Under the pieces are notes generated by a model. The model did no database searches and was not told the DNA's origin. It saw nothing but the letters and a program-made list of their open reading frames with translations. Below are positions 1 to 64,000 of a DNA stretch of 64,000 nt, piece by piece. Every line of letters begins with the position of its first letter. The stretch's first letter is position 1. The stretch is from Advenella kashmirensis W13003. GTDB lineage: Bacteria > Pseudomonadota > Gammaproteobacteria > Burkholderiales > Burkholderiaceae_B. The DNA is taken from the NCBI RefSeq assembly GCF_000506985.1, contig NZ_KI650979.1, forward strand, positions 1,488,710 to 1,552,709, written 5' to 3'. Both the position numbers and the translations under genes were made by a program.

Positions 1-896
1 CCCAGATCCGGCTGGATGACACCGAACGCACCGGACTCAATGGCCAACTCGAAATTCCTGATCCCTCTGATATTTTCTCCCGCAGCCAGCGGAATGGTGC
101 TGGCCTGCGCCAATTGCTTCCATTCGTCCAGCGATGAATCGGCAGTCAATGGCTCTTCGAGCCAGGCGAGTCCAAATGGCTGGAGAAGAGGCAACATGTC
201 CAGCGCGTCGTCCATCGACCAGGCCTGGTTGGCATCTATCATCAGCGGTGTATCCTGCCCTATCAGGTCGCGCAACTGGTTCAGGTTGGCGATATCGCGA
301 TCCCGCCCGAAACCTACCTTGAGTTTGAAGGCACGATAGCCTTCTGCCTGCTTGATTTTCGCCAGTTCCTGCGGGTGGGTAGGGCTGATGCCGGACGCAT
401 AAACGTCGATATTCCGTGAACCACCGCATAGTTGCCATAACGGCTTTTCCGCCAGCCGGGCGGCCATGTCCCACAAGGCGATGTCGGCTCCGGCGATGGC
501 CTGGGCCAGCGTACCGGGCTCTCCGCTCTGTATGGCCAGCACGCGCAGGCGTTGATGTAATGCCTCAAACGCCTTTGCGGGGTTGTCCCAGGTTTGTCCA
601 AGCAGAATCGGCGCAACGCAGGACTGGAAAATCCGGGCACGATGTTCGGCACCGACGCTGGGAAAGTTGCACCAGATTTCACCCCAGCCGACCACGCCCT
701 CGACACTCTCAATGCGGACAAGGACAGCGGGGCGGTCATACATGATGCCGAAAGAGGTTTGTACCGGCTCGGCGATGGGTGCCCGGAACACCAGGGCGTC
801 GGCCCGGGCCAGCTTCAGCGGTTGCATTGACTGATTTGGCAGTGCTTGATGGTCTGGCGCTTTAAATGTGGCACATTCTGCAGGCGTGGCGGGCAT
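1..896 (-). CDS. Enolase-superfamily enzyme (mandelate racemase/muconate lactonizing type), 3' end outside window
   Basis: The reading frame is open from an ATG at 896 to the left edge, giving the first 298 residues of a protein usually about 370-390 long. Family hallmarks appear in order: a KLKVGFG strand with the acid/base lysines, IDANQAW and LEEPL with metal-binding acids, AAGEN with the third ligand, and IQPDLG before the edge. Family members abstract a proton alpha to a carboxylate using Mg2+; the substrate cannot be read from the sequence. The start at 896 has AAAGGAAA upstream; a second ATG at 827 has no ribosome site. It lies 46 bp downstream of the GMC oxidoreductase gene on the same strand, so it is probably the last visible gene of the operon that starts at 6007. 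Family assignment is secure; function is inferred only as sugar-acid or cyclic-acid catabolism. Confidence 0.9.
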   Translation of the reverse strand, partial: MPATPAECATFKAPDHQALPNQSMQPLKLARADALVFRAPIAEPVQTSFGIMYDRPAVLVRIESVEGVVGWGEIWCNFPSVGAEHRARIFQSCVAPILLGQTWDNPAKAFEALHQRLRVLAIQSGEPGTLAQAIAGADIALWDMAARLAEKPLWQLCGGSRNIDVYASGISPTHPQELAKIKQAEGYRAFKLKVGFGRDRDIANLNQLRDLIGQDTPLMIDANQAWSMDDALDMLPLLQPFGLAWLEEPLTADSSLDEWKQLAQASTIPLAAGENIRGIRNFELAIESGAFGVIQPDL

Positions 897-942
897 GAGT
901 TTCCTTTATTTCGATTGAGATAGATGAACGGCAGTCTGATTT

Positions 943-2568
943 TCAGCGTTTCTCGTTCAATATCAGGTCCGCGCCTTTTTCTCCGATCATGATCGAGGCG
1001 GCATTCGTGTTGGCTGACACCATCTCGGGCATGACCGATGCGTCAATCACCCGAAGGCGCTGCACACCCTGAACGCGCAGCGCAGGATCGACAACGGCAC
1101 GCGTGTCCGATCCCATCCTGCATGTCCCCACGGCATGGAAAACGGTGCCGCCGCATTCGCGGGCAAAGTCAACGAGGTCTGCCCGTGACTTGCGTGCGCT
1201 GCCCGGCAGCACTTCCGTATCGATCAGATCTCGAAACGCGGGCTGGTGATAAATATCACGCAGCATGTCCAGGCCTGCGGCGAGCGTTTGCCGGTCAATT
1301 TCTTCACTCAGGTAACGGGTCTCGATCGTCGGCGAATCCAGGGGATCGGCGCTACGTATCCGGAGTCGGCCGCGCGAGGCGGGCCTGCACTGGGAGGCCG
1401 ATGCTGTAAAGCCGGGATAGTCGTGTAATGGCGTACCCGGTTTGTCGACCGACAATGGCATCACATTGAACTGCATGTCGGATCGATCATCGGTCGCGTA
1501 TTCGGTTCTTGCAAAGCCGCCCACCTGGCCTGCCCCGACGGTAAGCGGCCCGCTGTTTCTGAATGCCCATTGCAGTCCCATGCCTGCCAGCTTGAGTGGA
1601 TTGCGAACGTCATTATTCAGTGATAGTTTCTTTTTAAGCCGAACAATGGTGCGAGCCTGGTAATGATCTTTCAGATTTTCCCCGACCTCCGGTGCATCGA
1701 CAATGACCGGAATACCGTGCTTCTCCAGTAGGGCCTTGGGGCCGATTCCTGACAACTGTAGTATTTGCGGCGATTGCACGGCACCTGCCGACAGGATAAC
1801 CTCGGTTTGGGCACGGGCTTGATGAACCGTGCCGTGCTGTAGCCATTGCACGCCGGTTGCCGTGGTGCCCTGGAACAGAATCCGGGTCAGGTGGGCTTCG
1901 GTCAGGACGGTGAGATTGCTGCGAGTTTGCGCGGGCCGCAAGAAAGCGGTGGCGGCGCTGGAGCGCCAGCCGTTTTTCATGCTTAATTGGTAAGCGCCCA
2001 CGCCGAACTCGGTCACGCCGTTGAAGTCGGGATTGAACGGCAGGCCAAATTCCTGCCCGGCCGCCACCCAGGCCCGGCAATAGGGGTGATCGTTCTTCAG
2101 GTCGGAAACGCCAAGTTCGCCATGCCCGCCATGATATTCACTCTCGCCTCGTTCGTAACCCTCCGAGCGCTTGAAAATCGGCAGAACCGATTGATAGTCC
2201 CATCCGGTCGCGCCGTGTTGAGCCCAGCTATCGTAATCGCGATGCTGACCGCGAATGTACAGTAGACCATTGATCGAGCTGGATCCGCCCAGCACGCGGC
2301 CGCGCGGCCAGACAATATTTCTTCCCGCCGTGCCCTCGCATGATTCAGTGTCAAACAGACGCGAGAAGCGCGTGTCGTAAATGGTCTTGAAGTATCCCAC
2401 CGGCAGGTGCAGCCAGAAATTGGTATTGGGCTTGCCCGCTTCCAGCAAAAGTACGCGGGTAGCAGGATCGGCCGACAGGCGGTTAGCCAGTACGCAACCG
2501 GCGGAGCCGGCGCCTACAATAATGTAATCGTAGGCACCTGCGTCCGATTTCGACTTTTGTTCACTCAT
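943..2568 (-). CDS. GMC-family FAD oxidoreductase (choline dehydrogenase-like)
   Basis: 541 residues, the normal length for bacterial GMC alcohol dehydrogenases. The N-terminus carries the dinucleotide motif DYIIVGAGSAGCVLANRLS (about residues 14-32), followed by LLLEAG, the GMC signature around GGSSSINGLLYIRG (about residue 95) and a C-terminal block with HAVGTCRMG and the FAD-contacting VIDASVMPEMVSANTNA. It should oxidise a primary or secondary alcohol to aldehyde or ketone. BetA is the best-known relative, but the operon holds no betaine aldehyde dehydrogenase and has an ABC importer and an enolase-family enzyme instead, so choline is not a safe substrate call. Its ATG overlaps the stop codon of the upstream receptor gene by 4 bp (ATGA), indicating translational coupling. 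Confidence 0.92.
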   Translation of the reverse strand: MSEQKSKSDAGAYDYIIVGAGSAGCVLANRLSADPATRVLLLEAGKPNTNFWLHLPVGYFKTIYDTRFSRLFDTESCEGTAGRNIVWPRGRVLGGSSSINGLLYIRGQHRDYDSWAQHGATGWDYQSVLPIFKRSEGYERGESEYHGGHGELGVSDLKNDHPYCRAWVAAGQEFGLPFNPDFNGVTEFGVGAYQLSMKNGWRSSAATAFLRPAQTRSNLTVLTEAHLTRILFQGTTATGVQWLQHGTVHQARAQTEVILSAGAVQSPQILQLSGIGPKALLEKHGIPVIVDAPEVGENLKDHYQARTIVRLKKKLSLNNDVRNPLKLAGMGLQWAFRNSGPLTVGAGQVGGFARTEYATDDRSDMQFNVMPLSVDKPGTPLHDYPGFTASASQCRPASRGRLRIRSADPLDSPTIETRYLSEEIDRQTLAAGLDMLRDIYHQPAFRDLIDTEVLPGSARKSRADLVDFARECGGTVFHAVGTCRMGSDTRAVVDPALRVQGVQRLRVIDASVMPEMVSANTNAASIMIGEKGADLILNEKR

Positions 2569-3563
2569 GGCTTGATTACGTTCAGATAAAGCTTGGGATC
2601 AAAGTATTCTGATGCCGGGGTTGCATTCGGAATGCTGGCAAATTCGATGAAGAAATCGCTGACGCGCTGCAACCATTTGGTGACGGAACCGTCGGCATAC
2701 AGTTTTGCCCATTCTGCCGAGGTGAACATTTTCTGGGCCGCATACTGCTCTTTGATATCGGCCAGCGGGACTTGCGGATAGTGCTTGCTCTGTATGGCCT
2801 GCAATGCCTTGTCGGTATTGGCGATCAGGTAATCATTGGCCTCGGCCCAGCCACGAATAATTTTCTCAAGCACCGCTTTATTCTTATCGTAATAATCATT
2901 GCGCGCAGCCCAGCCGCCCATGATGGCCGCTTCCGGATAGAACTTGGATGCATCCATCAGCATTTTTGCACCTGGCACTTTGTTGCGGATCGGAATGTTG
3001 AACGGTACCCAAAGGGCAATAGCGGGAACAGCCTTGGAAATAAAGGCGGTTACCGCATCCTGCATGCGCTGGTTGATAATTTTGACGTCTTTCCTGGGAT
3101 CCAGGCCGTTCTTGCGCAGCGCATTGTCCAGGAAGACGTGTGCGGTGGTGCCGGTTGTGGTGGAAATTTGTTTGCCTTTCAGATCGGCAATCGAGTTGAT
3201 ACCCATGTCTGGGTGCACCCACAATTGGGCAGTGGCAAATTCCACGTCATTCATGAGGAATACTTTGCCTTGCCCTCGCGCCGGGAAATTGGACATGACC
3301 GCGCCGGTGCTGAGGACATCAATGCTGCCTCCGCTCATTGCCTGAAAGAGTTCCAGCCCGGTCTGGAACTGGATGAACTCCATGTCCAGGCCCTGTTTTT
3401 TCCATATCCCCATATCTTCGGCCAGCCAGATCTGGCCATCCACCGCCAGCGTATGCAAATAGCCGACTTTGACTTTGGTACTGCTCTGCGCAAACACAGG
3501 CGCTGCATGCAATGCCACTGCTGCCGTGCCTGCCGCCATCTTGATAAAAGTTCTACGTTTCAT
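2565..3563 (-). CDS. ABC transporter periplasmic substrate-binding protein (NMT1/TauA-SsuA type)
   Basis: 332 residues when started at the ATG at 3563, which has a near-perfect AAAGGAGGT ribosome site; a longer in-frame extension runs back to 3644 into the ATPase gene and has no such site. The N-terminus MKRRTFIKMAAGTAAVALHA looks like a twin-arginine signal (RRTFIK) followed by a hydrophobic stretch and an AxA-type cleavage site, so the receptor may be exported folded. The remainder fits the NMT1/SsuA-like fold used for taurine, sulfonates, nitrate, thiamine precursors and aromatic acids, and cannot by itself name the ligand. It sits between the ATPase and GMC genes and is the binding component of the importer encoded at 3601-5208. 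Confidence 0.9.
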   Translation of the reverse strand: MKRRTFIKMAAGTAAVALHAAPVFAQSSTKVKVGYLHTLAVDGQIWLAEDMGIWKKQGLDMEFIQFQTGLELFQAMSGGSIDVLSTGAVMSNFPARGQGKVFLMNDVEFATAQLWVHPDMGINSIADLKGKQISTTTGTTAHVFLDNALRKNGLDPRKDVKIINQRMQDAVTAFISKAVPAIALWVPFNIPIRNKVPGAKMLMDASKFYPEAAIMGGWAARNDYYDKNKAVLEKIIRGWAEANDYLIANTDKALQAIQSKHYPQVPLADIKEQYAAQKMFTSAEWAKLYADGSVTKWLQRVSDFFIEFASIPNATPASEYFDPKLYLNVIKP

Positions 3564-3600
3564 AGCAACTACCTCCTTTGGTATTTGACAGCAAGTGCGC

Positions 3601-4419
3601 CTATGCGACGCGTTTTTGTTTTGCCAGCGCTTCCTGTGCCGCATATTCCTGCATCACGCTATTGTGAATGCGGGCACGCAGGGTATTGAACTCCGGTGTT
3701 TCCTGCAGCGATCGATGCCGCGGATAGGGGAACGGAATATCGACGACTTCGCGAATCTGAGAAGGCCTGGCCGAAATGACGAGTACCTTGTTGGACAGAT
3801 AAACAGCTTCTTCAACAGAGTGCGTAATCAGCATCACGGTTTTGCCTTCCGCATACAGTACATCCAGCAACAGATCATGCATCGCGCTACGGGTCTGCGC
3901 ATCCAGCGCGCCAAAGGGCTCGTCCATGAGGACGAACTCGGGCCGGACAGCATAAGTGCGGGCCAGGGCCAGGCGCTGCCTCATTCCGCCGGAAAGCGTT
4001 TTCGGAAACGCTTTGCGAAAGTCAGTAAGCCCCATGAGGTTCAGGTAGCGATCCACAATTTCTTTTTTCTCCGCCGCGTCCAGATTTTTGCTGACCTTCA
4101 GGTTAAGTCCAAATGCAATATTCTGTTCGACGGTCAGCCACGGAAACACACCATATTCCTGGAACATGACGCCACGATCGGGCCCCGGTTGCTCAATGTG
4201 CTTGCCATCGAGCAACACCCGTCCGCGTGTAGGTTTGACAAAGCCGGCGGCCATATTCATCAGCGTGGTCTTGCCACAGCCTGAAGGCCCTACCAGTGAA
4301 ATAAAATCGCCCTGATTGACCGAGAAAGACATATCCTGCACTACTTGCAGCTGGCCGGCAGGCGTGTCAAATTGCATGGAAACGTTGTCGAAAACAATTC
4401 GTTCTTGATTTGTCTGCAT
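3601..4419 (-). CDS. ABC transporter ATP-binding protein (TauB/SsuB type)
   Basis: 272 residues. Walker A is GPSGCGKTT near residue 44, the signature motif LSGGMRQR near residue 142 and Walker B with D-loop VLMDEPFGALD near residue 163; the switch histidine follows in LITHSVEEAVYLS. The sequence is a standard nitrate/sulfonate/taurine-class ATPase that pairs with two copies of a single permease. It follows the permease gene with 3 bp between the coding regions and precedes the receptor gene by about 37 bp, so permease, ATPase and receptor are one transcription unit. Confidence 0.94.
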   Translation of the reverse strand: MQTNQERIVFDNVSMQFDTPAGQLQVVQDMSFSVNQGDFISLVGPSGCGKTTLMNMAAGFVKPTRGRVLLDGKHIEQPGPDRGVMFQEYGVFPWLTVEQNIAFGLNLKVSKNLDAAEKKEIVDRYLNLMGLTDFRKAFPKTLSGGMRQRLALARTYAVRPEFVLMDEPFGALDAQTRSAMHDLLLDVLYAEGKTVMLITHSVEEAVYLSNKVLVISARPSQIREVVDIPFPYPRHRSLQETPEFNTLRARIHNSVMQEYAAQEALAKQKRVA

Positions 4420-4422
4420 TGT

Positions 4423-5208
4423 TTATTCTCCGCTTCGGTCTTGCCAGCTGATCAATCGGTTTGATAATTTGCGAATGGCGATATCCATCATGAGCGCGAT
4501 CGCTCCGATACAAATAATCCCTACATAAATGGCGCGCAGATCGAAAAATGCCGAGGCATTCTGTATCATCGCGCCCAATCCTTCCTGGGCGGCCACCAGT
4601 TCGGCGGCCACCAGGGTTGCCCAGGCCACCCCCAGGGCTACTCGAAGGGCCGTCAGCATGTGTGGCACGGTCATGGGTACCATGACCTTGAGGAATATTT
4701 CCATATCGGTCGCGCCCAGCGTTTTCGCGACGCGGATATACACCGGACTGATCTGGCTCATGCCTTCATACATCACGATGACTGCCGCAAAAAATGAGGC
4801 ATAAAACAGGATGGCGATCTTGGCCATTTCACCGATGCCGAAATACACAATCACAAGTGGAATCAGGGCGATGGGTGGCAAAGCCCGGAAGAAATTGACC
4901 AGCGGATCGACAAAGCGTCGGATAGGTTTGTACCAGCCGATCAGAAAGCCGATCGGAACCGCCAGCAACATTCCCAGCAGTAGTCCGCCCACCACGCGCT
5001 GAATAGACATACCCATGTTCACCAGCAGCCCGCCTTCTGTCAGGTGTGTCCAGAAGGTCTGCAACACTTCAAGCGGCGAGGGCAGTAATGCGGGACTGAC
5101 CCAGCCGGAAGCGTGGACGAGCATCCAGAGGATCACCAGGCAGATAAACGGAAAAACGGCCCAGGCAAAATTGCCCAGCCGGTTACTGCTACTTGTGGCT
5201 TTTGCCAT
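4423..5208 (-). CDS. ABC transporter permease (TauC/SsuC type)
   Basis: 261 residues with about six hydrophobic segments and the cytoplasmic EAA loop typical of binding-protein-dependent permeases, seen as VAKTLGATDMEIFLKVMVP near the middle. I start it at the ATG at 5208 because GGAG lies six bases upstream; a TTG four codons earlier is in frame but would place the ribosome site inside the gene. It is the membrane channel for the receptor and ATPase downstream, and lies 34 bp after the GntR regulator gene on the same strand. Confidence 0.93.
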   Translation of the reverse strand: MAKATSSSNRLGNFAWAVFPFICLVILWMLVHASGWVSPALLPSPLEVLQTFWTHLTEGGLLVNMGMSIQRVVGGLLLGMLLAVPIGFLIGWYKPIRRFVDPLVNFFRALPPIALIPLVIVYFGIGEMAKIAILFYASFFAAVIVMYEGMSQISPVYIRVAKTLGATDMEIFLKVMVPMTVPHMLTALRVALGVAWATLVAAELVAAQEGLGAMIQNASAFFDLRAIYVGIICIGAIALMMDIAIRKLSNRLISWQDRSGE

Positions 5209-5242
5209 CTTTGTCTCCAAATATGCTTGTCGCTGCCACCGG

Positions 5243-6007
5243 TCAGGTCAGGGCCGGGTGTTGGGGTGCGTCATTTTGCAGCAGATCGGTATCAATCTGA
5301 ATCAGCTGCGCGGGATATTGAATATGGGCGTAATACAGAATCTTTTGGGACGGATCTTTGAACACCCGACAAACATCTGCAATGGGATCGCCTACGCCAA
5401 TATGCAAATGCGATGCCGTTTCCTTGTCGGAGACGGTAATGCGCAACACTTGCCTGGCCTGATGGATCGTAATATCGGAGCGTCCTGCGAGTTGAGGCAC
5501 GACAGGTGTCTGACTGAATCCTTCGGGGTCACTGTCGAAAATCGTCTGGTCCAGATAAATATCAATCAGACAATACGGGGTGTTCTCCCGATAATGCACT
5601 CGACGCAGGCGCTGGTATCCTGTGCTATTGCCGTCAAAGCCAAAAGCAGGATCCTGTACGCGTGTGCCTGGTTCTATGGGCAGCATATGGATTTTGAGCG
5701 GCGAAACCACTTTGACAAGTTCATCGAATCGATTGGGCAGCCTGAACCAGCGTTGCTCTGACAAATCTTTTGCGACAAACGTACCAAGCCCGCGGGTGCG
5801 CGTAATAATGCCATTGTCTTCCAGCAGATTCAGGGCGGCACGCAGTGTAATACGGGATACTTCAAATTCGGCCACCAGATTATCCAGCGTGGGAATTTGC
5901 TCGCCGAAACGCCACTGCTGGCTTTCGATTTTCTGACGCATCAGCTTTGCCACCTGCAAATACAGCGGCATGCGGCTTTCAGTGCGAGGCTTTGTTTCAT
6001 TGTTCAT
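5243..6007 (-). CDS. GntR-family transcriptional regulator, HutC/UTRA subfamily
   Basis: 254 residues. An N-terminal winged helix (PLYLQVAKLMRQKI, then VSRITLRAALNLLEDNGIITRTRGLGTFV, about residues 14-82) is followed by a UTRA ligand-binding domain containing YRENTPYCLIDIYLD and HARQVLRIT-like segments. Such regulators bind a small molecule related to the pathway they control. It is the first gene of the leftward operon with the ABC importer, GMC oxidoreductase and enolase-family enzyme, and is probably its local regulator. A promoter must lie between 6008 and the divergent dmeR promoter near 6137; I see AT-rich sequence there but no site I would defend. Confidence 0.9.
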   Translation of the reverse strand: MNNETKPRTESRMPLYLQVAKLMRQKIESQQWRFGEQIPTLDNLVAEFEVSRITLRAALNLLEDNGIITRTRGLGTFVAKDLSEQRWFRLPNRFDELVKVVSPLKIHMLPIEPGTRVQDPAFGFDGNSTGYQRLRRVHYRENTPYCLIDIYLDQTIFDSDPEGFSQTPVVPQLAGRSDITIHQARQVLRITVSDKETASHLHIGVGDPIADVCRVFKDPSQKILYYAHIQYPAQLIQIDTDLLQNDAPQHPALT

Positions 6008-6136
6008 ATCATCATAATAATAAGCACAATTGAAATAAACAAGTAGGGGTATGCCCTTAACGCTTTGTGCTTACGCCTTTGCCGGCATATCTCGCCATCT
6101 CGGGAATGGCCGTGATTGAAAGCCGGAAACTATTGA

Positions 6137-6173
6137 TATACTATAATTGTTTTATAGTATAGGGGGGTATAGT
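6137..6173 (+). promoter_or_regulatory. dmeR-dmeF operator/promoter: long palindrome plus G6 tract flanked by TATAGTAT repeats
   Basis: A perfect inverted repeat has arms TATACTATAA (6137-6146) and TTATAGTATA (6152-6161) around TTGTT. It is followed at once by GGGGGG (6162-6167) and a second TATAGTAT reaching the start codon. AT-rich repeats around a run of six G/C match the known operator style of RcnR/DmeR/FrmR-type CsoR-family repressors. Two -10-like hexamers (TATACT 6137-6142, TATAAT 6142-6147) lie inside the palindrome, so bound repressor would block the promoter. The G-run also serves as the Shine-Dalgarno region of dmeR (ATG 6174). Confidence 0.75.
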
Positions 6174-6449
6174 ATGAGCCATTTGGGCGATGAAAAAGAT
6201 GTATTGCTCAAGCGCATTCGCAGAATCTCAGGGCAGGTGCAGGCGATAGAGCGCGCGCTGGAATCCGATGCTCCTTGTGGCAAAACCCTGCATCTTGTCG
6301 CAGCGGCGCGTGGTGCCCTCAGTGGCCTGCTCGAAAAAATCATCGAAGAGCACGCGAAGTTTCATGTGGCCGATCCAGACTTGAGCAACGAGGAACGGCA
6401 ACAGGGCGTACGGGAATTGCTCACGGCAATTCGGCAATATTCGAAATAG
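6174..6449 (+). CDS. dmeR: Cobalt/nickel-sensing repressor, RcnR/DmeR group of the CsoR (DUF156) family
   Basis: 91 residues, all-helical CsoR-type protein with RIRRISGQVQAIERAL near residue 14 and AAARGALSGLLEK near residue 43. Counting from the ATG at 6174, His3, Cys35, His60 and His64 are all present, the ligand set known for Ni/Co binding in RcnR. Metal binding should release the repressor from the G-tract operator just upstream. It is followed 7 bp later by a DmeF-like cation exporter, which supports a cobalt/nickel role over the formaldehyde-sensing FrmR role found in close relatives. The start at 6174 is chosen because the G-run provides a ribosome site and the longer start at 6147 would place the operator inside the gene. 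Confidence 0.88.
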   Translation: MSHLGDEKDVLLKRIRRISGQVQAIERALESDAPCGKTLHLVAAARGALSGLLEKIIEEHAKFHVADPDLSNEERQQGVRELLTAIRQYSK

Positions 6450-6456
6450 GAAAGAT

Positions 6457-7398
6457 ATGGCTTCTTCTCAGGCAAACAGACATAGTCATTCATTTCTGGG
6501 TGCGACTCATGATGAGAATGCCCGGCGCACCCGCTGGGTCGTAGTTCTCACATTTGCTATGATGGTTGTGGAAATTCTGGCCGGCTATGTCACCGGGTCC
6601 ATGGCCCTGCTTGCAGACGGGTTTCATATGGCCACGCATGCCGGTGCCCTGGGTATTGCGGCAGTGGCGTACGCATATGCGCGACGCAATGTTGCAAACG
6701 AACATTTCAGTTTTGGTACCGGAAAAGTCGGTGACCTTGCAGGATTTGCATCGGCACTGGTGTTGGCACTGGTGTCGTTGGGCATTGCGGGCGAATCTTT
6801 GCTGCGGCTGATGAATCCTGCAACCGTGGCCTTCGCAGAGGCTGCAAGTATTGCGGCGGTGGGTCTGGTCGTGAACATTGTAAGCGCGCTATTGCTCTCG
6901 GGAGGTCATCATCATGCGCATGATCACTCCGCCCATTCCCATTCGTCTCATGCGCATACCCATGATCATTCGCATCAGGCCGGCGCAGATAACAATATCC
7001 GCGCGGCATATATTCATGTACTGGCTGATGCGTTAACGTCCGTCCTGGCGATCATTGCGTTGCTGGCCGGACGCTATTTTGGCTGGATATGGCTGGACCC
7101 GGTCATGGGAATCGCAGGCGCAATCGTCATCGGAAGATGGTCTGTTGTCCTGATGAAAGCCAGCGCAGCCGTATTGCTGGATGTGACCGACGAACATATC
7201 GCCCATGCAATCCGTCAACAACTGCAGGCGGCAAACCATGTTGAAATCACAGACCTTCATGTCTGGCAGGTCGGTCCACAGGCAAGAGCAGCCATTGTCA
7301 GTGTGACAGACAGCAGTTTGACGGTCGAACAGATACGGGAACGTTTGCGGAATATCCAGGGACTATCGCATCTGACCGTCGAATGCCGATCTGCCTGA
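6457..7398 (+). CDS. dmeF: Cation diffusion facilitator, DmeF type (Co/Ni/Cd efflux)
   Basis: 313 residues with six predicted membrane helices. The helix II motif LLADGFHMATHAGAL carries the metal-site Asp and His residues in the arrangement typical of DmeF, and the matching helix V motif is HVLADALTSVLAII. A histidine-rich cytoplasmic loop (about residues 150-172, many HxH pairs) precedes helix V and could collect metal. A C-terminal soluble domain has the usual VEITDLHVWQVGPQ segment. It exports divalent metal in exchange for protons across the inner membrane. It forms an operon with the sensor gene upstream; the stop codon ends 5 bp from the end of the convergent ModA-like gene. Confidence 0.92.
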   Translation: MASSQANRHSHSFLGATHDENARRTRWVVVLTFAMMVVEILAGYVTGSMALLADGFHMATHAGALGIAAVAYAYARRNVANEHFSFGTGKVGDLAGFASALVLALVSLGIAGESLLRLMNPATVAFAEAASIAAVGLVVNIVSALLLSGGHHHAHDHSAHSHSSHAHTHDHSHQAGADNNIRAAYIHVLADALTSVLAIIALLAGRYFGWIWLDPVMGIAGAIVIGRWSVVLMKASAAVLLDVTDEHIAHAIRQQLQAANHVEITDLHVWQVGPQARAAIVSVTDSSLTVEQIRERLRNIQGLSHLTVECRSA

Positions 7399-7403
7399 CT
7401 GGC

Positions 7404-8216
7404 TTATTTTGAGTTCTGGAAAGCCGGCTCCAGTCCTTTTTCGCGGATTGTCCCGACGGCGGCAGGCGAAGTCAGGTATTTAAGCAGAGCCTGGGCGCCT
7501 TCCGTATTCGTTGCGTGCGTCGTGATGCCAGCAGAAAAAATCGTTGGATGTTGCAGGGCAGGCGGCAGAACACCTACGTAGTCGGCGCCCTTGATGGGCA
7601 GCAATTCGCTGACCTGTTGCAAACCCATGGCGGCATCACCCCTGGCAACAACGTTACCTACACGTTCTGACACAATACGCTTGCTCTTGGGTTTGACCTG
7701 GGCTTCAATGCCCAATTTCTTAAGCATTTCTTTTTCATAGTAGGTGCCGCTGGCGCTGGCGGAGTATGCAATCGAGGGCGCTGCCAACAGGGTCCGCTTG
7801 ACCGCGTCTGCTGTACTGATATCCGGTTTTGGAGCGCCTTTCTGCACCGAGATACCGATCAGTGAACGCACCAGGTCTACCTGACTGCCCTGTACAACCT
7901 GTCCTTTATCGGCGAGCTTGTCCAGCGATTTGCGGGCCAGGATCACCATATCGGCCGGCTCCTGGCGATCCAGTCTTGCAGGAATTGAGTCAGTCGCGCC
8001 GCCCATGGACGATCCGTGGATGATATTCACATGGTAGCCGGACTGTTTTTCAAATTGAGGCGCCAGCGCTTCTACCGAAGAAGCGAAGCCGCCCGAGGAG
8101 ATGACGGTGATGGTGTTTTTTGGCGCAGTACCGGGCAGGTTGCCGCAGGCCGCCAGAAATGTGGACAGGGCGATGGTGGCTAGTACCGCGCGGCGGCGAA
8201 TAACGTTCGTGTTCAT
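7404..8216 (-). CDS. ModA-like substrate-binding lipoprotein
   Basis: 270 residues. The N-terminus MNTNVIRRRAVLATIALSTF ends in the lipobox LAAC (Cys near residue 24), so the mature protein should be a membrane-anchored lipoprotein. The rest follows the molybdate-binding ModA/type 2 periplasmic fold: SGGFASSVEALAPQFEKQSG, GSSMGGATDSIPARLD, PADMVILARKSLDKL, and SASGTYYEKEMLKKLGI. True ModA proteins use a few Ser/Thr and a Tyr to hold the oxyanion; the alignment is too loose by eye to say these are kept, and many ModA-like proteins of this type sit alone and bind organic acids. No permease or ATPase gene flanks it. Upstream is a 510-bp gap. Confidence 0.82.
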   Translation of the reverse strand: MNTNVIRRRAVLATIALSTFLAACGNLPGTAPKNTITVISSGGFASSVEALAPQFEKQSGYHVNIIHGSSMGGATDSIPARLDRQEPADMVILARKSLDKLADKGQVVQGSQVDLVRSLIGISVQKGAPKPDISTADAVKRTLLAAPSIAYSASASGTYYEKEMLKKLGIEAQVKPKSKRIVSERVGNVVARGDAAMGLQQVSELLPIKGADYVGVLPPALQHPTIFSAGITTHATNTEGAQALLKYLTSPAAVGTIREKGLEPAFQNSK

Positions 8217-8649
8217 GGTATCTCCTGAGTTCGATTTGTTGAAGGACGGTTCTGAGCGTCTCGGGGCAGGCAGTTGACCGTCTGCGCCCGAGTTTAATGG
8301 TTACTGCGCACATCAGACGGACAATGCGGCCGGTAATCACAAATGAAATAGAAAATTACATTCCCGGGCAACGGTGAGGACATGCCTGGCGGACTGCGCA
8401 GGATACGCAGGCCGGTCAAAGGGTTCAGGCACAGGCCACAAATTTGTATGGACAGTTATCGACCAAGTAGCGGTTCTGCAGGGCCCGACGGGATCCTCCG
8501 TTTCCCGCGAACTTAATGATTCTTAACATTTCGTGTCACAGCCTGGCGCGGCAACGTAACAAAACGTATTTATAATATACTTTACGATACCATTTGTTTC
8601 ATTTGGATATGCTTGGGCTGGACATTGAATGAATGACCGCTTTGGTGCA
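8217..8649. other. Intergenic region, no gene seen
   Basis: About 430 bp between the divergent ModA-like and small lipoprotein genes. Short reading frames here have no ribosome sites or recognisable products. It becomes AT-rich near 8560-8600, with TATAAT at 8571-8576 as a possible -10 of the rightward lipoprotein gene, but I find no convincing -35 partner. Confidence 0.4.
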
Positions 8650-8694
8650 CGCGCAGCGCATCATGCTGCGCGATCCGGATGTTTTGTTCTTTTT
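8650..8694 (+). other. Leader hairpin followed by T-rich run
   Basis: Arms CGCGCAGC (8650-8657) and GCTGCGCG (8665-8672) pair perfectly around a 7-base loop. Eight bases later a T-rich stretch runs to 8694, then the small lipoprotein gene starts at 8727. It resembles a weak intrinsic terminator or a structured 5' leader. Confidence 0.45.
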
Positions 8695-8726
8695 ATGAAT
8701 CATTCTATTTTTTGAAGAGAGCCTCT

Positions 8727-9239
8727 ATGAAACCCATAACAAAATCTGCGCTGTCAGTTATTTCACTTGTTGTTGCTCTGGCAGGCTGCCAGAGCGTAAA
8801 CAACGCCACTGCACCTGCCGCCGGTACTGCAACGGCCCCTGCACAGGCCGCGGTCCGTCAGCCGGCAGCAGTAAGTGTATTCATGGCGTCCAATGTTGCA
8901 GTCAAGGGGTATCGTCCCCTGCGCCTGAACGATAAGCAGACCATTTATGTAAGTGCACAACCGCTGATTAACAGAAGTCACATCCGGGGGCTGGATGTGG
9001 TGCGCGATACTCAGAACCGCACGTTTGTGAAAATGACCCTCAATCCTCAAGGCGCTGCTTTGCTCAAGACCGTGCCCAAAAACAGGGGGTACGCGACCGT
9101 TGTCGGTGGCCAGCTCGTCTCATTGACGGGAGTGCGCCAGGGTAGCGATTTTCTGTTCAGCGTCGCTAATCAGCAGGCAGCAACGTCTTTGATTCATTCC
9201 ATCGTGCCGCAACCGGCAAGTCAGCCCGCCAAATCCTGA
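8727..9239 (+). CDS. Small lipoprotein with a possible SecD-P1-head-like domain
   Basis: 170 residues from the ATG at 8727 (AAGAGAG just upstream). A signal of about 20 residues ends in LAGC, a clear lipobox, followed by a low-complexity Ala/Pro/Thr linker of about 35 residues. The remaining 110 residues read as an alternating beta/alpha domain; the stretch VKMTLNPQGAALLKTV then YATVVGGQLVSLTGV resembles the periplasmic head of SecD (there: L-P-E-G-A..., then a hydrophobic V-D-G-K-V-V-S). This likeness is by eye only. It stands alone, with no neighbour that suggests a role. Confidence 0.7.
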   Translation: MKPITKSALSVISLVVALAGCQSVNNATAPAAGTATAPAQAAVRQPAAVSVFMASNVAVKGYRPLRLNDKQTIYVSAQPLINRSHIRGLDVVRDTQNRTFVKMTLNPQGAALLKTVPKNRGYATVVGGQLVSLTGVRQGSDFLFSVANQQAATSLIHSIVPQPASQPAKS

Positions 9240-9655
9240 TTCGGCGTCGTTAGATGAGGAATGGCGGCCCCAATGGAAGGTTACCCGTGCCCGGGATTTC
9301 ATTGTGCCGCCTGTCAGGGTTTTGTTTAACGTGCCACTCGCTGACTAACACACTGTTCCTTTCCGGTTCCGTTGATGACATCGTTGGGCGGTGCGATACG
9401 AAACCGGAAAAAACATCATTCATTCCACCATCGGGTCACGCATGATGATCTGACCAACCGTAGCACGGTGGGCAACTCAGCATAATCGCAGCCTGTGACA
9501 GAACAATTCAATCATAATGTGGGTTCCGGCAGGCGTGCATGAACAGAATATTACTATCCGATCATCTTTCATTCATGAATGACCGGATCATGCCCGCATG
9601 ACGTCCGGATTAAATACGCTGCAATTGAACCACCAATGGTGTGGGTGCTGCGATG
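9240..9655. other. Intergenic region with two dyad sequences, no gene seen
   Basis: 416 bp between the lipoprotein gene and the end of the EthD-like gene on the other strand. TTCCGGTT (9361-9368) pairs with AACCGGAA (9402-9409) over a 33-base loop with no T-run on either side. A perfect 14-base palindrome TCATTCATGAATGA lies near 9569-9582. Neither has an obvious partner gene. Confidence 0.4.
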
Positions 9656-9979
9656 TTAATCGCGGGTATCGACCACCACTTCACTGAGTTGCAGAATCGG
9701 AGTCAGATCCGTGTAATTCTTGATATCGCCCAGTATTTCGCTCGCGTGCGGGCCGAATCCGGCCTGGAAATCCTCCGCCGAGTCGCAGAAAATATGGCAC
9801 ATGCCAATATAGGTCGCAGGCGCATCTGGTGTGTCTCCGGCGATTCCTCTGTCTATGGTGTAGTATTGGCAGTACTCGCCCATGCGCTCTTTCAGTAGCG
9901 GCAGATGTTTATCACGATAGTAATCGTGATCGAATCGCGCTCCTGGCGTGTTTGGGTACATTACACTCACTTTGATCAT
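9656..9979 (-). CDS. EthD-family protein
   Basis: 107 residues, the usual length for a single-domain EthD dimeric alpha/beta barrel protein. The family start MIKVSVMYPNTPGARFDHDY, then YRDKHLPLLKERMGEY, is followed by a conserved-looking DSAEDFQAGFGPHASEILGDI stretch. EthD was named from ethyl tert-butyl ether degradation, but most members are small proteins of unknown or stress-linked role. It is a single gene; the next leftward gene upstream (10101) is 121 bp away. Confidence 0.85.
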   Translation of the reverse strand: MIKVSVMYPNTPGARFDHDYYRDKHLPLLKERMGEYCQYYTIDRGIAGDTPDAPATYIGMCHIFCDSAEDFQAGFGPHASEILGDIKNYTDLTPILQLSEVVVDTRD

Positions 9980-10100
9980 GACTGCATCTCCTCGGTTGGT
10001 ATCTTTATTTTTGATAATGGTAGCTCAAAATGTGTCGCATCGACAAATGGTTGTGATGCAGACAACCGCCGGACAGGGTGGTACGTTTACTTCCCCCTTT

Positions 10101-10340
10101 TTAGTGCAAGCCCATAAATTGTTCGGCGACCTGTTGCGTCAGCTTGTGCAGCAGGCGTTCGGTTTGTTGCTGTGTCGCACCTTCATGATGCAGATTACGA
10201 ATAAACACCGATAGCGACTCTTCGATCAGTTTGAACCGTTCATCCGGATCTGGTGCGAACTCCAATCCCGACACATGTTGCACATGGCCGTTATCAAGAC
10301 GTCGCCAGCCGTTGGCTGCGAATTTGGGCAGAGTGCTCAT
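10101..10340 (-). CDS. Hypothetical protein, 79 aa
   Basis: A short, mostly polar protein with no signal or membrane segment. It begins MSTLPKFAANGWRRLDNG and has a helical, charged second half rich in Glu and Gln (residues 35-75). Coding use resembles its neighbours and the frame fills the gap between the EthD gene and the exporter gene on the same strand. I do not recognise a family. Confidence 0.6.
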   Translation of the reverse strand: MSTLPKFAANGWRRLDNGHVQHVSGLEFAPDPDERFKLIEESLSVFIRNLHHEGATQQQTERLLHKLTQQVAEQFMGLH

Positions 10341-10476
10341 GGGCGTCTTCCTTCTGAGAGCGCGGTGGAATAAGGCGAGGTTCGCATTTTACAGGCTTCC
10401 ATTGTACCCAGTTACGCCCGGGGTAGCGGTCGATCCTGTTATTTGCGAACGCCTTGCACGCTTGCTGCCTCGTCGG

Positions 10477-11688
10477 CTATTTCAGACTGTACTCGGTCTT
10501 GGGCAATAAAATCGCCACAATGCCAAGCAGTGGAAGGTAAGCACACACCTGGTACACATAGGAAATACTTGTGGCGTCCGCCAGATGTCCCAGCGCTGCG
10601 GCACCCACGCCGCCCATTCCAAAGGCAAAGCCGAAGAACAGGCCGGCGATCATGCCCGTCTTGCCGGGTACCAGTTCCTGCGCGTAAACCACAATGGCCG
10701 AGAACGCAGAGGCCAGAATCAGGCCGATGATTACAATCAGAATACCCGTCCAGAACAAATTGGCATGCGGCAGAATCAGGGTAAAGGGGGCAACCCCCAG
10801 TATGGAGCCCCAGATGACCCGCTTGCGGCCAATGCGATCACCTATCGGACCGCCTGCGATGGTGCCAACGGCGACTGCCGCCAGAAATACAAACAGGTAC
10901 AGCTGTGAAGTACGCACGGATAGAGAGAATTTTTCTATCATATAGAACGTCAGGTAGCTGCTCATTGAGGCCATGTAGAAATATTTGGAGAACACCAGCA
11001 CGCCCAATACCGCCAGCGCCGCAATGATTTTATTGCGTGGCAGCTCTATGGCATTGGCCGAGCGCCGGGTTCGCAGGGCCAGCAGTTCCCGGTTGCGGCT
11101 GTACCAGCGACCGATTTGCAGCAGTACGAACATGGCGAACAGGGCGGCAACCGAAAACCAGGCTACGCTGCCCTGACCGCGGGGCAATATGATCAGCGCT
11201 GCCAGCAAAGGACCAAGCGCCGATCCCACATTGCCGCCCACCTGAAACAGAGACTGGGCCAGGCCATGCCGTCCGCCCGAGGCCATGCGGGCTATGCGGG
11301 AGGACTCGGGGTGGAACACCGAGGAACCCGTACCGATCAGGATGGCGGCAACCAGCAGGATCGGAAAGGAGGGGGCGACCGAGAGCAACAACAGGCCCAG
11401 CAGGGTGGAACCCATGCCGATGGTCAGCGAATAGGGTTGGGGGTGTTTGTCGGTATAGTGCCCGATCAGTGGCTGCAGCAGTGAGGCCGTAATCTGGTAG
11501 ACCAGAGTAATCAGACCGATTTGTGCGAAACTCAGACTGAAATTGTCCTTGAGCATCGGATAAATGGCCAGCAAAATAGACTGGATCATGTCGTTCATCA
11601 TATGAGCGACACTGATTGCGCCAAGGACTTTGAAAGCGGTGCTGGTCTCGGGGCGGGCGGGGGCGATTGCGGCAGATTCGATCGACAT
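10477..11688 (-). CDS. fsr: MFS exporter, fosmidomycin-resistance (Fsr) type
   Basis: 403 residues from the ATG at 11688, with about twelve membrane helices. Helix I carries the Fsr hallmark HMMNDMIQSILLAIYPMLK, and the loop between helices 4 and 5 holds GSSVFHPESSRIAR. A start further upstream would run through the divergent AraC gene's promoter, so 11688 is preferred. The family exports fosmidomycin and other small drugs with protons. It is divergent from an AraC-type gene whose start lies about 44 bp away, and that regulator probably controls it. Confidence 0.9.
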   Translation of the reverse strand: MSIESAAIAPARPETSTAFKVLGAISVAHMMNDMIQSILLAIYPMLKDNFSLSFAQIGLITLVYQITASLLQPLIGHYTDKHPQPYSLTIGMGSTLLGLLLLSVAPSFPILLVAAILIGTGSSVFHPESSRIARMASGGRHGLAQSLFQVGGNVGSALGPLLAALIILPRGQGSVAWFSVAALFAMFVLLQIGRWYSRNRELLALRTRRSANAIELPRNKIIAALAVLGVLVFSKYFYMASMSSYLTFYMIEKFSLSVRTSQLYLFVFLAAVAVGTIAGGPIGDRIGRKRVIWGSILGVAPFTLILPHANLFWTGILIVIIGLILASAFSAIVVYAQELVPGKTGMIAGLFFGFAFGMGGVGAAALGHLADATSISYVYQVCAYLPLLGIVAILLPKTEYSLK

Positions 11689-11732
11689 TGCGTTCAACTG
11701 GGATATGACACTCGTAATGGCACAGTTTAGCC

Positions 11733-12572
11733 GTGCTAGAATTCCCGGAAGTGCCAATTTTCGTCGAGAAAGTGACAGTGACGCCAATCGTTTCCAGAAG
11801 CATCAACGCTGCCGACTACCAGAACATTCCGCCGGCCGTCGCGGCCATGTCCAAGCAATTCGAGGCAGGCCAGGCCACGGCAATGCATTCGCATCAGCGT
11901 GCACAATTGCTTTTCGCCTCGCGCGGAGTCATTCGGGTCAGCACCGAAAAGGGCTTCTGGCTGCTGCCGCCCCTGCGTGCCCTATGGGTGCCGCCTGGCG
12001 TTCCTCACAGCACGGCTGCCGTTACCCTTGTCGATATGCGTACGCTGTACATCGATGTGGAGGCGGCGCGGCTGTTGTGGCATGGCTGCCAGGTGATCGA
12101 AGTCAGCAATCTGCTGCGCGAACTGATCCTGAGCCTGACGGCAGAACCGGTGGTGTATGCGGAAAACGAACGTGGAGGGCGGCTCGCATCCCTGATCCTG
12201 GCCGAATTGCCTGCCGCCGAGACGGTCGCGACGCAGATTCCCTGGCCTCGCGATCGGCGGCTCGTGTCCATTTGCAGCGCAATTATGGCGCAACCGGGAC
12301 TGACGCGTCCTCTGGATGCATGGGCCGATGCGGCCGGGGCGAGCGAGCGCACACTGATCCGCTTATTCCAGTCGGAACTGGGCATGAATTATCGGCAATG
12401 GCTGCAACAGGTCAGGCTGGCCGACGCGGTATGCCGATTGTCGATGGGCCAATCCATCGGCCGGATTGCCGGTGAGTTAGGCTACCGCAGCCCAAGCGCA
12501 TTCAGCGCCATGTTCCGGCGTGCGCTGGGCACGGCACCCAATTCATATCTGCAGGCCGCCCGGCTGCGTTGA
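11733..12572 (+). CDS. AraC-family transcriptional regulator with N-terminal cupin
   Basis: About 279 residues. A cupin-like sensing domain (HSHQRAQLLFASRGVIRV, then ALWVPPGVPHS, residues 50-95) precedes the paired helix-turn-helix domain (PLDAWADAAGASERTLIRLF, then QSIGRIAGELGYRSPSAFSAMFRRALG). The start is uncertain: GTG at 11733 opens the frame, while GTGs at 11751 and 11773 are possible and the last begins where homology to such proteins usually begins. This subtype often regulates a neighbouring MFS exporter, here the divergent fsr gene. Its last 30 bp overlap the end of the convergent TetR gene. Confidence 0.88.
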   Translation: MLEFPEVPIFVEKVTVTPIVSRSINAADYQNIPPAVAAMSKQFEAGQATAMHSHQRAQLLFASRGVIRVSTEKGFWLLPPLRALWVPPGVPHSTAAVTLVDMRTLYIDVEAARLLWHGCQVIEVSNLLRELILSLTAEPVVYAENERGGRLASLILAELPAAETVATQIPWPRDRRLVSICSAIMAQPGLTRPLDAWADAAGASERTLIRLFQSELGMNYRQWLQQVRLADAVCRLSMGQSIGRIAGELGYRSPSAFSAMFRRALGTAPNSYLQAARLR

Positions 12573-13202
12573 GGTGCGCCGGGCTTCCAGTTCGTCCAGC
12601 GATTGTTCCTGCAACGATTCGGGAAACGCCGAGGTCAGCGTGTCCAGGGCATTCAAGATGCGCTCCCAGCCTTCTTCGGTGCGGATCGGGACGCCCAGAA
12701 ACCGGCTTTCGGTCTTGGCCCGCAGCATTAAATACAGGATGCCGGCAAGCATCACACTGACCGTCGCAGGCATGTCGATGTCGGGGCTGAGCCCATCGAT
12801 CCTATCGATAAACGATCTGGCGGCTTTTTCCCGTCGCTGCGCCAGCCGGGAGGTGACTTCATTGAGTTCCACCAGTTCCCAGCGGCGCACTTCGCGCAGT
12901 GTTTCGTTGCTTGAGAGGGCATCAACCTGCGCGCGCAGCATGTCCAGGACCAGCTGGCGAGGCGTCTGGTCGCTCGATTCGGTCTTCTCGGGCAGGCCGC
13001 GCTGGCCGGTCCAGAAATCCTGTTCCTGCATCCAGCGTAACAGCAGTCCGTCCAACCCGTCGAAATAGCGGTAGATCAGCTCTTTGCTGACACCTGCCCG
13101 GCGGGCGATGGCGTTGACGCCAATACTGCCCATGCCGGCCTCGCGAATCTGCGCTTCGAGGGCCTGAAGAATGTGTTGTTCCGTTTGCTGACGACGCGAC
13201 AT
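12543..13202 (-). CDS. TetR-family transcriptional regulator
   Basis: 219 residues from the ATG at 13202; another ATG 36 bp upstream (13238) is in frame and has a slightly better AGG signal. The N-terminal helix-turn-helix is typical: QHILQALEAQIREAG, VNAIARRAGVSKELIYRYFDG (about residues 8-55). The C-terminal ligand domain is variable and not recognised. It is divergent from hglS across about 215 bp that contain a strong TetR-style palindrome at 13305, so it probably represses hglS, itself, or both. Confidence 0.88.
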   Translation of the reverse strand: MSRRQQTEQHILQALEAQIREAGMGSIGVNAIARRAGVSKELIYRYFDGLDGLLLRWMQEQDFWTGQRGLPEKTESSDQTPRQLVLDMLRAQVDALSSNETLREVRRWELVELNEVTSRLAQRREKAARSFIDRIDGLSPDIDMPATVSVMLAGILYLMLRAKTESRFLGVPIRTEEGWERILNALDTLTSAFPESLQEQSLDELEARRTSTQPGGLQI

Positions 13203-13293
13203 AGGATTCCGTAAGTGTATGAAAACGACATCAATCATGCCTATTGCGCATTCTACAAGAGAAAAACAGTACCGGCGCGCGGTTCGATTCGGC

Positions 13294-13320
13294 TATACTT
13301 CAAAGTGACTAATCGGTCAC
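13294..13320. promoter_or_regulatory. TetR-type operator between tetR and hglS
   Basis: GTGAC (13305-13309) and GTCAC (13316-13320) are perfect inverted arms around TAATCG, a 16-bp site of the size TetR dimers use. A -10-like TATACT (13294-13299) sits immediately before it toward hglS, so bound repressor would hinder transcription start. Confidence 0.65.
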
Positions 13321-13417
13321 ATTTTGATTTTAAACGAAATTCTTCTGAAGATTTGTTTTGTTTCTCGTGAGTGACCGCCACCTTTTTTACTATTGTCTAG
13401 AGAGTTAGAGCTGTCTT

Positions 13418-14803
13418 ATGGAGAATCTCCGTTTCGTGTCGACCGATGAGATCCGTACCCGGTTTTCAACGGCCATGTCCAATATGTACGGGCAGGAAGT
13501 GCCCTTATACCGCGACCTGCTTGATCTGGTTGCCGATGTCAATGCACAGACATTGCAGGCGACCCCGCAGTTGCAGACCAGACTGCAGGCGTCAGGCGAA
13601 ATAGAGCGCCTGAATCCGGAGCGTCATGGCGCGATTCGTCTGGGAACCGCGCAGGAGCTGTCCGGTATCCGCCGCGTTTTTGCCGTTCTGGGGCTGGAGC
13701 CGGTCGGCTATTACGATTTGTCCGTCGCCGGCGTGCCGGTTCATGCCACCGCTTTCCGGCCAGTTACGGATGCGTCGCTCGCCGTCAATCCGTTTCGCGT
13801 GTTTACCTCGCTGTTACGTCTGGAGTTGATTGAAGACGAAGCGTTGCGGGCCAAAGCAGCCGATATCCTGGCGCAACGCTCTATTTTCAGTGACCGTGTA
13901 CTGGCGCTCGCGGACAAGTTCGATGCGCAGGGAGGGCTGGATTCGACCGATGCCGATGAGTTCGTGCGCGAGGCGACAGATATTTTCCGCTGGCACAGTG
14001 AAGCCACTGTCAGTATCGAGACCTATAACCAGCTTTTGTCGGCGCACCGCCTGATTGCAGACGTGGTCTGCTTTAAGGGGCCGCATATTAATCACCTGAC
14101 GCCACGCACGCTGGATATCGATGCGGCCCAGACCGAGATGGTTCGCCGCCGCATTCCGGCCAAGGAATCGATCGAAGGCCCGCCGACACGGCGCCATCCG
14201 ATCCTGTTGCGCCAAACCAGCTTCAAGGCCCTGGAAGAAAACGTGACGTTCGATTCCGGTACAGAAAAAGTGGTCGGTGCGCATACCGCGCGTTTTGGCG
14301 AAATAGAGCAGCGCGGTCAGGCGCTGACACCAAAGGGGCGTGCACTGTACGACCAACTGCTGTTGCGCGCCCGTGAAGCAGCAGAGCAGGCTTCGGTAAG
14401 TTACACCGAGCGGCTGGCGCGGGCGTTCACTGAGTTTCCGGACGATCTGGCGATGATTCGCAAAAATGGCCTGGGCTATTTCCGTTACAGCCTGACTGAC
14501 AAATCAGTCGGTGCCTCCGGTGACGCTTTTGACGGCACGGCAGATATCGAAGCATTGATTGAGGCGGGCCTGGTGCAAGCCGAACCAATCGTCTATGAAG
14601 ATTTCCTGCCGGTCAGCGCTGCCGGTATCTTCCAGTCCAATCTGGGCGGTGATGACCAGAAAAGCTATCAGGCCAGCGCGGCCAAAGCGGCGTTTGAACA
14701 GGCGCTGGGCGCCAAGGTGAACGATGAGTTCGCTCTGTACGAAGCGGCGGAGCAACGCTCACTGGATGAGGTGGCGCGGCAACTTCAAAGCGTCACGGTT
14801 TAA
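13418..14803 (+). CDS. hglS: 2-oxoadipate dioxygenase/decarboxylase (HglS, YdcJ/DUF1338 family)
   Basis: 461 residues, the family length. HglS converts 2-oxoadipate to D-2-hydroxyglutarate with O2 and loss of CO2, using one Fe(II); it completes a bacterial route of lysine catabolism. The residues reported as essential in the Pseudomonas putida enzyme have counterparts here: His70 in ERHGAIRLG with Arg74 close behind, His226 in GPHINHLTPR, and Glu295 in ARFGEIEQRG. It is a single-gene unit, divergent from a TetR regulator. No other lysine-pathway gene lies in the window, so whether lysine or another 2-oxoadipate source feeds it is open. Confidence 0.9.
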   Translation: MENLRFVSTDEIRTRFSTAMSNMYGQEVPLYRDLLDLVADVNAQTLQATPQLQTRLQASGEIERLNPERHGAIRLGTAQELSGIRRVFAVLGLEPVGYYDLSVAGVPVHATAFRPVTDASLAVNPFRVFTSLLRLELIEDEALRAKAADILAQRSIFSDRVLALADKFDAQGGLDSTDADEFVREATDIFRWHSEATVSIETYNQLLSAHRLIADVVCFKGPHINHLTPRTLDIDAAQTEMVRRRIPAKESIEGPPTRRHPILLRQTSFKALEENVTFDSGTEKVVGAHTARFGEIEQRGQALTPKGRALYDQLLLRAREAAEQASVSYTERLARAFTEFPDDLAMIRKNGLGYFRYSLTDKSVGASGDAFDGTADIEALIEAGLVQAEPIVYEDFLPVSAAGIFQSNLGGDDQKSYQASAAKAAFEQALGAKVNDEFALYEAAEQRSLDEVARQLQSVTV

Positions 14804-14908
14804 AACCCAGCCTTGCTGGCGTCGAAGCGGGGGAGGCAAGGGGGCAGTGCCAGGGCCGATACCTTCGTCGCTTCGGCGAGCGGGGGAAACCATATCTGTT
14901 TTGGAATA

Positions 14909-14944
14909 AATAAGAATACATCTTATTACTAATTGTGATACAAT
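14909..14944 (+). promoter_or_regulatory. Fur-like palindrome overlapping the siderophore-transporter promoter
   Basis: AATAAGA (14909-14915) and TCTTATT (14921-14927) form a 19-bp inverted repeat around ATACA, the size and AT-rich character of a Fur box. A -10-like TACAAT follows at 14939-14944, so the palindrome would cover the -35 region. It is upstream of a siderophore ABC operon, where Fur control is expected. Confidence 0.6.
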
Positions 14945-14965
14945 TTTTTGTTGTTTGTCATAGAT

Positions 14966-14998
14966 GCCCGGAATCTGCGAGATGGATCCGGGCTTTTT
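14966..14998 (+). terminator. Terminator-like hairpin between the Fur-like site and the siderophore operon
   Basis: GCCCGGA (14966-14972) pairs with TCCGGGC (14987-14993), followed by five T. It may simply end the hglS transcript, but it lies downstream of the probable iron promoter and 55 bp before the first transporter gene. A second ATCCGGGC copy at 15003-15010 could pair with the same left arm, so alternative structures are possible. Confidence 0.6.
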
Positions 14999-15052
14999 CC
15001 TGATCCGGGCAAGTGTCCGGAGCAGCCCCGATGCTGAAGTGGAGTCTGTCTC

Positions 15053-15988
15053 ATGCCGTTGTTGAAGTTTCAAATTCGTCGCGCGTTGTTGTCTGTTAGC
15101 CTGGTGCTTTTCGCAACGGTTGCTTTCCAGTTGCATGCTTTTCCGTTAAATGTCGAGCATGCCAGTGGCACCACCACGATTGCGGCAGAGCCGAAAAAAA
15201 CCGTGGTCTTTGACCTGGCTTCGCTTGATACGATGCATGCGCTGGGCGTTGAAGCTTCTGCTGTTCCCACAGCAAAGTATGTCAATCAGCTGTCGGCCTA
15301 CGCGAATAAATCCATTCCTAAAGTGGGATCGCTGTTTGAACCTAATTACGAGGCCATCAACGCACTGTCGCCCGACCTGATTATCATCGGCGGGCGCTCG
15401 GCCCCCAAGTACGCCGATCTGGGCAAACTGGCACCTACAATCGATATGACGGTTGACCCGAAAGATCTGATGGGCAGCGTCAAACGCAATACGCTTAAAC
15501 TGGCCGAGATTTTCAACAAACAGGACAAGGCCCGGGAACAACTGAAAAAACTGGACGAATCGGTGGCCACGCTTAAAGAGAAAGCCAAAAATGCCGGTTC
15601 CGGACTGATCATCCTGACTACGGGTGGCAAAATCAGCGCCTATGGCCCGGGGTCCCGCTTCGGCATCCTGCATGATGCCTTCGGCATCACGGCTGCGGCC
15701 CCCAATCTGTCCGCGTCCAATCACGGACAGGCCGTGTCCTTCGAGTTTATCTACAAAACCGACCCGCAATGGCTTTTTGTGATTGACCGTGATGGCGCAA
15801 TTGGTCGCGAAGGCGTCGCCGCCAGCCAGTTGCTGGACAACGAGCTGATGCACAAGACGGCCGCCTGGAAAAACAAACGCATTGTTTATCTGAATGCCAT
15901 GGACTGGTATCTGCTGGGCAGCGCGGGCCTGACTGCCATGCAGCAGAATGTGGATCAGTTGATTACTGTGCTGGACGGCAAACAATAA
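15053..15988 (+). CDS. Siderophore ABC transporter periplasmic binding protein (FatB/CeuE/YclQ type)
   Basis: 311 residues with a cleavable Sec signal (hydrophobic core residues 10-25, ending near LHAFP) and no lipobox, so it is soluble in the periplasm. The helical-backbone type III receptor fold is evident: VVFDLASLDTMHALGV, then INALSPDLIIIGGRSA, TLKLAEIFNK, GRFGILHDAFG-like segment and a C-terminal VYLNAMDWYLLGSAGL. Relatives bind catecholate or mixed siderophores such as petrobactin and enterobactin fragments. It leads a four-gene operon with two permeases and an ATPase. Confidence 0.92.
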   Translation: MPLLKFQIRRALLSVSLVLFATVAFQLHAFPLNVEHASGTTTIAAEPKKTVVFDLASLDTMHALGVEASAVPTAKYVNQLSAYANKSIPKVGSLFEPNYEAINALSPDLIIIGGRSAPKYADLGKLAPTIDMTVDPKDLMGSVKRNTLKLAEIFNKQDKAREQLKKLDESVATLKEKAKNAGSGLIILTTGGKISAYGPGSRFGILHDAFGITAAAPNLSASNHGQAVSFEFIYKTDPQWLFVIDRDGAIGREGVAASQLLDNELMHKTAAWKNKRIVYLNAMDWYLLGSAGLTAMQQNVDQLITVLDGKQ

Positions 15989-16052
15989 TCATGGGCTGCT
16001 TGTGGGTTCCAGTGCAAGCGCGCCGAGTGCTTGACGCCCTGGCAGAACGTCC

Positions 16053-17054
16053 GTGACTGCGGGCCGTCAGCATCAGTCAGGTCGCGGGCCGGTCGGGCCG
16101 ATACTGACCTGTGCACTTGCCCTGCTGTTGTGCTGCCTGTTTGTCGTCAGTCTGTTTCTCGGGGCGGGCGACATGTCGTTTTCGGCATTGTGGCAATGGG
16201 ACAGTGAGGCCTGGCAATTGTTGCTCATCAGCCGTCTGCCGCGTGCCATTGCACTGGTGCTGGCCGGGACCTCGCTTGCGGTCGCGGGGCTGATCATGCA
16301 AATGCTGGTGCGCAACCGGTTTGTCGAACCCTCCACTGCGGGTACCGTCGAATCGGCCACCATGGGTATTCTGGCCGTTACACTCCTGGCCCCGGGTATT
16401 CCGGTGATCGGCAAAATGCTGGTCGCCGCCCTGTTTGCGCTGGCCGGTACTGCACTGTTTCTACTGATTCTCAAACGTGTTCCCTTGCGCTCACCTTTTC
16501 TGGTGCCGGTCGTCGGGCTGGTGCTGGGCGGCGTGATCCAGGCGGTTACCACTTTCTTTGCCTATCAGCATGATCTTCTGCAGGCTCTGCATACCTGGAC
16601 CATGGGTGATTTTTCGGGCGTGCTGCGCGGCAGGTACGAGCTGTTATGGGTGGCCTTTGCGCTGTCTTGCGTTGCCTATTTTGCCGCAGACCGGTTCACG
16701 GTCCTGGGCATGGGTGAGCAGTTCACGACCAATCTGGGCCTCAATCACAAACGTCTTATGCTGATTGGCATGGTCATTGTCTCTGCGATCAGCGCCGTAG
16801 TTGTAGTGACAGCCGGCAGCGTGCCGTTCCTGGGCTTGCTCGTTCCCAATGTTGTCAGTCTGGTCTTCGGCGACAATATGCGTCGCTCCCTGCCCTGGGT
16901 GGCCTTTCTGGGTGCCCTGTTTGTGCTGGCCTGCGATATTGTGGGCCGCCTCATTATTTATCCGCATGAAATTCCCATCGGGACGGTGGTCGGCGTTGTT
17001 GGCAGCGGGCTGTTTCTGTATCTACTTTTGAACAGGCGTACCCGTGTTGCCTAA
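16053..17054 (+). CDS. Iron-siderophore ABC transporter permease (FecCD family), first subunit
   Basis: 333 residues, starting with GTG at 16053. Eight to ten membrane helices are visible, with the FecCD landmarks LPRAIALVLAGTSLAVAGLIMQ and NRFVEPSTAGTVESATMG early, and SVPFLGLLVPNVVSLVFGDN late. It forms a heterodimeric channel with the next gene product. The following gene overlaps it by 11 bp. Confidence 0.93.
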   Translation: MTAGRQHQSGRGPVGPILTCALALLLCCLFVVSLFLGAGDMSFSALWQWDSEAWQLLLISRLPRAIALVLAGTSLAVAGLIMQMLVRNRFVEPSTAGTVESATMGILAVTLLAPGIPVIGKMLVAALFALAGTALFLLILKRVPLRSPFLVPVVGLVLGGVIQAVTTFFAYQHDLLQALHTWTMGDFSGVLRGRYELLWVAFALSCVAYFAADRFTVLGMGEQFTTNLGLNHKRLMLIGMVIVSAISAVVVVTAGSVPFLGLLVPNVVSLVFGDNMRRSLPWVAFLGALFVLACDIVGRLIIYPHEIPIGTVVGVVGSGLFLYLLLNRRTRVA

Positions 17055-18003
17055 GTTGTCACCTCCCGCTTTGCTTTGTCTGCTGGGCGTTCTGGCGCTG
17101 GCCTGCGTGGTCGGGTTTATGACGCTGGGCGCCAATGGACATTGGGATTTCGTATTGTCGTTCCGATCGGGCAAGCTGGCAGCCATGCTGCTGGTGGCCT
17201 ATTGTGTGGCGGTTTCGTCAGTTCTGTTCCAGACTATCACGCATAATCGCATTCTGACGCCTTCCATCATGGGCTTCGATGCGCTGTATACGCTGATACA
17301 GGCGGTCGCGATTTTCTGGTTCGGCATGAATATGGGAGGGCAACTGGGCGTGACAGGCAAGTTTGTGCTCGAAGTGTGTGTCATGACCGTCTTCGCCTGC
17401 CTGCTGTTCCAGTGGATTTTTTCCGGTGCAGCCCATAGCCTGCATCTGCTGTTGCTGGTCGGGATTGTGTTTGGACTGCTGTTTCGCAGTCTGTCGGGCC
17501 TGATGATCCGGATGATTGATCCCAATGAGTTTCTGTTTCTACAGGACAAAATGTTTGCCAGTTTCAACTCGATTCGCACCAATCTGCTGCTGGCTTCAAC
17601 GGTCATGGTGGCTGGAGTCTCGGTGATCGGCTGGCGCTTGCGTCGTGCCTATGATGTCTTGTCGCTGGGGCGGGAAGTGGCGGTTAATCTGGGCGTCCAT
17701 TACCGCAAGACCTTGTGGCTCACGCTGCTGCTGATTGCCGTCATGGTCTCGGTGTCGACCGCGCTGGTGGGGCCCGTCACGTTCTTCGGGCTGCTGGTGA
17801 GCAACCTCGCCTATATGATCATGCAAACCGACAAACATAAATTTACGGTACCCGCAGCGGTACTGCTTGGTATTGTGGCGCTCGTCGGCGGACAAACGGT
17901 ACTGGAACACGGACTGGGGCTGAATACGACAGTCAGCGTGGTGATCGAATTTGCCGGCGGACTGATGTTTATTGCGCTGATCGTGCGCAAGGGGCAACGA
18001 TGA
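17044..18003 (+). CDS. Iron-siderophore ABC transporter permease (FecCD family), second subunit
   Basis: 319 residues, starting at GTG 17044 or TTG 17047, inside the end of the previous gene. It shows the same fold: RSGKLAAMLLVAYCVAVSSVLFQ, NRILTPSIMGFDALYTLIQ, and GPVTFFGLLVSNLAYMIM near the C-terminal end. The paired but diverged permeases, each with its own gene, match FatC/FatD, CeuB/CeuC and YclN/YclO systems. Its TGA overlaps the ATG of the ATPase gene. Confidence 0.93.
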   Translation: MLPKLSPPALLCLLGVLALACVVGFMTLGANGHWDFVLSFRSGKLAAMLLVAYCVAVSSVLFQTITHNRILTPSIMGFDALYTLIQAVAIFWFGMNMGGQLGVTGKFVLEVCVMTVFACLLFQWIFSGAAHSLHLLLLVGIVFGLLFRSLSGLMIRMIDPNEFLFLQDKMFASFNSIRTNLLLASTVMVAGVSVIGWRLRRAYDVLSLGREVAVNLGVHYRKTLWLTLLLIAVMVSVSTALVGPVTFFGLLVSNLAYMIMQTDKHKFTVPAAVLLGIVALVGGQTVLEHGLGLNTTVSVVIEFAGGLMFIALIVRKGQR

Positions 18004-18758
18004 TAAAGGTCAACGGAGTCAGCAAGGACTATGCAAATCAGCGTGTCGTTGATGACGTTTCAATTGAAATTGCGCCGGGTGGTGTTACCTCCATTGTCGG
18101 GCCTAACGGCGCCGGCAAATCTACCTTGCTGGGTATGATCAGCCGGTTGTTGCCCATGTCTGCCGGGACGGTTCAGGTGGGAGGCCTTGACGTGACACGC
18201 GCCGATACGGCCGAACTGGCGCGGCATTTGTCCATTTTGCGTCAGGATAACCATTTGCCCTTGCGTCTGACGGTTCAGGATGTGGTGGCATTTGGACGTT
18301 ATCCGCATACACAGGGTCGTTTGACGGTGCAGGACAAGGGCCATATTGAAAAGGCCATCGCCTATCTTAACCTGCAAGGCCTGGAGGGGCGCTTTCTGGA
18401 CGAACTCTCGGGTGGTCAGCGCCAGCGTGCTTTCATTGCTATGGTGTTATGCCAGGATACGGAGTACGTACTGCTGGATGAACCCCTTAATAGCCTGGAC
18501 ATGAAAAATGCCGTGGATATCATGAAAGTGGTACGACGGGCGGCAGACGAATTGCACAAGACCGTGGTACTGGTCTTGCACGACATCAATTTCGCCTCGT
18601 GCTATTCCGATATGATCATCGGAATGCGCAACGGCCGTGTATTGCATCAGGGGCCGCCGCAGACATTTATCCAGCCGTCAATCATCAAGGCGCTATATGG
18701 CCTGGACGTCGCCGTGCACGAGTGGCAAAACAACCGCATCTGCGTGCACTACACCTGA
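18000..18758 (+). CDS. Iron-siderophore ABC transporter ATP-binding protein
   Basis: 252 residues. Walker A GPNGAGKST is near residue 37, the signature LSGGQRQRAFIAM near residue 137, Walker B YVLLDEPLNSLDMKNA near 157, and the switch His in VLVLHDINFASCYSDMI near 196. This completes a receptor-permease-permease-ATPase siderophore importer. Its last 10 bp overlap the end of the convergent mechanosensitive-channel gene. Confidence 0.94.
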   Translation: MIKVNGVSKDYANQRVVDDVSIEIAPGGVTSIVGPNGAGKSTLLGMISRLLPMSAGTVQVGGLDVTRADTAELARHLSILRQDNHLPLRLTVQDVVAFGRYPHTQGRLTVQDKGHIEKAIAYLNLQGLEGRFLDELSGGQRQRAFIAMVLCQDTEYVLLDEPLNSLDMKNAVDIMKVVRRAADELHKTVVLVLHDINFASCYSDMIIGMRNGRVLHQGPPQTFIQPSIIKALYGLDVAVHEWQNNRICVHYT

Positions 18759-21193
18759 TCGTCCTCGTCCGGCACTCGCTGTTCCAGCTCGTTACCCAGT
18801 ACATCTTCTGAGCCGCTTTTGGCTCGCGACAGAGGCCGCGGCGTGTGTCCTGCAGCAGGTGCCCGGCCTTTGGGCGGGCTGCTGCGATCGGCCTTGCGTC
18901 CCAGATCCACCTGCGCTGCGGGCGCATTACCGTCTTTGTCCTGACCGAAGTAAACCACAGTATGCGGGTAAGGCAATTCAATACCTGCTGCATTGAAGTG
19001 CTTCTTGAGCAGACGGTTATAGCCTCGCTGAATCGCCCATTGCATTCCCGGGGTGGTTTTGATCAGGACCCGGATCGTGACGCCACGTTCGTTGATGGCA
19101 GTGACGCCTGGAATGGTGATCTCTTCCAGTATTTCGGGTGACAGCACCTCGTCCTGCATCAATTCGGCGAAGGCGGCGCGCATATGTTCAATGGCGTCGT
19201 CTACATTTTCACGATGAGCTATGGTGTACTCTCCCATATGATAGGAGAAATCACGCATGTGATTGGCAACCACATCGACCGAGGAGAAGGGGATAAGGTG
19301 ATAGCCGCCGTCCATGGTTCGAATGCCGACGGAGCGGATGGTCATTTTTTCGACCGTGCCGAACACACCACCCGCTTCGACTACATCATTCACATTCATG
19401 CCGTTTTCAAGCTGGATGAATATGCCGGTAATAATATCCTGCACCAGTTTCTGCGCACCAAAACCAATAGCCAGGCCCACTACACCGGCACCGGCGATCA
19501 GCGGACCGATGTTGATCCCGATCTGCGAGAGCAGAATCAGGATGGTCATGGTAACGATGACAATCAGCGCCGCATTGCGGAACAGGGCGAGCAGCGTTTT
19601 TTCCCGAGCGCTGGGTGCCCGTGTGCCGGTGCCGCTCAGTCGGCTTTCAATGATGCTGGCAATGATCGTCCATGCGAGCGCTGCAAAAAGCAGGATGATA
19701 GCGATATGAACGACCACGCTGATGGTGGCTTTGCCTGACTCGGACATGACCCAGGCTGACAGATCGAACGCATGCCAGCCGTCCAGCACGAACAGCAAGA
19801 CCACCACAAGCGTGATAAAACGCAATCCCTTGAGCGTAGCGGGTACGTATGAGTTGATGCGTGCTTCCAGCAAGGGAAGACGGGTTCGCATATCGTCCGA
19901 CAGCCGGATGGGATGGCTGAGAATGGCAGTCAGAATGGCCGAGACCAGCAGTCCCAGGGCGATCGCCACCACGCTTTGCAAGGTGGCTCGGGCCATGAAG
20001 GGCAGAGCCTCGACAGGATCAACCTGGCTGACCACGAGCAGAACGGTAAAATAAATAATCGCAAGCACGTGCCAGACTCGAGCGAGCAGACGCAGCAGTG
20101 TGGCGAAAAACGCGGTGGAAGCCACGCTTGCACGCAGCACCAGCCGCTCGCGAATCAATGTCCGGTTGCGCCATACGACCCGTATGGCATAAACGTACAT
20201 GCCGAGCATGATAAGCAAGCCTGCCAGGTTACCCAGGGCGGCAGTAAAGAGGGCGGTAATAACCGGAACGATCACCAGCATGCCGTAGCCCGCGATGCCG
20301 ACGAGGCGGCACAGCCAGGCATTCCAGTAGGTGGCCACTTCGTCCCGCATCTCAAATAGCCGCAATCGTGCAAAGCGCGTAGCAAAGACTGTACGCACCA
20401 GGGCTTTGGCGATTTCGACAGCGACAAAGGCGTTCACAAAAAGCGAATCGAATGTACCGACAGATGCATTTGGACCCGCCACGGACATGGCCACGGCATA
20501 TCCCACTGCCCCTGCGAGCGCAATGGCAATCACATCGACAATCAGCGCGGCTATGACAGCTGCAATTTTCCGCAATGTGGCCGGTCCGGCCAGGCGTCGC
20601 CGTACGGTGGCGGGAGGGGCTTGTCCAGCCCAGTGGTTGATAAAGGCAAAGATACGGGCAGCCAGCAAACGTAACACTATAAATGCAATAACGGTGGCTG
20701 CGATGACCAACGCAAAATTAATGAGCGTGGTTTTCCAGTCGGCCATGCCGGGACCGCCGATGTTCTCGCCCCGCGCCATGGCGCCAATGGCCGCGGTGGC
20801 ATCGCCCATGTCATCAAGCAGTTTGGTAAGAAAATACTGGGTGCTGTCGGCCACCCGACGGGGCAGCGAGTCATCCGTGACGCTACCGGAGGCTGTCGAT
20901 TGCGATGCGGCTGAGGTGTCCTTGACGGTCGGCGCCTGCGTGCGCAATTGTTCAATCAGTTGCTTGCGGGTTTGTTCGTTTTCCAGCAGATCGGCCAGTT
21001 GGGCGGCAGAAGCAGGGTTTGCTGCGGTGTTGGAAGGGGGTGTGTTCTGGGCCACTGCCGTGTTCAGACATAGGAGTGACGTAATGAGCAGGAAAACTGA
21101 GAGCAGGTATCGGATGAAGAGAGCTGGGGAGGCTACGATATTCGTGCCGGAATGGTTGGGTGTCTGTGAATCTGACGCGAACCGTTCAATCAC
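18749..21193 (-). CDS. Large MscS-family mechanosensitive ion channel (YbiO-like)
   Basis: 814 residues, GTG start at 21193 with AGGAG upstream. An N-terminal signal-like segment (about residues 25-49, ending in VAQ) leads to a periplasmic region with ADLLENEQTRKQLIEQLRTQ, then about ten membrane helices. The last helix and following beta domain carry the MscS core: IGINIGPLIAGAGVVGLAIG, FGAQKLVQDIITGIFIQLEN and VGTVEKMTIRSVGIRTMDG-like sequence. The C-terminal 60 residues are charged and disordered. Layout and length resemble E. coli YbiO rather than the 286-residue MscS. It should open under membrane tension and release solutes after hypo-osmotic shock. Confidence 0.9.
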   Translation of the reverse strand: MIERFASDSQTPNHSGTNIVASPALFIRYLLSVFLLITSLLCLNTAVAQNTPPSNTAANPASAAQLADLLENEQTRKQLIEQLRTQAPTVKDTSAASQSTASGSVTDDSLPRRVADSTQYFLTKLLDDMGDATAAIGAMARGENIGGPGMADWKTTLINFALVIAATVIAFIVLRLLAARIFAFINHWAGQAPPATVRRRLAGPATLRKIAAVIAALIVDVIAIALAGAVGYAVAMSVAGPNASVGTFDSLFVNAFVAVEIAKALVRTVFATRFARLRLFEMRDEVATYWNAWLCRLVGIAGYGMLVIVPVITALFTAALGNLAGLLIMLGMYVYAIRVVWRNRTLIRERLVLRASVASTAFFATLLRLLARVWHVLAIIYFTVLLVVSQVDPVEALPFMARATLQSVVAIALGLLVSAILTAILSHPIRLSDDMRTRLPLLEARINSYVPATLKGLRFITLVVVLLFVLDGWHAFDLSAWVMSESGKATISVVVHIAIILLFAALAWTIIASIIESRLSGTGTRAPSAREKTLLALFRNAALIVIVTMTILILLSQIGINIGPLIAGAGVVGLAIGFGAQKLVQDIITGIFIQLENGMNVNDVVEAGGVFGTVEKMTIRSVGIRTMDGGYHLIPFSSVDVVANHMRDFSYHMGEYTIAHRENVDDAIEHMRAAFAELMQDEVLSPEILEEITIPGVTAINERGVTIRVLIKTTPGMQWAIQRGYNRLLKKHFNAAGIELPYPHTVVYFGQDKDGNAPAAQVDLGRKADRSSPPKGRAPAAGHTPRPLSRAKSGSEDVLGNELEQRVPDEDDQV

Positions 21194-21440
21194 TACGCTA
21201 TCTCCTGTTTTATAGGATATTTACAGAATGGTTGGCGCCTGTAATACTTAGCCGCCTGATAAGCCCATACGGTAACACGATTGGCATAGCGATTGAAAGT
21301 ACTGCGAAGCCCTGACAATTAGCTAGCGACATTTACTTTTATTGTCAGTGTATCAATGTCGCGAATCCGTGAAACCCGGATCGGTTCATTATTGGTAGAC
21401 TGAAGCCACCACAAGGATAATAAAGGATACTTCCTATTTA

Positions 21441-22250
21441 CTACTTGTCGCTGACGCGATTCGCGGTGTTTGGGGCCGGTCTTTTCGATTGGCTGCGTAG
21501 GTATTCGTCTAATTGACGAAGATGTGCATTCAAAACTTCTATAGCACTATCCGGGTCTTTGGCTCGCATGAACCCAACTACCCGGCGACGTACAGCGATG
21601 ACGTCACTTTTCGGAACAGGATCCACTTTCGCCAATAACGATCTGCTCAGTTCTGAAAGGGACTCCAGCAGCATCAACATAACAACATTGTGAGTTGCCA
21701 GCGCAAGCAGGCGATAAAACTCGGTGATATAACTGCTGCGCCGTGTGAAATTTCCCTGCGCAGTTAACTGTTCGATGTAATCGATGTCGCGTTCCATCGC
21801 CGCGAAGTCTTTGTCGGTGCCGCGTTCACAAGCCAGTCTAATAGCTTGTTCTGTAATCATGATTCGCGTTTCGGTAACATCGTCCCAAGGGGCCTGGCCA
21901 AGCATCACCATATCGCTCACAGCCTGCGTCACTACACTGGAATCGCGCTCGCAAATGAAGGCGCCGCCGCCCATCCCCTGGCGGCATATTACCAGACCTG
22001 CATTTTCAAGACTCCGCAAAGCCTCCCGGATGGCTGTGCGGCTCACACCAAGTTGCTCGGCAAAATCGCGTTCCGGAGGAAGGCGATCGCCTGGTTTAAG
22101 GGTGCCTAATGCGATTTCGCGTCGAATTTGTTCGCATACTTCTTCGAAGGCACGTTTTGCCTTAATAGGTGAAAAATTTGGGCCACCTGCAGATGCCGCC
22201 GCGTTGGAATTTTCTGCACGTTGAGAGTCGATTGGCCGGACAGTTTCCAT
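21441..22250 (-). CDS. FadR-type GntR transcriptional regulator (FCD domain)
   Basis: 269 residues. A polar N-terminal tail of about 30 residues precedes the winged helix (FEEVCEQIRREIALGTLKPG, then RDFAEQLGVSRTAIREALRS, residues 35-90). The C-terminal helical FCD domain has the metal/ligand-type layout TETRIMITEQAIRLACERG near residue 125 and later His residues in ALATHNVV and LNAHLRQLDEYL. It is divergent from the large catabolic cluster across about 390 bp. FadR-type proteins bind GGT-N3-ACC dyads; matching palindromes lie at 22505 and 37223, so it is the likely regulator of both operons. Confidence 0.92.
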   Translation of the reverse strand: METVRPIDSQRAENSNAAASAGGPNFSPIKAKRAFEEVCEQIRREIALGTLKPGDRLPPERDFAEQLGVSRTAIREALRSLENAGLVICRQGMGGGAFICERDSSVVTQAVSDMVMLGQAPWDDVTETRIMITEQAIRLACERGTDKDFAAMERDIDYIEQLTAQGNFTRRSSYITEFYRLLALATHNVVMLMLLESLSELSRSLLAKVDPVPKSDVIAVRRRVVGFMRAKDPDSAIEVLNAHLRQLDEYLRSQSKRPAPNTANRVSDK

Positions 22251-22637
22251 TGCATTGTTCCCTTTGAGTCATGGAATGATGGCGTCATGCGCACATTTGA
22301 ATCAAACCTTAGCGAACATTATACCATCGGACCATAACGGTCGGACCTTCGAAAAAGTGCCTCTCCGATAGACGAATATGACGAAGTGCTGTCTTTATCC
22401 ATCAATAAATAGCGATTTTCGTCTATATATGCCGCTCCGCACTTAAGGTATATCCTTTAGACCTTTTAAATAGGTGATTGTCAACTAGGGTAGACCACTA
22501 TTAAAAGGTTATACCTTATAGCCTTAGAATAATTAATCAAGAACATTCGTTTTGAATTTGACAAAGCAAACGCAAGCAAGCGAATGCAAAAAATCGTAGT
22601 ACTCAGCATAAAACAAGCATTTGACGGAGTAAGCGCA
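22251..22637. other. AT-rich divergent control region of the catabolic cluster
   Basis: 387 bp with no credible gene. It is clearly more AT-rich than its surroundings and holds the 13-bp operator at 22505, a degenerate copy at 22445-22457 (AAGGT-ATA-TCCTT), and a further dyad GACC-ATAAC-GGTC near 22331 closer to the regulator's own start. Confidence 0.6.
22505..22517. promoter_or_regulatory. FadR-type operator, copy 1 (AAGGTTATACCTT)
   Basis: Perfect inverted arms AAGGT and ACCTT around TAT. It differs by one base from the copy at 37223. TTGTCA at 22478-22483 could be a -35, placing this site at or just after the -10 of the rightward operon, consistent with repression. Confidence 0.7.
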
Positions 22638-22880
22638 ATGGAAGACATAGGCGGTCAGCCAGTCCAGTATCCAACATTACTAGCCATTCTGAAGCATAGG
22701 AAAGAGGTTCCCGTCCTTGGCGCAGCGCTCGTGGTTTTATCGATTTGCTGGTGCGGATTTAGATTGGACATGACCGACTTATATGCCTTGGCCGTGATCA
22801 TCGGCCTATGTGTCTACTTTGTTTTGAAGGCGGGGATAGAAGTGATTGATCTTATCGCTGAAACGTTGATGCCCAGGTGA
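22638..22880 (+). CDS. Small two-helix membrane protein, unknown function
   Basis: 80 residues from the ATG at 22638, which has GGAG eight bases upstream; a longer frame to 22584 has no ribosome site. After a polar start of about 20 residues, two hydrophobic helices are visible (roughly residues 27-42 and 49-72), joined by a short loop with Asp residues. It is the first gene after the operator at 22505 and lies 4 bp before the flavoprotein gene, so it is co-expressed with it. It could anchor a flavoprotein to the membrane or be a reduced transporter subunit; neither is shown by the sequence. Confidence 0.65.
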   Translation: MEDIGGQPVQYPTLLAILKHRKEVPVLGAALVVLSICWCGFRLDMTDLYALAVIIGLCVYFVLKAGIEVIDLIAETLMPR

Positions 22881-22884
22881 GATT

Positions 22885-24303
22885 ATGGAAAGTGTGAACG
22901 TGTGTGTAATAGGGGCGGGCCTGGCAGGCATGAGTGCCGCACTCAGAACCGCAGAAGAAGGTTTTTCGGTCATCGTTCTGGAGCGTGGTGTTGAACAGGA
23001 CTATCTGTGCAACACCCGGCTGACGGGCGGCGCTTTTCATGTATGCCTGAGCGATATCCAATTGCCTGCCGACGAGTTAAATAACCGAATACAGGCCGCA
23101 ACCGAAGGCGCTGCGCATGCAGGATTGTCCAGCGCGGTCGCTGAAGATGCTCGGCGGGCAGTCAAATGGTTGCAGAGCCAGGGCGTGCGCTTCATCAAGG
23201 GCGGGGCCGAGCCGCATCATAATTTTGTGCTGTCTCCTCCTTCACTACAGCGAGTGGGTGCGGACTGGCGTGGTCGCGGCGGCGATGTGCTGCTACGCAC
23301 GTTGACCAGCCGACTTGCCAATGCGGGTGGAGTCATCAAGCGTGGCCACCGCGCGCATGAGCTGCTTGTTGAAAATGGCAAATGTGTTGGTGTGAAGGGG
23401 CGTTCCGAGAAGGGTGAATTTTCGATACACGCAGACAACGTGGTAATCGCAGATGGGGGCTTTCAGTGTGACCAGGAGCTGATCCGAGAACATATCACCC
23501 CGGATCCCGATAAAGTTCTGCAGCGCAATGCAAGAACGGGCCTGGGAGACGGTCTGAAAATGGCGCGCCAGGCGGGTGCGAAACTTTCCGGGCTGGTCGG
23601 CTTCTACGGTCATGTTCTAAGCGCTGATGCGCTGAAGAATGACAAACTCTGGCCCATGCCCTGGCTCGATAACATCGCCACAGCAGCCATTGTGGTTGAT
23701 AGGCAAGGCAAGCGGTTTGCTGATGAAGGCAGAGGAGGGGTGTATATCGCCAACCAGATTGCGGCACTCCCGGATCCTTTGTCGGCGACGGTGATTTTTG
23801 ACCAGCCGTTATGGGCTAATCAAGGCACCTCCCGCTTTTTTCCTCCCAATCCTCATCTTGAAAAACTGGGGGGCACCTTGATTCGTGCCGATTCTATCGT
23901 CGAACTGGCTGAAAAGCTGGACATTGATGCGACCACTTTGCAGGCCACCGTGTCTGCCTATAACGATGCTGTTGTTCGTAACGATTTCTCGGCATTGCAA
24001 CCGGCCCGTCGGTCCTCGGCATATAAGGCCGAGGTGATCGATACAGGGCCTTTTTACGCGGTGCCGGTATGTGCGGGCATGACCTACACAATGGGCGGGG
24101 TGGCCATTGACGAGTGGTCGCGCGTTCTAAGAGACGACGATTCTATCTTTCCCGGGCTTTATGCGGCAGGCGGCGCCAGCGGCGGACTGGAGGGGGGGCA
24201 AAGTATCGGCTACGTGGGCGGATTGAGCAAAGCCGCGACAACTGGAATGCGTGCGGGAGAACACATTGCGTCAACCTGCCGTCAACGAGTCGCGACGCGG
24301 TAA
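22885..24303 (+). CDS. Fumarate-reductase/succinate-dehydrogenase-like FAD flavoprotein
   Basis: 472 residues. The N-terminal Rossmann motif is VCVIGAGLAGMSAALRTAEEG with an acidic end in IVLERG. Family blocks follow: NARTGLGDGLKMARQAGAKL, GKRFADEGRGGVYIANQIA, and a C-terminal MTYTMGGVAIDEWSRVL, then GLYAAGGASGGLEGGQSIGY. No signal sequence or heme motif is present, so it is cytoplasmic or peripheral. Relatives include tricarballylate dehydrogenase, fumarate reductase and 3-ketosteroid delta-1-dehydrogenase, which add or remove hydrogen across a C-C bond next to a carbonyl. A second member of the family is encoded at 26021. Confidence 0.9.
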   Translation: MESVNVCVIGAGLAGMSAALRTAEEGFSVIVLERGVEQDYLCNTRLTGGAFHVCLSDIQLPADELNNRIQAATEGAAHAGLSSAVAEDARRAVKWLQSQGVRFIKGGAEPHHNFVLSPPSLQRVGADWRGRGGDVLLRTLTSRLANAGGVIKRGHRAHELLVENGKCVGVKGRSEKGEFSIHADNVVIADGGFQCDQELIREHITPDPDKVLQRNARTGLGDGLKMARQAGAKLSGLVGFYGHVLSADALKNDKLWPMPWLDNIATAAIVVDRQGKRFADEGRGGVYIANQIAALPDPLSATVIFDQPLWANQGTSRFFPPNPHLEKLGGTLIRADSIVELAEKLDIDATTLQATVSAYNDAVVRNDFSALQPARRSSAYKAEVIDTGPFYAVPVCAGMTYTMGGVAIDEWSRVLRDDDSIFPGLYAAGGASGGLEGGQSIGYVGGLSKAATTGMRAGEHIASTCRQRVATR

Positions 24304-24349
24304 ATCAATTCAAAAATGAGACTTACATGGTTAAGGCAGGAAGGCGTAA

Positions 24350-25981
24350 ATGAGTGATGTAGAAACAGAAGTGCTGGTAGTAGGCGGCGGGCCCGTCGGG
24401 CTGGCCCTGGCAGGGGACCTGGGGTGGCGCAAGCACCATTGCATGTTGGTCGAACGTAGTGATGGAGTTGTTCAGCAGGCCAAGATGGATGGCGTGGGTG
24501 TGCGCACCATGGAGTTTTGCCGCCGCTGGGGGATTGTGAACAATATCGAGTCCAGCGCGTACAACCGGGCCTATCCGCAGGATAACGTATACCTTACTGC
24601 ACTGAACGGCTATGAGCTTGGGCGTCAACCCATGCCCGCCATGAAGGATGATCGGCCGCCATCGGAAAGTCCGCAGAAACGGGAGCGCTGCCCGCAGAAT
24701 ATGTTCGATCCGATACTGCAATCCTTTGCGCTGTCGCATCCTACCGTGACTGCGCACTATGAGCATAAGCTTCTGGGGTTCGAGCAGGACGGGGACGGAG
24801 TGACATCCAGGGTATTGGACGTAAAGTCCAACAAAGAAATAACCGTGCGATCACGTTTTCTTGTCGGTTGCGACGGCGGTCGCAGCACGGTGCGGGAACA
24901 GCTGGGTATAGGCATGCAGGGCAAGGGAGTCCTGACGCATACCACTAACGTCATCTTTCGATGCCCGCAGTTCAACGATTTGCATGACAAAGCGCCCGGA
25001 TATCGCTACATGTTCGTGGGGTCTCACGGCGTATGGGCGACGATCGTGGCAATTAACGGCAACGACCAATGGCGTATGTCGATTCTGGGCAATGCGACAC
25101 AAGAGCATCATTATTCGGACGAAGAACTCAAGGCGTTTGCATATCGTGCCATGGGCAAGGCTTTTTCGCTTGAAATACTCAGCATTCTCAGGTGGACTCG
25201 TATTGAACTCGTCTCGGATTGCTACGGAAAAGGACGCGTGTATATCGCGGGTGATGCCTGCCATCTGACCTCCCCAACTGGCGGACTGGGCATGAATACC
25301 GGAATCGGGGATGCGGTGGATCTGTCCTGGAAAATTTCTGGATGCCTTCAAGGCTGGGGAGGCAAGGGGTTGCTCGATTCCTACGAGGTCGAACGCCGGC
25401 CTGTTGCACACCGAATCACCCGGTTCTCTACAAGTAACCTGGAGGTAATGCAGAGCGTGGCCCATACCGAAGAAATATTTGCTGCAGGACCGACGGGAGA
25501 TGAGGCTCGCAAGAAGGTGGGACACGAGCTGGGAGAGGGGCTGAAGAAGGAATGGTTTTCCAAGAACATGCATTTGGGGAACCGATATCTGAAGTCGCCG
25601 GTTTGCATATACGACGAACCGGAGTCCGAGGACGAGAATCGGGCGGAGTACCTGGATGCCGTGAATTATCGACCCAGTACCCGGGTGGGATGCCGTGCGC
25701 CACACGTCTGGTTGTCCGATGGGCGCTCGACGCTTGATCTTTTCGGACAGGGGTTTGTATTGCTGTCAGATCCGTCTCGCATACAAGAGGTCGAACGGCT
25801 GGTGCACGCCGCGAAGGAAAACGGTGTGCCGATGACCAGTTATGCAATGGAGTCCTCCGAACTCATGCACGCCTACGAGAAGCCTTATGTTCTTGTACGG
25901 CCTGATGGACACGTGGCCTGGCGGGGAATGACGATTCCGGACAATGTGAATCGTCTGGTTGCACAAATAAGCGGTCACTGA
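24350..25981 (+). CDS. FAD-dependent aromatic hydroxylase (PheA/TfdB/MhpA class A monooxygenase)
   Basis: 543 residues. All three flavin monooxygenase motifs are present: VLVVGGGPVGLALAGDLG near residue 8, the DG motif VGCDGGRSTVREQLG near residue 169, and the GD motif YIAGDACHLTSPTGGLGMN near residue 299. A C-terminal thioredoxin-like region as in TfdB/MhpA follows (FGQGFVLLSD, later YVLVRPDGHVAWRG). Such enzymes use NAD(P)H and O2 to hydroxylate a phenolic ring ortho or para to an existing OH. In this operon, with a gentisate-dioxygenase-like gene, it is a candidate for making the dihydroxy ring-cleavage substrate. Confidence 0.93.
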   Translation: MSDVETEVLVVGGGPVGLALAGDLGWRKHHCMLVERSDGVVQQAKMDGVGVRTMEFCRRWGIVNNIESSAYNRAYPQDNVYLTALNGYELGRQPMPAMKDDRPPSESPQKRERCPQNMFDPILQSFALSHPTVTAHYEHKLLGFEQDGDGVTSRVLDVKSNKEITVRSRFLVGCDGGRSTVREQLGIGMQGKGVLTHTTNVIFRCPQFNDLHDKAPGYRYMFVGSHGVWATIVAINGNDQWRMSILGNATQEHHYSDEELKAFAYRAMGKAFSLEILSILRWTRIELVSDCYGKGRVYIAGDACHLTSPTGGLGMNTGIGDAVDLSWKISGCLQGWGGKGLLDSYEVERRPVAHRITRFSTSNLEVMQSVAHTEEIFAAGPTGDEARKKVGHELGEGLKKEWFSKNMHLGNRYLKSPVCIYDEPESEDENRAEYLDAVNYRPSTRVGCRAPHVWLSDGRSTLDLFGQGFVLLSDPSRIQEVERLVHAAKENGVPMTSYAMESSELMHAYEKPYVLVRPDGHVAWRGMTIPDNVNRLVAQISGH

Positions 25982-26020
25982 AGTACACATGACTCAACGA
26001 ACAGGGAACAGGAATTATCG

Positions 26021-27442
26021 ATGAATGCGTCACAAAAAACCGATTTCGATCTCATTGTCGTGGGAGCCGGTATGGCTGGCCATAGCGCTGCATTGGAAGG
26101 AGTGCGGTGCGGCGGACGCGTACTGCTTCTGGAGAAAACGGCCCGGTTTGGCGGGAGTAGCCGCATGTGCGGCGGGGCTTTTGCATTCGCGGGCACACAG
26201 GTACAAAAAGAAAACAACATCCCCGACAGCGCGCAGCTATTGGAGGAGGATTTGCTAAAGGCAGGAAAGTATCGCAACGATAGCAAACTGGTCCATGTCT
26301 ATGCTGAGAAACAGTTCGAAGCGTACGAATGGTTGCAGGACCTGGGCGTGGTATTCGATAAGGTGTCCTTGAGCGGCAGCCAGTCGGTTCCCAGGAATCA
26401 CAACGTGGATCCTGTCGCTGTGTTGGAATCGTTGCATGAGCATTGTTTGCGCGAAGGCGTGATCTTTCGGTCGAACGCGCCTGTCGTACGGCTGTTGACC
26501 GATGGACACGGCGAAGAAACCGTCGTAACCGGCGTGATGCTGGACGGCGGGGAAAGACTGACTTCCAGCCGGGGAGTTGTGCTCGCCACGGGCGGATTCT
26601 CGCGGGCGGCAGATTTAGTCGAACGCTTTGTTCCTCATTTGCGTAACGCAAGGGCGATGGGGGGATATGGCAACACCGGTGATGGTTTACGTATGGCATG
26701 GGCCCTGGGCGCCGATTTGAGAGATATGGCAAACGCCAAAGGCACTTTTGGCGCGCCATACGAAGCGCCTGATCAAGCGATTGAAGATGATGTTCCCAGG
26801 CTGATCTCCGCCATGTATCGCGGCGCCATTGTGGTCAACAAGCTGGGAAGGCGTTTTGTGGATGAATCCATCTCTTACAAGAACATCGGCGATCGTTGTC
26901 TGGAGCAGCCTGACGCGCTCGCGTTCCAGGTCTTCGACCAGTCGGTGATGGATCAGTCCGAGCCGCTGCCAACGGTTGTGAACTTCAAGGCGGCATTAGA
27001 GGCTGGAATGATCAAAAAGGCAGCGTCGATAGACGAACTGGCTCATGAGCTGAATGTGGATTCCGATGCGTTGAAGGAAACCATCGAACGATACAACCGT
27101 GCTTGTCACGGCGAGCAGGAAGATGAGTATGGGCGAAGCTCGCTCAGTACGGGCTATGGAAAACCGACTCCCATGATAAAGGCGCCGTTTTATGGTTATC
27201 CATGCACGACCGGGCTGACGTCTACATATTGTGGTTTGCATACCGACGAAAACGCCAGAGTACTCAATGTGTACGACGAACCGATCAATGGGCTCTATGC
27301 TACAGGCGAAATCATGGGGGGCTTTCACGGCGAATCCTATATGAGCGGTTCGTCATTGGCAAAAGGTTGCATCTTTGGGCGCATCGCCGCACAGCATGCC
27401 CTGGCTTCCTCTGCAACGCGCCTCGATAGGCTGGAAATATGA
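26021..27442 (+). CDS. Second fumarate-reductase-like FAD flavoprotein
   Basis: 473 residues. It carries DLIVVGAGMAGHSAALEGV, LLLEKTARFGGSSRMCGGA, VVLATGGFSRAADLVERF, GNTGDGLRMAWALGADL and the C-terminal GLYATGEIMGGFHGESYMSG. It is clearly related to, but well diverged from, the flavoprotein at 22885. Two such enzymes in one operon suggest two successive desaturation or reduction steps. The N-terminal region lacks an export signal. AGGA lies eight bases before the ATG; the gene follows the monooxygenase gene by 39 bp. Confidence 0.9.
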   Translation: MNASQKTDFDLIVVGAGMAGHSAALEGVRCGGRVLLLEKTARFGGSSRMCGGAFAFAGTQVQKENNIPDSAQLLEEDLLKAGKYRNDSKLVHVYAEKQFEAYEWLQDLGVVFDKVSLSGSQSVPRNHNVDPVAVLESLHEHCLREGVIFRSNAPVVRLLTDGHGEETVVTGVMLDGGERLTSSRGVVLATGGFSRAADLVERFVPHLRNARAMGGYGNTGDGLRMAWALGADLRDMANAKGTFGAPYEAPDQAIEDDVPRLISAMYRGAIVVNKLGRRFVDESISYKNIGDRCLEQPDALAFQVFDQSVMDQSEPLPTVVNFKAALEAGMIKKAASIDELAHELNVDSDALKETIERYNRACHGEQEDEYGRSSLSTGYGKPTPMIKAPFYGYPCTTGLTSTYCGLHTDENARVLNVYDEPINGLYATGEIMGGFHGESYMSGSSLAKGCIFGRIAAQHALASSATRLDRLEI

Positions 27443-27512
27443 TCGTCCTTGTCACTGCTTCCCAGGCGCATAAGCACCGCCATTACTCCATCTAGAAACC
27501 AGGTTAGCTTTT

Positions 27513-28397
27513 ATGAAAATAGCGACTTTCAACAATCATCGTGTCGGCCTTGTCGAAGGTGATCTTATTTATGATGTCACGCAAGCAGTCCCCGATGCGG
27601 GGCCCGCATTCCCGCAAGTGTATATGTCGCGTCTGATAGATCAATGGCCGGAAAGACGGGACGATATATTGGCAGCACGCCAGCGCGCACAAGGCGTTTC
27701 TCTTGAAACAGTCACGCTGAATGCGCCCAATCCGGCTCCGTTTCATGTAGTCGCGGCTCCGGTTAATTATCGCAAGCATATCGGCGAGATCGGCGCCCGC
27801 TCAGTCAGCGGAAATTCGTCGGCGATCGAGCGCGGCTTTTTTCTGAAGGCGTCGTCTTCGGTGAGCGGTCCCGGCGATGGGATCGTTCTTCCCAAGGGTT
27901 CGACTCGTCGCTTTGATCACGAATCAGAGCTTGCCGTGATCATCGGCAGGCGCGCCAAGAATATACCGCGTGAACAAGCGCTGGACTATGTTTTCGGTTA
28001 CTCGTGCCTGATCGATATGACCATGAGGATGGAGCCGGGAGTGGGAGATGAGGAGCGCGTTGCGCGCAAATCTTTCGATACCTTTACGTCAATGGGGCCG
28101 TACATCGTGACGGCAGACGAGATCCCGGATCCCGGTGTCCTTGGAAATCGTCTTTGGGTGAATGATCAATTGCGTCAGGATTCGAACACCAGTGCGCTCA
28201 TTCTGGATGTGCCCGGCCTCATAGAGTGGGCGTCGTCGGTTATGACGCTGCAACCAGGCGATGTCATCGCAACGGGTACGCCTGAGGGCGTTGGTCCCGT
28301 TGTGCCGGGCGATCGCGTGCGTATGACGATTGAGAAAATCGGCACCCTGACCGTGGATGTCAAGGAAGCGGTTGATTTTGCTCCCAAACGTTTTTAG
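27513..28397 (+). CDS. Fumarylacetoacetate hydrolase (FAH) family protein
   Basis: 294 residues: a small N-terminal domain of about 70 residues, then the FAH fold. Metal-site and active-site blocks are visible: APVNYRKHIGEIG (Lys/His pair), FDHESELAVIIGRR (Glu-x-Glu ligands), and VIATGTPEGVGPVVPGD. Family members hydrolyse or decarboxylate beta-diketo acids such as fumarylpyruvate, fumarylacetoacetate or oxaloacetate. Beside a gentisate-1,2-dioxygenase-like gene the simplest reading is hydrolysis of maleylpyruvate or fumarylpyruvate; no maleylpyruvate isomerase gene is seen in the window. Confidence 0.92.
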   Translation: MKIATFNNHRVGLVEGDLIYDVTQAVPDAGPAFPQVYMSRLIDQWPERRDDILAARQRAQGVSLETVTLNAPNPAPFHVVAAPVNYRKHIGEIGARSVSGNSSAIERGFFLKASSSVSGPGDGIVLPKGSTRRFDHESELAVIIGRRAKNIPREQALDYVFGYSCLIDMTMRMEPGVGDEERVARKSFDTFTSMGPYIVTADEIPDPGVLGNRLWVNDQLRQDSNTSALILDVPGLIEWASSVMTLQPGDVIATGTPEGVGPVVPGDRVRMTIEKIGTLTVDVKEAVDFAPKRF

Positions 28398-28406
28398 GAG
28401 ACTTTG

Positions 28407-29393
28407 ATGTGCAGAGTAAAAACACTTATTGTCACGGCGCTCTGTATGGCCCCGTGCCTGGCGATGGGACAGAATTCGTCGTCTGCCGACGGCTTTCCAT
28501 CGAAACCTGTACATGTCATTGTGCCCTTTCCTCCCGGCGGCGGGGTAGACATCGTTGTGCGGGCCGTCGCTGCGGAATTGGACAAAAAATGGGGCCAGCG
28601 TGTTGTTGTGGAAAACAAACCAGGTGCGGCTTCTCTTATTGGTGCGGATGTTGTTGCACGTGCGCCGGCAGATGGCTATACGCTTCTTGCCACAATTAAC
28701 CAGACGATAACGTCAAACAGATTTTTATTCAAAAATATTCCGTACGATCCGGAAAAGAGTTTTGCGCCGGTCTCTCTGATGACGCGCAGTGATCAGATTT
28801 TGCTGGCCAATGCGAATATGCCCGTGAGTTCGCTCAAGGAGTTGGTCACAAAAGCGTCGTCAGCAAAAAGCCCTTTTGCCTATGGTTCTTTTGGCAACGG
28901 CAGCCAGCCGCATCTCTTGTACGAATTGCTCAAGGTCGAGAAAAAACTTGATCTGACCCATGTGCCCTACAAAGGGGTGGTTCCAGCGCTGACTGCATTG
29001 GCGGGCGGCGAAATCCAACTGGGTCTGGGTAGCGCCAACGTTGCCGGGGCCTTGATCAAGGCAGGAAAAATTAAGCCCATTGCCGTTGCCGGGGAGAAAC
29101 GTTCTGAGGTCTACCCTGACGTACCTACAACGACAGAAGAAGGTTTCCCCGGGCTTCAAGCCAGCGTCTGGTATGCCTTGTTTGCTCCTGCAGGAACGCC
29201 AGCACCCATTGTCGACAAGATCTCCACAGACGTTGCCGATATTCTGAAAGCGCCTGCATTTACAGAGAAACATCTGACGCCACGCGGATTGGATCTTGTG
29301 GCCGGCGGTCCCGAAGAACTGGCAGCGGAAATACAGAAGGATGTAAAGCTGACTGAGGCAATGGTCCGGGCGGCTGGTGTGAAGCCGGAATAG
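28407..29393 (+). CDS. Bug-family (tripartite tricarboxylate transporter) periplasmic receptor
   Basis: 328 residues from the ATG at 28407 (AGGAG six bases upstream; a TTG one codon earlier is less likely). A Sec signal of about 23 residues precedes the Bug hallmarks: PSKPVHVIVPFPPGGGVDIV, the GADVVARAPADGYTLL block, and TPRGLDLVAGGPEEL near the C-terminus. Bug proteins grip a carboxylated ligand between two lobes. No TctA or TctB membrane gene is in the window, as is common for these receptors in Bordetella-like bacteria. The ligand is presumably the acid degraded by this cluster. Confidence 0.93.
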   Translation: MCRVKTLIVTALCMAPCLAMGQNSSSADGFPSKPVHVIVPFPPGGGVDIVVRAVAAELDKKWGQRVVVENKPGAASLIGADVVARAPADGYTLLATINQTITSNRFLFKNIPYDPEKSFAPVSLMTRSDQILLANANMPVSSLKELVTKASSAKSPFAYGSFGNGSQPHLLYELLKVEKKLDLTHVPYKGVVPALTALAGGEIQLGLGSANVAGALIKAGKIKPIAVAGEKRSEVYPDVPTTTEEGFPGLQASVWYALFAPAGTPAPIVDKISTDVADILKAPAFTEKHLTPRGLDLVAGGPEELAAEIQKDVKLTEAMVRAAGVKPE

Positions 29394-29424
29394 AACGGTG
29401 TTCATTGACACGATAGGAAAAGAT

Positions 29425-30387
29425 ATGCATTCAGACATGCTGACGCCAGATTTTGAAACCACGCAAAACCTGGATGAACTTCATTTGAAACTGGAACAGA
29501 TTAACGTAAAAAACGGCTGGAACAAGCCGACGCCATCGCTCTATCCAGAGCCCAGGCAGAGGTACGTGCCGGCGCATTGGCGCTATGCTGATGCGCGGGC
29601 TGCGCTGCATGCGGCGGGCCGGCTGGTGGGGACGGAATGGGCCGAGCGGCGCAATCTCATCCTCGCCAATCCGATAGAGGGCAACGACTACCCAACCGTG
29701 ACCACCATGGTAGCGGCGTACCAGATGGTCAAGTCCGGAGAAAAGGCTCGCAGCCACCGCCATACCCCGAATGCCATGCGCATCATTATGGAGTCGACTT
29801 CGCCCGCCTATACAATCGTTTCCGGTGTCAATGTGCCCATGGAACCCGGGGATGTCCTGCTGACACCCAATTGGCACTATCACGGCCATGATAACCGCAG
29901 CGATACGGACGCCTATTGGATCGATATTCTGGATGCACCCACTGTCCAGTTGCTGGGTCCCATGTTCTTCGAGCATCATCCAGACGCGGTAGAAAAAACC
30001 GAGAAGGTTGACCCGGACAGCTCGATGCGGTTCGCATTTCGAGACTATCGGCCGCAGTTGCTCGCCCAGCCGGAAGCCGTGCCTGGCGTGCGCATGCTTG
30101 GGCTAGGGGAAGGCATGGTGGAAACATTTGATCGCACCGCCATCGGGCTTGCTGCGGGAACGGTCTGGAAACAGCCAAGGAAAACTGCCAGCGACATATT
30201 CGTCGTCGTCGAAGGGGAAGGAACTTCATCCGTTGGTGGCCGGCAGTTTGCCTGGGCACGCGGCGACGTGATCGCCGTACCCAGCTGGATCGCTCAGGAA
30301 CATCGCGCCATGCAAGACGCCATTTTAATTCGCGTTTCGGATACGCCATTATTGCAAGCGCTGAACTGGGTCCGGGAGGAGAAATGA
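29425..30387 (+). CDS. Gentisate 1,2-dioxygenase-like bicupin
   Basis: 320 residues from the ATG at 29425 with AGGAAAAG upstream. The first cupin has the Fe(II) motif SHRHTPNAMRII and the second half of the site in GDVLLTPNWHYHGHDN, closely matching gentisate 1,2-dioxygenase (HRHT...; TPxWxxHxH). The lead-in AHWRYADARAALHAAGRLV and AERRNLILANP is also typical. The second cupin near the C-terminus (VVVEGEGTSSVGGRQFAWA) lacks histidines. It is 25-50 residues shorter than many gentisate dioxygenases. Related enzymes cleave salicylate or 1-hydroxy-2-naphthoate, so gentisate is likely but not certain. Confidence 0.9.
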   Translation: MHSDMLTPDFETTQNLDELHLKLEQINVKNGWNKPTPSLYPEPRQRYVPAHWRYADARAALHAAGRLVGTEWAERRNLILANPIEGNDYPTVTTMVAAYQMVKSGEKARSHRHTPNAMRIIMESTSPAYTIVSGVNVPMEPGDVLLTPNWHYHGHDNRSDTDAYWIDILDAPTVQLLGPMFFEHHPDAVEKTEKVDPDSSMRFAFRDYRPQLLAQPEAVPGVRMLGLGEGMVETFDRTAIGLAAGTVWKQPRKTASDIFVVVEGEGTSSVGGRQFAWARGDVIAVPSWIAQEHRAMQDAILIRVSDTPLLQALNWVREEK

Positions 30388-31874
30388 GCATGACCGTTAC
30401 CGGACAACTTGCCGATTTCGCGTTATCGATTACGTGTGATGACTTGCCGCCGTCGACGGTCCTGGCGTCAAAACTATTGATGCTGGATACGATCGGATGC
30501 GCCATCGGGGCTTTGGCCACGGAGGAGGGACGCGCAGTATGCGCTATCGCTCAGTCGTCGGGGGGCGAAGGCAGTGCCACTGTGCTCGGTACTCGACTCA
30601 AGGTGCCCATGCAAACCGCCGCCTGGGCCAATGGTCGACTGGGCAATATTCTGGATATGGATGAGTGCTACAAGGTTCAGGGACATCATGCCCAGGCCAG
30701 TCTGGGGGCGGCGCTGGCCCTGGCCGAGTCAGGAGGCAGAGATGGCAAGTCTTTACTGAGTGCATTTACCATGGGGTTTGAAACCGGTGTCAGGCTGGGA
30801 AATTTTCTGAGTCCCCGGGTCACGATAGACGAAAACGGTCGTACGAAAGGCTGGACCGGTCTTGTCGGGCCCGGCCAGGGCGTGCTCGCCGCATGCACGG
30901 CGACTGCGCGCCTGGCGGGCTTGAGCCGCGAGGCTCTGGCCGATGCATATGGTAATTGTGCGCAATATATGGTCGGCAGAGACTGGTCGCGTCAATGGGG
31001 GCGCGATGAAAATCTGGGGACGATGAAGTATGCCGATACCGGATGGAATGCGCAAGGTGGCATGATGGCTGCATGGCACGCAAGGGAAGGGGTGCGAGGC
31101 ATCAGCGATATTTTTGATAGCGATAGCTACGCGCAGGTTTTTCAGGGTGTCATCCTTGATCGCGACGCCATGCTGCGTGGTATGGGAAGCGAGTGGTATC
31201 TGCCCGAAACATCCATTAAATTCTGGCCCTGTTGTCGTTGGATCCACTATGCTTTGACCGCATTTTCCGATGTTGTCCGGAAAAATGGTTTGCGGCCTGA
31301 GGATATTGAGCGTGTTGACTTGCGCTCTTTTCCGATGATTCCTTATCCCCGTTTTGCTTTGCAAAGCGGTCCGCCAAATCTGGTGGCGGCCACCTTCAGT
31401 TTTGCGCACGCTGCCGCCATGGTGGCGCTGGACGTACCTGCGGGGCCTGCGTGGTTTACCAAAGACAATCTATCCGGAGATATCGCGAATGCAATGCGCG
31501 AGCGCATTACGCTGAGTGTCGATGAACGTGGCTACGATCCCGATACCTGGGGACTCGACGAGGGCGTGTTGCGCGTTCCTTCCAGCGCCCTGATCTATGC
31601 CGGTGGCAGACAGTTCGAAGCATTCTCCGACTTCGCGCTTGGAGATAGCTGGGCGGGTGCGCCAGACTTCGATGAAACCGATATCACCGCAAAATTCCGC
31701 CGTCTGACGCGGGCAGGTGCGTCTGCTTCGGACAAATGCGAGGACATGATCGACCAAGTCATTCATGCCGTGCTGAATATTGATCAGTTGGAAGACGTAC
31801 GAGATTTGACTCATTTGCTGCAGACTTTGGCGCCCTCCGCAGAAAGAGGGACCATTTTCCCCGCGAATGCTTAG
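30384..31874 (+). CDS. MmgE/PrpD-family protein
   Basis: 496 residues, full family length. It has the helical first domain with LLMLDTIGCAIGAL, ANGRLGNILDMDECYKVQGHH and GQGVLAACTATARLAGLSREALADAYG, then the alpha/beta second domain. The family includes 2-methylcitrate dehydratase, cis-aconitate decarboxylase and many uncharacterised members that often sit with Bug receptors. It starts with an ATGA overlap on the dioxygenase gene, so expression is coupled. A hydratase/dehydratase or decarboxylase role on a ring-cleavage product is possible. Confidence 0.9.
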   Translation: MSMTVTGQLADFALSITCDDLPPSTVLASKLLMLDTIGCAIGALATEEGRAVCAIAQSSGGEGSATVLGTRLKVPMQTAAWANGRLGNILDMDECYKVQGHHAQASLGAALALAESGGRDGKSLLSAFTMGFETGVRLGNFLSPRVTIDENGRTKGWTGLVGPGQGVLAACTATARLAGLSREALADAYGNCAQYMVGRDWSRQWGRDENLGTMKYADTGWNAQGGMMAAWHAREGVRGISDIFDSDSYAQVFQGVILDRDAMLRGMGSEWYLPETSIKFWPCCRWIHYALTAFSDVVRKNGLRPEDIERVDLRSFPMIPYPRFALQSGPPNLVAATFSFAHAAAMVALDVPAGPAWFTKDNLSGDIANAMRERITLSVDERGYDPDTWGLDEGVLRVPSSALIYAGGRQFEAFSDFALGDSWAGAPDFDETDITAKFRRLTRAGASASDKCEDMIDQVIHAVLNIDQLEDVRDLTHLLQTLAPSAERGTIFPANA

Positions 31875-31906
31875 CAGTGATCCAACATACAGAAAAGGAA
31901 CGACTC

Positions 31907-32878
31907 ATGCATTATTCACGTTATATGCTCATGCCCTTCTTGGTGGGATGCAGTATTGCCAATGTCATGTCGCAGGCGCAGGCCGATGAGCGTTTTCCGA
32001 ACCAGCCCATCAAGATCGTTGTCGGTGCAGCACCAGGCGGATTAGTGGACCTGGCGACTCGCAAAGTGGCCGAAATAGCCAGAGCATCGTTAAATGATGT
32101 GCCCATCATTATCGAAAATAAACTCGGCGCGATGGGGACAATTGCCTTGCAACAGGTGCTTGGCAGCAAGCCTGATGGATACACGCTGGCGTCCATTTCG
32201 ACCAGCCCTGTCCTGATCGCCCCGCTTACCTCCAAAAATGTGAAGTATGACGCACTTAAGGATGTACGGTATCTTGTGAATTTGGTAGGTCCATCGCAGG
32301 CGCTTCTGGTTCGAGCAGATTCAAAGTACAAGACCCTGGAAGATCTTGTAGAAGATGCAAAGGCACATCCGGGGGAGATCACATATGCAACCTACGGAGC
32401 GTCTGATGCGGGCGGATTTGGGGTACAAGTGATGGGCAAACAGTTGGGGGCGGTGTTTAATAAAATTCCTTACCAAGGTTCGGCGCAGCAGGTTATGGCC
32501 TTACTTTCGGGCGAGGTGCAATTTACCGTGACATCCAATTATATGAATGAAGTGCGCAATGGCAGGATGCGTCCCCTGGCGTTGCTGGACAAACAGCGCT
32601 TTGAGCCCATTGCGGACGTTCCGACATTCAAGGATCTTGGGGTGGATTTCGAGTTTCCGTGGATCACCGGTTTGGCTATGTCACCCAAGGTTTCTGAAGA
32701 CCGAGTAAAGACACTGGAGGCCGCGTTTCTTAAGGCAGCAAAGAGCGAAGAGTTCAAAGCCTTTATGAAAGAACGGGATGTACCGCTTTATGTTCTCTCC
32801 TCTGCAGAAACACGAAAGCAAATGGAAGCCTATTTTCAAGACTTCACTGAGATTGTGAAAGAGTTCGGCGAGCAATGA
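31907..32878 (+). CDS. Bug-family periplasmic receptor
   Basis: 323 residues from the ATG at 31907 (AGGAA seven bases upstream). The Sec signal ends near SQAQA. Family motifs: PNQPIKIVVGAAPGGLVDL, IIENKLGAMGTIALQQVLG, SKPDGYTLASIST and VPYQGS-like IPYQGSAQQVMALLSGEVQF. It is the second Bug receptor of the cluster and is well diverged from that at 28407, so the two may take different ligands. It follows the MmgE/PrpD gene by 32 bp. Confidence 0.92.
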   Translation: MHYSRYMLMPFLVGCSIANVMSQAQADERFPNQPIKIVVGAAPGGLVDLATRKVAEIARASLNDVPIIIENKLGAMGTIALQQVLGSKPDGYTLASISTSPVLIAPLTSKNVKYDALKDVRYLVNLVGPSQALLVRADSKYKTLEDLVEDAKAHPGEITYATYGASDAGGFGVQVMGKQLGAVFNKIPYQGSAQQVMALLSGEVQFTVTSNYMNEVRNGRMRPLALLDKQRFEPIADVPTFKDLGVDFEFPWITGLAMSPKVSEDRVKTLEAAFLKAAKSEEFKAFMKERDVPLYVLSSAETRKQMEAYFQDFTEIVKEFGEQ

Positions 32879-32924
32879 TGTCGATAGCAGGCCAATGATC
32901 TTTACCGCCTATTTTTGGTGAACC

Positions 32925-33908
32925 ATGAACAAATGCCATGCCATAACTGTCTCGTCGGATGGATCCCTCTGTCTCGTCAGGCACAGTATTTCTGCACCAG
33001 GGGAGAATGAGGTTCTGATTCGCGTATACGCGGCAGGTGTGAACAGGGGCGATATCAAACAGAAATATGGAGATTATCCGTCGCTTCCGGAATCAGCCTC
33101 GGCAGTGTTGGGTTTGGAAGTGTCGGGCGTGATCGAGGAGGTTGGCAGTCATGTTTCGCAATGGCAACGGGGAGACCGCGTATGCGCCCTTTTAATGGGG
33201 GGAGGATATGCAGAGTATTGTCTCGCGCAGGCAACCCATTGTCTTCCTATACCGGAAGGATTCGGGTTCATTGAAGCGGCGGGGTTGCCTGAGACGTTTT
33301 CTACTGTATGGCAGACATTAATACTGCAAGCCCGTTTACGGCGCGGCGAGAGCTTGTTGTTGCATGGGGGCGCAAGCGGCATTGGCGTGGCGGCTATTCA
33401 GATAGCGTCTCGGATGGGGGTGACGGTTTTAGCCAGCGCAGGCAGCGAGCGAAAGTGCCGCGCCTGCATTGACCTCGGCGCCAGGCATGCAATCAATTAT
33501 CGTCAGGACGATTTTGAATCGATCGTTATGGAACTGACGAACGGTAAAGGCGTCGATGTTGTCCTGGATATGGTTGGTGCGCCTTATGCCAGAAAAAATG
33601 TGAATGTCATGGCTGACCAGGCACGGCTGGTGTACGTTGCAGGCGATTCGGGTGGCACGGTCGATTTTAACGTGCGGGACATCATGTTGCGCAGACTGAC
33701 GATTACCGGCTCCACCCTTCGGCATCGTTCGATCAGTGAAAAACGGGAAATACTTCGAGAGTTGCAAAACGCGATCTGGCCGCAGCTGGAAAGTGGGTCG
33801 ATCAAGCCGGTCATCGATAAGGTATTTTCGCTGGAACAGGCACAACAAGCGCATGACTATCTGGAGCAAGGAAAAGCAATAGGAAAGGTGGTGTTAGGCG
33901 TGCGATGA
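32925..33908 (+). CDS. NADPH:quinone-oxidoreductase-like MDR-superfamily enzyme
   Basis: 327 residues. GroES-like first domain (GENEVLIRVYAAGVNRGDIKQ, then VLGLEVSGVIEEVG) and a Rossmann second domain with LLLHGGASGIGVAAIQIASRMG. No zinc-binding Cys cluster is present, as in zeta-crystallin/QOR-like (PIG3-type) enzymes, which reduce quinones or enones with NADPH. Within the cluster it could reduce an unsaturated intermediate. It lies 46 bp after the Bug gene. Confidence 0.9.
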   Translation: MNKCHAITVSSDGSLCLVRHSISAPGENEVLIRVYAAGVNRGDIKQKYGDYPSLPESASAVLGLEVSGVIEEVGSHVSQWQRGDRVCALLMGGGYAEYCLAQATHCLPIPEGFGFIEAAGLPETFSTVWQTLILQARLRRGESLLLHGGASGIGVAAIQIASRMGVTVLASAGSERKCRACIDLGARHAINYRQDDFESIVMELTNGKGVDVVLDMVGAPYARKNVNVMADQARLVYVAGDSGGTVDFNVRDIMLRRLTITGSTLRHRSISEKREILRELQNAIWPQLESGSIKPVIDKVFSLEQAQQAHDYLEQGKAIGKVVLGVR

Positions 33909-33959
33909 CAGGCACGGTTATGTTGAATGTCATATTGATATTATTAAAAGGATTGCAAA

Positions 33960-34532
33960 GTGGAAAACTCATACTCGCTCCAAAGAATGGCTGACAGAAT
34001 GCAGATTCAGGACGTCATGTACAGGTGGTGTCGCGCCGTTGATCGGCTGGATTTCGACGGAATCCGTTTGGTATTTCATCCAGACGGCATTGACCGTCAT
34101 GGACCTTTCAACGGAAATGTTGACGGACTGATCGACTGGATACGGAACAGACACGCGAAGATTCCATTTTCGATGCATCAAATCAGTAATATCCTGATCG
34201 AATTTGCGAGCCAGGACATTGCAATCGTTGAGACGTATGTCCGTACTGTACAGCGCTACCCAGCCGATGCGAAAGCGAACCTGGCCCAGCTTTCCGGCGG
34301 CGCGGCCGGGTCAGATGGAAGGGGGGCAGACTTGTTCACTTGTTCGCGTTATATCGACAAGTTTGAGCGTCGCAACGGCGAGTGGAGAATCGCAGAGCGA
34401 AACCTGGTGCAGGATTGGAAGCAGATTGTTGATATTCCGGACAATGCGCCTGTTCCACAGGATGGATGGCTGAAGGGAGCCCGGGACGGATCGGATCCTC
34501 TCTTCAGGTTACGGGCTGAGGCAGGACTATGA
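33960..34532 (+). CDS. SnoaL/NTF2-like protein
   Basis: 190 residues, GTG start at 33960 with AAAGGA upstream. The NTF2-like pattern is evident: QIQDVMYRWCRAVDRLDFDGIRLVFHPDGI at the start of the cone, then the central strands ending FERRNGEWRIAERNLVQDW. Members include steroid delta-isomerase, scytalone dehydratase and ring-hydroxylating dioxygenase small subunits; no dioxygenase large subunit is present. It overlaps the next SDR gene by 4 bp. An isomerase or dehydratase role on a cyclic intermediate is plausible. Confidence 0.85.
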   Translation: MENSYSLQRMADRMQIQDVMYRWCRAVDRLDFDGIRLVFHPDGIDRHGPFNGNVDGLIDWIRNRHAKIPFSMHQISNILIEFASQDIAIVETYVRTVQRYPADAKANLAQLSGGAAGSDGRGADLFTCSRYIDKFERRNGEWRIAERNLVQDWKQIVDIPDNAPVPQDGWLKGARDGSDPLFRLRAEAGL

Positions 34533-35299
34533 CACAGGGCACCTCTGGAAAATCAAGAACAGCTTTGGTAACGGGCGCGGCCAGTGGAATTGGCTTCGAG
34601 TGCGCCAGGCGCCTGGGTCAAGCGGGCATGACCGTGTTGATGCTCGACCGATCTGCCTCTGTCGTCGAGGCGGCCAGTCAACTGCGTGCATTGGATATTG
34701 CAGCATCGCCGATTGAATTGGATCTTGCTGATTCTTCGATTCTCTCAGATCGGGCAAAGTCCATTCAAAGTCAGTACGGAACTTGCGATATCCTTGTCAA
34801 TAACGCAGGGATACACCCCAAGCCAAACGGTTTTGTGGCTTCGCTTGATGTAATTTCGCTTTGCGAATGGGAAGAGGTATTCAAAGTCAACGTGACTGCG
34901 CCCTTTCTTTTGGCCCAGGCGCTTATTCCTGCTATGGTTGAAGGCAAGTGGGGCCGGGTGGTCAATATCGCCTCCAGAGCAGGCCGCACGTATTCTCCTC
35001 GTGCCGGAACGCATTACAGCGCCTCGAAGTCTGCGGTGCTTGGGATGTCCAGGAAACTGGCTGGAGACTATGCGAGGTTTGGCGTTACCGTCAATTGTGT
35101 CGCGCCGGGTCAAATAGATACAGCGCTTGCCAGAACGTCAGCTACAGCAACACTGGAGAGTGCCAGGAAAATGATTCCCGCCGGTCGTCTCGGACTCGCA
35201 GACGAAATCGCCTCTGCCGTTGAATACTTGAGCTCCGACGCTGCGGCCTTCATCAATGGGGCGGTGATTGATGTAAATGGAGGAGAGTGGATGGGATGA
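34529..35299 (+). CDS. Short-chain dehydrogenase/reductase (SDR)
   Basis: 256 residues. Cofactor motif TALVTGAASGIGFECARRLG, then DILVNNAG, the catalytic Ser in VVNIASRAGR and the Tyr/Lys pair in HYSASKSAVLG. The acidic LMLDRS after the second strand suggests NAD(H) rather than NADP(H). Last gene of the rightward operon, overlapping the NTF2-like gene; it converges on the SDR at 35339. Confidence 0.92.
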   Translation: MTQGTSGKSRTALVTGAASGIGFECARRLGQAGMTVLMLDRSASVVEAASQLRALDIAASPIELDLADSSILSDRAKSIQSQYGTCDILVNNAGIHPKPNGFVASLDVISLCEWEEVFKVNVTAPFLLAQALIPAMVEGKWGRVVNIASRAGRTYSPRAGTHYSASKSAVLGMSRKLAGDYARFGVTVNCVAPGQIDTALARTSATATLESARKMIPAGRLGLADEIASAVEYLSSDAAAFINGAVIDVNGGEWMG

Positions 35300-35338
35300 T
35301 TGATCTGATCCAGGGCTGTCGGCCAGACGCTGGTACTG

Positions 35339-36094
35339 TTATGAAACGATCCGACGCCCGCCGTCTACGCATATCAGTTCGCCCGTGACCAATCGGCTAT
35401 CGTCGCTAGCCAGGAAAAGTGCTGTTGATGCAATATCACGGGCTTCGGGAAGCCGGCCAAGTGGTGTTGTATCGCGTCTCAATTGAATGAGCTCCGGCCC
35501 CAATCGTGCGGCCGAGGCCTCGTGAAGAACCGCCCCCGGTGCAATTGCGTTTACGCGTATGTTGCGGGGCCCCAACTCCACGGCACATTGCATCGTCATT
35601 GCGTTGACTCCGCCCTTGATGGTGCAATATAACAGCCGATTAACCGAACCGCGAATCGCGGCGATCGAAGAAATGTTGATAATGGATCCGCCCCCTCGTT
35701 CTTCGAGCTTTGGCAGCGCTGCCTGTACTGTCCAGAAGATAGATTTCAAGCCGATAGAAAACATCTTTTCTACAGTGTCCTCTTCGACCTTTTCTATTGG
35801 TTCATAGCGAATCCACATGGCGTTGTTGACCAGAATATCGAGGCCTCCGAATTCGCCAGCCATTTTTTCGAAGAGCTGTAAAACATTCTGGCGATTTCCA
35901 ATATCGACGGCATAGGTACGCGCATGACCTCCGGCCTGGATGATCAGATTCGCCGTTTCCGCTGCTGTCTGCTCGTTTATATCCACGCATGCTACAGAGG
36001 CCCCCTCTGTAGCGAATTGTCGGGCTATCTCTTTCCCGATCTTGCCGCCTGCGCCGGTTACCAATGCAATCTTATTTTTCAATCTATCGGTCAT
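35339..36094 (-). CDS. Short-chain dehydrogenase/reductase (SDR)
   Basis: 251 residues from the ATG at 36094; a longer TTG-initiated frame reaches 36175 and would nearly abut the Bug gene, but lacks family sequence. Motifs: IALVTGAGGKIGKEIARQF, VACVDINEQ (acidic, NAD-type), DILVNNAM, IINISSIAA and the Tyr/Lys pair in LYCTIKGGVNAM. It follows the Bug receptor gene at 36188 on the same strand, forming a two-gene leftward operon behind the operator at 37223. Confidence 0.9.
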   Translation of the reverse strand: MTDRLKNKIALVTGAGGKIGKEIARQFATEGASVACVDINEQTAAETANLIIQAGGHARTYAVDIGNRQNVLQLFEKMAGEFGGLDILVNNAMWIRYEPIEKVEEDTVEKMFSIGLKSIFWTVQAALPKLEERGGGSIINISSIAAIRGSVNRLLYCTIKGGVNAMTMQCAVELGPRNIRVNAIAPGAVLHEASAARLGPELIQLRRDTTPLGRLPEARDIASTALFLASDDSRLVTGELICVDGGRRIVS

Positions 36095-36187
36095 ATCAAT
36101 ACCCGCTATTATTACTTTCGTAGAGATGCATCCCTGCCCCAAGTGTGAGGAACGCATCCTTTGCTTCTCGGTCAATGGCGTGAAGAA

Positions 36188-37153
36188 TTATTTCATCTCG
36201 ATTTTTGCTTCCTGCAGGAAGCGCTTCCAGTAGTCAAGATCCGATTTCACGGACTTTTCGAGAAATTTTGAAGAGGTGTCGGGCACCGGTTCCATTCCAA
36301 CACCGGCCATGCGCTCTTTGACCTTCGGCATCTGTACCGCTTTTGAAAAAGCATCATTTAGTGTTTTCACTATCCCGGGGGGAGTGCCGGCGGGCGCCAC
36401 AATGCTATACCAGGTAGAAATAAGGAAATCTTTCACGCCCGCTTCTTGCATCGTCGGGACTTCTGGTGCCGCCTGCAGCCGTTGCGCGCTTGTTACCGCT
36501 AAAGGTTTAAGTGTACCGTTCTGAATATGCGCCATTGCGGACAAATCGCTAAAGACCATATCGACCTCTCCACCGATGAGGCCTATCAGCGCGGGGCCGA
36601 CTCCTTTGTATGGTACATGAGTCATCTGAATATCAGCGCGCTTTTTGAACATTTCGCCCGATAGATGCGGTGTTGCACCTTTCCCGGAGGAACCGAAATT
36701 AAGTTTTCCCGGGTGCTGCTTTGCGTAGTCAATCACGTCTTGAACCGAATTGAAGGGGCTATCTGCCTTGACTACCAAAATGTTTGCAGACCTGTATAGC
36801 ATTGCCACCGGAGAGAAATCCTTGATAGGGTCGTATAACACCTTGTCGTACAGGTTGGGATTAATTGCCATGGTGCTGTTGACGCCCATCAACAGCGTGT
36901 AGCCATCCGGCTTTGATTTGGCGACATATGCGGCGCCAAGACCGCCGTTCGCGCCTGGCTTGTATTCGACAATCATGCGTTGGCCCAAAAGCGGCTGCAC
37001 GGCTTCGGCCATAATCGGACCGAACACACTGCTCATGCCACCTGATGCATAGGGTACGATAAGCGTAATGGGCTTTTCGGGGAAAGCGGCATAGCTGTTT
37101 GTCGTTAAAACGGCTATATACAAAAATCCAATATGAATTAATCTTTTAATCAT
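36188..37153 (-). CDS. Bug-family periplasmic receptor
   Basis: 321 residues. Sec signal of about 22 residues ending in SYAA. Family blocks: PEKPITLIVPYASGGMSSVF, IVEYKPGANGGLGAAYVAKS, KPDGYTLLMGVN and THVPYKGVGPALIGLIGGEVD. Third Bug receptor of the regulon and the first gene of the leftward operon; the 13-bp operator lies 70 bp before its start. Confidence 0.93.
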   Translation of the reverse strand: MIKRLIHIGFLYIAVLTTNSYAAFPEKPITLIVPYASGGMSSVFGPIMAEAVQPLLGQRMIVEYKPGANGGLGAAYVAKSKPDGYTLLMGVNSTMAINPNLYDKVLYDPIKDFSPVAMLYRSANILVVKADSPFNSVQDVIDYAKQHPGKLNFGSSGKGATPHLSGEMFKKRADIQMTHVPYKGVGPALIGLIGGEVDMVFSDLSAMAHIQNGTLKPLAVTSAQRLQAAPEVPTMQEAGVKDFLISTWYSIVAPAGTPPGIVKTLNDAFSKAVQMPKVKERMAGVGMEPVPDTSSKFLEKSVKSDLDYWKRFLQEAKIEMK

Positions 37154-37222
37154 CGTATGACCCGGTTCTGCTTAGCAATTAACGGAAAAATCAAAATTCG
37201 TAATGTGCTAATCATACATCAT

Positions 37223-37235
37223 AAGGTCATACCTT
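37223..37235. promoter_or_regulatory. FadR-type operator, copy 2 (AAGGTCATACCTT)
   Basis: Perfect inverted arms around CAT, one base different from copy 1 at 22505, nearly 15 kb away. On the minus strand TTGATA (37243-37248) lies just upstream and TATGAT-like sequence just downstream, so the site would fall between -35 and -10 of the leftward Bug-SDR operon. Confidence 0.7.
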
Positions 37236-37329
37236 TTATTGGTATCAATCCTAATTGACGCCATCGCTCCGGATATGTAGCCATATCGCTTAGCACGGAC
37301 GCACAGTTCGATCCTGGGTCGAGTGACGC

Positions 37330-38064
37330 CTAACGCCCGCCAGCCAAGTCGATAAACGATCCAGTGACATACGAGGCTTCGTCGGACAGCAGCCAGGCGA
37401 TGGCCGAGGCCACCTCTTCGGGTTGTCCGCCGCGTAGCATGGGGATTTGCCCGCTCACGCGATCTACGCGTCCGGGCTCTCCACCATCAGCGTGGATATC
37501 AGTATAGATAAACCCGGGCCGGACACAATTGACGCGAATGCCTTTGCCGGCCAGCTCCAGTGACAGGCCGCGCGTGAATACATCGACCGCGCCCTTGGAG
37601 GCCGCGTAATCTACATATTCGCCCGGCGAGCCGGTTCGCGAGGCGACCGAGGACACATTGACAATCGCGCATCCCGGTTGCATGCGTTTGATGGCCTCCC
37701 GGCTACACAAAAAGTAGCTGGTGACGTTCGTGGCAAGGGTTTTGTTGATGCGTTCGGCATCCATGTCGGAGACGGTCATCTGTTTGAACAGTACACCGAC
37801 GTTGTTAACCAGGTGGGTGACTGGTGCCAGTTGCTCGTCCATGTCTGCAAACAGCCTGACAACTTGGGCTTCATCGGATACATCGGCGCGAAGGGCTATG
37901 CAGGGCACCTGGAATTCCGACTTGATCTGTGTGACCAGCGTTTGTGCAGCCTGCTCGTTGGTATGGTAATTAATACAAATGCCATATCCCCTGGCAGCCA
38001 GATATTTGGCAGTCGCAGCGCCAATGCCACGGCTGCCGCCGGTGATTAATGCCGTCTTTCCCAT
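37330..38064 (-). CDS. Short-chain dehydrogenase/reductase (SDR)
   Basis: 244 residues from the ATG at 38064 with AGGA seven bases upstream; the frame continues upstream to 38151 into the next gene without a ribosome site. Motifs: TALITGGSRGIGAATAKYLA (basic Arg favouring NADPH), HLVNNVGVLF, IVNVSSVAS and YAASKGAVDVFTRGL. Third SDR of the region. It follows the alpha/beta hydrolase gene on the same strand. Confidence 0.9.
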   Translation of the reverse strand: MGKTALITGGSRGIGAATAKYLAARGYGICINYHTNEQAAQTLVTQIKSEFQVPCIALRADVSDEAQVVRLFADMDEQLAPVTHLVNNVGVLFKQMTVSDMDAERINKTLATNVTSYFLCSREAIKRMQPGCAIVNVSSVASRTGSPGEYVDYAASKGAVDVFTRGLSLELAGKGIRVNCVRPGFIYTDIHADGGEPGRVDRVSGQIPMLRGGQPEEVASAIAWLLSDEASYVTGSFIDLAGGR

Positions 38065-38147
38065 TTTTGCGTCCTGATTTGTGTTCCGATGAGGTCTGAT
38101 ATTACAGCCTCGGGCGCGTTCAAGCAAAGGCACGGCCTGATCCGGCA

Positions 38148-38960
38148 TCAACGGGCGGAATGCTTGCGGATGAAATCGAGGACGGCTTTATTGAACACCT
38201 CGGGTTGCTCCCAGTTGGCGCAATGGCCTGCTTCGGTAATGACGACTGATTCGGCCGCGGGAAAGTGCGACAACTGCAAGCGCAGTATCGATGGCGGGAC
38301 GTACAAATCAGCATCGCCGGTCATGAGCAGGACCGGGGGATGGATTTTTTCCACGCTCTGCCAACTGAGCGGGTTCTTCAGTTTTTGCATGACTCTGCCG
38401 CCTGGTCGGGCAGCTGTTGCCATTTTCTTCCACTGCTCATGTCCTTCCGGGTTGCCCGCGCGGTAGGATGGGCCCAATTCCTTGAAATCAACCGGCAAGT
38501 CATTGAAAAAGGCCGGACGAAGGCGCTTTTGCATCGCGTCATATGCTTCGTCTCTGACACCGAGCATGGACGAGGCCAATGTCAGGCTGATCACTTTTTC
38601 CGGGTAGGACAGGCTGTAGTCCAGGGCGAAATAGCCACCATGTGCGACTGCGACCAGGTGGATCCGATCAGCATTCACGTGTTGCAGCAGCCTATGCAGA
38701 TCCTCCGATGCCACGCCTGGGTTCTGTATACTGCCTGAGTCGGAGTTGAGGTATCCCCGGCGCGAGTAGCCGATAGCACGGTATCCGGCAGCTACAAAAG
38801 CAGGCTGTTGATACTCCCAGCCGGCGCCGCTCTGGCTGCCGGCATGAAGAAAGACCACAATCTCTCCTGAACCGCCTGTATCCCAATACCATAGTCGAGT
38901 GTCGCCCAGATCGGCGATCGCTTCTTTTACTGTCAGGGGCGGCAGGCGGGAAGAAGACAT
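38148..38960 (-). CDS. Alpha/beta-hydrolase-fold protein with Ala at the nucleophile position
   Basis: 270 residues from the ATG at 38960; a longer start would overlap the neighbouring gene. The fold is clear: oxyanion strand VVFLHAGSQSGAGWEYQQ, GYRAIGYSRRGYLNSD, the late Asp in LLMTGDADLYVPP and His in ITEAGHCANWEQPE. At the nucleophile elbow, where LLGHSMGG is usual, the sequence reads LVAVAHGGYFALD (GCA codon), so the catalytic serine seems replaced by alanine. It may be a non-hydrolytic member or use another residue. It stands between an enolase-family gene and an SDR, all leftward. Confidence 0.82.
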   Translation of the reverse strand: MSSSRLPPLTVKEAIADLGDTRLWYWDTGGSGEIVVFLHAGSQSGAGWEYQQPAFVAAGYRAIGYSRRGYLNSDSGSIQNPGVASEDLHRLLQHVNADRIHLVAVAHGGYFALDYSLSYPEKVISLTLASSMLGVRDEAYDAMQKRLRPAFFNDLPVDFKELGPSYRAGNPEGHEQWKKMATAARPGGRVMQKLKNPLSWQSVEKIHPPVLLMTGDADLYVPPSILRLQLSHFPAAESVVITEAGHCANWEQPEVFNKAVLDFIRKHSAR

Positions 38961-38967
38961 GTGTAAT

Positions 38968-40038
38968 TTATTTATTACAGTAGAGCAAGCCGCCGCCAGG
39001 GCCGGTCGGTACGGTAATGAGGCCATTGTCGACCGGCAGGCTCTCGAATGGATCGTCGTTCAGATGCTGGTGCTCTGATAACTCGCAGCCATATGGCAGG
39101 TTTTTGATTACGCTGGCGACCTGCGCGCCCATTGCCTGCAATAGCGCAGGGCCGAAGGCGGCCCCCACCCGGCAGATCACGTTGCCGGCTTCGCAGATAT
39201 GGACAGCTTGCATGAAACGTCCGATGCCTCCCAGCTTGGTGATTTTGAGATTGATCACATCGGCCTGGCGGTCGGTGACCAGTTTGAAGACATCGTCCAC
39301 TGTCTGCGCACTCTCATCGGCTTCAATCGCAGTGGGCAGTGTGCGCGTCAGCAATGCCAGCCCTTCCGTATCGGAGGCCGGCACCGGTTGTTCGATCAGA
39401 GCAATGTCGTGACGTTCCATTTTTGAGAATGCCTGCATCATCTGCTTGCAGCTGTAGGACTGGTTCGGGTCCAGAGTCAGCACCGTTGCCGGTCCGGCGG
39501 CGGCGCGCACTGCGGCCACTCTTTCAATGTCGAGCGCCGTATCGCCCGAAAGCTTGAGTTTGAGCTGTGTGTACCCGGCAGTGACCAGCTCTTCTGCCTT
39601 GCGCGCCATCTCCGACGGCGCCTTGATAGCCAGAATACGGGACTGCGGTATGGCGTCGCGCAGTCTGCCTCCCAGCAGGGTCGATACCGGTACGCCCAGG
39701 CGTTTTCCCAGCAGATCATGCAAAGCCATATCCACCGCGGCCTTGACGCTGAAATTGAACGCCAGCAGCACTTCCAGTTCTTCCATGACAGATGCAATGC
39801 TGTCGATCTGCCGATGTAACAGCACAGGCCGGATCCATTCCAGAGCGCTGCGTGCGCCGGCGCCGTGCGTAGTAATGGCCGGAATGGCGTGTGCATAACC
39901 CAGCCCTGTGAACCCCGCGTCATCGGTCAGTTCAAGTACGTGCCCTTCGAGCTGTGGGACTTGCGCACGTGCAAATTTCCAGCTGGGGTCATGCAGACGC
40001 TGGGTACATTCGGTGAGTCTGACTTCGACAATGTTCAA
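38968..40038 (-). CDS. Muconate-cycloisomerase-subgroup enolase-superfamily enzyme
   Basis: 356 residues from a TTG at 40038 preceded by AGGA; longer frames run into the control region of the divergent Bug gene. Superfamily residues are complete: LKLKLSGD (K-x-K), LTLDPNQSY (Asp), LIEQPV (Glu), AIEADES (Asp) and the sixth-strand Lys in NLKITKLGG. That second lysine places it in the muconate lactonizing enzyme subgroup with cycloisomerases, o-succinylbenzoate synthase and dipeptide epimerases. Stop codon 7 bp before the start of the hydrolase gene. Substrate not predictable by eye. Confidence 0.9.
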   Translation of the reverse strand: MNIVEVRLTECTQRLHDPSWKFARAQVPQLEGHVLELTDDAGFTGLGYAHAIPAITTHGAGARSALEWIRPVLLHRQIDSIASVMEELEVLLAFNFSVKAAVDMALHDLLGKRLGVPVSTLLGGRLRDAIPQSRILAIKAPSEMARKAEELVTAGYTQLKLKLSGDTALDIERVAAVRAAAGPATVLTLDPNQSYSCKQMMQAFSKMERHDIALIEQPVPASDTEGLALLTRTLPTAIEADESAQTVDDVFKLVTDRQADVINLKITKLGGIGRFMQAVHICEAGNVICRVGAAFGPALLQAMGAQVASVIKNLPYGCELSEHQHLNDDPFESLPVDNGLITVPTGPGGGLLYCNK

Positions 40039-40085
40039 AGCAATATTCCTGTGTATTTCGGATAAAAATAGCAATTGAAATGCAA

Positions 40086-40191
40086 TTGCGGCAAAAGGTG
40101 CTGGCATGCAAGAGCTCTCATGCGCTGGGCCATGATACGGTTGGTGCTTGTCCGCAGCTACCTCAAAAAACGCAATTCTGAATTGCCGCAA
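40086..40191. promoter_or_regulatory. Two 9-bp sites in opposite orientation between divergent genes
   Basis: TTGCGGCAA at 40086-40094 and its exact reverse complement TTGCCGCAA at 40183-40191 flank the divergent promoters of the enolase-family and Bug genes. The TTGC-N-GCAA dyads may bind the LysR regulator encoded at 41344. Several CAATTG repeats lie beside them. Confidence 0.4.
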
Positions 40192-40307
40192 TTGGGCTGG
40201 CACGGACACGGGGTTAGTTATAAAGTGTTTTCTTTCGTTTCCAGGCGGTGCTAGTAAGGCGCGTGTACGGCCTGCAAATCTCAAAAGATAATCAAAAAGG
40301 AGACAGC

Positions 40308-41276
40308 GTGTTCAAGCACAGACAATGGCTATTGTTCGTTGCGTTTTTCTTGGGAATCGTGCCATTACTGGCAAGCGCCGCTGACTGGCCGGCCAAGCCC
40401 CTGAGACTGATTGTTCCCTACTCTGCCGGTGGGCCCACTGACGGGGTTGCCAGGCTGATTGCCCAGCATTTGGAGAAAAATCTCGGGCAACCGGTAGTGG
40501 TGCAGAATCGGCCCGGCGCGGGCGGAGCTGTCGGCGTGGGAGAAGTGCTGCGTGCGGCGCCTGATGGCTACACCCTGGCTCTGGTTGCGCCGGGGCCCGT
40601 GGCGGGCCTGCCGGCCTTGCAAAAACTGCCTTATGAGTTATCTGATATTCAATATATTGCTGCCGTTGCCAGGTATCCATCGGTTATTTCAGTGGGTACC
40701 CGATCGGGCATTTCAACACTGCAGGAACTGGTCGACCAGGCATTGAAAGCGCCCGGTAAACTCAATTACAGTTCGGCCGGCAACGGGACAACACCGCATA
40801 TCGGCGCAGAATTGTTCAGGCAGGAAGCGGCTATCGAAACCATGCATATTCCGTATAAGGGAGCTGCGCCGGCCACCACAGCATTGCTGGCCGGTGAGGT
40901 CCAGTACGAGGTGTCCGATTTGGCGCCAGTGCTGTCGTTTCATCGTGCGGGTACCTTGAAAGTGCTCGCTGTTGCGGGGCCGGAACGGTTGCCGCAATTG
41001 CCTGATGTGCCGACGACCGGCGAGTCGGGGCTGCCCGGTGTCATTATGGAAACGCTGTATGGGCTGGTCGGGCCGGCTGGTGTTTCCGGCGAGACGATTG
41101 ACCGGATTGGGCAGGCCGTCAAAGAGGTGACAGATTCGGAAGCGGTCAAGACGTTTTTGTACGAGCAGGGTGGTAGCGCCGCTTACATGAACGGCGGTCA
41201 ATACCGCGAGACGATGATGGCGGAATTTGCCAAGTGGAAGCGGGTGGCACAGAAAGGCAATATCAGTCTGAATTGA
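40308..41276 (+). CDS. Bug-family periplasmic receptor
   Basis: 322 residues from a GTG at 40308 with AAGGAGA upstream. Sec signal (LLFVAFFLGIVPLLASAA) followed by AKPLRLIVPYSAGGPTDGVA, VVVQNRPGAGGAVGVGEVL, AAPDGYTLALVAP and MHIPYKGAAPATTALLAGEV. Fourth Bug receptor in the window, divergent from the muconate-cycloisomerase-like gene and upstream of a LysR gene; it likely collects the substrate of this second, smaller catabolic set. Confidence 0.93.
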   Translation: MFKHRQWLLFVAFFLGIVPLLASAADWPAKPLRLIVPYSAGGPTDGVARLIAQHLEKNLGQPVVVQNRPGAGGAVGVGEVLRAAPDGYTLALVAPGPVAGLPALQKLPYELSDIQYIAAVARYPSVISVGTRSGISTLQELVDQALKAPGKLNYSSAGNGTTPHIGAELFRQEAAIETMHIPYKGAAPATTALLAGEVQYEVSDLAPVLSFHRAGTLKVLAVAGPERLPQLPDVPTTGESGLPGVIMETLYGLVGPAGVSGETIDRIGQAVKEVTDSEAVKTFLYEQGGSAAYMNGGQYRETMMAEFAKWKRVAQKGNISLN

Positions 41277-41343
41277 GTGTTAAGCTGGTGACGGGATGAT
41301 CTAGACTGGCAGAGCTTGGCCTGCCTTGGGATATAACAACGTC

Positions 41344-42288
41344 ATGCAGCCTGACCATAGTGCAACGGATTTTCAGATTACTCTGTCCGCGGATTTGAAT
41401 CGGTGGCGGTTTTTTGTCGTTATTGCCGAAATTGGCAGCCTCACGCGCGCCGCCGCCTTTCTGGACAGCAACCAGTCCCTCTTGAGTCGCCAACTGAATG
41501 CCCTCGAAAGAGAGTGTGGCGTACGCCTTTTTAACCGTACTGGCCGGGGTGTAGCGCTTACCGAGGCCGGAAGCCGGATTTTCGATCGGGTGGTCGCTTT
41601 GCTGCGGGAAGCAGAGCATCTGGATCAGAGCTTGCAAGAGTACATCAAGGCGCCCGCCGGCACGGTCACCCTGGCCTGCTTCGGCTCTATCGGCGCGGCG
41701 CTGGTGAGCCGCTTATACAGCGACCTTCGCAACGACGCCCCCGGTGTGCGGCTGCGATATCTGGAGGGTAATGTCGGGCAGATTGAATCCTGGCTCCTTG
41801 ACGGTCGCGCTGACATCGGCATCTTATATCGGTATGGCGACACCCTTCCTGAACAGGAGTTCGAATTGGCGACGGTCGACAGTTATCTGATTGGTGCCAG
41901 CGGTGATCCACATACGACGGGGCCCGATGTTGAATTTTCCCAGTTAAAGGACGTGTCGTTCGTGCTTCCTGTCGCATCCAACGAACTGCGCAATAAGATG
42001 GAAGCGTTGGCGCGTGAAATGGGGTTTTCTATTGATACCGCAATGGAGACCAATTCGCTGACGCTGATGAAACAGTTTGCCGCGCAATGCGGACTGCACA
42101 CAACGTTACCCATTCATGCCGTTTCGCAGGACATTGCCAGCGGTCGTTTGCAGGCTTCGCGGATTGTGAACCCGCCAATCAAACGGATGATATCAATGGC
42201 TATTTCCAGGACCAAGGGGCCCTCCCGGGCAGTGTCCCTTGTTTCGTCCCGGCTGCTTGATCTGTCACGATCAATGTTGGTTGAGTAA
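41344..42288 (+). CDS. LysR-family transcriptional regulator
   Basis: 314 residues from the ATG at 41344; a TTG at 41326 is also in frame. Winged helix near the N-terminus: FFVVIAEIGSLTRAAAFLDS then QSLLSRQLNALERECGVRLFNRTG. The effector domain follows the usual type II periplasmic fold (YLEGNVGQIESWLLDGRADIGI). Lies 67 bp after a Bug gene in the same direction, so probably controls it and the divergent enolase-hydrolase-SDR genes. Confidence 0.9.
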   Translation: MQPDHSATDFQITLSADLNRWRFFVVIAEIGSLTRAAAFLDSNQSLLSRQLNALERECGVRLFNRTGRGVALTEAGSRIFDRVVALLREAEHLDQSLQEYIKAPAGTVTLACFGSIGAALVSRLYSDLRNDAPGVRLRYLEGNVGQIESWLLDGRADIGILYRYGDTLPEQEFELATVDSYLIGASGDPHTTGPDVEFSQLKDVSFVLPVASNELRNKMEALAREMGFSIDTAMETNSLTLMKQFAAQCGLHTTLPIHAVSQDIASGRLQASRIVNPPIKRMISMAISRTKGPSRAVSLVSSRLLDLSRSMLVE

Positions 42289-42291
42289 TAA

Positions 42292-42316
42292 GCTGCGCGG
42301 TTTGCGCAGCCTTGTT
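42292..42316. terminator. Hairpin between convergent LysR and VOC genes
   Basis: GCTGCGC (42292-42298) pairs perfectly with GCGCAGC (42304-42310) over a five-base loop, followed by CTTGTTC on the plus strand. The position between two convergent genes suits a bidirectional terminator, though the T-run is poor. Confidence 0.5.
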
Positions 42317-42324
42317 CAATCACA

Positions 42325-42768
42325 TCAGGATTGCGACGCCTGGTTTTCCGGTTGCATGGCAATCATCCACTCCATACCGAATCGGTCCTTGAGCATGCCA
42401 AAGCAGGGCGAAAAGAACGTCTCGCCCAACGGCATGGTCACTGTGCCGCCGTCGGCCAGGGCATTGAACATTCGACTGGCGTCTTCTTTATCGGTCGGAA
42501 CGATGGACAGGGCAAACCCGGCAAAGGCAGTGCCGCCGCTTTCACACCCGTCGGACGCCATAATGACACTATTGCCGATCCGAAAACTCGTGTGCATGAT
42601 CTTGTCATCGAAGTCCGGCGGTACGGTGCCAGGAGGTGGTTTTTCCGGGCTGTCGCCAAATCGCATTATCATGTCGACTTGCGCTGCCACAGCGTTCTTG
42701 TAAAAATCCAGCGCTTCTTCACAGCGTCCGCCAAAGAACAGATAGGGAATGACAGAGGTCTGGCTCAT
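42325..42768 (-). CDS. VOC/PhnB-like glyoxalase-fold protein
   Basis: 147 residues with the PhnB-like start SVIPYLFFGGRCEEALDFYK and end LKDRFGMEWMIAMQPE. These proteins share the vicinal-oxygen-chelate fold but many have unknown substrates. Another related protein is encoded at 42905 on the same strand; the pair may have arisen from neighbouring duplications. Confidence 0.85.
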   Translation of the reverse strand: MSQTSVIPYLFFGGRCEEALDFYKNAVAAQVDMIMRFGDSPEKPPPGTVPPDFDDKIMHTSFRIGNSVIMASDGCESGGTAFAGFALSIVPTDKEDASRMFNALADGGTVTMPLGETFFSPCFGMLKDRFGMEWMIAMQPENQASQS

Positions 42769-42855
42769 GATATCTCCTTGTTGTGGGCCGGCCCGGGGCC
42801 TGGCACCGGTAAGGGGTGAATGGTCATTAAAAAGACATCTAAGAAAGCGGGGTAT

Positions 42856-42871
42856 TTCAATTGCAATTGAA
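42856..42871. repeat. 16-bp perfect palindrome
   Basis: TTCAATTGCAATTGAA lies between the two VOC genes, upstream of the gene at 42325. Possible operator; no regulator can be named. Confidence 0.45.
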
Positions 42872-42904
42872 CCGTTGCCGGTTCCTGGCCATTGATTGTG
42901 TTTA

Positions 42905-43402
42905 TTACGTTTTGTCAGCTGCGGCCTGCAGCGTTGCGATATCCAGTTTTTTCATCGGCAGCAATGCTTCCATGACGCGTTGCGCGCGATCAGGATCGGT
43001 CAACAGTGCCGGCAGGATAGCCGGCGCGATTTGCCATGACAGGCCATAACGGTCTTTAAGCCAGCCGCATTGCTGTGCTGACGGATCGCCGCCTTCATTC
43101 AATGCAGCCCAGTATGTGTCGATCTCGTCCTGGGATTCGCAATGTACCTGAAGGGAAATGGCTTCGTTGAATTTGAAAATAGGCCCGCCATTTAAAGCCG
43201 TAAATGGGACCCCGGCCAGCTCGAACGCGACGGTCAGCACGCTGCCGTCGGGGCGGCCGCTGACTTGCGTCATTTTTTCACCGCGATAATGGGTTGTTTG
43301 CGTAATACGTGAATCAGGGAAAATGCCGGTGTAGAACCGGACTGCTGCTTCGGCCTGGTCATCAAACCACAGGCAGGGCGAAATTTTTGAGGTGACTTTC
43401 AT
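42905..43402 (-). CDS. VOC/PhnB-like protein (3-demethylubiquinone-methyltransferase-like domain)
   Basis: 165 residues from the ATG at 43402 with AAGGAAA upstream; the frame's long upstream extension to 43630 shows no family sequence. It begins with the family pattern ISPCLWFDDQAEAAVRFYTG and continues with a long DG-rich beta region, then GWLKDRYGLSWQIAPAILP. This subfamily is often mislabelled as a methyltransferase; no methyltransferase fold is present. Substrate unknown. Confidence 0.87.
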   Translation of the reverse strand: MKVTSKISPCLWFDDQAEAAVRFYTGIFPDSRITQTTHYRGEKMTQVSGRPDGSVLTVAFELAGVPFTALNGGPIFKFNEAISLQVHCESQDEIDTYWAALNEGGDPSAQQCGWLKDRYGLSWQIAPAILPALLTDPDRAQRVMEALLPMKKLDIATLQAAADKT

Positions 43403-43662
43403 GTGTGTTTCCTTGTTTAGCAGCGGCTTTATTGCAAGTGAAATTGTCAAACCTGCGCGCCGCACAACGGGCCGGTTGCAGGAAATAATGAATGGTTTCA
43501 GTATGCCGGGGACGGTATTTTCGGTAAATAGGCGTATGCGACAATTTGCAAGGGAGGATACGGCAAAGCCGACAACGAAATCCAGTCGACGGGCTTTAAG
43601 TATCCGATCTCGCGCGCTTAACGCGCGCATTAAGGTATAAGAAACCGTTCCGCAGGCATTGC

Positions 43663-45666
43663 CTAAGGAGCCGAGGAATCGGATCTCGCCAATTGCCGAT
43701 AGACCGTGCTGCGGTGCAATCCCAGTTCCCTGGCCGTTTTACTGACATTGCCCCTGTTTTTCACCAGCGCCTGTCTAATCCGCAGGGTCTGCAGGTCCTT
43801 GAGACTGACGTCGGGCAAGGGTTGATCCGATTGGGTCTGAAAAGGAGCCAGGATGTTAGTGTCAGCGGTTGGGTTGCAGGCGAGCGCTTCAGGCGCAGGG
43901 ATCGAGTTGGAAGCAGCGCTGCCCGCCCGTGTTTCCGGGGCTGCCGATGGCGCGCCGCGCACTTGCCTGAGCAAATGGACAGGCAGTGCATCGGGGCGGA
44001 TAATGCTTCCGGTCGGCAAAAAGGCGGCCAGCGTTTTGAGAACGGAACGCAATTGCCTGTAGTTGCCGGGCCAGGGGCAGGCGCACAGGATGTCCAGTGT
44101 CTCGTCGTCAAAAATCAGGCTGGGCGAGCTTTCGTGGCGTCGAAGCTCGGCGCAGATAAACATGCGCAGGTCGGCGCGCTGGCGCAGCGGGGGCAGATGA
44201 ACCAAGTGGTCCTGAATTCGATAGTAAAGATCCTGACGGAAATTTTCTTCCTGTGCCAGTATTTCTGCCTGCTGGTTGGTCGCGCTGATCAGGCCGAACT
44301 GAACCGGCCAGGCCTTATCGGATCCCAGTGGCTGTACGACCCGCTCCTGCAACACCCGCAGAAGTCGTGACTGCAATGGCAGGGGCATATCGCCGATTTC
44401 GTCCAGGAACAATACCCCGCCGTTGGCGTCGCGCAGCCGTCCGCGTGAGCCGTTGCGCTGCGCACCGGTAAAGGCGCCCGGCTCGTAGCCGAACAGTTCT
44501 GCTTCAATCAGGCTTTCGGGCAGCGCGGCGCAGTTAATGGCAATAAATGGTCCGTTGCGCCAGCGGCTGTGCGCATGCAGGTGTCGGGCAAATACCTCTT
44601 TGCCGGTGCCTGTTTCACCCAGCAGCAAAATGCCCAGATCGGCATTGATGGCCAGCGTACTCTGGCGCAACGCAAGCTGCAATGCGGGTTCCAGCGTTGG
44701 CAGGCTGGCCGCGGGCAGGCCGGCGGGTTTCGTGCGGTCTTTGTCTGCGGGGGACTTCGCCTGGATCGACCCAGCATGGCCAGTCTGTGCGGCTGCGGCG
44801 TTGTCTGAATTGGGTACACCGATCCGCTCAAATTGCAGCGTGGCATAGAGCACCGTGCCGTCAACGACATGACTGGCCGATGGATGTGGCTGCAGTTGTT
44901 TCCATTGTGGCAGCCAGTTTTCGACCGCCTGATCCAGCAGCTGGGTCAGCGGTACACCCAGCACATCAGCCGCCACTTCGCTTGCGCCCACGATATATTC
45001 ATCGGCGACAAGTAAAGTGCCACACAGCGCCGGGTTGATAGGGCCGGGCTGGCGCTGAAATTGCAGTCGTGCGATATGAGTGTCGGCCAAGTCCAGTATC
45101 TGATCACCGATCTGGCGCGCCGTGGCCCGGACCAGGTCGCCGGTATAGTCGGGAAGCGTGCGGGCATCGCCCGAGATGTCCAGTACACCCAGTATGTCGC
45201 CACGTGGCGAGCGGATCGGCGCGGCATGACAACTGAGGATGCGGTTGCAGGACAGATAGTGTTCCTGGCCATGCACCCGGATGAAGGCGTTTTCGATGAG
45301 TGCAGTGCCGATGGCATTGGTGCCGCGATGATCTTCTGCCCAACTGGCGCCCGGTCGCAGGGCAACCTGATCGGCCTTGTGCAGGAAAGCGTTATTCCCT
45401 GTCGAGTGCAGGATGACGCCGCTGGCGTCCGATAGCAGCAAAATGCCCTGCGCGTGTGCGACGATACCGCTGGCGGCGGCGATGTGCGGGGTCGCGGTAT
45501 GCAGCAGGCTGGCGTATTGATCCATGCGCGTGTTCAGCTCGGCGCGATCAAGCAAAACCGGTTCGCTATCGAGCGCGCCGGCCTGCCTTTCACAGCGAGC
45601 CCAGGAGCGCTGGATCAGCGCGTTCGGCTGTACTGTACCCGTAGAGTTCAGCGAGTGATGCAACAT
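43663..45666 (-). CDS. acoR: Sigma-54-dependent activator, AcoR type
   Basis: 667 residues from the ATG at 45666, which has AGGAGACGTCG upstream; a longer frame to 45765 would contain the upstream palindrome at 45724. A GAF-type sensor region (about residues 40-190, with LLLSDASGVILHSTGN and HEQY-like LSCNRILSCHAAPI) is followed by the AAA+ core: LLGETGTGKEVFARHLHA, the sigma-54 contact loop GYEPGAFTGAQ, and GGVLFLDEIGDMPL. A Fis-type helix-turn-helix ends it (KTARELGLHRSTVYRQLA). It should activate the divergent aldehyde dehydrogenase gene in response to an alcohol, aldehyde or acetoin-like signal. Confidence 0.92.
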   Translation of the reverse strand: MLHHSLNSTGTVQPNALIQRSWARCERQAGALDSEPVLLDRAELNTRMDQYASLLHTATPHIAAASGIVAHAQGILLLSDASGVILHSTGNNAFLHKADQVALRPGASWAEDHRGTNAIGTALIENAFIRVHGQEHYLSCNRILSCHAAPIRSPRGDILGVLDISGDARTLPDYTGDLVRATARQIGDQILDLADTHIARLQFQRQPGPINPALCGTLLVADEYIVGASEVAADVLGVPLTQLLDQAVENWLPQWKQLQPHPSASHVVDGTVLYATLQFERIGVPNSDNAAAAQTGHAGSIQAKSPADKDRTKPAGLPAASLPTLEPALQLALRQSTLAINADLGILLLGETGTGKEVFARHLHAHSRWRNGPFIAINCAALPESLIEAELFGYEPGAFTGAQRNGSRGRLRDANGGVLFLDEIGDMPLPLQSRLLRVLQERVVQPLGSDKAWPVQFGLISATNQQAEILAQEENFRQDLYYRIQDHLVHLPPLRQRADLRMFICAELRRHESSPSLIFDDETLDILCACPWPGNYRQLRSVLKTLAAFLPTGSIIRPDALPVHLLRQVRGAPSAAPETRAGSAASNSIPAPEALACNPTADTNILAPFQTQSDQPLPDVSLKDLQTLRIRQALVKNRGNVSKTARELGLHRSTVYRQLARSDSSAP

Positions 45667-45723
45667 CGACGTCTCCTGATGTGTTGCAAAAACAGGCGGT
45701 TGTAATTTGCGTTGCTTGCGTGC

Positions 45724-45740
45724 TGTCGCAAATGGCGACA
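45724..45740. promoter_or_regulatory. Activator-type palindrome upstream of the aldehyde dehydrogenase gene
   Basis: TGTCGC (45724-45729) and GCGACA (45735-45740) are perfect inverted arms around AAATG. It lies about 100 bp before the -24/-12 promoter, the usual place for an enhancer-binding site, and between acoR and its divergent target. Confidence 0.7.
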
Positions 45741-45824
45741 CTTGTTGCTTTGTTTTGTGTGTCATGCGCGACGTGTCAGGACCATTCTACTCCAAAACCT
45801 GCCGTGACCCTTTGCCGGAGGGCC

Positions 45825-45840
45825 TGGCATGAACTTTGCT
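45825..45840 (+). promoter_or_regulatory. Sigma-54 (-24/-12) promoter of the aldehyde dehydrogenase gene
   Basis: TGGCATGAACTTTGCT matches TGGCACG-N4-TTGCW with the invariant GG and GC ten bases apart. Transcription should begin near 45852, about 55 bases before the ATG at 45908. Confidence 0.85.
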
Positions 45841-45907
45841 GTGGTTGAAATAGCATGAGGCATGCATGCCCGCACGCTATCCAAAATCAACAGACAGGAG
45901 ATAAAAC

Positions 45908-47431
45908 ATGAACCTATCCGATTTGAAACAGTTTGGGATCGATACCGAATATCCCTACAAGACCAAGTATGGCAACTATATTGGCGGCAAGTGGGTTGAG
46001 CCCGCGTCTGGCGAGTATTTCCAGAATATTTCACCTGTGAATGGACAGGTGTTTTGCGAAGTTGCCCGTTCCAATGCAGATGACATTGATCGCGCGGTGG
46101 ATGCCGCCCATGCTGCGAAACGTGTCTGGGCGCAGACATCGCCAGCCGACAGGTCCAATTTGCTGTTGAAAATGGCAGATCGAATCGAGCAGAACCTGAA
46201 ACTGCTTGCCGTGGCCGAAACCATCGACAATGGCAAGCCGCTGCGTGAAACCATGGCGGCCGATCTGCCGCTGGCCGTCGATCATTTGCGCTATTTTGCC
46301 GGTTGCATCCGGGCGCAGGAAGGCAGTATCTCCGAGATTGATCATACGACAGTCGCCTATCACTTCCAGGAGCCGCTGGGCGTGGTCGGCCAGATCATCC
46401 CGTGGAATTTTCCCATCCTGATGGCGATCTGGAAACTGGCACCGGCGCTGGCCGCAGGTTGCTGCGTTGTACTTAAACCTGCAGAGCAGACACCGGCTTC
46501 CATTCTGGTGTTGATGGAAATTGCCGGTGACTTGTTTCCTGCCGGCGTGATCAATGTAGTCAACGGTTACGGCAAGGAGGCAGGCAATGCACTGGCTACG
46601 CATAAGCGGATTGCCAAAATCGCGTTTACTGGTTCGACGGCAACAGGTAAACACATTCTGCATGCAGCTGCAGACAATCTGATTCCTTCGACGGTGGAGC
46701 TGGGCGGCAAGAGTCCCAATGTGTTCTTTGCCGATGTGATGGATCAGTCAGATGATTTCTTTGACAAGGCGCTGGAAGGCCTGTCTATGTTTGCGTTGAA
46801 CCAGGGCGAAGTGTGCACATGCCCCTCGCGCATTTTGATTGAGGAATCGATTTACGATCAGTTCATCGAAAAAGCCATTGCGCGAGTGCAGAAAATGAAG
46901 ACGGGCAATCCGCTGGATATGAACACCATGGTGGGGGCGCAGGCCTCACAGGCGCAGCTGGACAAGATTCTGGGCTATATCGATATCGGTCGCGATGAAG
47001 GCGCCGCTTGCCTGACCGGCGGCGAACGCAACCGCGTGCAAAGCCTGGAGGAAGGATATTACGTTTCTCCTACGCTGTTGCAGGGCAAGAACGATATGCG
47101 TATCTTCCAGGAAGAAATTTTCGGCCCCGTGGCTTCTGTGACGACCTTCCGTGATGAGGATGAAGCGTTGGAGATCGCAAACGACACATACTATGGTCTG
47201 GGTGCGGGCGTCTGGACCCGTGACGGCTCCAGGGCTTATCGCATGGGCCGCGGCATCGAGGCGGGTCGTGTCTGGACTAACTGCTATCACCTGTATCCTG
47301 CGCATGCGGCTTTCGGGGGCTACAAGCAGTCCGGGATCGGGCGTGAAACGCACAAGATGGCGCTGTCCAACTATCAACAGACCAAATGCCTGCTGGTCAG
47401 TTACAGTCCGAAGGCACTCGGGTTTTTCTGA
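45908..47431 (+). CDS. NAD-dependent aldehyde dehydrogenase (AcoD/ExaC type)
   Basis: 507 residues. Catalytic Cys is in [18 protein letters not shown], the general-base Glu in [10 protein letters not shown], and the cofactor Gly-rich segment in [12 protein letters not shown]. The [11 protein letters not shown] form is typical of AcoD/ExaC-like acetaldehyde and short-chain aldehyde dehydrogenases. Driven from a sigma-54 promoter and divergent from acoR, it probably oxidises the aldehyde formed by the PQQ alcohol dehydrogenase encoded at 53271. Confidence 0.94.
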
Positions 47432-47496
47432 TCGAAAGTGCCGGCCGGGTCGTGCAATGCGATCCGGCTGTCTATATTTGCTCATACTCGGCTCAT

Positions 47497-47538
47497 ACCG
47501 GTACCGGTCTTTTTCATCAGGCTGGTACCGGTTTTGCC
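47497..47538 (+). terminator. Hairpin after the aldehyde dehydrogenase gene, overlapping a sigma-54-like promoter
   Basis: ACCGGTACC (47497-47505) pairs with GGTACCGGT (47524-47532), followed by TTT (47533-47535), a plausible terminator. The same right arm reads TGGTACCGGTTTTGCC (47523-47538), which fits a -24/-12 sigma-54 promoter with correct GG/GC spacing for the downstream molybdenum hydroxylase genes. Confidence 0.5.
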
Positions 47539-47719
47539 ATTATGCAGTCGGCCTTTTTTGCTTTTTTGATATCACAAACGTAGTTAATATGATTGTGATA
47601 CATTGAACAGATGGTTGCTATACTGAGCACGAATGCGCGGCGGGTTGGTCCGCATCGGAAGCAAAAACACGTCATGATGGGTTTTTGTATTTGGGAAACG
47701 AACAGCAAGGATGGCTACA

Positions 47720-48184
47720 ATGATTACACTTGAAATTAACGGCAAAAAACACGATGTTGATCTGCCTGGCGATACGCCCATTCTCTGGGCTCTGCGCGAT
47801 CACCTGGGATTTACCGGAACCAAGTTTGGCTGCGGCATGTCGCTGTGCGGCGCCTGTACGGTGCATCTGGATGGGGAACCCATACGTTCCTGTGTGACGC
47901 CGATTGCAGGAGCAGTCGGCAAGAAAATCGTCACGATTGAAGCCATGGCCGAGGACGAGACCGGCAAGGCGGTGCAGCAGGCCTGGGTAGAGATGGGCGT
48001 CCCCCAATGCGGCTTCTGCCAAACGGGACAGATCATGTCCGCTACTGCGCTGCTCAAGAAAACCCCCGCGCCGACCGATGCCGATATTGATGCCGCGATG
48101 AGCGGTAATTTATGCCGTTGCGGTACGTATACGCGAATTCGCGGCGCGATCAAAAACGTGGCTCAGGCCGGAGGTGCAAAATGA
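47720..48184 (+). CDS. [2Fe-2S] subunit of an IorA-type molybdenum hydroxylase
   Basis: 154 residues from the ATG at 47720; an ATG three codons earlier (47711) sits on top of the AAGG ribosome site. Two iron-sulfur clusters are visible: a plant-type ferredoxin motif [15 protein letters not shown] near residue 40 and the C-terminal-domain set CGFCQTGQ and [12 protein letters not shown]. It transfers electrons from the large subunit to an outside acceptor. It overlaps the large-subunit gene by ATGA. Similar pairs oxidise isoquinoline, nicotinate or aldehydes. Confidence 0.93.
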
Positions 48185-50517
48185 AACTGCGAGATCATGC
48201 AATCGCTATCGCCGCCACGGATGCGCAGATCAGCAATATCAGTCGTCGCAGCATGCTCAAGGGCCTTGCCCTGAGCGGCTTTGTGCTGGCAGTCGGTCTG
48301 CCGCTGCGAGCCTTTGCAGAAGGCGAAGAGCAGAAAGGGCCCAAAAAATACGGCGTGGATGCCATGCCTCATGGATATGTCGACAACCCGCTGGTCTTTG
48401 TTGCGATTGCGGCCGACGGTGCGGTTACGATTCTGTGTCATCGGGCCGAAATGGGACAGGGTGTGCGCACCAGTCTGCCCATGGTGGTCGCGGACGAGAT
48501 GGAGGCGGACTGGGGGCGGGTGACCGTCAAGCAGGCCTGGGCAGAAGAGCCGCGTTTTGGCAATCAGGACACCGACGGTTCACGCAGTGTGCGTCACTTC
48601 TTCATGCCCATGCGTCGGGTGGGGGCAGCGGCACGGGCAATGCTTGTGTCTGCCGCAGCCAGCCAGTGGAATGTGCCGGTATCTGAGGTGGAAGCAAAGA
48701 ATCACGAACTGGTTCATACGCCTACCGGTAAAAAACTGGGTTTTGGCGAGGTGGCGCAAAAAGCAGCGGATCTTGAGGTGCCCGACCGGGAAACGCTCAA
48801 GCTCAAACCGGCTGATGCATTTCGCTATATCGGCAAGGGTGAGACACACCTGGCGGATGGCATGGATATCGTGACCGGACGGGCCCAGTATGGCCAGGAC
48901 GTCCGATTGGAAGGCATGTTGTATGCCGTTGTGGCCAGGCCGCCTGTGTTCGGCGGCAAGCTTGTCAAAGTGGACGATGCGGCTGCGTTGAAGGTGCCGG
49001 GCGTTGTCAAAGTGGTTACTATTCCCGGCTCGCCGCCACCTGCAGTGTTCAATCCACTGGGTGGGGTCGCGGTTATCGCAACCAATACCTGGGCGGCCAT
49101 TGCCGGACGCAAGGCCCTGAAGATCGAATGGGAAGGCGGCCCGCATGCGTCTTATGATTCGGCAGCGTATCGCAAGCAGCTTGAAGCGGCGGTAAGCAAG
49201 CCGGCAGACAAGGCCGTGCGCAATGACGGCGATACAATGGCCGCTTTGGAGAGCGCTGCGAAACGCATCCAGGCCGAATATTACATTCCTCATCTGGCGC
49301 AGGCGCCGATGGAAACACCGGTTGCCACCGTGCGCATTGTCGATGGCAAATGTGAAGCCTGGGCCAGTGTCCAGGCGCCACAGGCCACGCATGACATGCT
49401 GACCAAATGGCTGGAGCTGCCTCCTGAAAACGTACGGGTCAACCAGACGTTGCTGGGTGGCGGTTTTGGTCGTAAATCGAAACCGGATTTTGTGGTGGAA
49501 GCGGGGCTTTTGTCCAAAGCGATGGACGGCAAGCCGGTGAAAGTAACCTGGACCCGGGAAGATGATATTCAGCATTCCTATTATCACACGGTCTCTGTGG
49601 AGCGGCTGGAAGCCGGCGTGGATGCGCAGGGCAAGGTAACGACCTGGCTGCATCGCAGTGCCGCGCCGTCCATCGGTTCCACCTTTGCCGATACGCAGCA
49701 CCAGTCAGCCAGCGAGCTGGGCATGGGGGCGGCCAACGTGCCGTTCGCCATCCCCAACGTCAGGGTAGAGAACCCGCCGGCAAAGGCTCACACCCGGATC
49801 GGCTGGTTCCGCTCTGTGTCGAATATTCCACGCGCGTTTGCGATCCAGTCCTTTGTGTCCGAAATGGCCGCAGAGCTGAACAAGGATCATCGTGATTTTC
49901 TGCTGGATCTGATCGGCCCGGCCAGACGCATCAACCCGGCCGCGCTGTCGGATTCGTGGAATCATGATGAGTCGCCCGAGCTATACCCCGTCGATACGGG
50001 GCGGCTCCGTAATGTGATTGAAGTTGCAACGCGGGAGGCCGGCTGGGGTAAATCGCCCCAAAAAGGGCGCAGTATGGGGCTTGCGGCTCACTACAGTTTT
50101 GTCACATACGTTGCCACGGTTGTGCATGTCGAGATTTCGGATAGCGGTCAGTTATCCATTCCACGCGTAGATGTGGCGGTTGACTGCGGACCTCAGGTCA
50201 ATCCGGAGCGGATCCGTTCCCAGATCGAAGGTGCGACCGTCATGGGTATCAGTCTGGCGACACTGGGTGAAATCAGCTTCAAGAACGGAGCGGCCGTACA
50301 AAGCAATTTTCACGATTACCGCATTACATCCATGATGAGCGCGCCACGGGAAATCCATGTGCATCTGGTGCCGGCAAAAGATTATGACGCGCCGCTGGGC
50401 GGTGTGGGGGAACCGGGCACACCGCCTGTGTCCGCCGCACTGTGCAACGCCATCTTTGCCGCGACGGGTAAGCGGATTCGCAGTTTGCCTATTGGGAATC
50501 AGTTGCAGAAGACCTGA
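48181..50517 (+). CDS. Large molybdopterin subunit of an IorB-type hydroxylase
   Basis: 778 residues from the ATG at 48181, with GGAGG just upstream. A twin-arginine signal ([14 protein letters not shown]) sends the folded complex to the periplasm, as in IorAB enzymes, where the small subunit travels along. Moco-domain blocks: [55 protein letters not shown] near the end with the active-site Glu. Length fits isoquinoline 1-oxidoreductase beta (about 780). With a cytochrome c, PQQ-ADH and aldehyde dehydrogenase nearby, an aldehyde is a reasonable alternative substrate to an N-heterocycle. Confidence 0.92.
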
Positions 50518-50518
50518 G

Positions 50519-51145
50519 TCATTGCTCACCGGTGCCGTGCCGCTGCAACTGCTCCACCGTATCAATATCGATGAGACATCCCGGATCATTAACCGTAAAA
50601 ACGGTCAATGCATCCGGATGTCGGCGAATGATCGTGCGCGCGCCTTCATCGCCGGTGATGCCAAGCAACTGGTCCCTGAACTTACTGGCAAACGCGACCG
50701 GATGTCCTGGTTTGCCCTGGTATGCCGGACGTATTATTTGTTCGCCCTGGCGCAGGCGTGAAGCAACGCCGCTCACCGTCTCGGCACGGATAAAAGGCAT
50801 ATCTGAAAGCGCAATGATCCAGCCTACGCTCGCGGGGCTGCTTTGGACACCGCAACGCAGCGAGGCGCTCATACCCTGGTGCGCTTCCGTGCAGTGAACA
50901 GTACGGACCGGCAAGTCGCCAAGCGCGCTGTGCACCGCCTGCTCCTGGGGGCCGCAAACGACAGTGACGTGGGCAATATGCTGCAGCAGCGTATGACAGA
51001 CGGCATACACCATGGGCGTTCTGTCTGCCAGCGCCTGAACCGGCTTGTAGCGAGTGCCGGAGGCATCGAAGCGACTTCCCTTGCCGGCGGCCAGCACCAG
51101 AGCCACAATGTCCGGAACGCTGGTGGGGGAAGTACGCTCAGTCAT
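50519..51145 (-). CDS. MocA-like molybdopterin cytidylyl/nucleotidyltransferase
   Basis: 208 residues. The nucleotide-binding start LVLAAGKGSRFDASGTRYK, the ALSDMPFIRAETV metal/nucleotide site and GKPGHPVAFASKFRDQLLGI are those of MocA, which makes the cytosine-dinucleotide form of the molybdenum cofactor. IorAB-type enzymes need that form, which explains its place next to them. Convergent with the large subunit gene, with one base between their stop codons. Confidence 0.9.
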   Translation of the reverse strand: MTERTSPTSVPDIVALVLAAGKGSRFDASGTRYKPVQALADRTPMVYAVCHTLLQHIAHVTVVCGPQEQAVHSALGDLPVRTVHCTEAHQGMSASLRCGVQSSPASVGWIIALSDMPFIRAETVSGVASRLRQGEQIIRPAYQGKPGHPVAFASKFRDQLLGITGDEGARTIIRRHPDALTVFTVNDPGCLIDIDTVEQLQRHGTGEQ

Positions 51146-51153
51146 TGGTCCGG

Positions 51154-52173
51154 TCAGGCAGCGTATTCGGAAGGGTTGGCCTTGGCGTGAGAAACATCAA
51201 AATTCTCGGGCAGAAGAAGTCCGTTTTTGACGGCAATCACTTCTGCCATCACGCTGACTGCAATTTCTGCCGGCGATTTGCTGCCGATATAGATGCCGAT
51301 CGGTCCCCGTAAACGAGCTAACTGCGCCGGTGTCACGCCAAAATGCTCTTGCAGCCGGTCGCGGCGGGCCTGGTTGTTGCGACGAGAACCGATAGCACCG
51401 ACATAAAATGCGTTCGATTGCAGCGCTTCGAGCAGCGCCAGATCGTCCAGTTTCGGATCATGGGTCAGTGCAATGACGCAGGTGCGACTGTCCGGACGGA
51501 ACTGTGTGACAACGTCATCGGGCATATCTTCCAGAATCGTCACGCCGTGCACAGACCAGCCATTGCGATATTCGATGCGCGGATCACAGACAGTCACGGT
51601 AAAGCCGCTGAACAGCGCCATGGTGGCAACATATTCGGTCAGTTGGCCCGCGCCGATCAGCAGCATGCGAAACTCGGGACCGAAGGTGTTGAGCATACGT
51701 TGTTCATCGATACGCAACGGCAGCGGACTGGCCAATGGTTGTTGCTGCACCTGACCGGAGCGCAGATCGACGGCGCGTTCCATCAACTGGCCCTGATCCA
51801 GCGCGGCCACGAGCGCTTCCAGCGTCTGTACTTCAGGATTGAATTCAAGCAGAATTTCCAGCGTGCCGCCACAGGGCAGGCCGAATCGATAAGCCTCTTC
51901 TGCTGTGACACCGTAGCGCACCAGACAGGGCGGCGCGCCGTTGGTCAACGCATCTTTGTCGCTGCCGCCTGTGTAGCGATAGACCAGATCATCTTCAATG
52001 CAGCCGCCTGACACGGACCCGACTACAGCGCCGTCTTCGCACAGGGCCATGATCGAACCCAGGGGGCGCGGTGAAGAGCCCCAGGTGCGGATGACCGTGG
52101 CCAGCAGGGCTTTTTTTCCTTCGCGGCGCCAGGCAGCGATTTTGCGAAGTACGAGCACATCTAGGTTTTCCAT
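51154..52173 (-). CDS. XdhC/CoxI-family molybdenum hydroxylase maturation protein
   Basis: 339 residues from the ATG at 52173 (AGGTCAAAGCA upstream). CoxI-like first half: LATVIRTWGSSPRPLGSIMA and GSVSGGCIEDDLV; XdhC C-terminal Rossmann half: LLIGAGQLTEYVATMALFSG and IYIGSKSPAEIAVSVMAEV. XdhC proteins bind and insert the (sulfurated) cofactor into the hydroxylase. It lies 8 bp before the MocA-like gene on the same strand, forming a maturation operon for the enzyme encoded at 47720-50517. Confidence 0.9.
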   Translation of the reverse strand: MENLDVLVLRKIAAWRREGKKALLATVIRTWGSSPRPLGSIMALCEDGAVVGSVSGGCIEDDLVYRYTGGSDKDALTNGAPPCLVRYGVTAEEAYRFGLPCGGTLEILLEFNPEVQTLEALVAALDQGQLMERAVDLRSGQVQQQPLASPLPLRIDEQRMLNTFGPEFRMLLIGAGQLTEYVATMALFSGFTVTVCDPRIEYRNGWSVHGVTILEDMPDDVVTQFRPDSRTCVIALTHDPKLDDLALLEALQSNAFYVGAIGSRRNNQARRDRLQEHFGVTPAQLARLRGPIGIYIGSKSPAEIAVSVMAEVIAVKNGLLLPENFDVSHAKANPSEYAA

Positions 52174-52324
52174 TGCTTTGACCTGAGTTTTTCTATAGGA
52201 GCCGGGTGGACAGCGCACGACAATAATGATGATTGCAATATAACGATTGTAATGCATCCTGGACGTAATAATTCCGGCTAATGTTGTCCCGCGACGTGCT
52301 TCTGGCGTCATAAAAGGGTATCAT

Positions 52325-52338
52325 TTGATCTAGATCAT
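52325..52338. promoter_or_regulatory. FNR/ANR-like box upstream of the cytochrome c gene
   Basis: TTGATCTAGATCAT matches TTGAT-N4-ATCAA at nine of ten fixed positions. It lies 67 bp before the cytochrome start, in the divergent region with xdhC-like. Oxygen-responsive control of the cytochrome/PQQ-ADH operon is possible. Confidence 0.5.
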
Positions 52339-52404
52339 TGACTAGTCAAGCAAAGTATGGCTGGAAAATGATTTACCGCAACCCTTCCAAACACGAGAAA
52401 AGCA

Positions 52405-53193
52405 ATGAAAATTAAACTGACACACACTGCCTGCGCAGTTGCGTGCGCTGCTGCATTCGGGACCGCCTCACTTGCGCATGCCAATACTGCTGCGGCGGAT
52501 TCACAAGCTGTGCAGCAAAGTACGCCTTCCACATCCGCGACATTGATTGCAAAAGGCACTAGTGGCGCCATGACCCCCTTTCTTGTTGACGCCGAGGGAC
52601 GCACGCTGTACACGTTGACTCAGGATGGGAAAAAAGCAGCGTGCGACGAGGCCTGTATGAAGCACTGGGATCCGGTCGTTTCAGAAACCCGTCCACTGGG
52701 CAAAGACATTTTGCCGGGTCTGCTGAAAACCGAAAAAAATGACAAAGGTGTTTCGCAGGTCAGCTACGGCGGACTGCCGCTGTATCGCTTTGATGGCGAT
52801 ACCAAACCGGGCGACATGAAAGGCCAGGGATTTGCCGACGTGGGCGTGATGGTTTCTGTACTGGGCACGGCCGAGCATCCGCAGGAAGCGGGTGAGAAAG
52901 TCGAAGCGACTCCTGAGATGATGGCCGCCGGTGCGAAAGTGTTCGCCAGTACCTGCGCCGCCTGCCATGGTGCAGAAGGCCAGGGCGCTTTCGGTACCAA
53001 GCTGGAAGGATTTGATCGCCTGGCCAACGGCCCTGCGCTGCTGAGCACAATTATTCACGGATTGAACAGTATGCCCGCACTGGGTGGTCAGTTCAACGAC
53101 GAACAGGTCGCCGCAGTCGCAACGTATGTTCGCAACAGCTGGGGTAATAAGTTCGGTGGGGTTTCCGCCGAGCAGGCCAAGGCTGCACGCTGA
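52405..53193 (+). CDS. Secreted c-type cytochrome fused to a COG4315 lipoprotein-repeat domain
   Basis: 262 residues. A Sec signal ends near SLAHA. The first half holds the secreted repeat pattern FLVDAEGRTLYTLTQDG..CDEACMKHWDP and LYRFDGDTKPGDMKGQGF. The second half is a monohaem cytochrome c: CAACHGAEGQG (haem Cys and His, about residue 184) and a likely Met ligand in NSMPALGGQFND. It is 77 bp upstream of the PQQ dehydrogenase gene and is probably its electron acceptor. Confidence 0.92.
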   Translation: MKIKLTHTACAVACAAAFGTASLAHANTAAADSQAVQQSTPSTSATLIAKGTSGAMTPFLVDAEGRTLYTLTQDGKKAACDEACMKHWDPVVSETRPLGKDILPGLLKTEKNDKGVSQVSYGGLPLYRFDGDTKPGDMKGQGFADVGVMVSVLGTAEHPQEAGEKVEATPEMMAAGAKVFASTCAACHGAEGQGAFGTKLEGFDRLANGPALLSTIIHGLNSMPALGGQFNDEQVAAVATYVRNSWGNKFGGVSAEQAKAAR

Positions 53194-53270
53194 TCAGCAC
53201 AACTGACCCGATGGGCAAGCAATCACAGTGACCTGCCCACCGTAATGAATATTGAAGAATAGGACACAAA

Positions 53271-55061
53271 ATGAAAATCCATAGCCTTCTGGCTGTATCT
53301 GCCGCAGTGATGTTTGCCTGCGCGGCCCAGGCGCAAGTGAAGATTGAAAACTACAAACCGATTTCAAACGAACAGATTCTGAAACCGGCCGACGGCGACT
53401 GGCCAAGCTGGCGTCGTACGATCGATAACCAGGGCTATAGCCCGCTGGATCAGGTCAACAAGAAAAACGTGAAGCAGCTGGATCTGGCCTGGGCATGGTC
53501 TATGCCTGTGGGTGGCCTGCAGGAAACGGCGCCACTGGTTCACGACGGCATCATGTTCCTGGGCATGAACCGCAGTCATGTGCAGGCGCTGGACGCAACG
53601 ACAGGCGATCTGATCTGGGAATACACACAGCCGCTGCCAAAATTTACGGGTGGCTATCATGATGCACAGGCGAATCGTCAACGCAACTCACTGGCGCTGT
53701 ATGAAGACAAAGTCTATCTGACCACGCCTGATTCAAAACTGGTCGCGCTTGAAGCCAAAACCGGCAAGAAATTGTGGGAAGTTCAGGTCAATGAGTGGGA
53801 AAAAGGCTACAGCTTTACCGCCGGCCCGCTGGTTGTCGATGGCAAGGTCTTCACGGGCACATCCGGTTGCAGTATCACCGGCACGGCGGGTGGCTGCTAC
53901 ATCACAGCCCATGACGCTGAAACTGGCAAGGAGTTGTGGCGTCTGAATACCATCGGCGATCCTGCCGTGGACGACAGCTGGGGCGGCCTGGCCAAGGAAA
54001 ACCGCTGGGGTGGCTCTCCCTGGATTACCGGTTCATACGATCCCAAACGCAAAATGCTGTACTGGGGCGTAGGTATGCCGATTCCGTATCCATCCATTCT
54101 GCGTGGCAGCGGCGATGGCGATGCGCTGTACACCAGTTCCACGCTGGCCATTGATGCTGAAACAGGCAAGGTCAAATGGCATTATCAGCATATGCCCAAT
54201 GACGACTGGGATCTGGATAGCCCGTTCGAGCGTGTACTGGTCGAAAGCCAGATCGCGCCAAGCAAGGGCGAAGTGGCTTACATGAGTAAGGATGTCGAAC
54301 CCGGCAAGAAATATGACGTGATCGCATCTGTTCCCGGTAAATACGGTACGGCCTTTGTGCTGGATCGGGACACCGGCAAGCTGCTGTGGGCTCGCGACAC
54401 TGTTTATCAGAACGTGATCAAAGGCTTCACGGAAGATGGCAAAGTCATTACCAACACCGATCTGAAAGCCAAATCCATTGACGAAACCGTCAAGGTATGT
54501 GGGGGGCGCGATCTGGGCAAACTGTGGATGACCGCTGCTTATAGCCCGCTGACCAATGCACTGTATGTGCCTGTCAGCTCGTCTTGCAAGGAACTGACTC
54601 CCAAGCCGATCGAACTGCGTACCGGTGAGTCTGTAGGTGCCCAGGCATCTGGTGATGTCTCATTCGCGCCCGGTGAAGACAGTGTTGGTCGCGTGTATGC
54701 GGTTGATGTCAAAACCGGTAAGTTCCTGTGGGTTAAAAAGCAGAAGCCGATTTTCAGTTCAGGTGTGCTGACGACAGGCGGTGGCATTGTGTTCACCGGC
54801 GACAGCATGCGTGAATTTGCGGCATATGACCAGAACAACGGCGACAAGCTGTGGTCTATTCGTCTGAATACATCGATTGGCGGCTTCCCGATGACGTATA
54901 GCGTTGACGGCAAGCAGTACATTGCCGTGGTAACTGGACCCAATGCTCAAACGCCGCCTGCTGCGATCCTGAGTCCGGAGTTGAAGAATGTGGTTGACTC
55001 CGGTCATTCAGTTTTCGTGTTTGCGCTGGATGATATCAAGGCCAAGAGCGGTAAGAAATAA
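53271..55061 (+). CDS. PQQ-dependent alcohol dehydrogenase (quinoprotein, periplasmic)
   Basis: 596 residues with a Sec signal (about 21 residues, ending AQAQ) and repeated tryptophan-docking propeller motifs such as ALDATTGDLIWEY, ALEAKTGKKLWEV and AVDVKTGKFLWVK. The catalytic Asp is Asp314 in DDWDLDSPFE; Asp316 two positions on matches the extra metal-binding Asp of lanthanide-dependent members. The adjacent Cys-Cys pair usual in methanol/ethanol dehydrogenases is missing where expected (residues 130-140 read HDAQANRQRNS); Cys200 and Cys209 are separate. It oxidises an alcohol and passes electrons to the cytochrome encoded just upstream. No PQQ synthesis gene is in the window. Confidence 0.92.
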   Translation: MKIHSLLAVSAAVMFACAAQAQVKIENYKPISNEQILKPADGDWPSWRRTIDNQGYSPLDQVNKKNVKQLDLAWAWSMPVGGLQETAPLVHDGIMFLGMNRSHVQALDATTGDLIWEYTQPLPKFTGGYHDAQANRQRNSLALYEDKVYLTTPDSKLVALEAKTGKKLWEVQVNEWEKGYSFTAGPLVVDGKVFTGTSGCSITGTAGGCYITAHDAETGKELWRLNTIGDPAVDDSWGGLAKENRWGGSPWITGSYDPKRKMLYWGVGMPIPYPSILRGSGDGDALYTSSTLAIDAETGKVKWHYQHMPNDDWDLDSPFERVLVESQIAPSKGEVAYMSKDVEPGKKYDVIASVPGKYGTAFVLDRDTGKLLWARDTVYQNVIKGFTEDGKVITNTDLKAKSIDETVKVCGGRDLGKLWMTAAYSPLTNALYVPVSSSCKELTPKPIELRTGESVGAQASGDVSFAPGEDSVGRVYAVDVKTGKFLWVKKQKPIFSSGVLTTGGGIVFTGDSMREFAAYDQNNGDKLWSIRLNTSIGGFPMTYSVDGKQYIAVVTGPNAQTPPAAILSPELKNVVDSGHSVFVFALDDIKAKSGKK

Positions 55062-55077
55062 GGCGGTGAACGAAGTT

Positions 55078-55108
55078 GCGTGACGGCGTTCTGCTGTCAC
55101 GCGGTTTC
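55078..55108 (+). terminator. Hairpin after the PQQ dehydrogenase gene
   Basis: GCGTGAC (55078-55084) pairs with GTCACGC (55096-55102), followed by GGTTTC. A likely but weak terminator, 16 bp after the stop codon. Confidence 0.55.
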
Positions 55109-55260
55109 AATCAACCAGGGGTACCATACCGAACGCAACTTTACTACGTGATATCAGGCCTTAAACAGGACATTTATGCGCGATCTGCTGCTCTGGTTTG
55201 CTCTATAATTGTCGAATCTTAGGTTCGTTTATCGTGTTATTACATTGCGCAGGAGGTCAC

Positions 55261-55293
55261 ATGAAACTTGACGAACAGGACTTTGGCCAATGA
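55261..55293 (+). CDS. Ten-codon ORF, translationally coupled to the next gene
   Basis: An ATG at 55261 with a strong AGGAGGT ribosome site opens a ten-codon frame (MKLDEQDFGQ) whose TGA overlaps the ATG of the gene at 55290 (ATGA). It may be a leader peptide that brings ribosomes to the next gene, or the remnant 5' end of a lost gene. Confidence 0.5.
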   Translation: MKLDEQDFGQ

Positions 55294-55907
55294 GCGTTAA
55301 TGGCTGGTCAAGCAGAGCGCCCCTTTGGGGCGCTTTCTCGTTGGCGTTCGCTGTCGCTGGGTATCAACATGTCGAAAGGGCGGGTATATGGCAATTTTTG
55401 AAAAAAAATCCCACCGCCCCCATCATGTGCTTAGCGACACTGATCGCGTACAACGGTCTTAGAACTCAAAGAAAAATAGCTCGGGTAAAAAACGCTCTCG
55501 ATTTTCAAAATAATTATCTATCATCGGAAACATCAAAAGGGTATATAGTAAATGTTGTTCAAATTGCAAATACTAAGCCTGCAGACGAGCTTAGCGTCGC
55601 CACATTAAAAGGCCAAGATTTACTATGTGTTCGGGAGGTCTTGAACAGTTTTGAGAGAATGGCGATTGGTATTGACATCAAGGCTTACGATCCAGAAGTG
55701 CTCTTCAGATCATATGCGTCTACGGTATTGACGGTATGGAAAGCGTTGCGACCGTATATAAGGGAAAGGCAAAAAAGCACACCGCACGTATATTGTCATA
55801 TAGATAAACTTGCAGCCGATTGGATGATGAAAACAGAAAAGAAGCGGAGCCGACGTAACGACCGAGGGTTATTTGCTGCAGCGTATGATGCTCAGTATCC
55901 CCGATAA
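55290..55907 (+). CDS. Hypothetical membrane-linked protein, DUF4760-like
   Basis: 205 residues. One or two hydrophobic segments near the N-terminus (about residues 11-25 and 40-55) precede a helical cytoplasmic part. The pattern LNSFERMAIGIDIKAYDPEVL, then SYASTVLTVWKALRPYIRERQ resembles DUF4760 proteins, seen by eye only. Base use is much more AT-rich than its neighbours (many AAA, ATA, TTA codons), which suggests recent acquisition. Between a catabolic operon and argE, with no linked partner. Some DUF4760 proteins occur in defence islands; no other defence gene is seen here. Confidence 0.6.
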   Translation: MSVNGWSSRAPLWGAFSLAFAVAGYQHVERAGIWQFLKKNPTAPIMCLATLIAYNGLRTQRKIARVKNALDFQNNYLSSETSKGYIVNVVQIANTKPADELSVATLKGQDLLCVREVLNSFERMAIGIDIKAYDPEVLFRSYASTVLTVWKALRPYIRERQKSTPHVYCHIDKLAADWMMKTEKKRSRRNDRGLFAAAYDAQYPR

Positions 55908-55960
55908 TGCCAGAGTTTGGGTCGAGGGGATACCGTTCAGGAGCAAAATTGCGGTGATGC

Positions 55961-57124
55961 TCAAAGACTCGCCGACAGCTTCCTTAGAAAATTCTCGCAG
56001 TCATTCAGTTGTGAAAACTCCACGAACTCATCCGGCTTATGCGCCTGTTCGATCATGCCGGGACCGCAGACAATCGTTGGAATGCCCAGCTCCTGGAACA
56101 GCCCCGCTTCGGTTCCGTAGGCTACCTTGCGCGTTTCCTTGTCCTGCGTCAGGGCGCGAACCAGCTCCGTAATGGCGGCCTGCTCAGAGGCTTCCAGCGG
56201 TGGCGCACTGGCGTCGGCGCTGATGTCGATGCGTGCGTCCGGAAACTCTTTCTGCATGCGTGGCAATAATTCGTTATTTACATATTCCTGGATTTTCGCC
56301 TGAATCTGTTCGCCGGGCATGCCGGGCAGGTTGCGGAATTCATAATTGAACTGGCATTCGCCGGGAATGGTGTTGACGGCAATGCCGCCCTGGATTTTAT
56401 TGGTGGTAATGGTGCTGTAGGCCACATCATAGTGTTTGTCGTAAGGCCCGGTATCACGATAGTGATCGGCGAGATCACGAATGTGGCAGATCAGACGTGC
56501 CGCATGTTCAATGGCGTTGCATCCGAAAGGCGTGAGTGATGAGTGGGCCGCCTTGCCGTGAACACGGCAGGTGAACAGGTTGATGCCTTTGTGGGCAACG
56601 ACGACGCGCATGCCGGTCGGTTCGCCGACGACGCATCCGTCGATTTTCTGATTGCGTTTTTGCAGTTCACGCAGCATGAATGGCGCACCGGCGCAGCCGA
56701 CTTCCTCGTCATAGGAGAAGGCAAGATGGATCGGCTTTTTGCGGTTTTGCTGGAGAAACTCGGGGACCAGTGCCATTGCGGTTGCAATAAACCCTTTCAT
56801 GTCGCAGGTGCCGCGACCGTAGAAACGATCCTTCGATGGGGACAGAACAAAGGGATCGCTGTTCCAGTCCTGGCCATCTACCGGGACGACATCAGTGTGG
56901 CCGGAGAGCGCGACGCCGCCCTGGGTTTGACCGTCGGCGGCAGGCAGCGTGGCAAACAGGTTGGCCTTGGCGCCCTTTTCATCTGTGGTCAGCCAGCAGT
57001 CTACACCCTGCGCCGACAGGGCATCACGCACAGTTTCAATCAGTCCCATATTGGAATTGCGACTGGTCGTATCCATACCAACCAGGGTGGCAAGCCAGTC
57101 TTCTTTGCTGAGTGTCGTGCTCAT
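55961..57124 (-). CDS. argE: Acetylornithine deacetylase (M20 peptidase family)
   Basis: 387 residues from the ATG at 57124, close to E. coli ArgE (383). Metal-site blocks: SGHTDVVPVDGQDW (His, Asp), RGTCDMKGF (bridging Asp), FSYDEEVGCAG (Glu pair) and a late His near the C-terminus. It removes the acetyl group of N-acetylornithine in arginine biosynthesis. Beta-proteobacteria often use the acetyl-recycling ArgJ instead, and this copy is unlinked to arg genes, so a related N-acyl amino acid deacylase role remains possible. Confidence 0.85.
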   Translation of the reverse strand: MSTTLSKEDWLATLVGMDTTSRNSNMGLIETVRDALSAQGVDCWLTTDEKGAKANLFATLPAADGQTQGGVALSGHTDVVPVDGQDWNSDPFVLSPSKDRFYGRGTCDMKGFIATAMALVPEFLQQNRKKPIHLAFSYDEEVGCAGAPFMLRELQKRNQKIDGCVVGEPTGMRVVVAHKGINLFTCRVHGKAAHSSLTPFGCNAIEHAARLICHIRDLADHYRDTGPYDKHYDVAYSTITTNKIQGGIAVNTIPGECQFNYEFRNLPGMPGEQIQAKIQEYVNNELLPRMQKEFPDARIDISADASAPPLEASEQAAITELVRALTQDKETRKVAYGTEAGLFQELGIPTIVCGPGMIEQAHKPDEFVEFSQLNDCENFLRKLSASL

Positions 57125-57268
57125 GTGAGTTTGTCCTTGATACATAATAAGAAAGATGGAAAAACCACAGAATCCCGGGTTTTTACGCCATAACTGTTCC
57201 AGCACGCTTGTGCTGTATGTCATTACAAAGTATTTTAATTTCTATTCTACCCGCTAAAGGATATTTTC

Positions 57269-58567
57269 ATGCAACCCACCAAGGTTTCGGTGCGCAACCT
57301 GGCCGCTGCAGTGATCGGCAATGCGCTGGAATGGTACGATTTTCTGGTCTTTGCGTTCATGACGCCGATCATCGCCCGGCTCTTCTTCCCTGTGGATCCT
57401 TCGGCCAAAAGTGGCGATCTGAACGATATTCTGATGACAACCGCCATTTTCGGCGTGGGTTTCTTCATGCGACCTGTGGGCGGCATCATCCTGGGTATGT
57501 ATGGCGACAAGTATGGGCGCAAGGCCGCACTCGTGCTGGTAACGTCGCTGATGGCTGTATCCATGGCGATCATTACGTTCTCCCCGACCTATCTGACAGC
57601 CGGCATTCTGGCCCCGATCCTGATTCTGATCGCCCGGCTGATCCAGGGGTTTTCAGCGGGTGGCGAGTTCGGTACGGCAACCGCATTACTGATTGAGATG
57701 GCGCCGCCAAACAAGCGCGGCTATTATGGGTCCTGGCAAATGACCGGGCAAATGATCGGTTTGCTGATTGGCGCCGGCGCCGGCACCTTGATGACGGTGT
57801 ATTTTACACAAGAAGAAATTGAAGCCTGGGCATGGCGGATTCCGTTCTTTGTTGGCCTGGTCATCATTCCTGTCGCGGTCTATATTCGTCAGCAGCTGGA
57901 TGAAACCGAGGTATTTCGCAATGCCAAGAAACAGGAAGCGGCTGAAGGTAAGCGTATCAGCATCGGCGAGCTGCTGGTGAGTGCCTGGCGTGAAACGGTC
58001 CTGGGTATTGGGCTTGTGGCGGCTGCCACCGTGACGGTATATATCACGTTTACGTATCTGGTGACATTTGCCACCAAGATACTGAATCTGCCCCTGCAGG
58101 AAACCTTTGAAGTGCAAATGCTGGGTGCATTGTGGGTGGTGATTATGACGCCGCTCATGGGCATCCTGGCCGACCGCATCGGTCGCAGCCGCTTGCTGAT
58201 TACGTCCCTGGCTCTGTATTTTGTGATTCTGTTTCCGATTTACTCCTGGTTGACGGCCGCACCGAGCATCTCAAGGCTCATTGTCGTGCAGCTGGCGACC
58301 GGGCTTTGCGCGGCGGGCTTCTTTGCTGTTTTCAGCACGGTGATGGCCGTGTTATTTCCGACACGCGTCCGCTCGCTCGGGCTCTCCATTTCCTATAACC
58401 TGGCGGTCATGCTGATTGGCGGATTTGCACAATTTATCGTCACCTGGCTGATCCAGCAGACCGGCTCACCCATGGCGCCCACTTATTACGTCATGTTCGG
58501 GGTCGGGCTTGGGTTGATTGCCGCATTGGTTCTGGGCAAACGCGCCGATAGCGAAGTGACGCACTGA
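57269..58567 (+). CDS. MFS transporter, metabolite:H+ symporter (MHS) family
   Basis: 432 residues, twelve helices. The family start is VIGNALEWYDFLVFAFMTPI, followed by the MFS loop GMYGDKYGRKAALV and GFSAGGEFGTATALLIEMAP between helices 4 and 5. MHS members import citrate, proline/betaine, shikimate or dicarboxylates. The AAAGGA ribosome site is 7-8 bases before the ATG. It is divergent from argE and convergent with the OsmC gene. Confidence 0.92.
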   Translation: MQPTKVSVRNLAAAVIGNALEWYDFLVFAFMTPIIARLFFPVDPSAKSGDLNDILMTTAIFGVGFFMRPVGGIILGMYGDKYGRKAALVLVTSLMAVSMAIITFSPTYLTAGILAPILILIARLIQGFSAGGEFGTATALLIEMAPPNKRGYYGSWQMTGQMIGLLIGAGAGTLMTVYFTQEEIEAWAWRIPFFVGLVIIPVAVYIRQQLDETEVFRNAKKQEAAEGKRISIGELLVSAWRETVLGIGLVAAATVTVYITFTYLVTFATKILNLPLQETFEVQMLGALWVVIMTPLMGILADRIGRSRLLITSLALYFVILFPIYSWLTAAPSISRLIVVQLATGLCAAGFFAVFSTVMAVLFPTRVRSLGLSISYNLAVMLIGGFAQFIVTWLIQQTGSPMAPTYYVMFGVGLGLIAALVLGKRADSEVTH

Positions 58568-58582
58568 CCACCGCACACGGCG

Positions 58583-59059
58583 CTATCGCGTAGCGGTGGC
58601 GCTGATCTCGGGCTCGATTTCTATGGGGAAATTGACCGAGTTGGCAATAAAGCATTTTTCATGGGCGTCATGGTGCAGATTCATTGCCATGGCGACGTCC
58701 TGTTCACGACTGACGGTGATCGTCGGTTTGAGCAAAATATGCGTGAATGCACCTCCTTGGGCATGCGTTTGCATGACACCATGGGCGTGATCGACATAGC
58801 TTAGAACCTGGATCCCGGCGTCAGCGCACAGATGCAGATACCAGAGCTTATGGCAGGCTGACACGGAGGCAACCAGCAGGTCTTCGGGACTCCAGCGTTG
58901 CGGGTCGCCGCGAAAAGCGGCATCCGCCGAGCCGGCAACGTCGGGTTTGCCTGCGGCCTGGATAACATGATCGCGATCATAACTCTTGTAGTTGAGTGTT
59001 CCGTCACCGCGATTGCCTGTCCATTCGATGGTGATTTCGTAGTCGTGCGTGACGGCCAT
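58583..59059 (-). CDS. OsmC-family protein
   Basis: 158 residues from the ATG at 59059 with AGGAGC upstream. The first redox Cys is in LVASVSACHKLWYLHL and the second in HEKCFIANSVNFPIEI, the OsmC/Ohr peroxidase pair. The RWSPEDLL lead-in is also typical. It should reduce organic hydroperoxides with lipoyl or thiol donors. Lies downstream of an ABM-like gene on the same strand, 74 bp apart. Confidence 0.92.
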   Translation of the reverse strand: MAVTHDYEITIEWTGNRGDGTLNYKSYDRDHVIQAAGKPDVAGSADAAFRGDPQRWSPEDLLVASVSACHKLWYLHLCADAGIQVLSYVDHAHGVMQTHAQGGAFTHILLKPTITVSREQDVAMAMNLHHDAHEKCFIANSVNFPIEIEPEISATATR

Positions 59060-59133
59060 GGGTCTGCTCCTGAATACAAGTAATAATGACGTATTTTCTG
59101 ATATGGCGGATATCCGGTCAACGGGCTCAGCGG

Positions 59134-59523
59134 TCAGAATGCCAGGTCTGTGCGAATCGGTTTCCATATCTGAATCTGCCGGGATTGGGTCAGCAGCCCG
59201 GGCAAGGTGTCCCAGAATTCCTTGCGATAAGGCCTGTGCTGCTGGACATTGATCACATCTTCATGATCCGACCAGGTTTCATAAAGCATATACGTATTGT
59301 CAGACGCCGGATCCCGGTGCAGCACGGCATTGATAAAAGTTGCTTCGTTACGCATCGCATCGAGCACGGGCTCAAGCAATGCCAGGAACTGCGCCTGGGC
59401 CCCGGTTTTCAGATGGAAGATAATAACGTAGGTTTCTTCAGTTGAAGGATTCACGGTTGAGCTCAGGGTACGCTGATTTGTATTTTTGTGTAAATCAGGG
59501 CTTGATTCGGACAGGTCGGTCAT
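59134..59523 (-). CDS. Antibiotic-biosynthesis-monooxygenase-like (ABM/YgiN) protein
   Basis: 129 residues: a polar N-terminal tail of about 30 residues, then a single dimeric alpha/beta barrel domain (YVIIFHLKTGAQAQFLALLE, HRDPASDNTYMLYETWSD). AAGGAAA lies nine bases before the ATG. Family members are cofactor-free quinone monooxygenases or of unknown role. Together with OsmC downstream it suggests a response to oxidants or quinones. Confidence 0.85.
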   Translation of the reverse strand: MTDLSESSPDLHKNTNQRTLSSTVNPSTEETYVIIFHLKTGAQAQFLALLEPVLDAMRNEATFINAVLHRDPASDNTYMLYETWSDHEDVINVQQHRPYRKEFWDTLPGLLTQSRQIQIWKPIRTDLAF

Positions 59524-59641
59524 GCGATATTTCCTTCTTTATCAGATAGAGGATAAGATTCATCCTGCAGTGAAGTGCGGTGCAAACTCAGGGGCGCAAA
59601 AGGGCTGTGGGATAGACTGTGATATAAAACGCGGCTTGTGT

Positions 59642-59674
59642 CCATTACCCGTCAGGTAATGGTTTTTTGTTTTT
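59642..59674 (+). terminator. Strong intrinsic terminator with no upstream gene on its strand
   Basis: CCATTACC (59642-59649) pairs perfectly with GGTAATGG (59655-59662) over CGTCA, followed by TTTTTTGTTTTT. The nearest rightward gene upstream ends at 58567, about 1.1 kb away and beyond two leftward genes, so this must end a short transcript or act as an attenuator for the XRE gene at 59787. Confidence 0.75.
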
Positions 59675-59786
59675 GTCCCGTTTATGCTTGAACCGGCTGT
59701 CTGCCCGAGTTTGCTGTCGGGCACGCGCCAGCAAGCGGTGCTTCGGTTGGCCCGCCCGTGTTAAACCCCTGGAATCTGCGACAATC

Positions 59787-60587
59787 ATGACAAACCCTAC
59801 CGTCGGCAGTCTTATTCGTGACTGGAGACAGCGGCGGCGCTATAGTCAGCTTGGTCTGGCCTGTCTGGCGAATATCTCGGCCAGGCACTTGAGCTTCATG
59901 GAAACCGGCAGGGCAAAGCCCAGCCGCCAGATGCTGCTGTTGCTGGCCGAGCAACTGGATATCCCGTTGCGACAACGCAATGAGATGCTGCTGTGTGCAG
60001 GCTATGCGCCACATTATGCGGAGCATGCAATGGACGATGTGCCGCTGCACGAAGCACACACGGCGATCACAACCGTGTTAACCGCGCACGAACCCTTTCC
60101 TGCCATGGCGGTCGATGGCCACTGGAATCTGGTGCATGCCAATCGCAGTCTGTCGTTATTGCTTGCCGATGTCGCTCCCGAATTATTGACGCCACCGGTA
60201 AACGTATTGCGGCTGGGTCTGCATCCGCAGGGAGTGGCATCACGTATTCTCAATCTGGCGCAATGGCGCGCGCATCTGCTGCAGCGGTTGCGAAGACAGT
60301 ACGAACAGACCGCCGATCCCTGGCTGCTCGCGCTATACGATGAGCTGGAGTCTTACCCCGTGCCGGAAGGTACCGCGCCATTTGCACATATAAACCATGC
60401 CATTGCCGTACCGTTGCAATTGCAAACGGATGAAGGCGTGCTGTCGTTGCTTAGCGCGACCATGACCTTTGGTACCCCGCTGGAAGTGGCGCTTTCCGAA
60501 TTGGTGCTGGAAATATTTTTGCCGGCCAATGCCGGTTCTGCGGCGATCCTGCGGAATCAGGCAATGTTTGCAGAGCAAATGGCTTGA
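59787..60587 (+). CDS. XRE-family regulator with MmyB-like ligand-binding domain
   Basis: 266 residues from the ATG at 59787; the frame is open further upstream but shows no family sequence there. N-terminal helix-turn-helix: GSLIRDWRQRRRYSQLGLAC, then NISARHLSFMETGRAKPSRQ. The C-terminal PAS-like MmyB domain has AVDGHWNLVHANRSLSLLL. Members of this family bind fatty-acid-like ligands and often regulate a neighbouring reductase or detoxifying gene; here that is the arylamine N-acetyltransferase gene 63 bp downstream. Confidence 0.9.
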   Translation: MTNPTVGSLIRDWRQRRRYSQLGLACLANISARHLSFMETGRAKPSRQMLLLLAEQLDIPLRQRNEMLLCAGYAPHYAEHAMDDVPLHEAHTAITTVLTAHEPFPAMAVDGHWNLVHANRSLSLLLADVAPELLTPPVNVLRLGLHPQGVASRILNLAQWRAHLLQRLRRQYEQTADPWLLALYDELESYPVPEGTAPFAHINHAIAVPLQLQTDEGVLSLLSATMTFGTPLEVALSELVLEIFLPANAGSAAILRNQAMFAEQMA

Positions 60588-60614
60588 CCTTTATATAGGT
60601 TGAGGTTTTACACT
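60584..60614 (+). promoter_or_regulatory. Candidate long-spacer promoter of the NAT gene
   Basis: TTGACC (60584-60589) and TACACT (60609-60614) are separated by 19 bp, with an ACCT-TTATAT-AGGT dyad across the first part. Overlong spacers with a dyad are typical of MerR/SoxR-activated promoters, and soxR lies convergent to this gene. Confidence 0.4.
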
Positions 60615-60650
60615 GCAATCGTCATTTATTCTTTTACCCGGAGTGTTTTG

Positions 60651-61544
60651 ATGAAGACCCCGCTCACAGATTACAAAATCGATCTGAACGCGTATTTTGC
60701 CAGGCTCGGTTATACAGGTTCCAAAGAAGCCACGCTGGACACCCTTGCGGCGCTCCAGCTGCAGCACCAGAAAGCAATTTCATTTGAAAATCTTGACCCA
60801 TTTCTGAACAGGCCGGTGCTGCTCGATCTGCCCAGCGTGGAGCACAAGCTTGTCTTCAGTGATCGCGGTGGTTATTGCTATGAGCAGAATCTGTTGTTCG
60901 CCCACGTGCTGCATCGATTGGGGTTTGTCGTATCGAATCTGATGGCACGCGTGCAATGGGGCAGCGAGGACAGCGAAATTACACCGCGATCTCATATGCT
61001 GCTGCACGTCAGGCTGGATAACCGTCCATATATTGTTGATGTTGGCTTCGGGGGCAATTCCATTCCCGAACCCATGATCATGAATCGTGAAAATGCGCAG
61101 CAGACCGCTTATGGCACCTATCGGTGTTTGCTGATCGATGGCGAATACTGGCTTCAGCTCCATACTGACGGTGGCTGGCGCCGCATGTATCGCTTCGACT
61201 TGACCAGGCAGCATCCGGTCGATTATATAGCGCCCAACTATTACACCTCTACTCATGACGATTCGCATTTTCGTCATTCAATCATCGCGGCCAGAATTTT
61301 CCAGGACGGGCGGCATAACCTGCTCAATAACCGGTTAACGACGCGTTATCGGGATGGTCACACGGTGCAAAAAATGTTGGGGAGCGCCGACGAAACCCAG
61401 GACGTGTTGTTGGAGGTCTTTGGCGTTCGCGTGCCCGACGTGGCTGCTTTTCAAAAAAAATGGAAGCAGTTAGCGCAAGGGTGGGAAGTGGGCACCCGGC
61501 CCGCTGTCCGAGAGCCGGTCCATGTAATTGCGCAGGGGGCATGA
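60651..61544 (+). CDS. Arylamine N-acetyltransferase
   Basis: 297 residues from the ATG at 60651 with GGAG eight bases upstream. The catalytic triad is present: Cys in RGGYCYEQN, His in [11 protein letters not shown] and Asp in YIVDVGFGG. The enzyme moves acetyl from acetyl-CoA to aromatic amines and hydrazines. The last 75 bp overlap the end of soxR on the other strand. Confidence 0.93.
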
Positions 61545-61931
61545 GGCGATCGACAGGCAACCGCATCCGATACAGCCGGTCAGCTGATCACGCAGGGCAA
61601 TGAGCGCCTGAATACGCTCGTTCAGGTCGTCATGCCAGATGCTGGACATTTTTTCCCAATCGGCGACATCAGGCGTTCTTCCTCGCGGCAGCGTGGAAAA
61701 CGCTTCGGCGATTTCCGTCAGTGGGATACCAACCCGTTGCGCCACTTTGATGATGGCTACCCGCCGTAGCACGTCTCGCTTATAGCGACGCTGATTGCCG
61801 CTGTTTCTTACGCTTTCGATCAATCCTTTGCGCTCATAAAAATGCAGTGCCGACACGGCAACGCCGCTGCGCTGGGCTACCTCGCCCACAGAGAGCAGTT
61901 TTCCATGATCCTCGGGTCGTATTTCTGACAT
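61470..61931 (-). CDS. soxR: Redox-sensitive MerR-family activator SoxR
   Basis: 153 residues, close to the family length. MerR helix-turn-helix near the start: [20 protein letters not shown], then [19 protein letters not shown]. The C-terminal [2Fe-2S] site has all four cysteines, [12 protein letters not shown], which sense redox-cycling compounds and superoxide/NO. It converges on the NAT gene and overlaps it by 75 bp; no soxS is expected outside enterics. Likely targets nearby are NAT and the genes that flank it. Confidence 0.93.
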
Positions 61932-61955
61932 GACAGTTCCTGTTGCCTTGCGTCG

Positions 61956-61978
61956 TTAATTCGGCTGGGTTGAATTAA
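61956..61978. repeat. 23-bp inverted repeat between soxR and the MmgE/PrpD-like gene
   Basis: TTAATTC (61956-61962) and GAATTAA (61972-61978) are perfect arms around a nine-base spacer, 25 bp before soxR's start. Possible operator; regulator unknown. Confidence 0.4.
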
Positions 61979-62111
61979 TATCCCTGTTGTAGTCAGGGTC
62001 TATAAATTTCAAAAATATGATTTGCATCAAGAAACCACCTGAATATCGCTGGTGGCATCGGGGCGGATGCTTCAGAATAACAGTTGAAATTAAATTAGAA
62101 GGTTTGAAAAT

Positions 62112-63032
62112 ATGACGGAGCTGTCCGCCGATAAATTGGCACAATTCATTAGCAATATAACATTTGAAAAAGTGCCGGTATCGGTTCGGGAGCAGATTCG
62201 CTGGCGCCTGCTGGACGCATTGAGCACCTTGCTTGGTGACGAGACGAACGTCATGAGGCTGGTTCCGATCACGAGTCAGGGGCGCTCAGGCCATGAGCAG
62301 GCAAGTGTTGCTGCTGAGGGGCGAGCATTATCATTAGAGTCAGCGCAAATTGCTCTGTCCGTGGGCGCATTGCTTGAGGCTGGGCCACTGCCTGCCTGGA
62401 GCACCCAGGCGTTCGCAAAGACAAACGCCTCAATCATCGCTGCTGCGTGGTCTGCTGTGGAATCCACAGGTGGAAACGGACGCCTGCTGATGGAGGCATT
62501 GGCGGCAGGTTATGCCGCGGCGGCTGTTCTGGCCGAAGGGGTTCCTGATGACGACACGCTTGCCGGGCGCGTGGGCGCATGTAGCGCTGCGGTCGGGGCA
62601 GCAGCAGCGGCAGCCAAAGCACAGGGTCTGTCGGCTACCGCCACGCTGAATGCCATGGGGTTCGCTGCCGGGCAGGCCGCTCAATTGGCAGAGGATACGA
62701 ACAAGAGATCGGATGCTGTCGGTCACTCCGGGGCAGCCCGCGCTGCGATGGACGGCGTGTTGTCGGCTCACATGGCTGTTACCGGGGCCGTCAGTCCTGC
62801 AGACTTGATCAACCTACTCAAGCAGGGCAGGCAAGCAGTTCCCATCGGTGCCGATGCCTGGCAATTGGCGCTCGACCGGCAACCTGCGCCAACCGCAGAT
62901 CAATCCGCGCAGCGTTTTCGGGAACGGCTCTCTGCGAGTAACGGGATGGCGAGGATAGACGCGATTATTAAGCTTATTGCGCGCCTGGAGCATACCGAAC
63001 CAGGGGTAATCAGGTCCTGTATTCTGCCGTGA
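62112..63032 (+). CDS. Short MmgE/PrpD-like protein (first domain only)
   Basis: 306 residues, against 450-500 for the family and 496 for the full-length relative at 30384. The helical-domain pattern is recognisable: IRWRLLDALSTLLGDE, ALLEAGPLPAWSTQAF, AAAKAQGLSATATLNAMGFAAGQ and AARAAMDGVLSAHMAVTG. The usual His-containing HP.HPS-like loop is not seen. It ends without the alpha/beta second domain, and the following sequence is intergenic. It may be a reduced, non-catalytic form or a remnant. Confidence 0.7.
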   Translation: MTELSADKLAQFISNITFEKVPVSVREQIRWRLLDALSTLLGDETNVMRLVPITSQGRSGHEQASVAAEGRALSLESAQIALSVGALLEAGPLPAWSTQAFAKTNASIIAAAWSAVESTGGNGRLLMEALAAGYAAAAVLAEGVPDDDTLAGRVGACSAAVGAAAAAAKAQGLSATATLNAMGFAAGQAAQLAEDTNKRSDAVGHSGAARAAMDGVLSAHMAVTGAVSPADLINLLKQGRQAVPIGADAWQLALDRQPAPTADQSAQRFRERLSASNGMARIDAIIKLIARLEHTEPGVIRSCILP

Positions 63033-63085
63033 CAGTACGAGACAATCCAGGAGAATGGTCTTCGATATCATCAATGTGATATACT

Positions 63086-63107
63086 AAACGTATACGTTTC
63101 ATATAAT
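63086..63107 (+). promoter_or_regulatory. Palindromic operator and -10 of the parD-like-map operon
   Basis: AAACGTATACGTTT (63086-63099) is a perfect 14-bp palindrome, directly followed by TATAAT (63102-63107). Ribbon-helix-helix proteins bind such dyads, and the first gene of the operon encodes one, so autoregulation is likely. Confidence 0.65.
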
Positions 63108-63131
63108 CGGCTCGTTATCGGGAGCGACTTT

Positions 63132-63143
63132 ATGGCGGCGTAA
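63132..63143 (+). other. Four-codon leader ORF
   Basis: GGAG at 63121-63124 is seven bases before ATG GCG GCG TAA (63132-63143). The stop codon lies inside the left arm of the hairpin at 63137. Ribosomes on it would affect hairpin formation. Confidence 0.45.
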
Positions 63144-63168
63144 CCCTGTGGTTGCGCCGTTTTGTTCT
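63137..63168 (+). terminator. Terminator/attenuator-like hairpin in the parD-like leader
   Basis: GGCGTAACC (63137-63145) pairs with GGTTGCGCC (63150-63158), with one U-G pair and a four-base loop, followed by GTTTTGTTCT. It lies between the -10 at 63102 and the first gene at 63188, so it could attenuate the operon. Confidence 0.6.
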
Positions 63169-63187
63169 AAGATCACATGGATACATT

Positions 63188-63448
63188 ATGGGTATTGTAA
63201 AAATTTCCGACCAGATGCACGAGAACCTGCGTCTGGCAAGCACGGCCTTGAGCCGCTCCATCAACGCGCAGGCCGAACACTGGATGCGAATCGGCATGCT
63301 GGCCGAAATGTACCCAGATCTTGATCACAGCGATCTTTGCCGCATGCTGGTGCAGGCAGGCCAAAGCGGCTCGCTGGATCTGGGTGCTATCTCTGCCATG
63401 GGGGCCGCGCCTGCACGCGCCGATAATGCGACTGGAGCCCGCCAATGA
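63188..63448 (+). CDS. ParD-like antitoxin-family RHH protein
   Basis: 86 residues from the ATG at 63188. The ribbon-helix-helix start MGIVKISDQMHENLRLAST, then SRSINAQAEHWMRIGMLAEM fits ParD-like antitoxins (PF11903-type). No ParE-like toxin gene is next to it; instead its stop overlaps the start of map (ATGA). Members linked to map are known in proteobacteria but their role is unclear. A palindromic operator lies 90 bp upstream. Confidence 0.85.
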   Translation: MGIVKISDQMHENLRLASTALSRSINAQAEHWMRIGMLAEMYPDLDHSDLCRMLVQAGQSGSLDLGAISAMGAAPARADNATGARQ

Positions 63449-64000
63449 GCAACCGTGTGTCGATCAAGTCTGCAGAAGACATTGCCAAGGCCCGGATTGC
63501 AGGCAGGCTGGCGGCCGAGGTGCTGCATATCATTTCGCCCCACGTGAAACCAGGTGTGACTACAGACGAGCTGGACCGGCTGTGTTACGAACATATTGTG
63601 AATGTGCAAAACGCCATTCCAGCCAACATTGGCTATCACGGCTTTCCCAAAACGGTCTGTACCTCTGTCAATCATGTCATTTGTCATGGTATTCCGTCGG
63701 ATAAAGTACTGCGCAACGGCGATATTATCAATATCGACGTGGCCGTCATCAAAGATGGCTGGTACGGCGACACCAGCCGGATGTATTTCGTGGGCGAACC
63801 CGGGCCGCTGGCCAGGCGTCTGGTCCATACTACCTATGAAGCCACGCTGGCCGGTATCCGTCAGGTGCGCCCGGGCGCGACACTGGGCGACGTGGGATAC
63901 GCCATACAGAACGTGGCGCACCGTGAAGGCTTCAGTATCGTACGTGAGTACTGCGGTCATGGCATCGGGCAAATCTATCATGATGATCCTCAAGTGCTGC
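63445..64000 (+). CDS. map: Type I methionine aminopeptidase, 3' end outside window
   Basis: The ATG at 63445 opens a frame of 185 codons to the right edge; the full protein would be about 260 residues. Metal ligands seen so far are Asp98 (NIDVAV), Asp109 (YGDTSRM) and His172 (CGHGIG), each one position later than in E. coli Map; two later Glu ligands are beyond the edge. The enzyme removes N-terminal Met. Expression is coupled to the ParD-like gene upstream, which is unlike the usual rpsB-map or rpl operon settings, so this may be a second map copy. Confidence 0.93.
   Translation, partial: MSNRVSIKSAEDIAKARIAGRLAAEVLHIISPHVKPGVTTDELDRLCYEHIVNVQNAIPANIGYHGFPKTVCTSVNHVICHGIPSDKVLRNGDIINIDVAVIKDGWYGDTSRMYFVGEPGPLARRLVHTTYEATLAGIRQVRPGATLGDVGYAIQNVAHREGFSIVREYCGHGIGQIYHDDPQVL

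Follow-up and report, generated by a model that had tools for sequence, protein, structure and literature searches.

A set of 12 genes in the window (i.e., the whole stretch of 64,000 nucleotides that was analysed) may serve to degrade a carboxylated ring compound through gentisate-type cleavage and direct hydrolysis, and one of its two flavoproteins (FLA) would work with an 80-residue protein as a membrane-linked dehydrogenase, a reading on which our confidence is evenly balanced. Aromatisation of a ring acid, to which the gene neighbourhood points, is plausible. The FLA/small-protein pair is the more novel part of the finding, and an open-access literature search found no description of the cluster or of the small protein. 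More tentatively, we suggest that FLA and its partner represent an undescribed dehydrogenase family, in which a cofactor-free two-helix protein, usually present in one copy per genome, would dock several paralogous flavoproteins with different substrates to the membrane or act as their shared outlet to quinone, and would here drive an alicyclic acid through aromatisation into a gentisate-type route.

The 12 genes are separated by −4 to 70 bp and therefore likely form a single operon (Table 1). An earlier, sequence-only reading had proposed that two flavoproteins aromatise a cyclic acid whose ring is then opened by a gentisate-type route, and as a whole this interpretation is partly supported. 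All of the genes that it named are real and in place, both in the operon and among the convergent genes, but it overlooked the first gene of the operon, and the cupin start that it gave (29425) is a later one. Note that the start of this first gene was picked by similarity, within a frame that is open from 22584.

Table 1. Genes of the locus, with positions and strand in the window
Feature	Position	Strand	Basis
GntR/FCD (FadR-type) regulator, divergent from the operon	21441..22250	-	Pfam GntR and FCD
Two-helix membrane protein, 80 aa, proposed membrane partner of FLA	22638..22880	+	homologues adjoin or are fused to FLA relatives
Flavoprotein A (FLA), FAD_binding_2; separate clade, TcuA weak sister	22885..24303	+	
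Class A flavin monooxygenase (MO), PRK06126 subfamily, RebC-like	24350..25981	+	FAD_binding_3/Rng_hyd_C; NF004780; RebC 2r0c
Flavoprotein B (FLB), FAD_binding_2, KstD-like active-site tyrosines	26021..27442	+	
FAH-family (FAA) hydrolase, maleylpyruvate-hydrolase-like	27513..28397	+	PDB 6jvv/6jvw
Bug/TctC solute receptor 1	28404..29393	+	PF03401
Gentisate-dioxygenase-like bicupin	29398..30387	+	TIGR02272 below cut-off; PDB matches; metal motif
MmgE/PrpD protein, possible hydratase of the diacid product	30384..31874	+	PF03972, PF19305
Bug/TctC solute receptor 2	31877..32878	+	PF03401
NAD(P)H:quinone oxidoreductase, PIG3 family	32925..33908	+	TIGR02824, 414 bits, above cut-off 296.8
SnoaL/NTF2-like protein	33960..34532	+	PF13577
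SDR oxidoreductase 1, final gene of the operon	34529..35299	+	PF00106/PF13561
SDR oxidoreductase 2, convergent	35339..36175	-	PF13561; NF005559 over cut-off
Bug/TctC solute receptor 3, convergent	36188..37153	-	PF03401

Sequence comparison supports a lower pathway that would be gentisate-like, as had been proposed. Indeed, the six best PDB matches of the bicupin are all named gentisate 1,2-dioxygenase, and the HRH...H motif of the N-terminal cupin, which we take to be the metal ligands, is kept in all 10 aligned cupins; still, the protein reaches 193.8 bits against the gentisate 1,2-dioxygenase model TIGR02272, far under the cut-off of 442.1. The best PDB match of the FAH protein is maleylpyruvate hydrolase (residues 1-286 of 294, E 2.7e-77, the next match being at 4e-46), and we regard it as a putative enzyme of this kind. 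This nearest solved relative would explain the missing isomerase: no maleylpyruvate isomerase is found among the operon genes, as noticed before, but its lack points to the known direct-hydrolysis branch and not to a route outside the gentisate type. A standard gentisate operon with an isomerase was rejected on the same grounds. The monooxygenase scores 630 bits against NF004780 (cut-off 445) and matches RebC at E 5.5e-99. The matches of the proteins labelled SDR2 and SDR3 to the ChcB1/ChcB2 models are below cut-off and unspecific.

Variovorax, Verticiella, Bordetella ansorpii, Acidovorax, Rhizobium gallicum and two sphingomonads carry large parts of the gene set together, although not every part is present in each, and this recurrence argues for more than a chance assembly; the search for the same gene order that the sequence-only reading had called for finds much of the module in relatives. 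In the Variovorax paradoxus cluster, identities reach 67% (FLA), 71% (MO), 69% (FLB), 76% (FAH), 70% (cupin) and 66% (PrpD), the regulator is 69% identical to the GntR/FCD regulator of the window, a receptor near the start of the cluster is 59% identical to Bug receptor 3, and PrpF and PrpB are also encoded, each over its cut-off. Parts of the module are found in Verticiella, B. ansorpii, Acidovorax, Novosphingobium and Sphingobium as well as on plasmids of R. gallicum and Paraburkholderia; in B. ansorpii and Paraburkholderia, the place of the cupin is taken by a remoter relative of gentisate dioxygenase, which shares 30-31% identity with the window cupin and likewise stays below cut-off. In Azospirillum Az39 and a Rhodospirillales MAG, FLA lies about 15 kb or less from genes for a KstD/ChcC2-like flavoprotein, a 3-hydroxybenzoate 6-monooxygenase and a gentisate dioxygenase that scores above its cut-off. 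Among the loci of the best 80 of 296 FLA relatives, a non-random sample because of this choice, a ring-gene marker (MO, cupin, KstD-like protein or 3-hydroxybenzoate 6-monooxygenase) was present in the stretch at hand at 13 of 80 loci only, and at 11 of the 38 loci that span 20 kb or more, so that the link to rings does not extend to the FLA family as a whole. In the same 80 loci, FLB at 40% identity was found at only 4, MmgE/PrpD at 27 and Bug receptors at 57. These neighbourhoods were drawn mainly from tblastn positions and deposited annotation; relatives of CoA ligases came from crude gene calls on raw contigs, which missed known genes (e.g., MO in L023 and the cupin in L032).

FLA forms a separate clade in the joint flavoprotein tree, which included four TcuA references, and is weakly sister there to TcuA (support 90/87). 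In the PDB, it matches fumarate reductases best and KSTD less well. At the columns of Fcc3 Arg402, His504 and Arg544, which we take to be the substrate residues of fumarate reductases, the window FLA has G, Y and S, with Arg at the Arg544 column in one of eight FLA rows (L020), whereas the His at the Fcc3 His365 column is kept, as in TcuA. Despite the best PDB matches, the assignment of FLA or FLB as a fumarate reductase was rejected on these changed active-site residues. A fold search with the FLA model gave urocanate reductase as the best match (22% identity) and also listed fumarate reductase, KstD and cyclohexanone dehydrogenase, so that fold matches do not discriminate between them. By family, a ChcC-type desaturase was rejected (88.5 and 107.5 bits against ChcC1, NF053676, and ChcC2, NF053677, with cut-offs of 1000 and 900).

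It is rather unlikely, but conceivable, that FLA and the small protein form a TcuA-like dehydrogenase of an acyclic acid, with a substituted succinate or tricarballylate as its substrate and, as its product, an aconitate-like acid that homologues of PrpF, PrpD and PrpB would isomerise, hydrate and cleave, with the ring part feeding in or being separate, and with no aromatisation. TcuA (NF006130) is indeed the top NCBIfam match of FLA, and the sister clade, the shared His, the MmgE/PrpD and Bug genes at the best 80 of 296 FLA loci, and PrpF and PrpB of V. paradoxus are all consistent with it; TcuA itself hands its electrons to the membrane via TcuB, as described in PMC10468695 and PMC8593673. 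However, FLA reaches 208.8 bits, far under the TcuA cut-off of 369, and a true TcuA (703 bits) is encoded elsewhere in the source genome, so that an identification of FLA as TcuA itself was rejected; the sister relationship is not strongly supported, and such a dehydrogenase would hardly explain the clusters in which FLA accompanies a KstD-like protein, a 3-hydroxybenzoate hydroxylase and a gentisate dioxygenase.

The gene of the small protein ends 4 bp upstream of FLA, and homologues of the small protein adjoin FLA relatives. The window copy has no NCBIfam match at E 0.1 and no Pfam match at cut-off (best E 0.93), and the family profile has no PDB match at E 0.1. Sub-cut-off NCBIfam matches were obtained for 3 of 7 small proteins scanned (the best being HmcE, E 0.0019, 17.8 bits against 275) and are taken as chance or shared hydrophobicity. 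No Cys is conserved, the commonest His column counts 16 of 35, and no cofactor ligand is kept. Both proteins co-occur: the same 11 of 200 genomes of the family hold both, and in a draw of 369 genomes of the class, either one was found in the source genome only (class-wide searches were scored per genome on the best 4 FLA or best 16 small-protein candidates). Among the matches listed, three proteins (L011, L015 and L016), from two genomes, have the small-protein domain fused to the FLA C-terminus; they form one starred clade in a quick FLA tree and may thus go back to a single event. This tree has 103 rows, omits the duplicates L001, L002, L003, L004 and L012 and fragments of less than 1100 bases, and its MO label leaves out L082, although L082 has an MO match. 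In the stretch at hand, the small gene is absent from 43 of the 80 FLA loci sampled (those of the best 80 among 296 relatives); among 30 genomes without a copy at the FLA locus, 29 encode the small protein elsewhere, 27 of them once. The exceptions to the pairing are G593, the one genome of these 30 with no small protein, and a plasmid of Paraburkholderia PREW-6R. We read FLA and the small protein as the two putative subunits of a membrane-linked flavoprotein dehydrogenase. An unlikely alternative, compatible with every other reading, is that the small protein is something other than an electron outlet, for instance a transport accessory or assembly factor co-inherited with FLA, as would fit its lack of a conserved cofactor ligand and the transporter-rich clusters; against this, the C-terminal fusion and the presence in trans where no adjacent copy exists indicate that FLA itself is the partner.

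FLB also forms a separate clade (support 100/99), outside the KSTD clade (100/100), and its best PDB matches are again fumarate reductases, ahead of KSTD. It falls 3 bits short of the flavocytochrome c subfamily (TIGR01813, 282.7 bits against 285.45) and far below ChcC1 and ChcC2 (148.7 and 139.7 bits, cut-offs 1000 and 900); its structure model, built from five sequences, is of moderate quality (mean pLDDT 73.9). At the active-site positions of KSTD1, presumably Tyr318 and Tyr487, FLB has Y286 and Y440, which are invariant in 5 of 5 rows of the FLB alignment and Tyr in 6 of 6 rows of the joint one. Such tyrosines occur beyond the ketone desaturases, the second of the two columns being Tyr in the TcuA rows as well. 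The window FLB has Y, S and Y at the three fumarate-binding columns, and our computation shows that these residues of fumarate reductases were lost. The sequence-only reading had suggested that both flavoproteins could act like KstD/ChcC-type enzymes: the tyrosines of FLB agree with that, but an assignment of both to this type by family is not supported. The PDB matches and the sister relationship to TcuA come close to a grouping with fumarate or tricarballylate enzymes, which would speak against aromatisation, without clearly amounting to one, since FLA and FLB each form a separate clade. It seems improbable that the substrate is already aromatic, with flavoproteins acting on a side chain (e.g., by C=C reduction or oxidation, like vinyl phenol or urocanate reductase) and ring steps left to MO, cupin and FAH only, since the 192 bits of FLB with the vinyl phenol reductase VprA (cut-off 600), its 283 bits with the flavocytochrome c subfamily and the best fold match of FLA stand against KSTD-type tyrosines without fumarate-type arginines in FLB and an undiscriminating fold list.

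What the computation establishes are the family assignments, the recurring gene set, the co-occurrence and fusion of FLA with the small protein, and the altered fumarate-binding columns of FLB. Under the preferred reading of ring degradation with a membrane-linked FLA, we infer the substrate, the order of steps, the electron acceptor and the share of FLA and FLB in the desaturations as follows. The Bug receptors would import an alicyclic or partly unsaturated oxo or hydroxy acid, from which an SDR would form a ring ketone. FLB, with its KstD-like active site, and FLA would desaturate this ketone to a phenolic acid, the electrons of FLA passing to the membrane pool through the 80-residue partner. 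MO would put a para-hydroxyl on the phenolic acid, the bicupin would cleave the resulting gentisate analogue, the FAH protein would hydrolyse the maleylpyruvate analogue to pyruvate and (substituted) maleate, and the MmgE/PrpD protein may handle this diacid.

If true, 80 residues that carry neither iron-sulfur clusters nor heme would suffice to connect a soluble FAD_binding_2 dehydrogenase to the membrane, a much simpler arrangement than in SDH or TcuB, and a single small membrane protein would serve several enzymes. An unnamed flavoprotein family would be linked to alicyclic and aromatic acid catabolism, and non-aromatic ring acids would have an entry into the gentisate pathway that lends itself to testing. 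Moreover, the FLA/small-protein pairing can guide searches for flavoprotein clusters that are still unassigned in Proteobacteria, among them betaproteobacterial MAGs that carry several copies of FLA.

Compared with known systems, FLA and FLB resemble flavocytochrome c fumarate reductases and urocanate reductase in their best PDB matches and, for FLA, in the best fold matches, and differ from the fumarate reductases at the substrate Arg and His columns, except for one His of FLA. With 3-ketosteroid dehydrogenases and cyclohexanone dehydrogenase (4c3x, 7p18, 8am3), the FLA model shares the fold and FLB the active-site tyrosines, yet both lie outside the KSTD clade. The clade nearest to FLA, tricarballylate dehydrogenase TcuA/TcuB, likewise has a flavoprotein served by a membrane partner, although the FLA partner is different, with its 80 residues and no conserved Cys or His as iron-sulfur or heme ligands. 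The direct-hydrolysis branch of the gentisate pathway is matched by relatives of its cupin, with the metal motif kept, and of its FAH protein, whereas the operon differs by a cupin below cut-off, by the extra flavoproteins and MmgE/PrpD protein, and by a RebC-like MO in place of 3-hydroxybenzoate 6-monooxygenase. Finally, the chc genes of Sinomonas aromatise cyclohexanecarboxylate to 4-hydroxybenzoate with two desaturases, according to PMC9795900; the operon is alike in its two FAD_binding_2 flavoproteins and SDRs, with FLB tyrosines as in KstD-type desaturases, and unlike in that FLA and FLB are far below the ChcC1/ChcC2 cut-offs and that its product would enter the gentisate route instead of the protocatechuate one.

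The window (G000:C1:1488710-1552709, in a genome of 4.85 Mb and 12 contigs) carries a probable operon, whose genes from 22638 to 35299 share one direction and lie -4 to 70 bp apart; a GntR/FCD regulator lies ahead of this run and divergent from it, and SDR2 and the third Bug (TctC solute) receptor are convergent to it. Pfam and NCBIfam scans bore out every gene listed by the sequence-only reading, which had proposed that two fumarate-reductase-like flavoproteins aromatise a cyclic acid before a monooxygenase and a gentisate-dioxygenase-like cupin open the ring. Its observation holds and is extended here, but its interpretation stands in part only, and the greatest novelty is the pairing of flavoprotein A (FLA) with a small membrane protein, whose gene had been overlooked, rather than the ring pathway. 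FLA and the small gene are absent from the 9 other genomes of the genus in our draw, and the cluster is accessory in the genus. Nearby, the 37330-42288 gene set, in which the enolase-superfamily protein resembles muconate cycloisomerase (185 bits, below the cut-off of 334.95), is possibly another acid-degradation cluster, and the 43663-55061 region looks like one of alcohol/aldehyde oxidation.

Coordinates of the features (window positions unless a locus or contig is named)
Feature	Position	Strand	Remark
2-oxoadipate dioxygenase/decarboxylase family protein (HGLS, PF07063)	13418-14803	+	upstream of operon
Small membrane protein	22638-22880	+	80 aa
FLA	22885-24303	+	FAD_binding_2
MO, class A flavin monooxygenase	24350-25981
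FLB, flavoprotein B	26021-27442	+	FAD_binding_2
FAH-family hydrolase	27513-28397
Cupin	29398-30387
MmgE/PrpD protein	30384-31874
SDR2	35339-36175	-
Third Bug receptor	36188-37153	-
SDR	37330-38151	-
Alpha/beta hydrolase	38148-39026	-
Enolase-superfamily protein	38968-40284	-
Further Bug receptor	40248-41276	+
LysR regulator	41326-42288	+
Sigma-54 activator domain protein	43663-45765	-
Aldehyde dehydrogenase	45908-47431
Molybdopterin-binding dehydrogenase	48112-50517
PQQ-domain protein	53271-55061
Second gentisate-dioxygenase-like protein	G000:C1:127053-128090		251 bits, below cut-off
FADox	L018 17710-19224		FAD_binding_2
FADox	L096 7953-9428		FAD_binding_2
FADox	L020 13201-14694		FAD_binding_2

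No maleylpyruvate isomerase was found among the genes of the operon, as the sequence-only reading had remarked, and this is accounted for since maleylpyruvate can be hydrolysed directly, which makes the isomerase dispensable; the best solved relative of the FAH protein is a maleylpyruvate hydrolase (6jvv/6jvw, E = 2.7e-77; next 4e-46). Among PDB chains, the six that match the cupin best all bear the name gentisate dioxygenase, with a 5-nitrosalicylate dioxygenase in seventh place; the cupin's score with the gentisate-dioxygenase model (193.8 bits) lies under the cut-off of 442.1, and the metal motif is present in all 10 cupins compared. The same genome encodes a second protein of this type elsewhere.

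By overall sequence, both flavoproteins are nearest to fumarate reductases among PDB chains (for FLB, 1qo8 at 1.8e-55 against 1e-36 for delta4-KSTD and 1.3e-31 for the best delta1-KSTD; for FLA, 1.4e-26 against 2.2e-15 for KSTD), with model scores under the cut-offs (FLB, 282.7 against 285.45 for flavocytochrome c; FLA, 208.8 against 369 for TcuA, its top model). Their predicted active sites, however, point elsewhere. At the columns of Arg402, His504 and Arg544, the substrate-binding residues of fumarate reductase, FLB has Tyr, Ser and Tyr; both tyrosines align with tyrosines of the KSTD chains 4c3x and 7p18 and are invariant in the five aligned FLB sequences, and TcuA also has Tyr at the second of them. 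The FLA of the window has Gly, Tyr and Ser, Arg occurring at the third column in one of eight FLA rows; Tyr 443, three columns past Arg544, and His 243, aligned with His365, are invariant. In a 30-row tree, FLA (100/100), FLB (100/99), KSTD (100/100) and TcuA (100/100) each form a single clade, and FLA is sister to TcuA at 90/87, under the starred level. A fold search with the FLA model placed urocanate reductase first and also matched fumarate reductase, KstD and cyclohexanone dehydrogenase, without telling these enzymes apart. A third FAD_binding_2 clade of about 500 aa (FADox) accompanies FLA and a KstD-like flavoprotein in Azospirillum, Neorhizobium and a Rhodospirillales MAG; its L018 copy has no named family over its cut-off.

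Similar clusters recur in other genomes. The cluster of V. paradoxus VAI-C comprises FadR, Bug, FAH, cupin, PrpD, SDRs, the small gene, FLA, MO and FLB with an amidohydrolase, and that of Rhizobium gallicum IE4872 consists of a PrpB relative, MO, FAH, cupin, the small gene, FLA, SDR, FLB, SDR and two PrpD relatives. Shorter sets occur in Acidovorax SRB_14 (FLA, FLB, cupin, MO, FAH), Verticiella (FLA, MO, FLB, PrpD, SDRs; cupin and FAH not found within the 21 kb examined), B. ansorpii (FLA, MO, PrpD, gentisate-dioxygenase relative, FAH; FLB not found at the locus), sphingomonads (FLA, FAH, cupin, MO and enoyl-CoA hydratase/CoA-ligase relatives; FLB not found at the loci) and Paraburkholderia PREW-6R (FLA, MO, FAH and a gentisate-dioxygenase relative at 278.6 bits, below cut-off). 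On a 103-row quick tree, the 11 FLA rows labelled as MO-linked require 2 changes against a shuffled mean of 6.4; ten fall inside one starred set of 24, outside which lies L082, an unlabelled locus that also matches MO and would be the twelfth, and all 5 members of the starred set that includes the FLA of the window are MO-linked. Six loci (L029, L036, L045, L048, L051, L087) come from MAGs whose titles name Bordetella parapertussis or Klebsiella pneumoniae; their FLA mostly group with betaproteobacterial MAGs, and the titles look mislabelled.

Among the best 80 of 296 FLA loci, many of them short contigs, only 13 carry any of four ring-gene markers, whereas 57 have Bug receptors and 27 have MmgE/PrpD, and FLA is thus probably a wide family whose members act on several substrates. 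A serious rival is that FLA acts like TcuA on an acyclic acid, with PrpF, PrpD and PrpB homologues working downstream; the VAI-C cluster also contains PrpF and PrpB, each above its own cut-off. Two clusters provide the strongest evidence, which is circumstantial, that a 3-hydroxybenzoate/gentisate route can be fed by FLA. Within about 17 kb of its FLA/small pair, Azospirillum Az39 encodes a KstD-like flavoprotein, a FAH protein, a maleylacetoacetate isomerase (by annotation) and, both over cut-off, a 3-hydroxybenzoate 6-monooxygenase and a gentisate dioxygenase (578 bits). About 9 kb of a Rhodospirillales MAG hold FLA and a KstD-like protein together with a gentisate dioxygenase (561 bits) and a 3-hydroxybenzoate 6-monooxygenase that is 67% identical.

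The small protein is an 80-aa reading starting at 22638 within ORF 22584-22880, with its stop 4 bp ahead of FLA. Proteins of 76-82 aa that are annotated as 'hypothetical' and resemble it at the C-terminus adjoin the FLA homologue in Azospirillum Az39, Neorhizobium OS53, V. paradoxus VAI-C and Cupriavidus NH9 (downstream of FLA there). Searches gave no family: the best Pfam E-value was 0.36 (five proteins scanned), none of seven passed an NCBIfam cut-off (best HmcE, E = 0.0019, 17.8 bits against 275), and the family profile had no PDB match at E 0.1. The 35-row alignment displays two hydrophobic stretches, E/D at two columns in all rows and invariant Leu and Pro near the C-terminus; no conserved Cys or His was found in it. 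In three proteins from the genomes of two relatives (L011, L015, L016) this domain is joined to the FLA C-terminus, and as they form one starred clade of the quick tree, the fusions may reflect a single event. In the model of the L011 fusion (mean pLDDT 87.4), a disordered linker leads into two long helices (500-530 and 534-565, pLDDT about 64-78).

FLA (E 1e-60) and the small protein (E 1e-5) were found in the identical 11 of 200 family genomes, a co-occurrence that is partly circular for these 11, since their sequences are among the model rows, but not for the absence from the other 189. All 14 small-protein places accompany an FLA by coordinates (10 separate genes at <=90 bp, one at 2.7 kb and 3 fusions), and of the 16 FLA places, two lack a nearby small gene of their own, apart from a shared one. 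Across a class-wide draw of 369 genomes, scoring the best 4 FLA (E 1e-120) or best 16 small-protein (E 1e-6) candidates per genome, either was found only in the window's own genome. Among plasmid records matching FLA at E 1e-50, 8 of 9 carry the small gene; the same searches did not find it in the FLA-bearing Paraburkholderia PREW-6R record. The best 80 of 296 FLA relatives include 37 stretches with the small gene and 43 without it; the latter come from 30 genomes, 29 of which encode the small protein elsewhere (once in 27, twice in 2), and the search did not find it in the remaining one, G593. Most simply, these results would mean that a single small membrane protein serves multiple FLA paralogues, an arrangement seen most clearly in G572, a betaproteobacterial MAG with at least four FLA loci (L033, L068, L072, L090) and a single small-protein match. 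The analogy is with TcuA/TcuB, for which passages in two papers describe electrons going from the FADH2 of TcuA to a membrane protein (PMC10468695, PMC8593673); by this analogy, the small protein would act as electron carrier and pass electrons to quinone.
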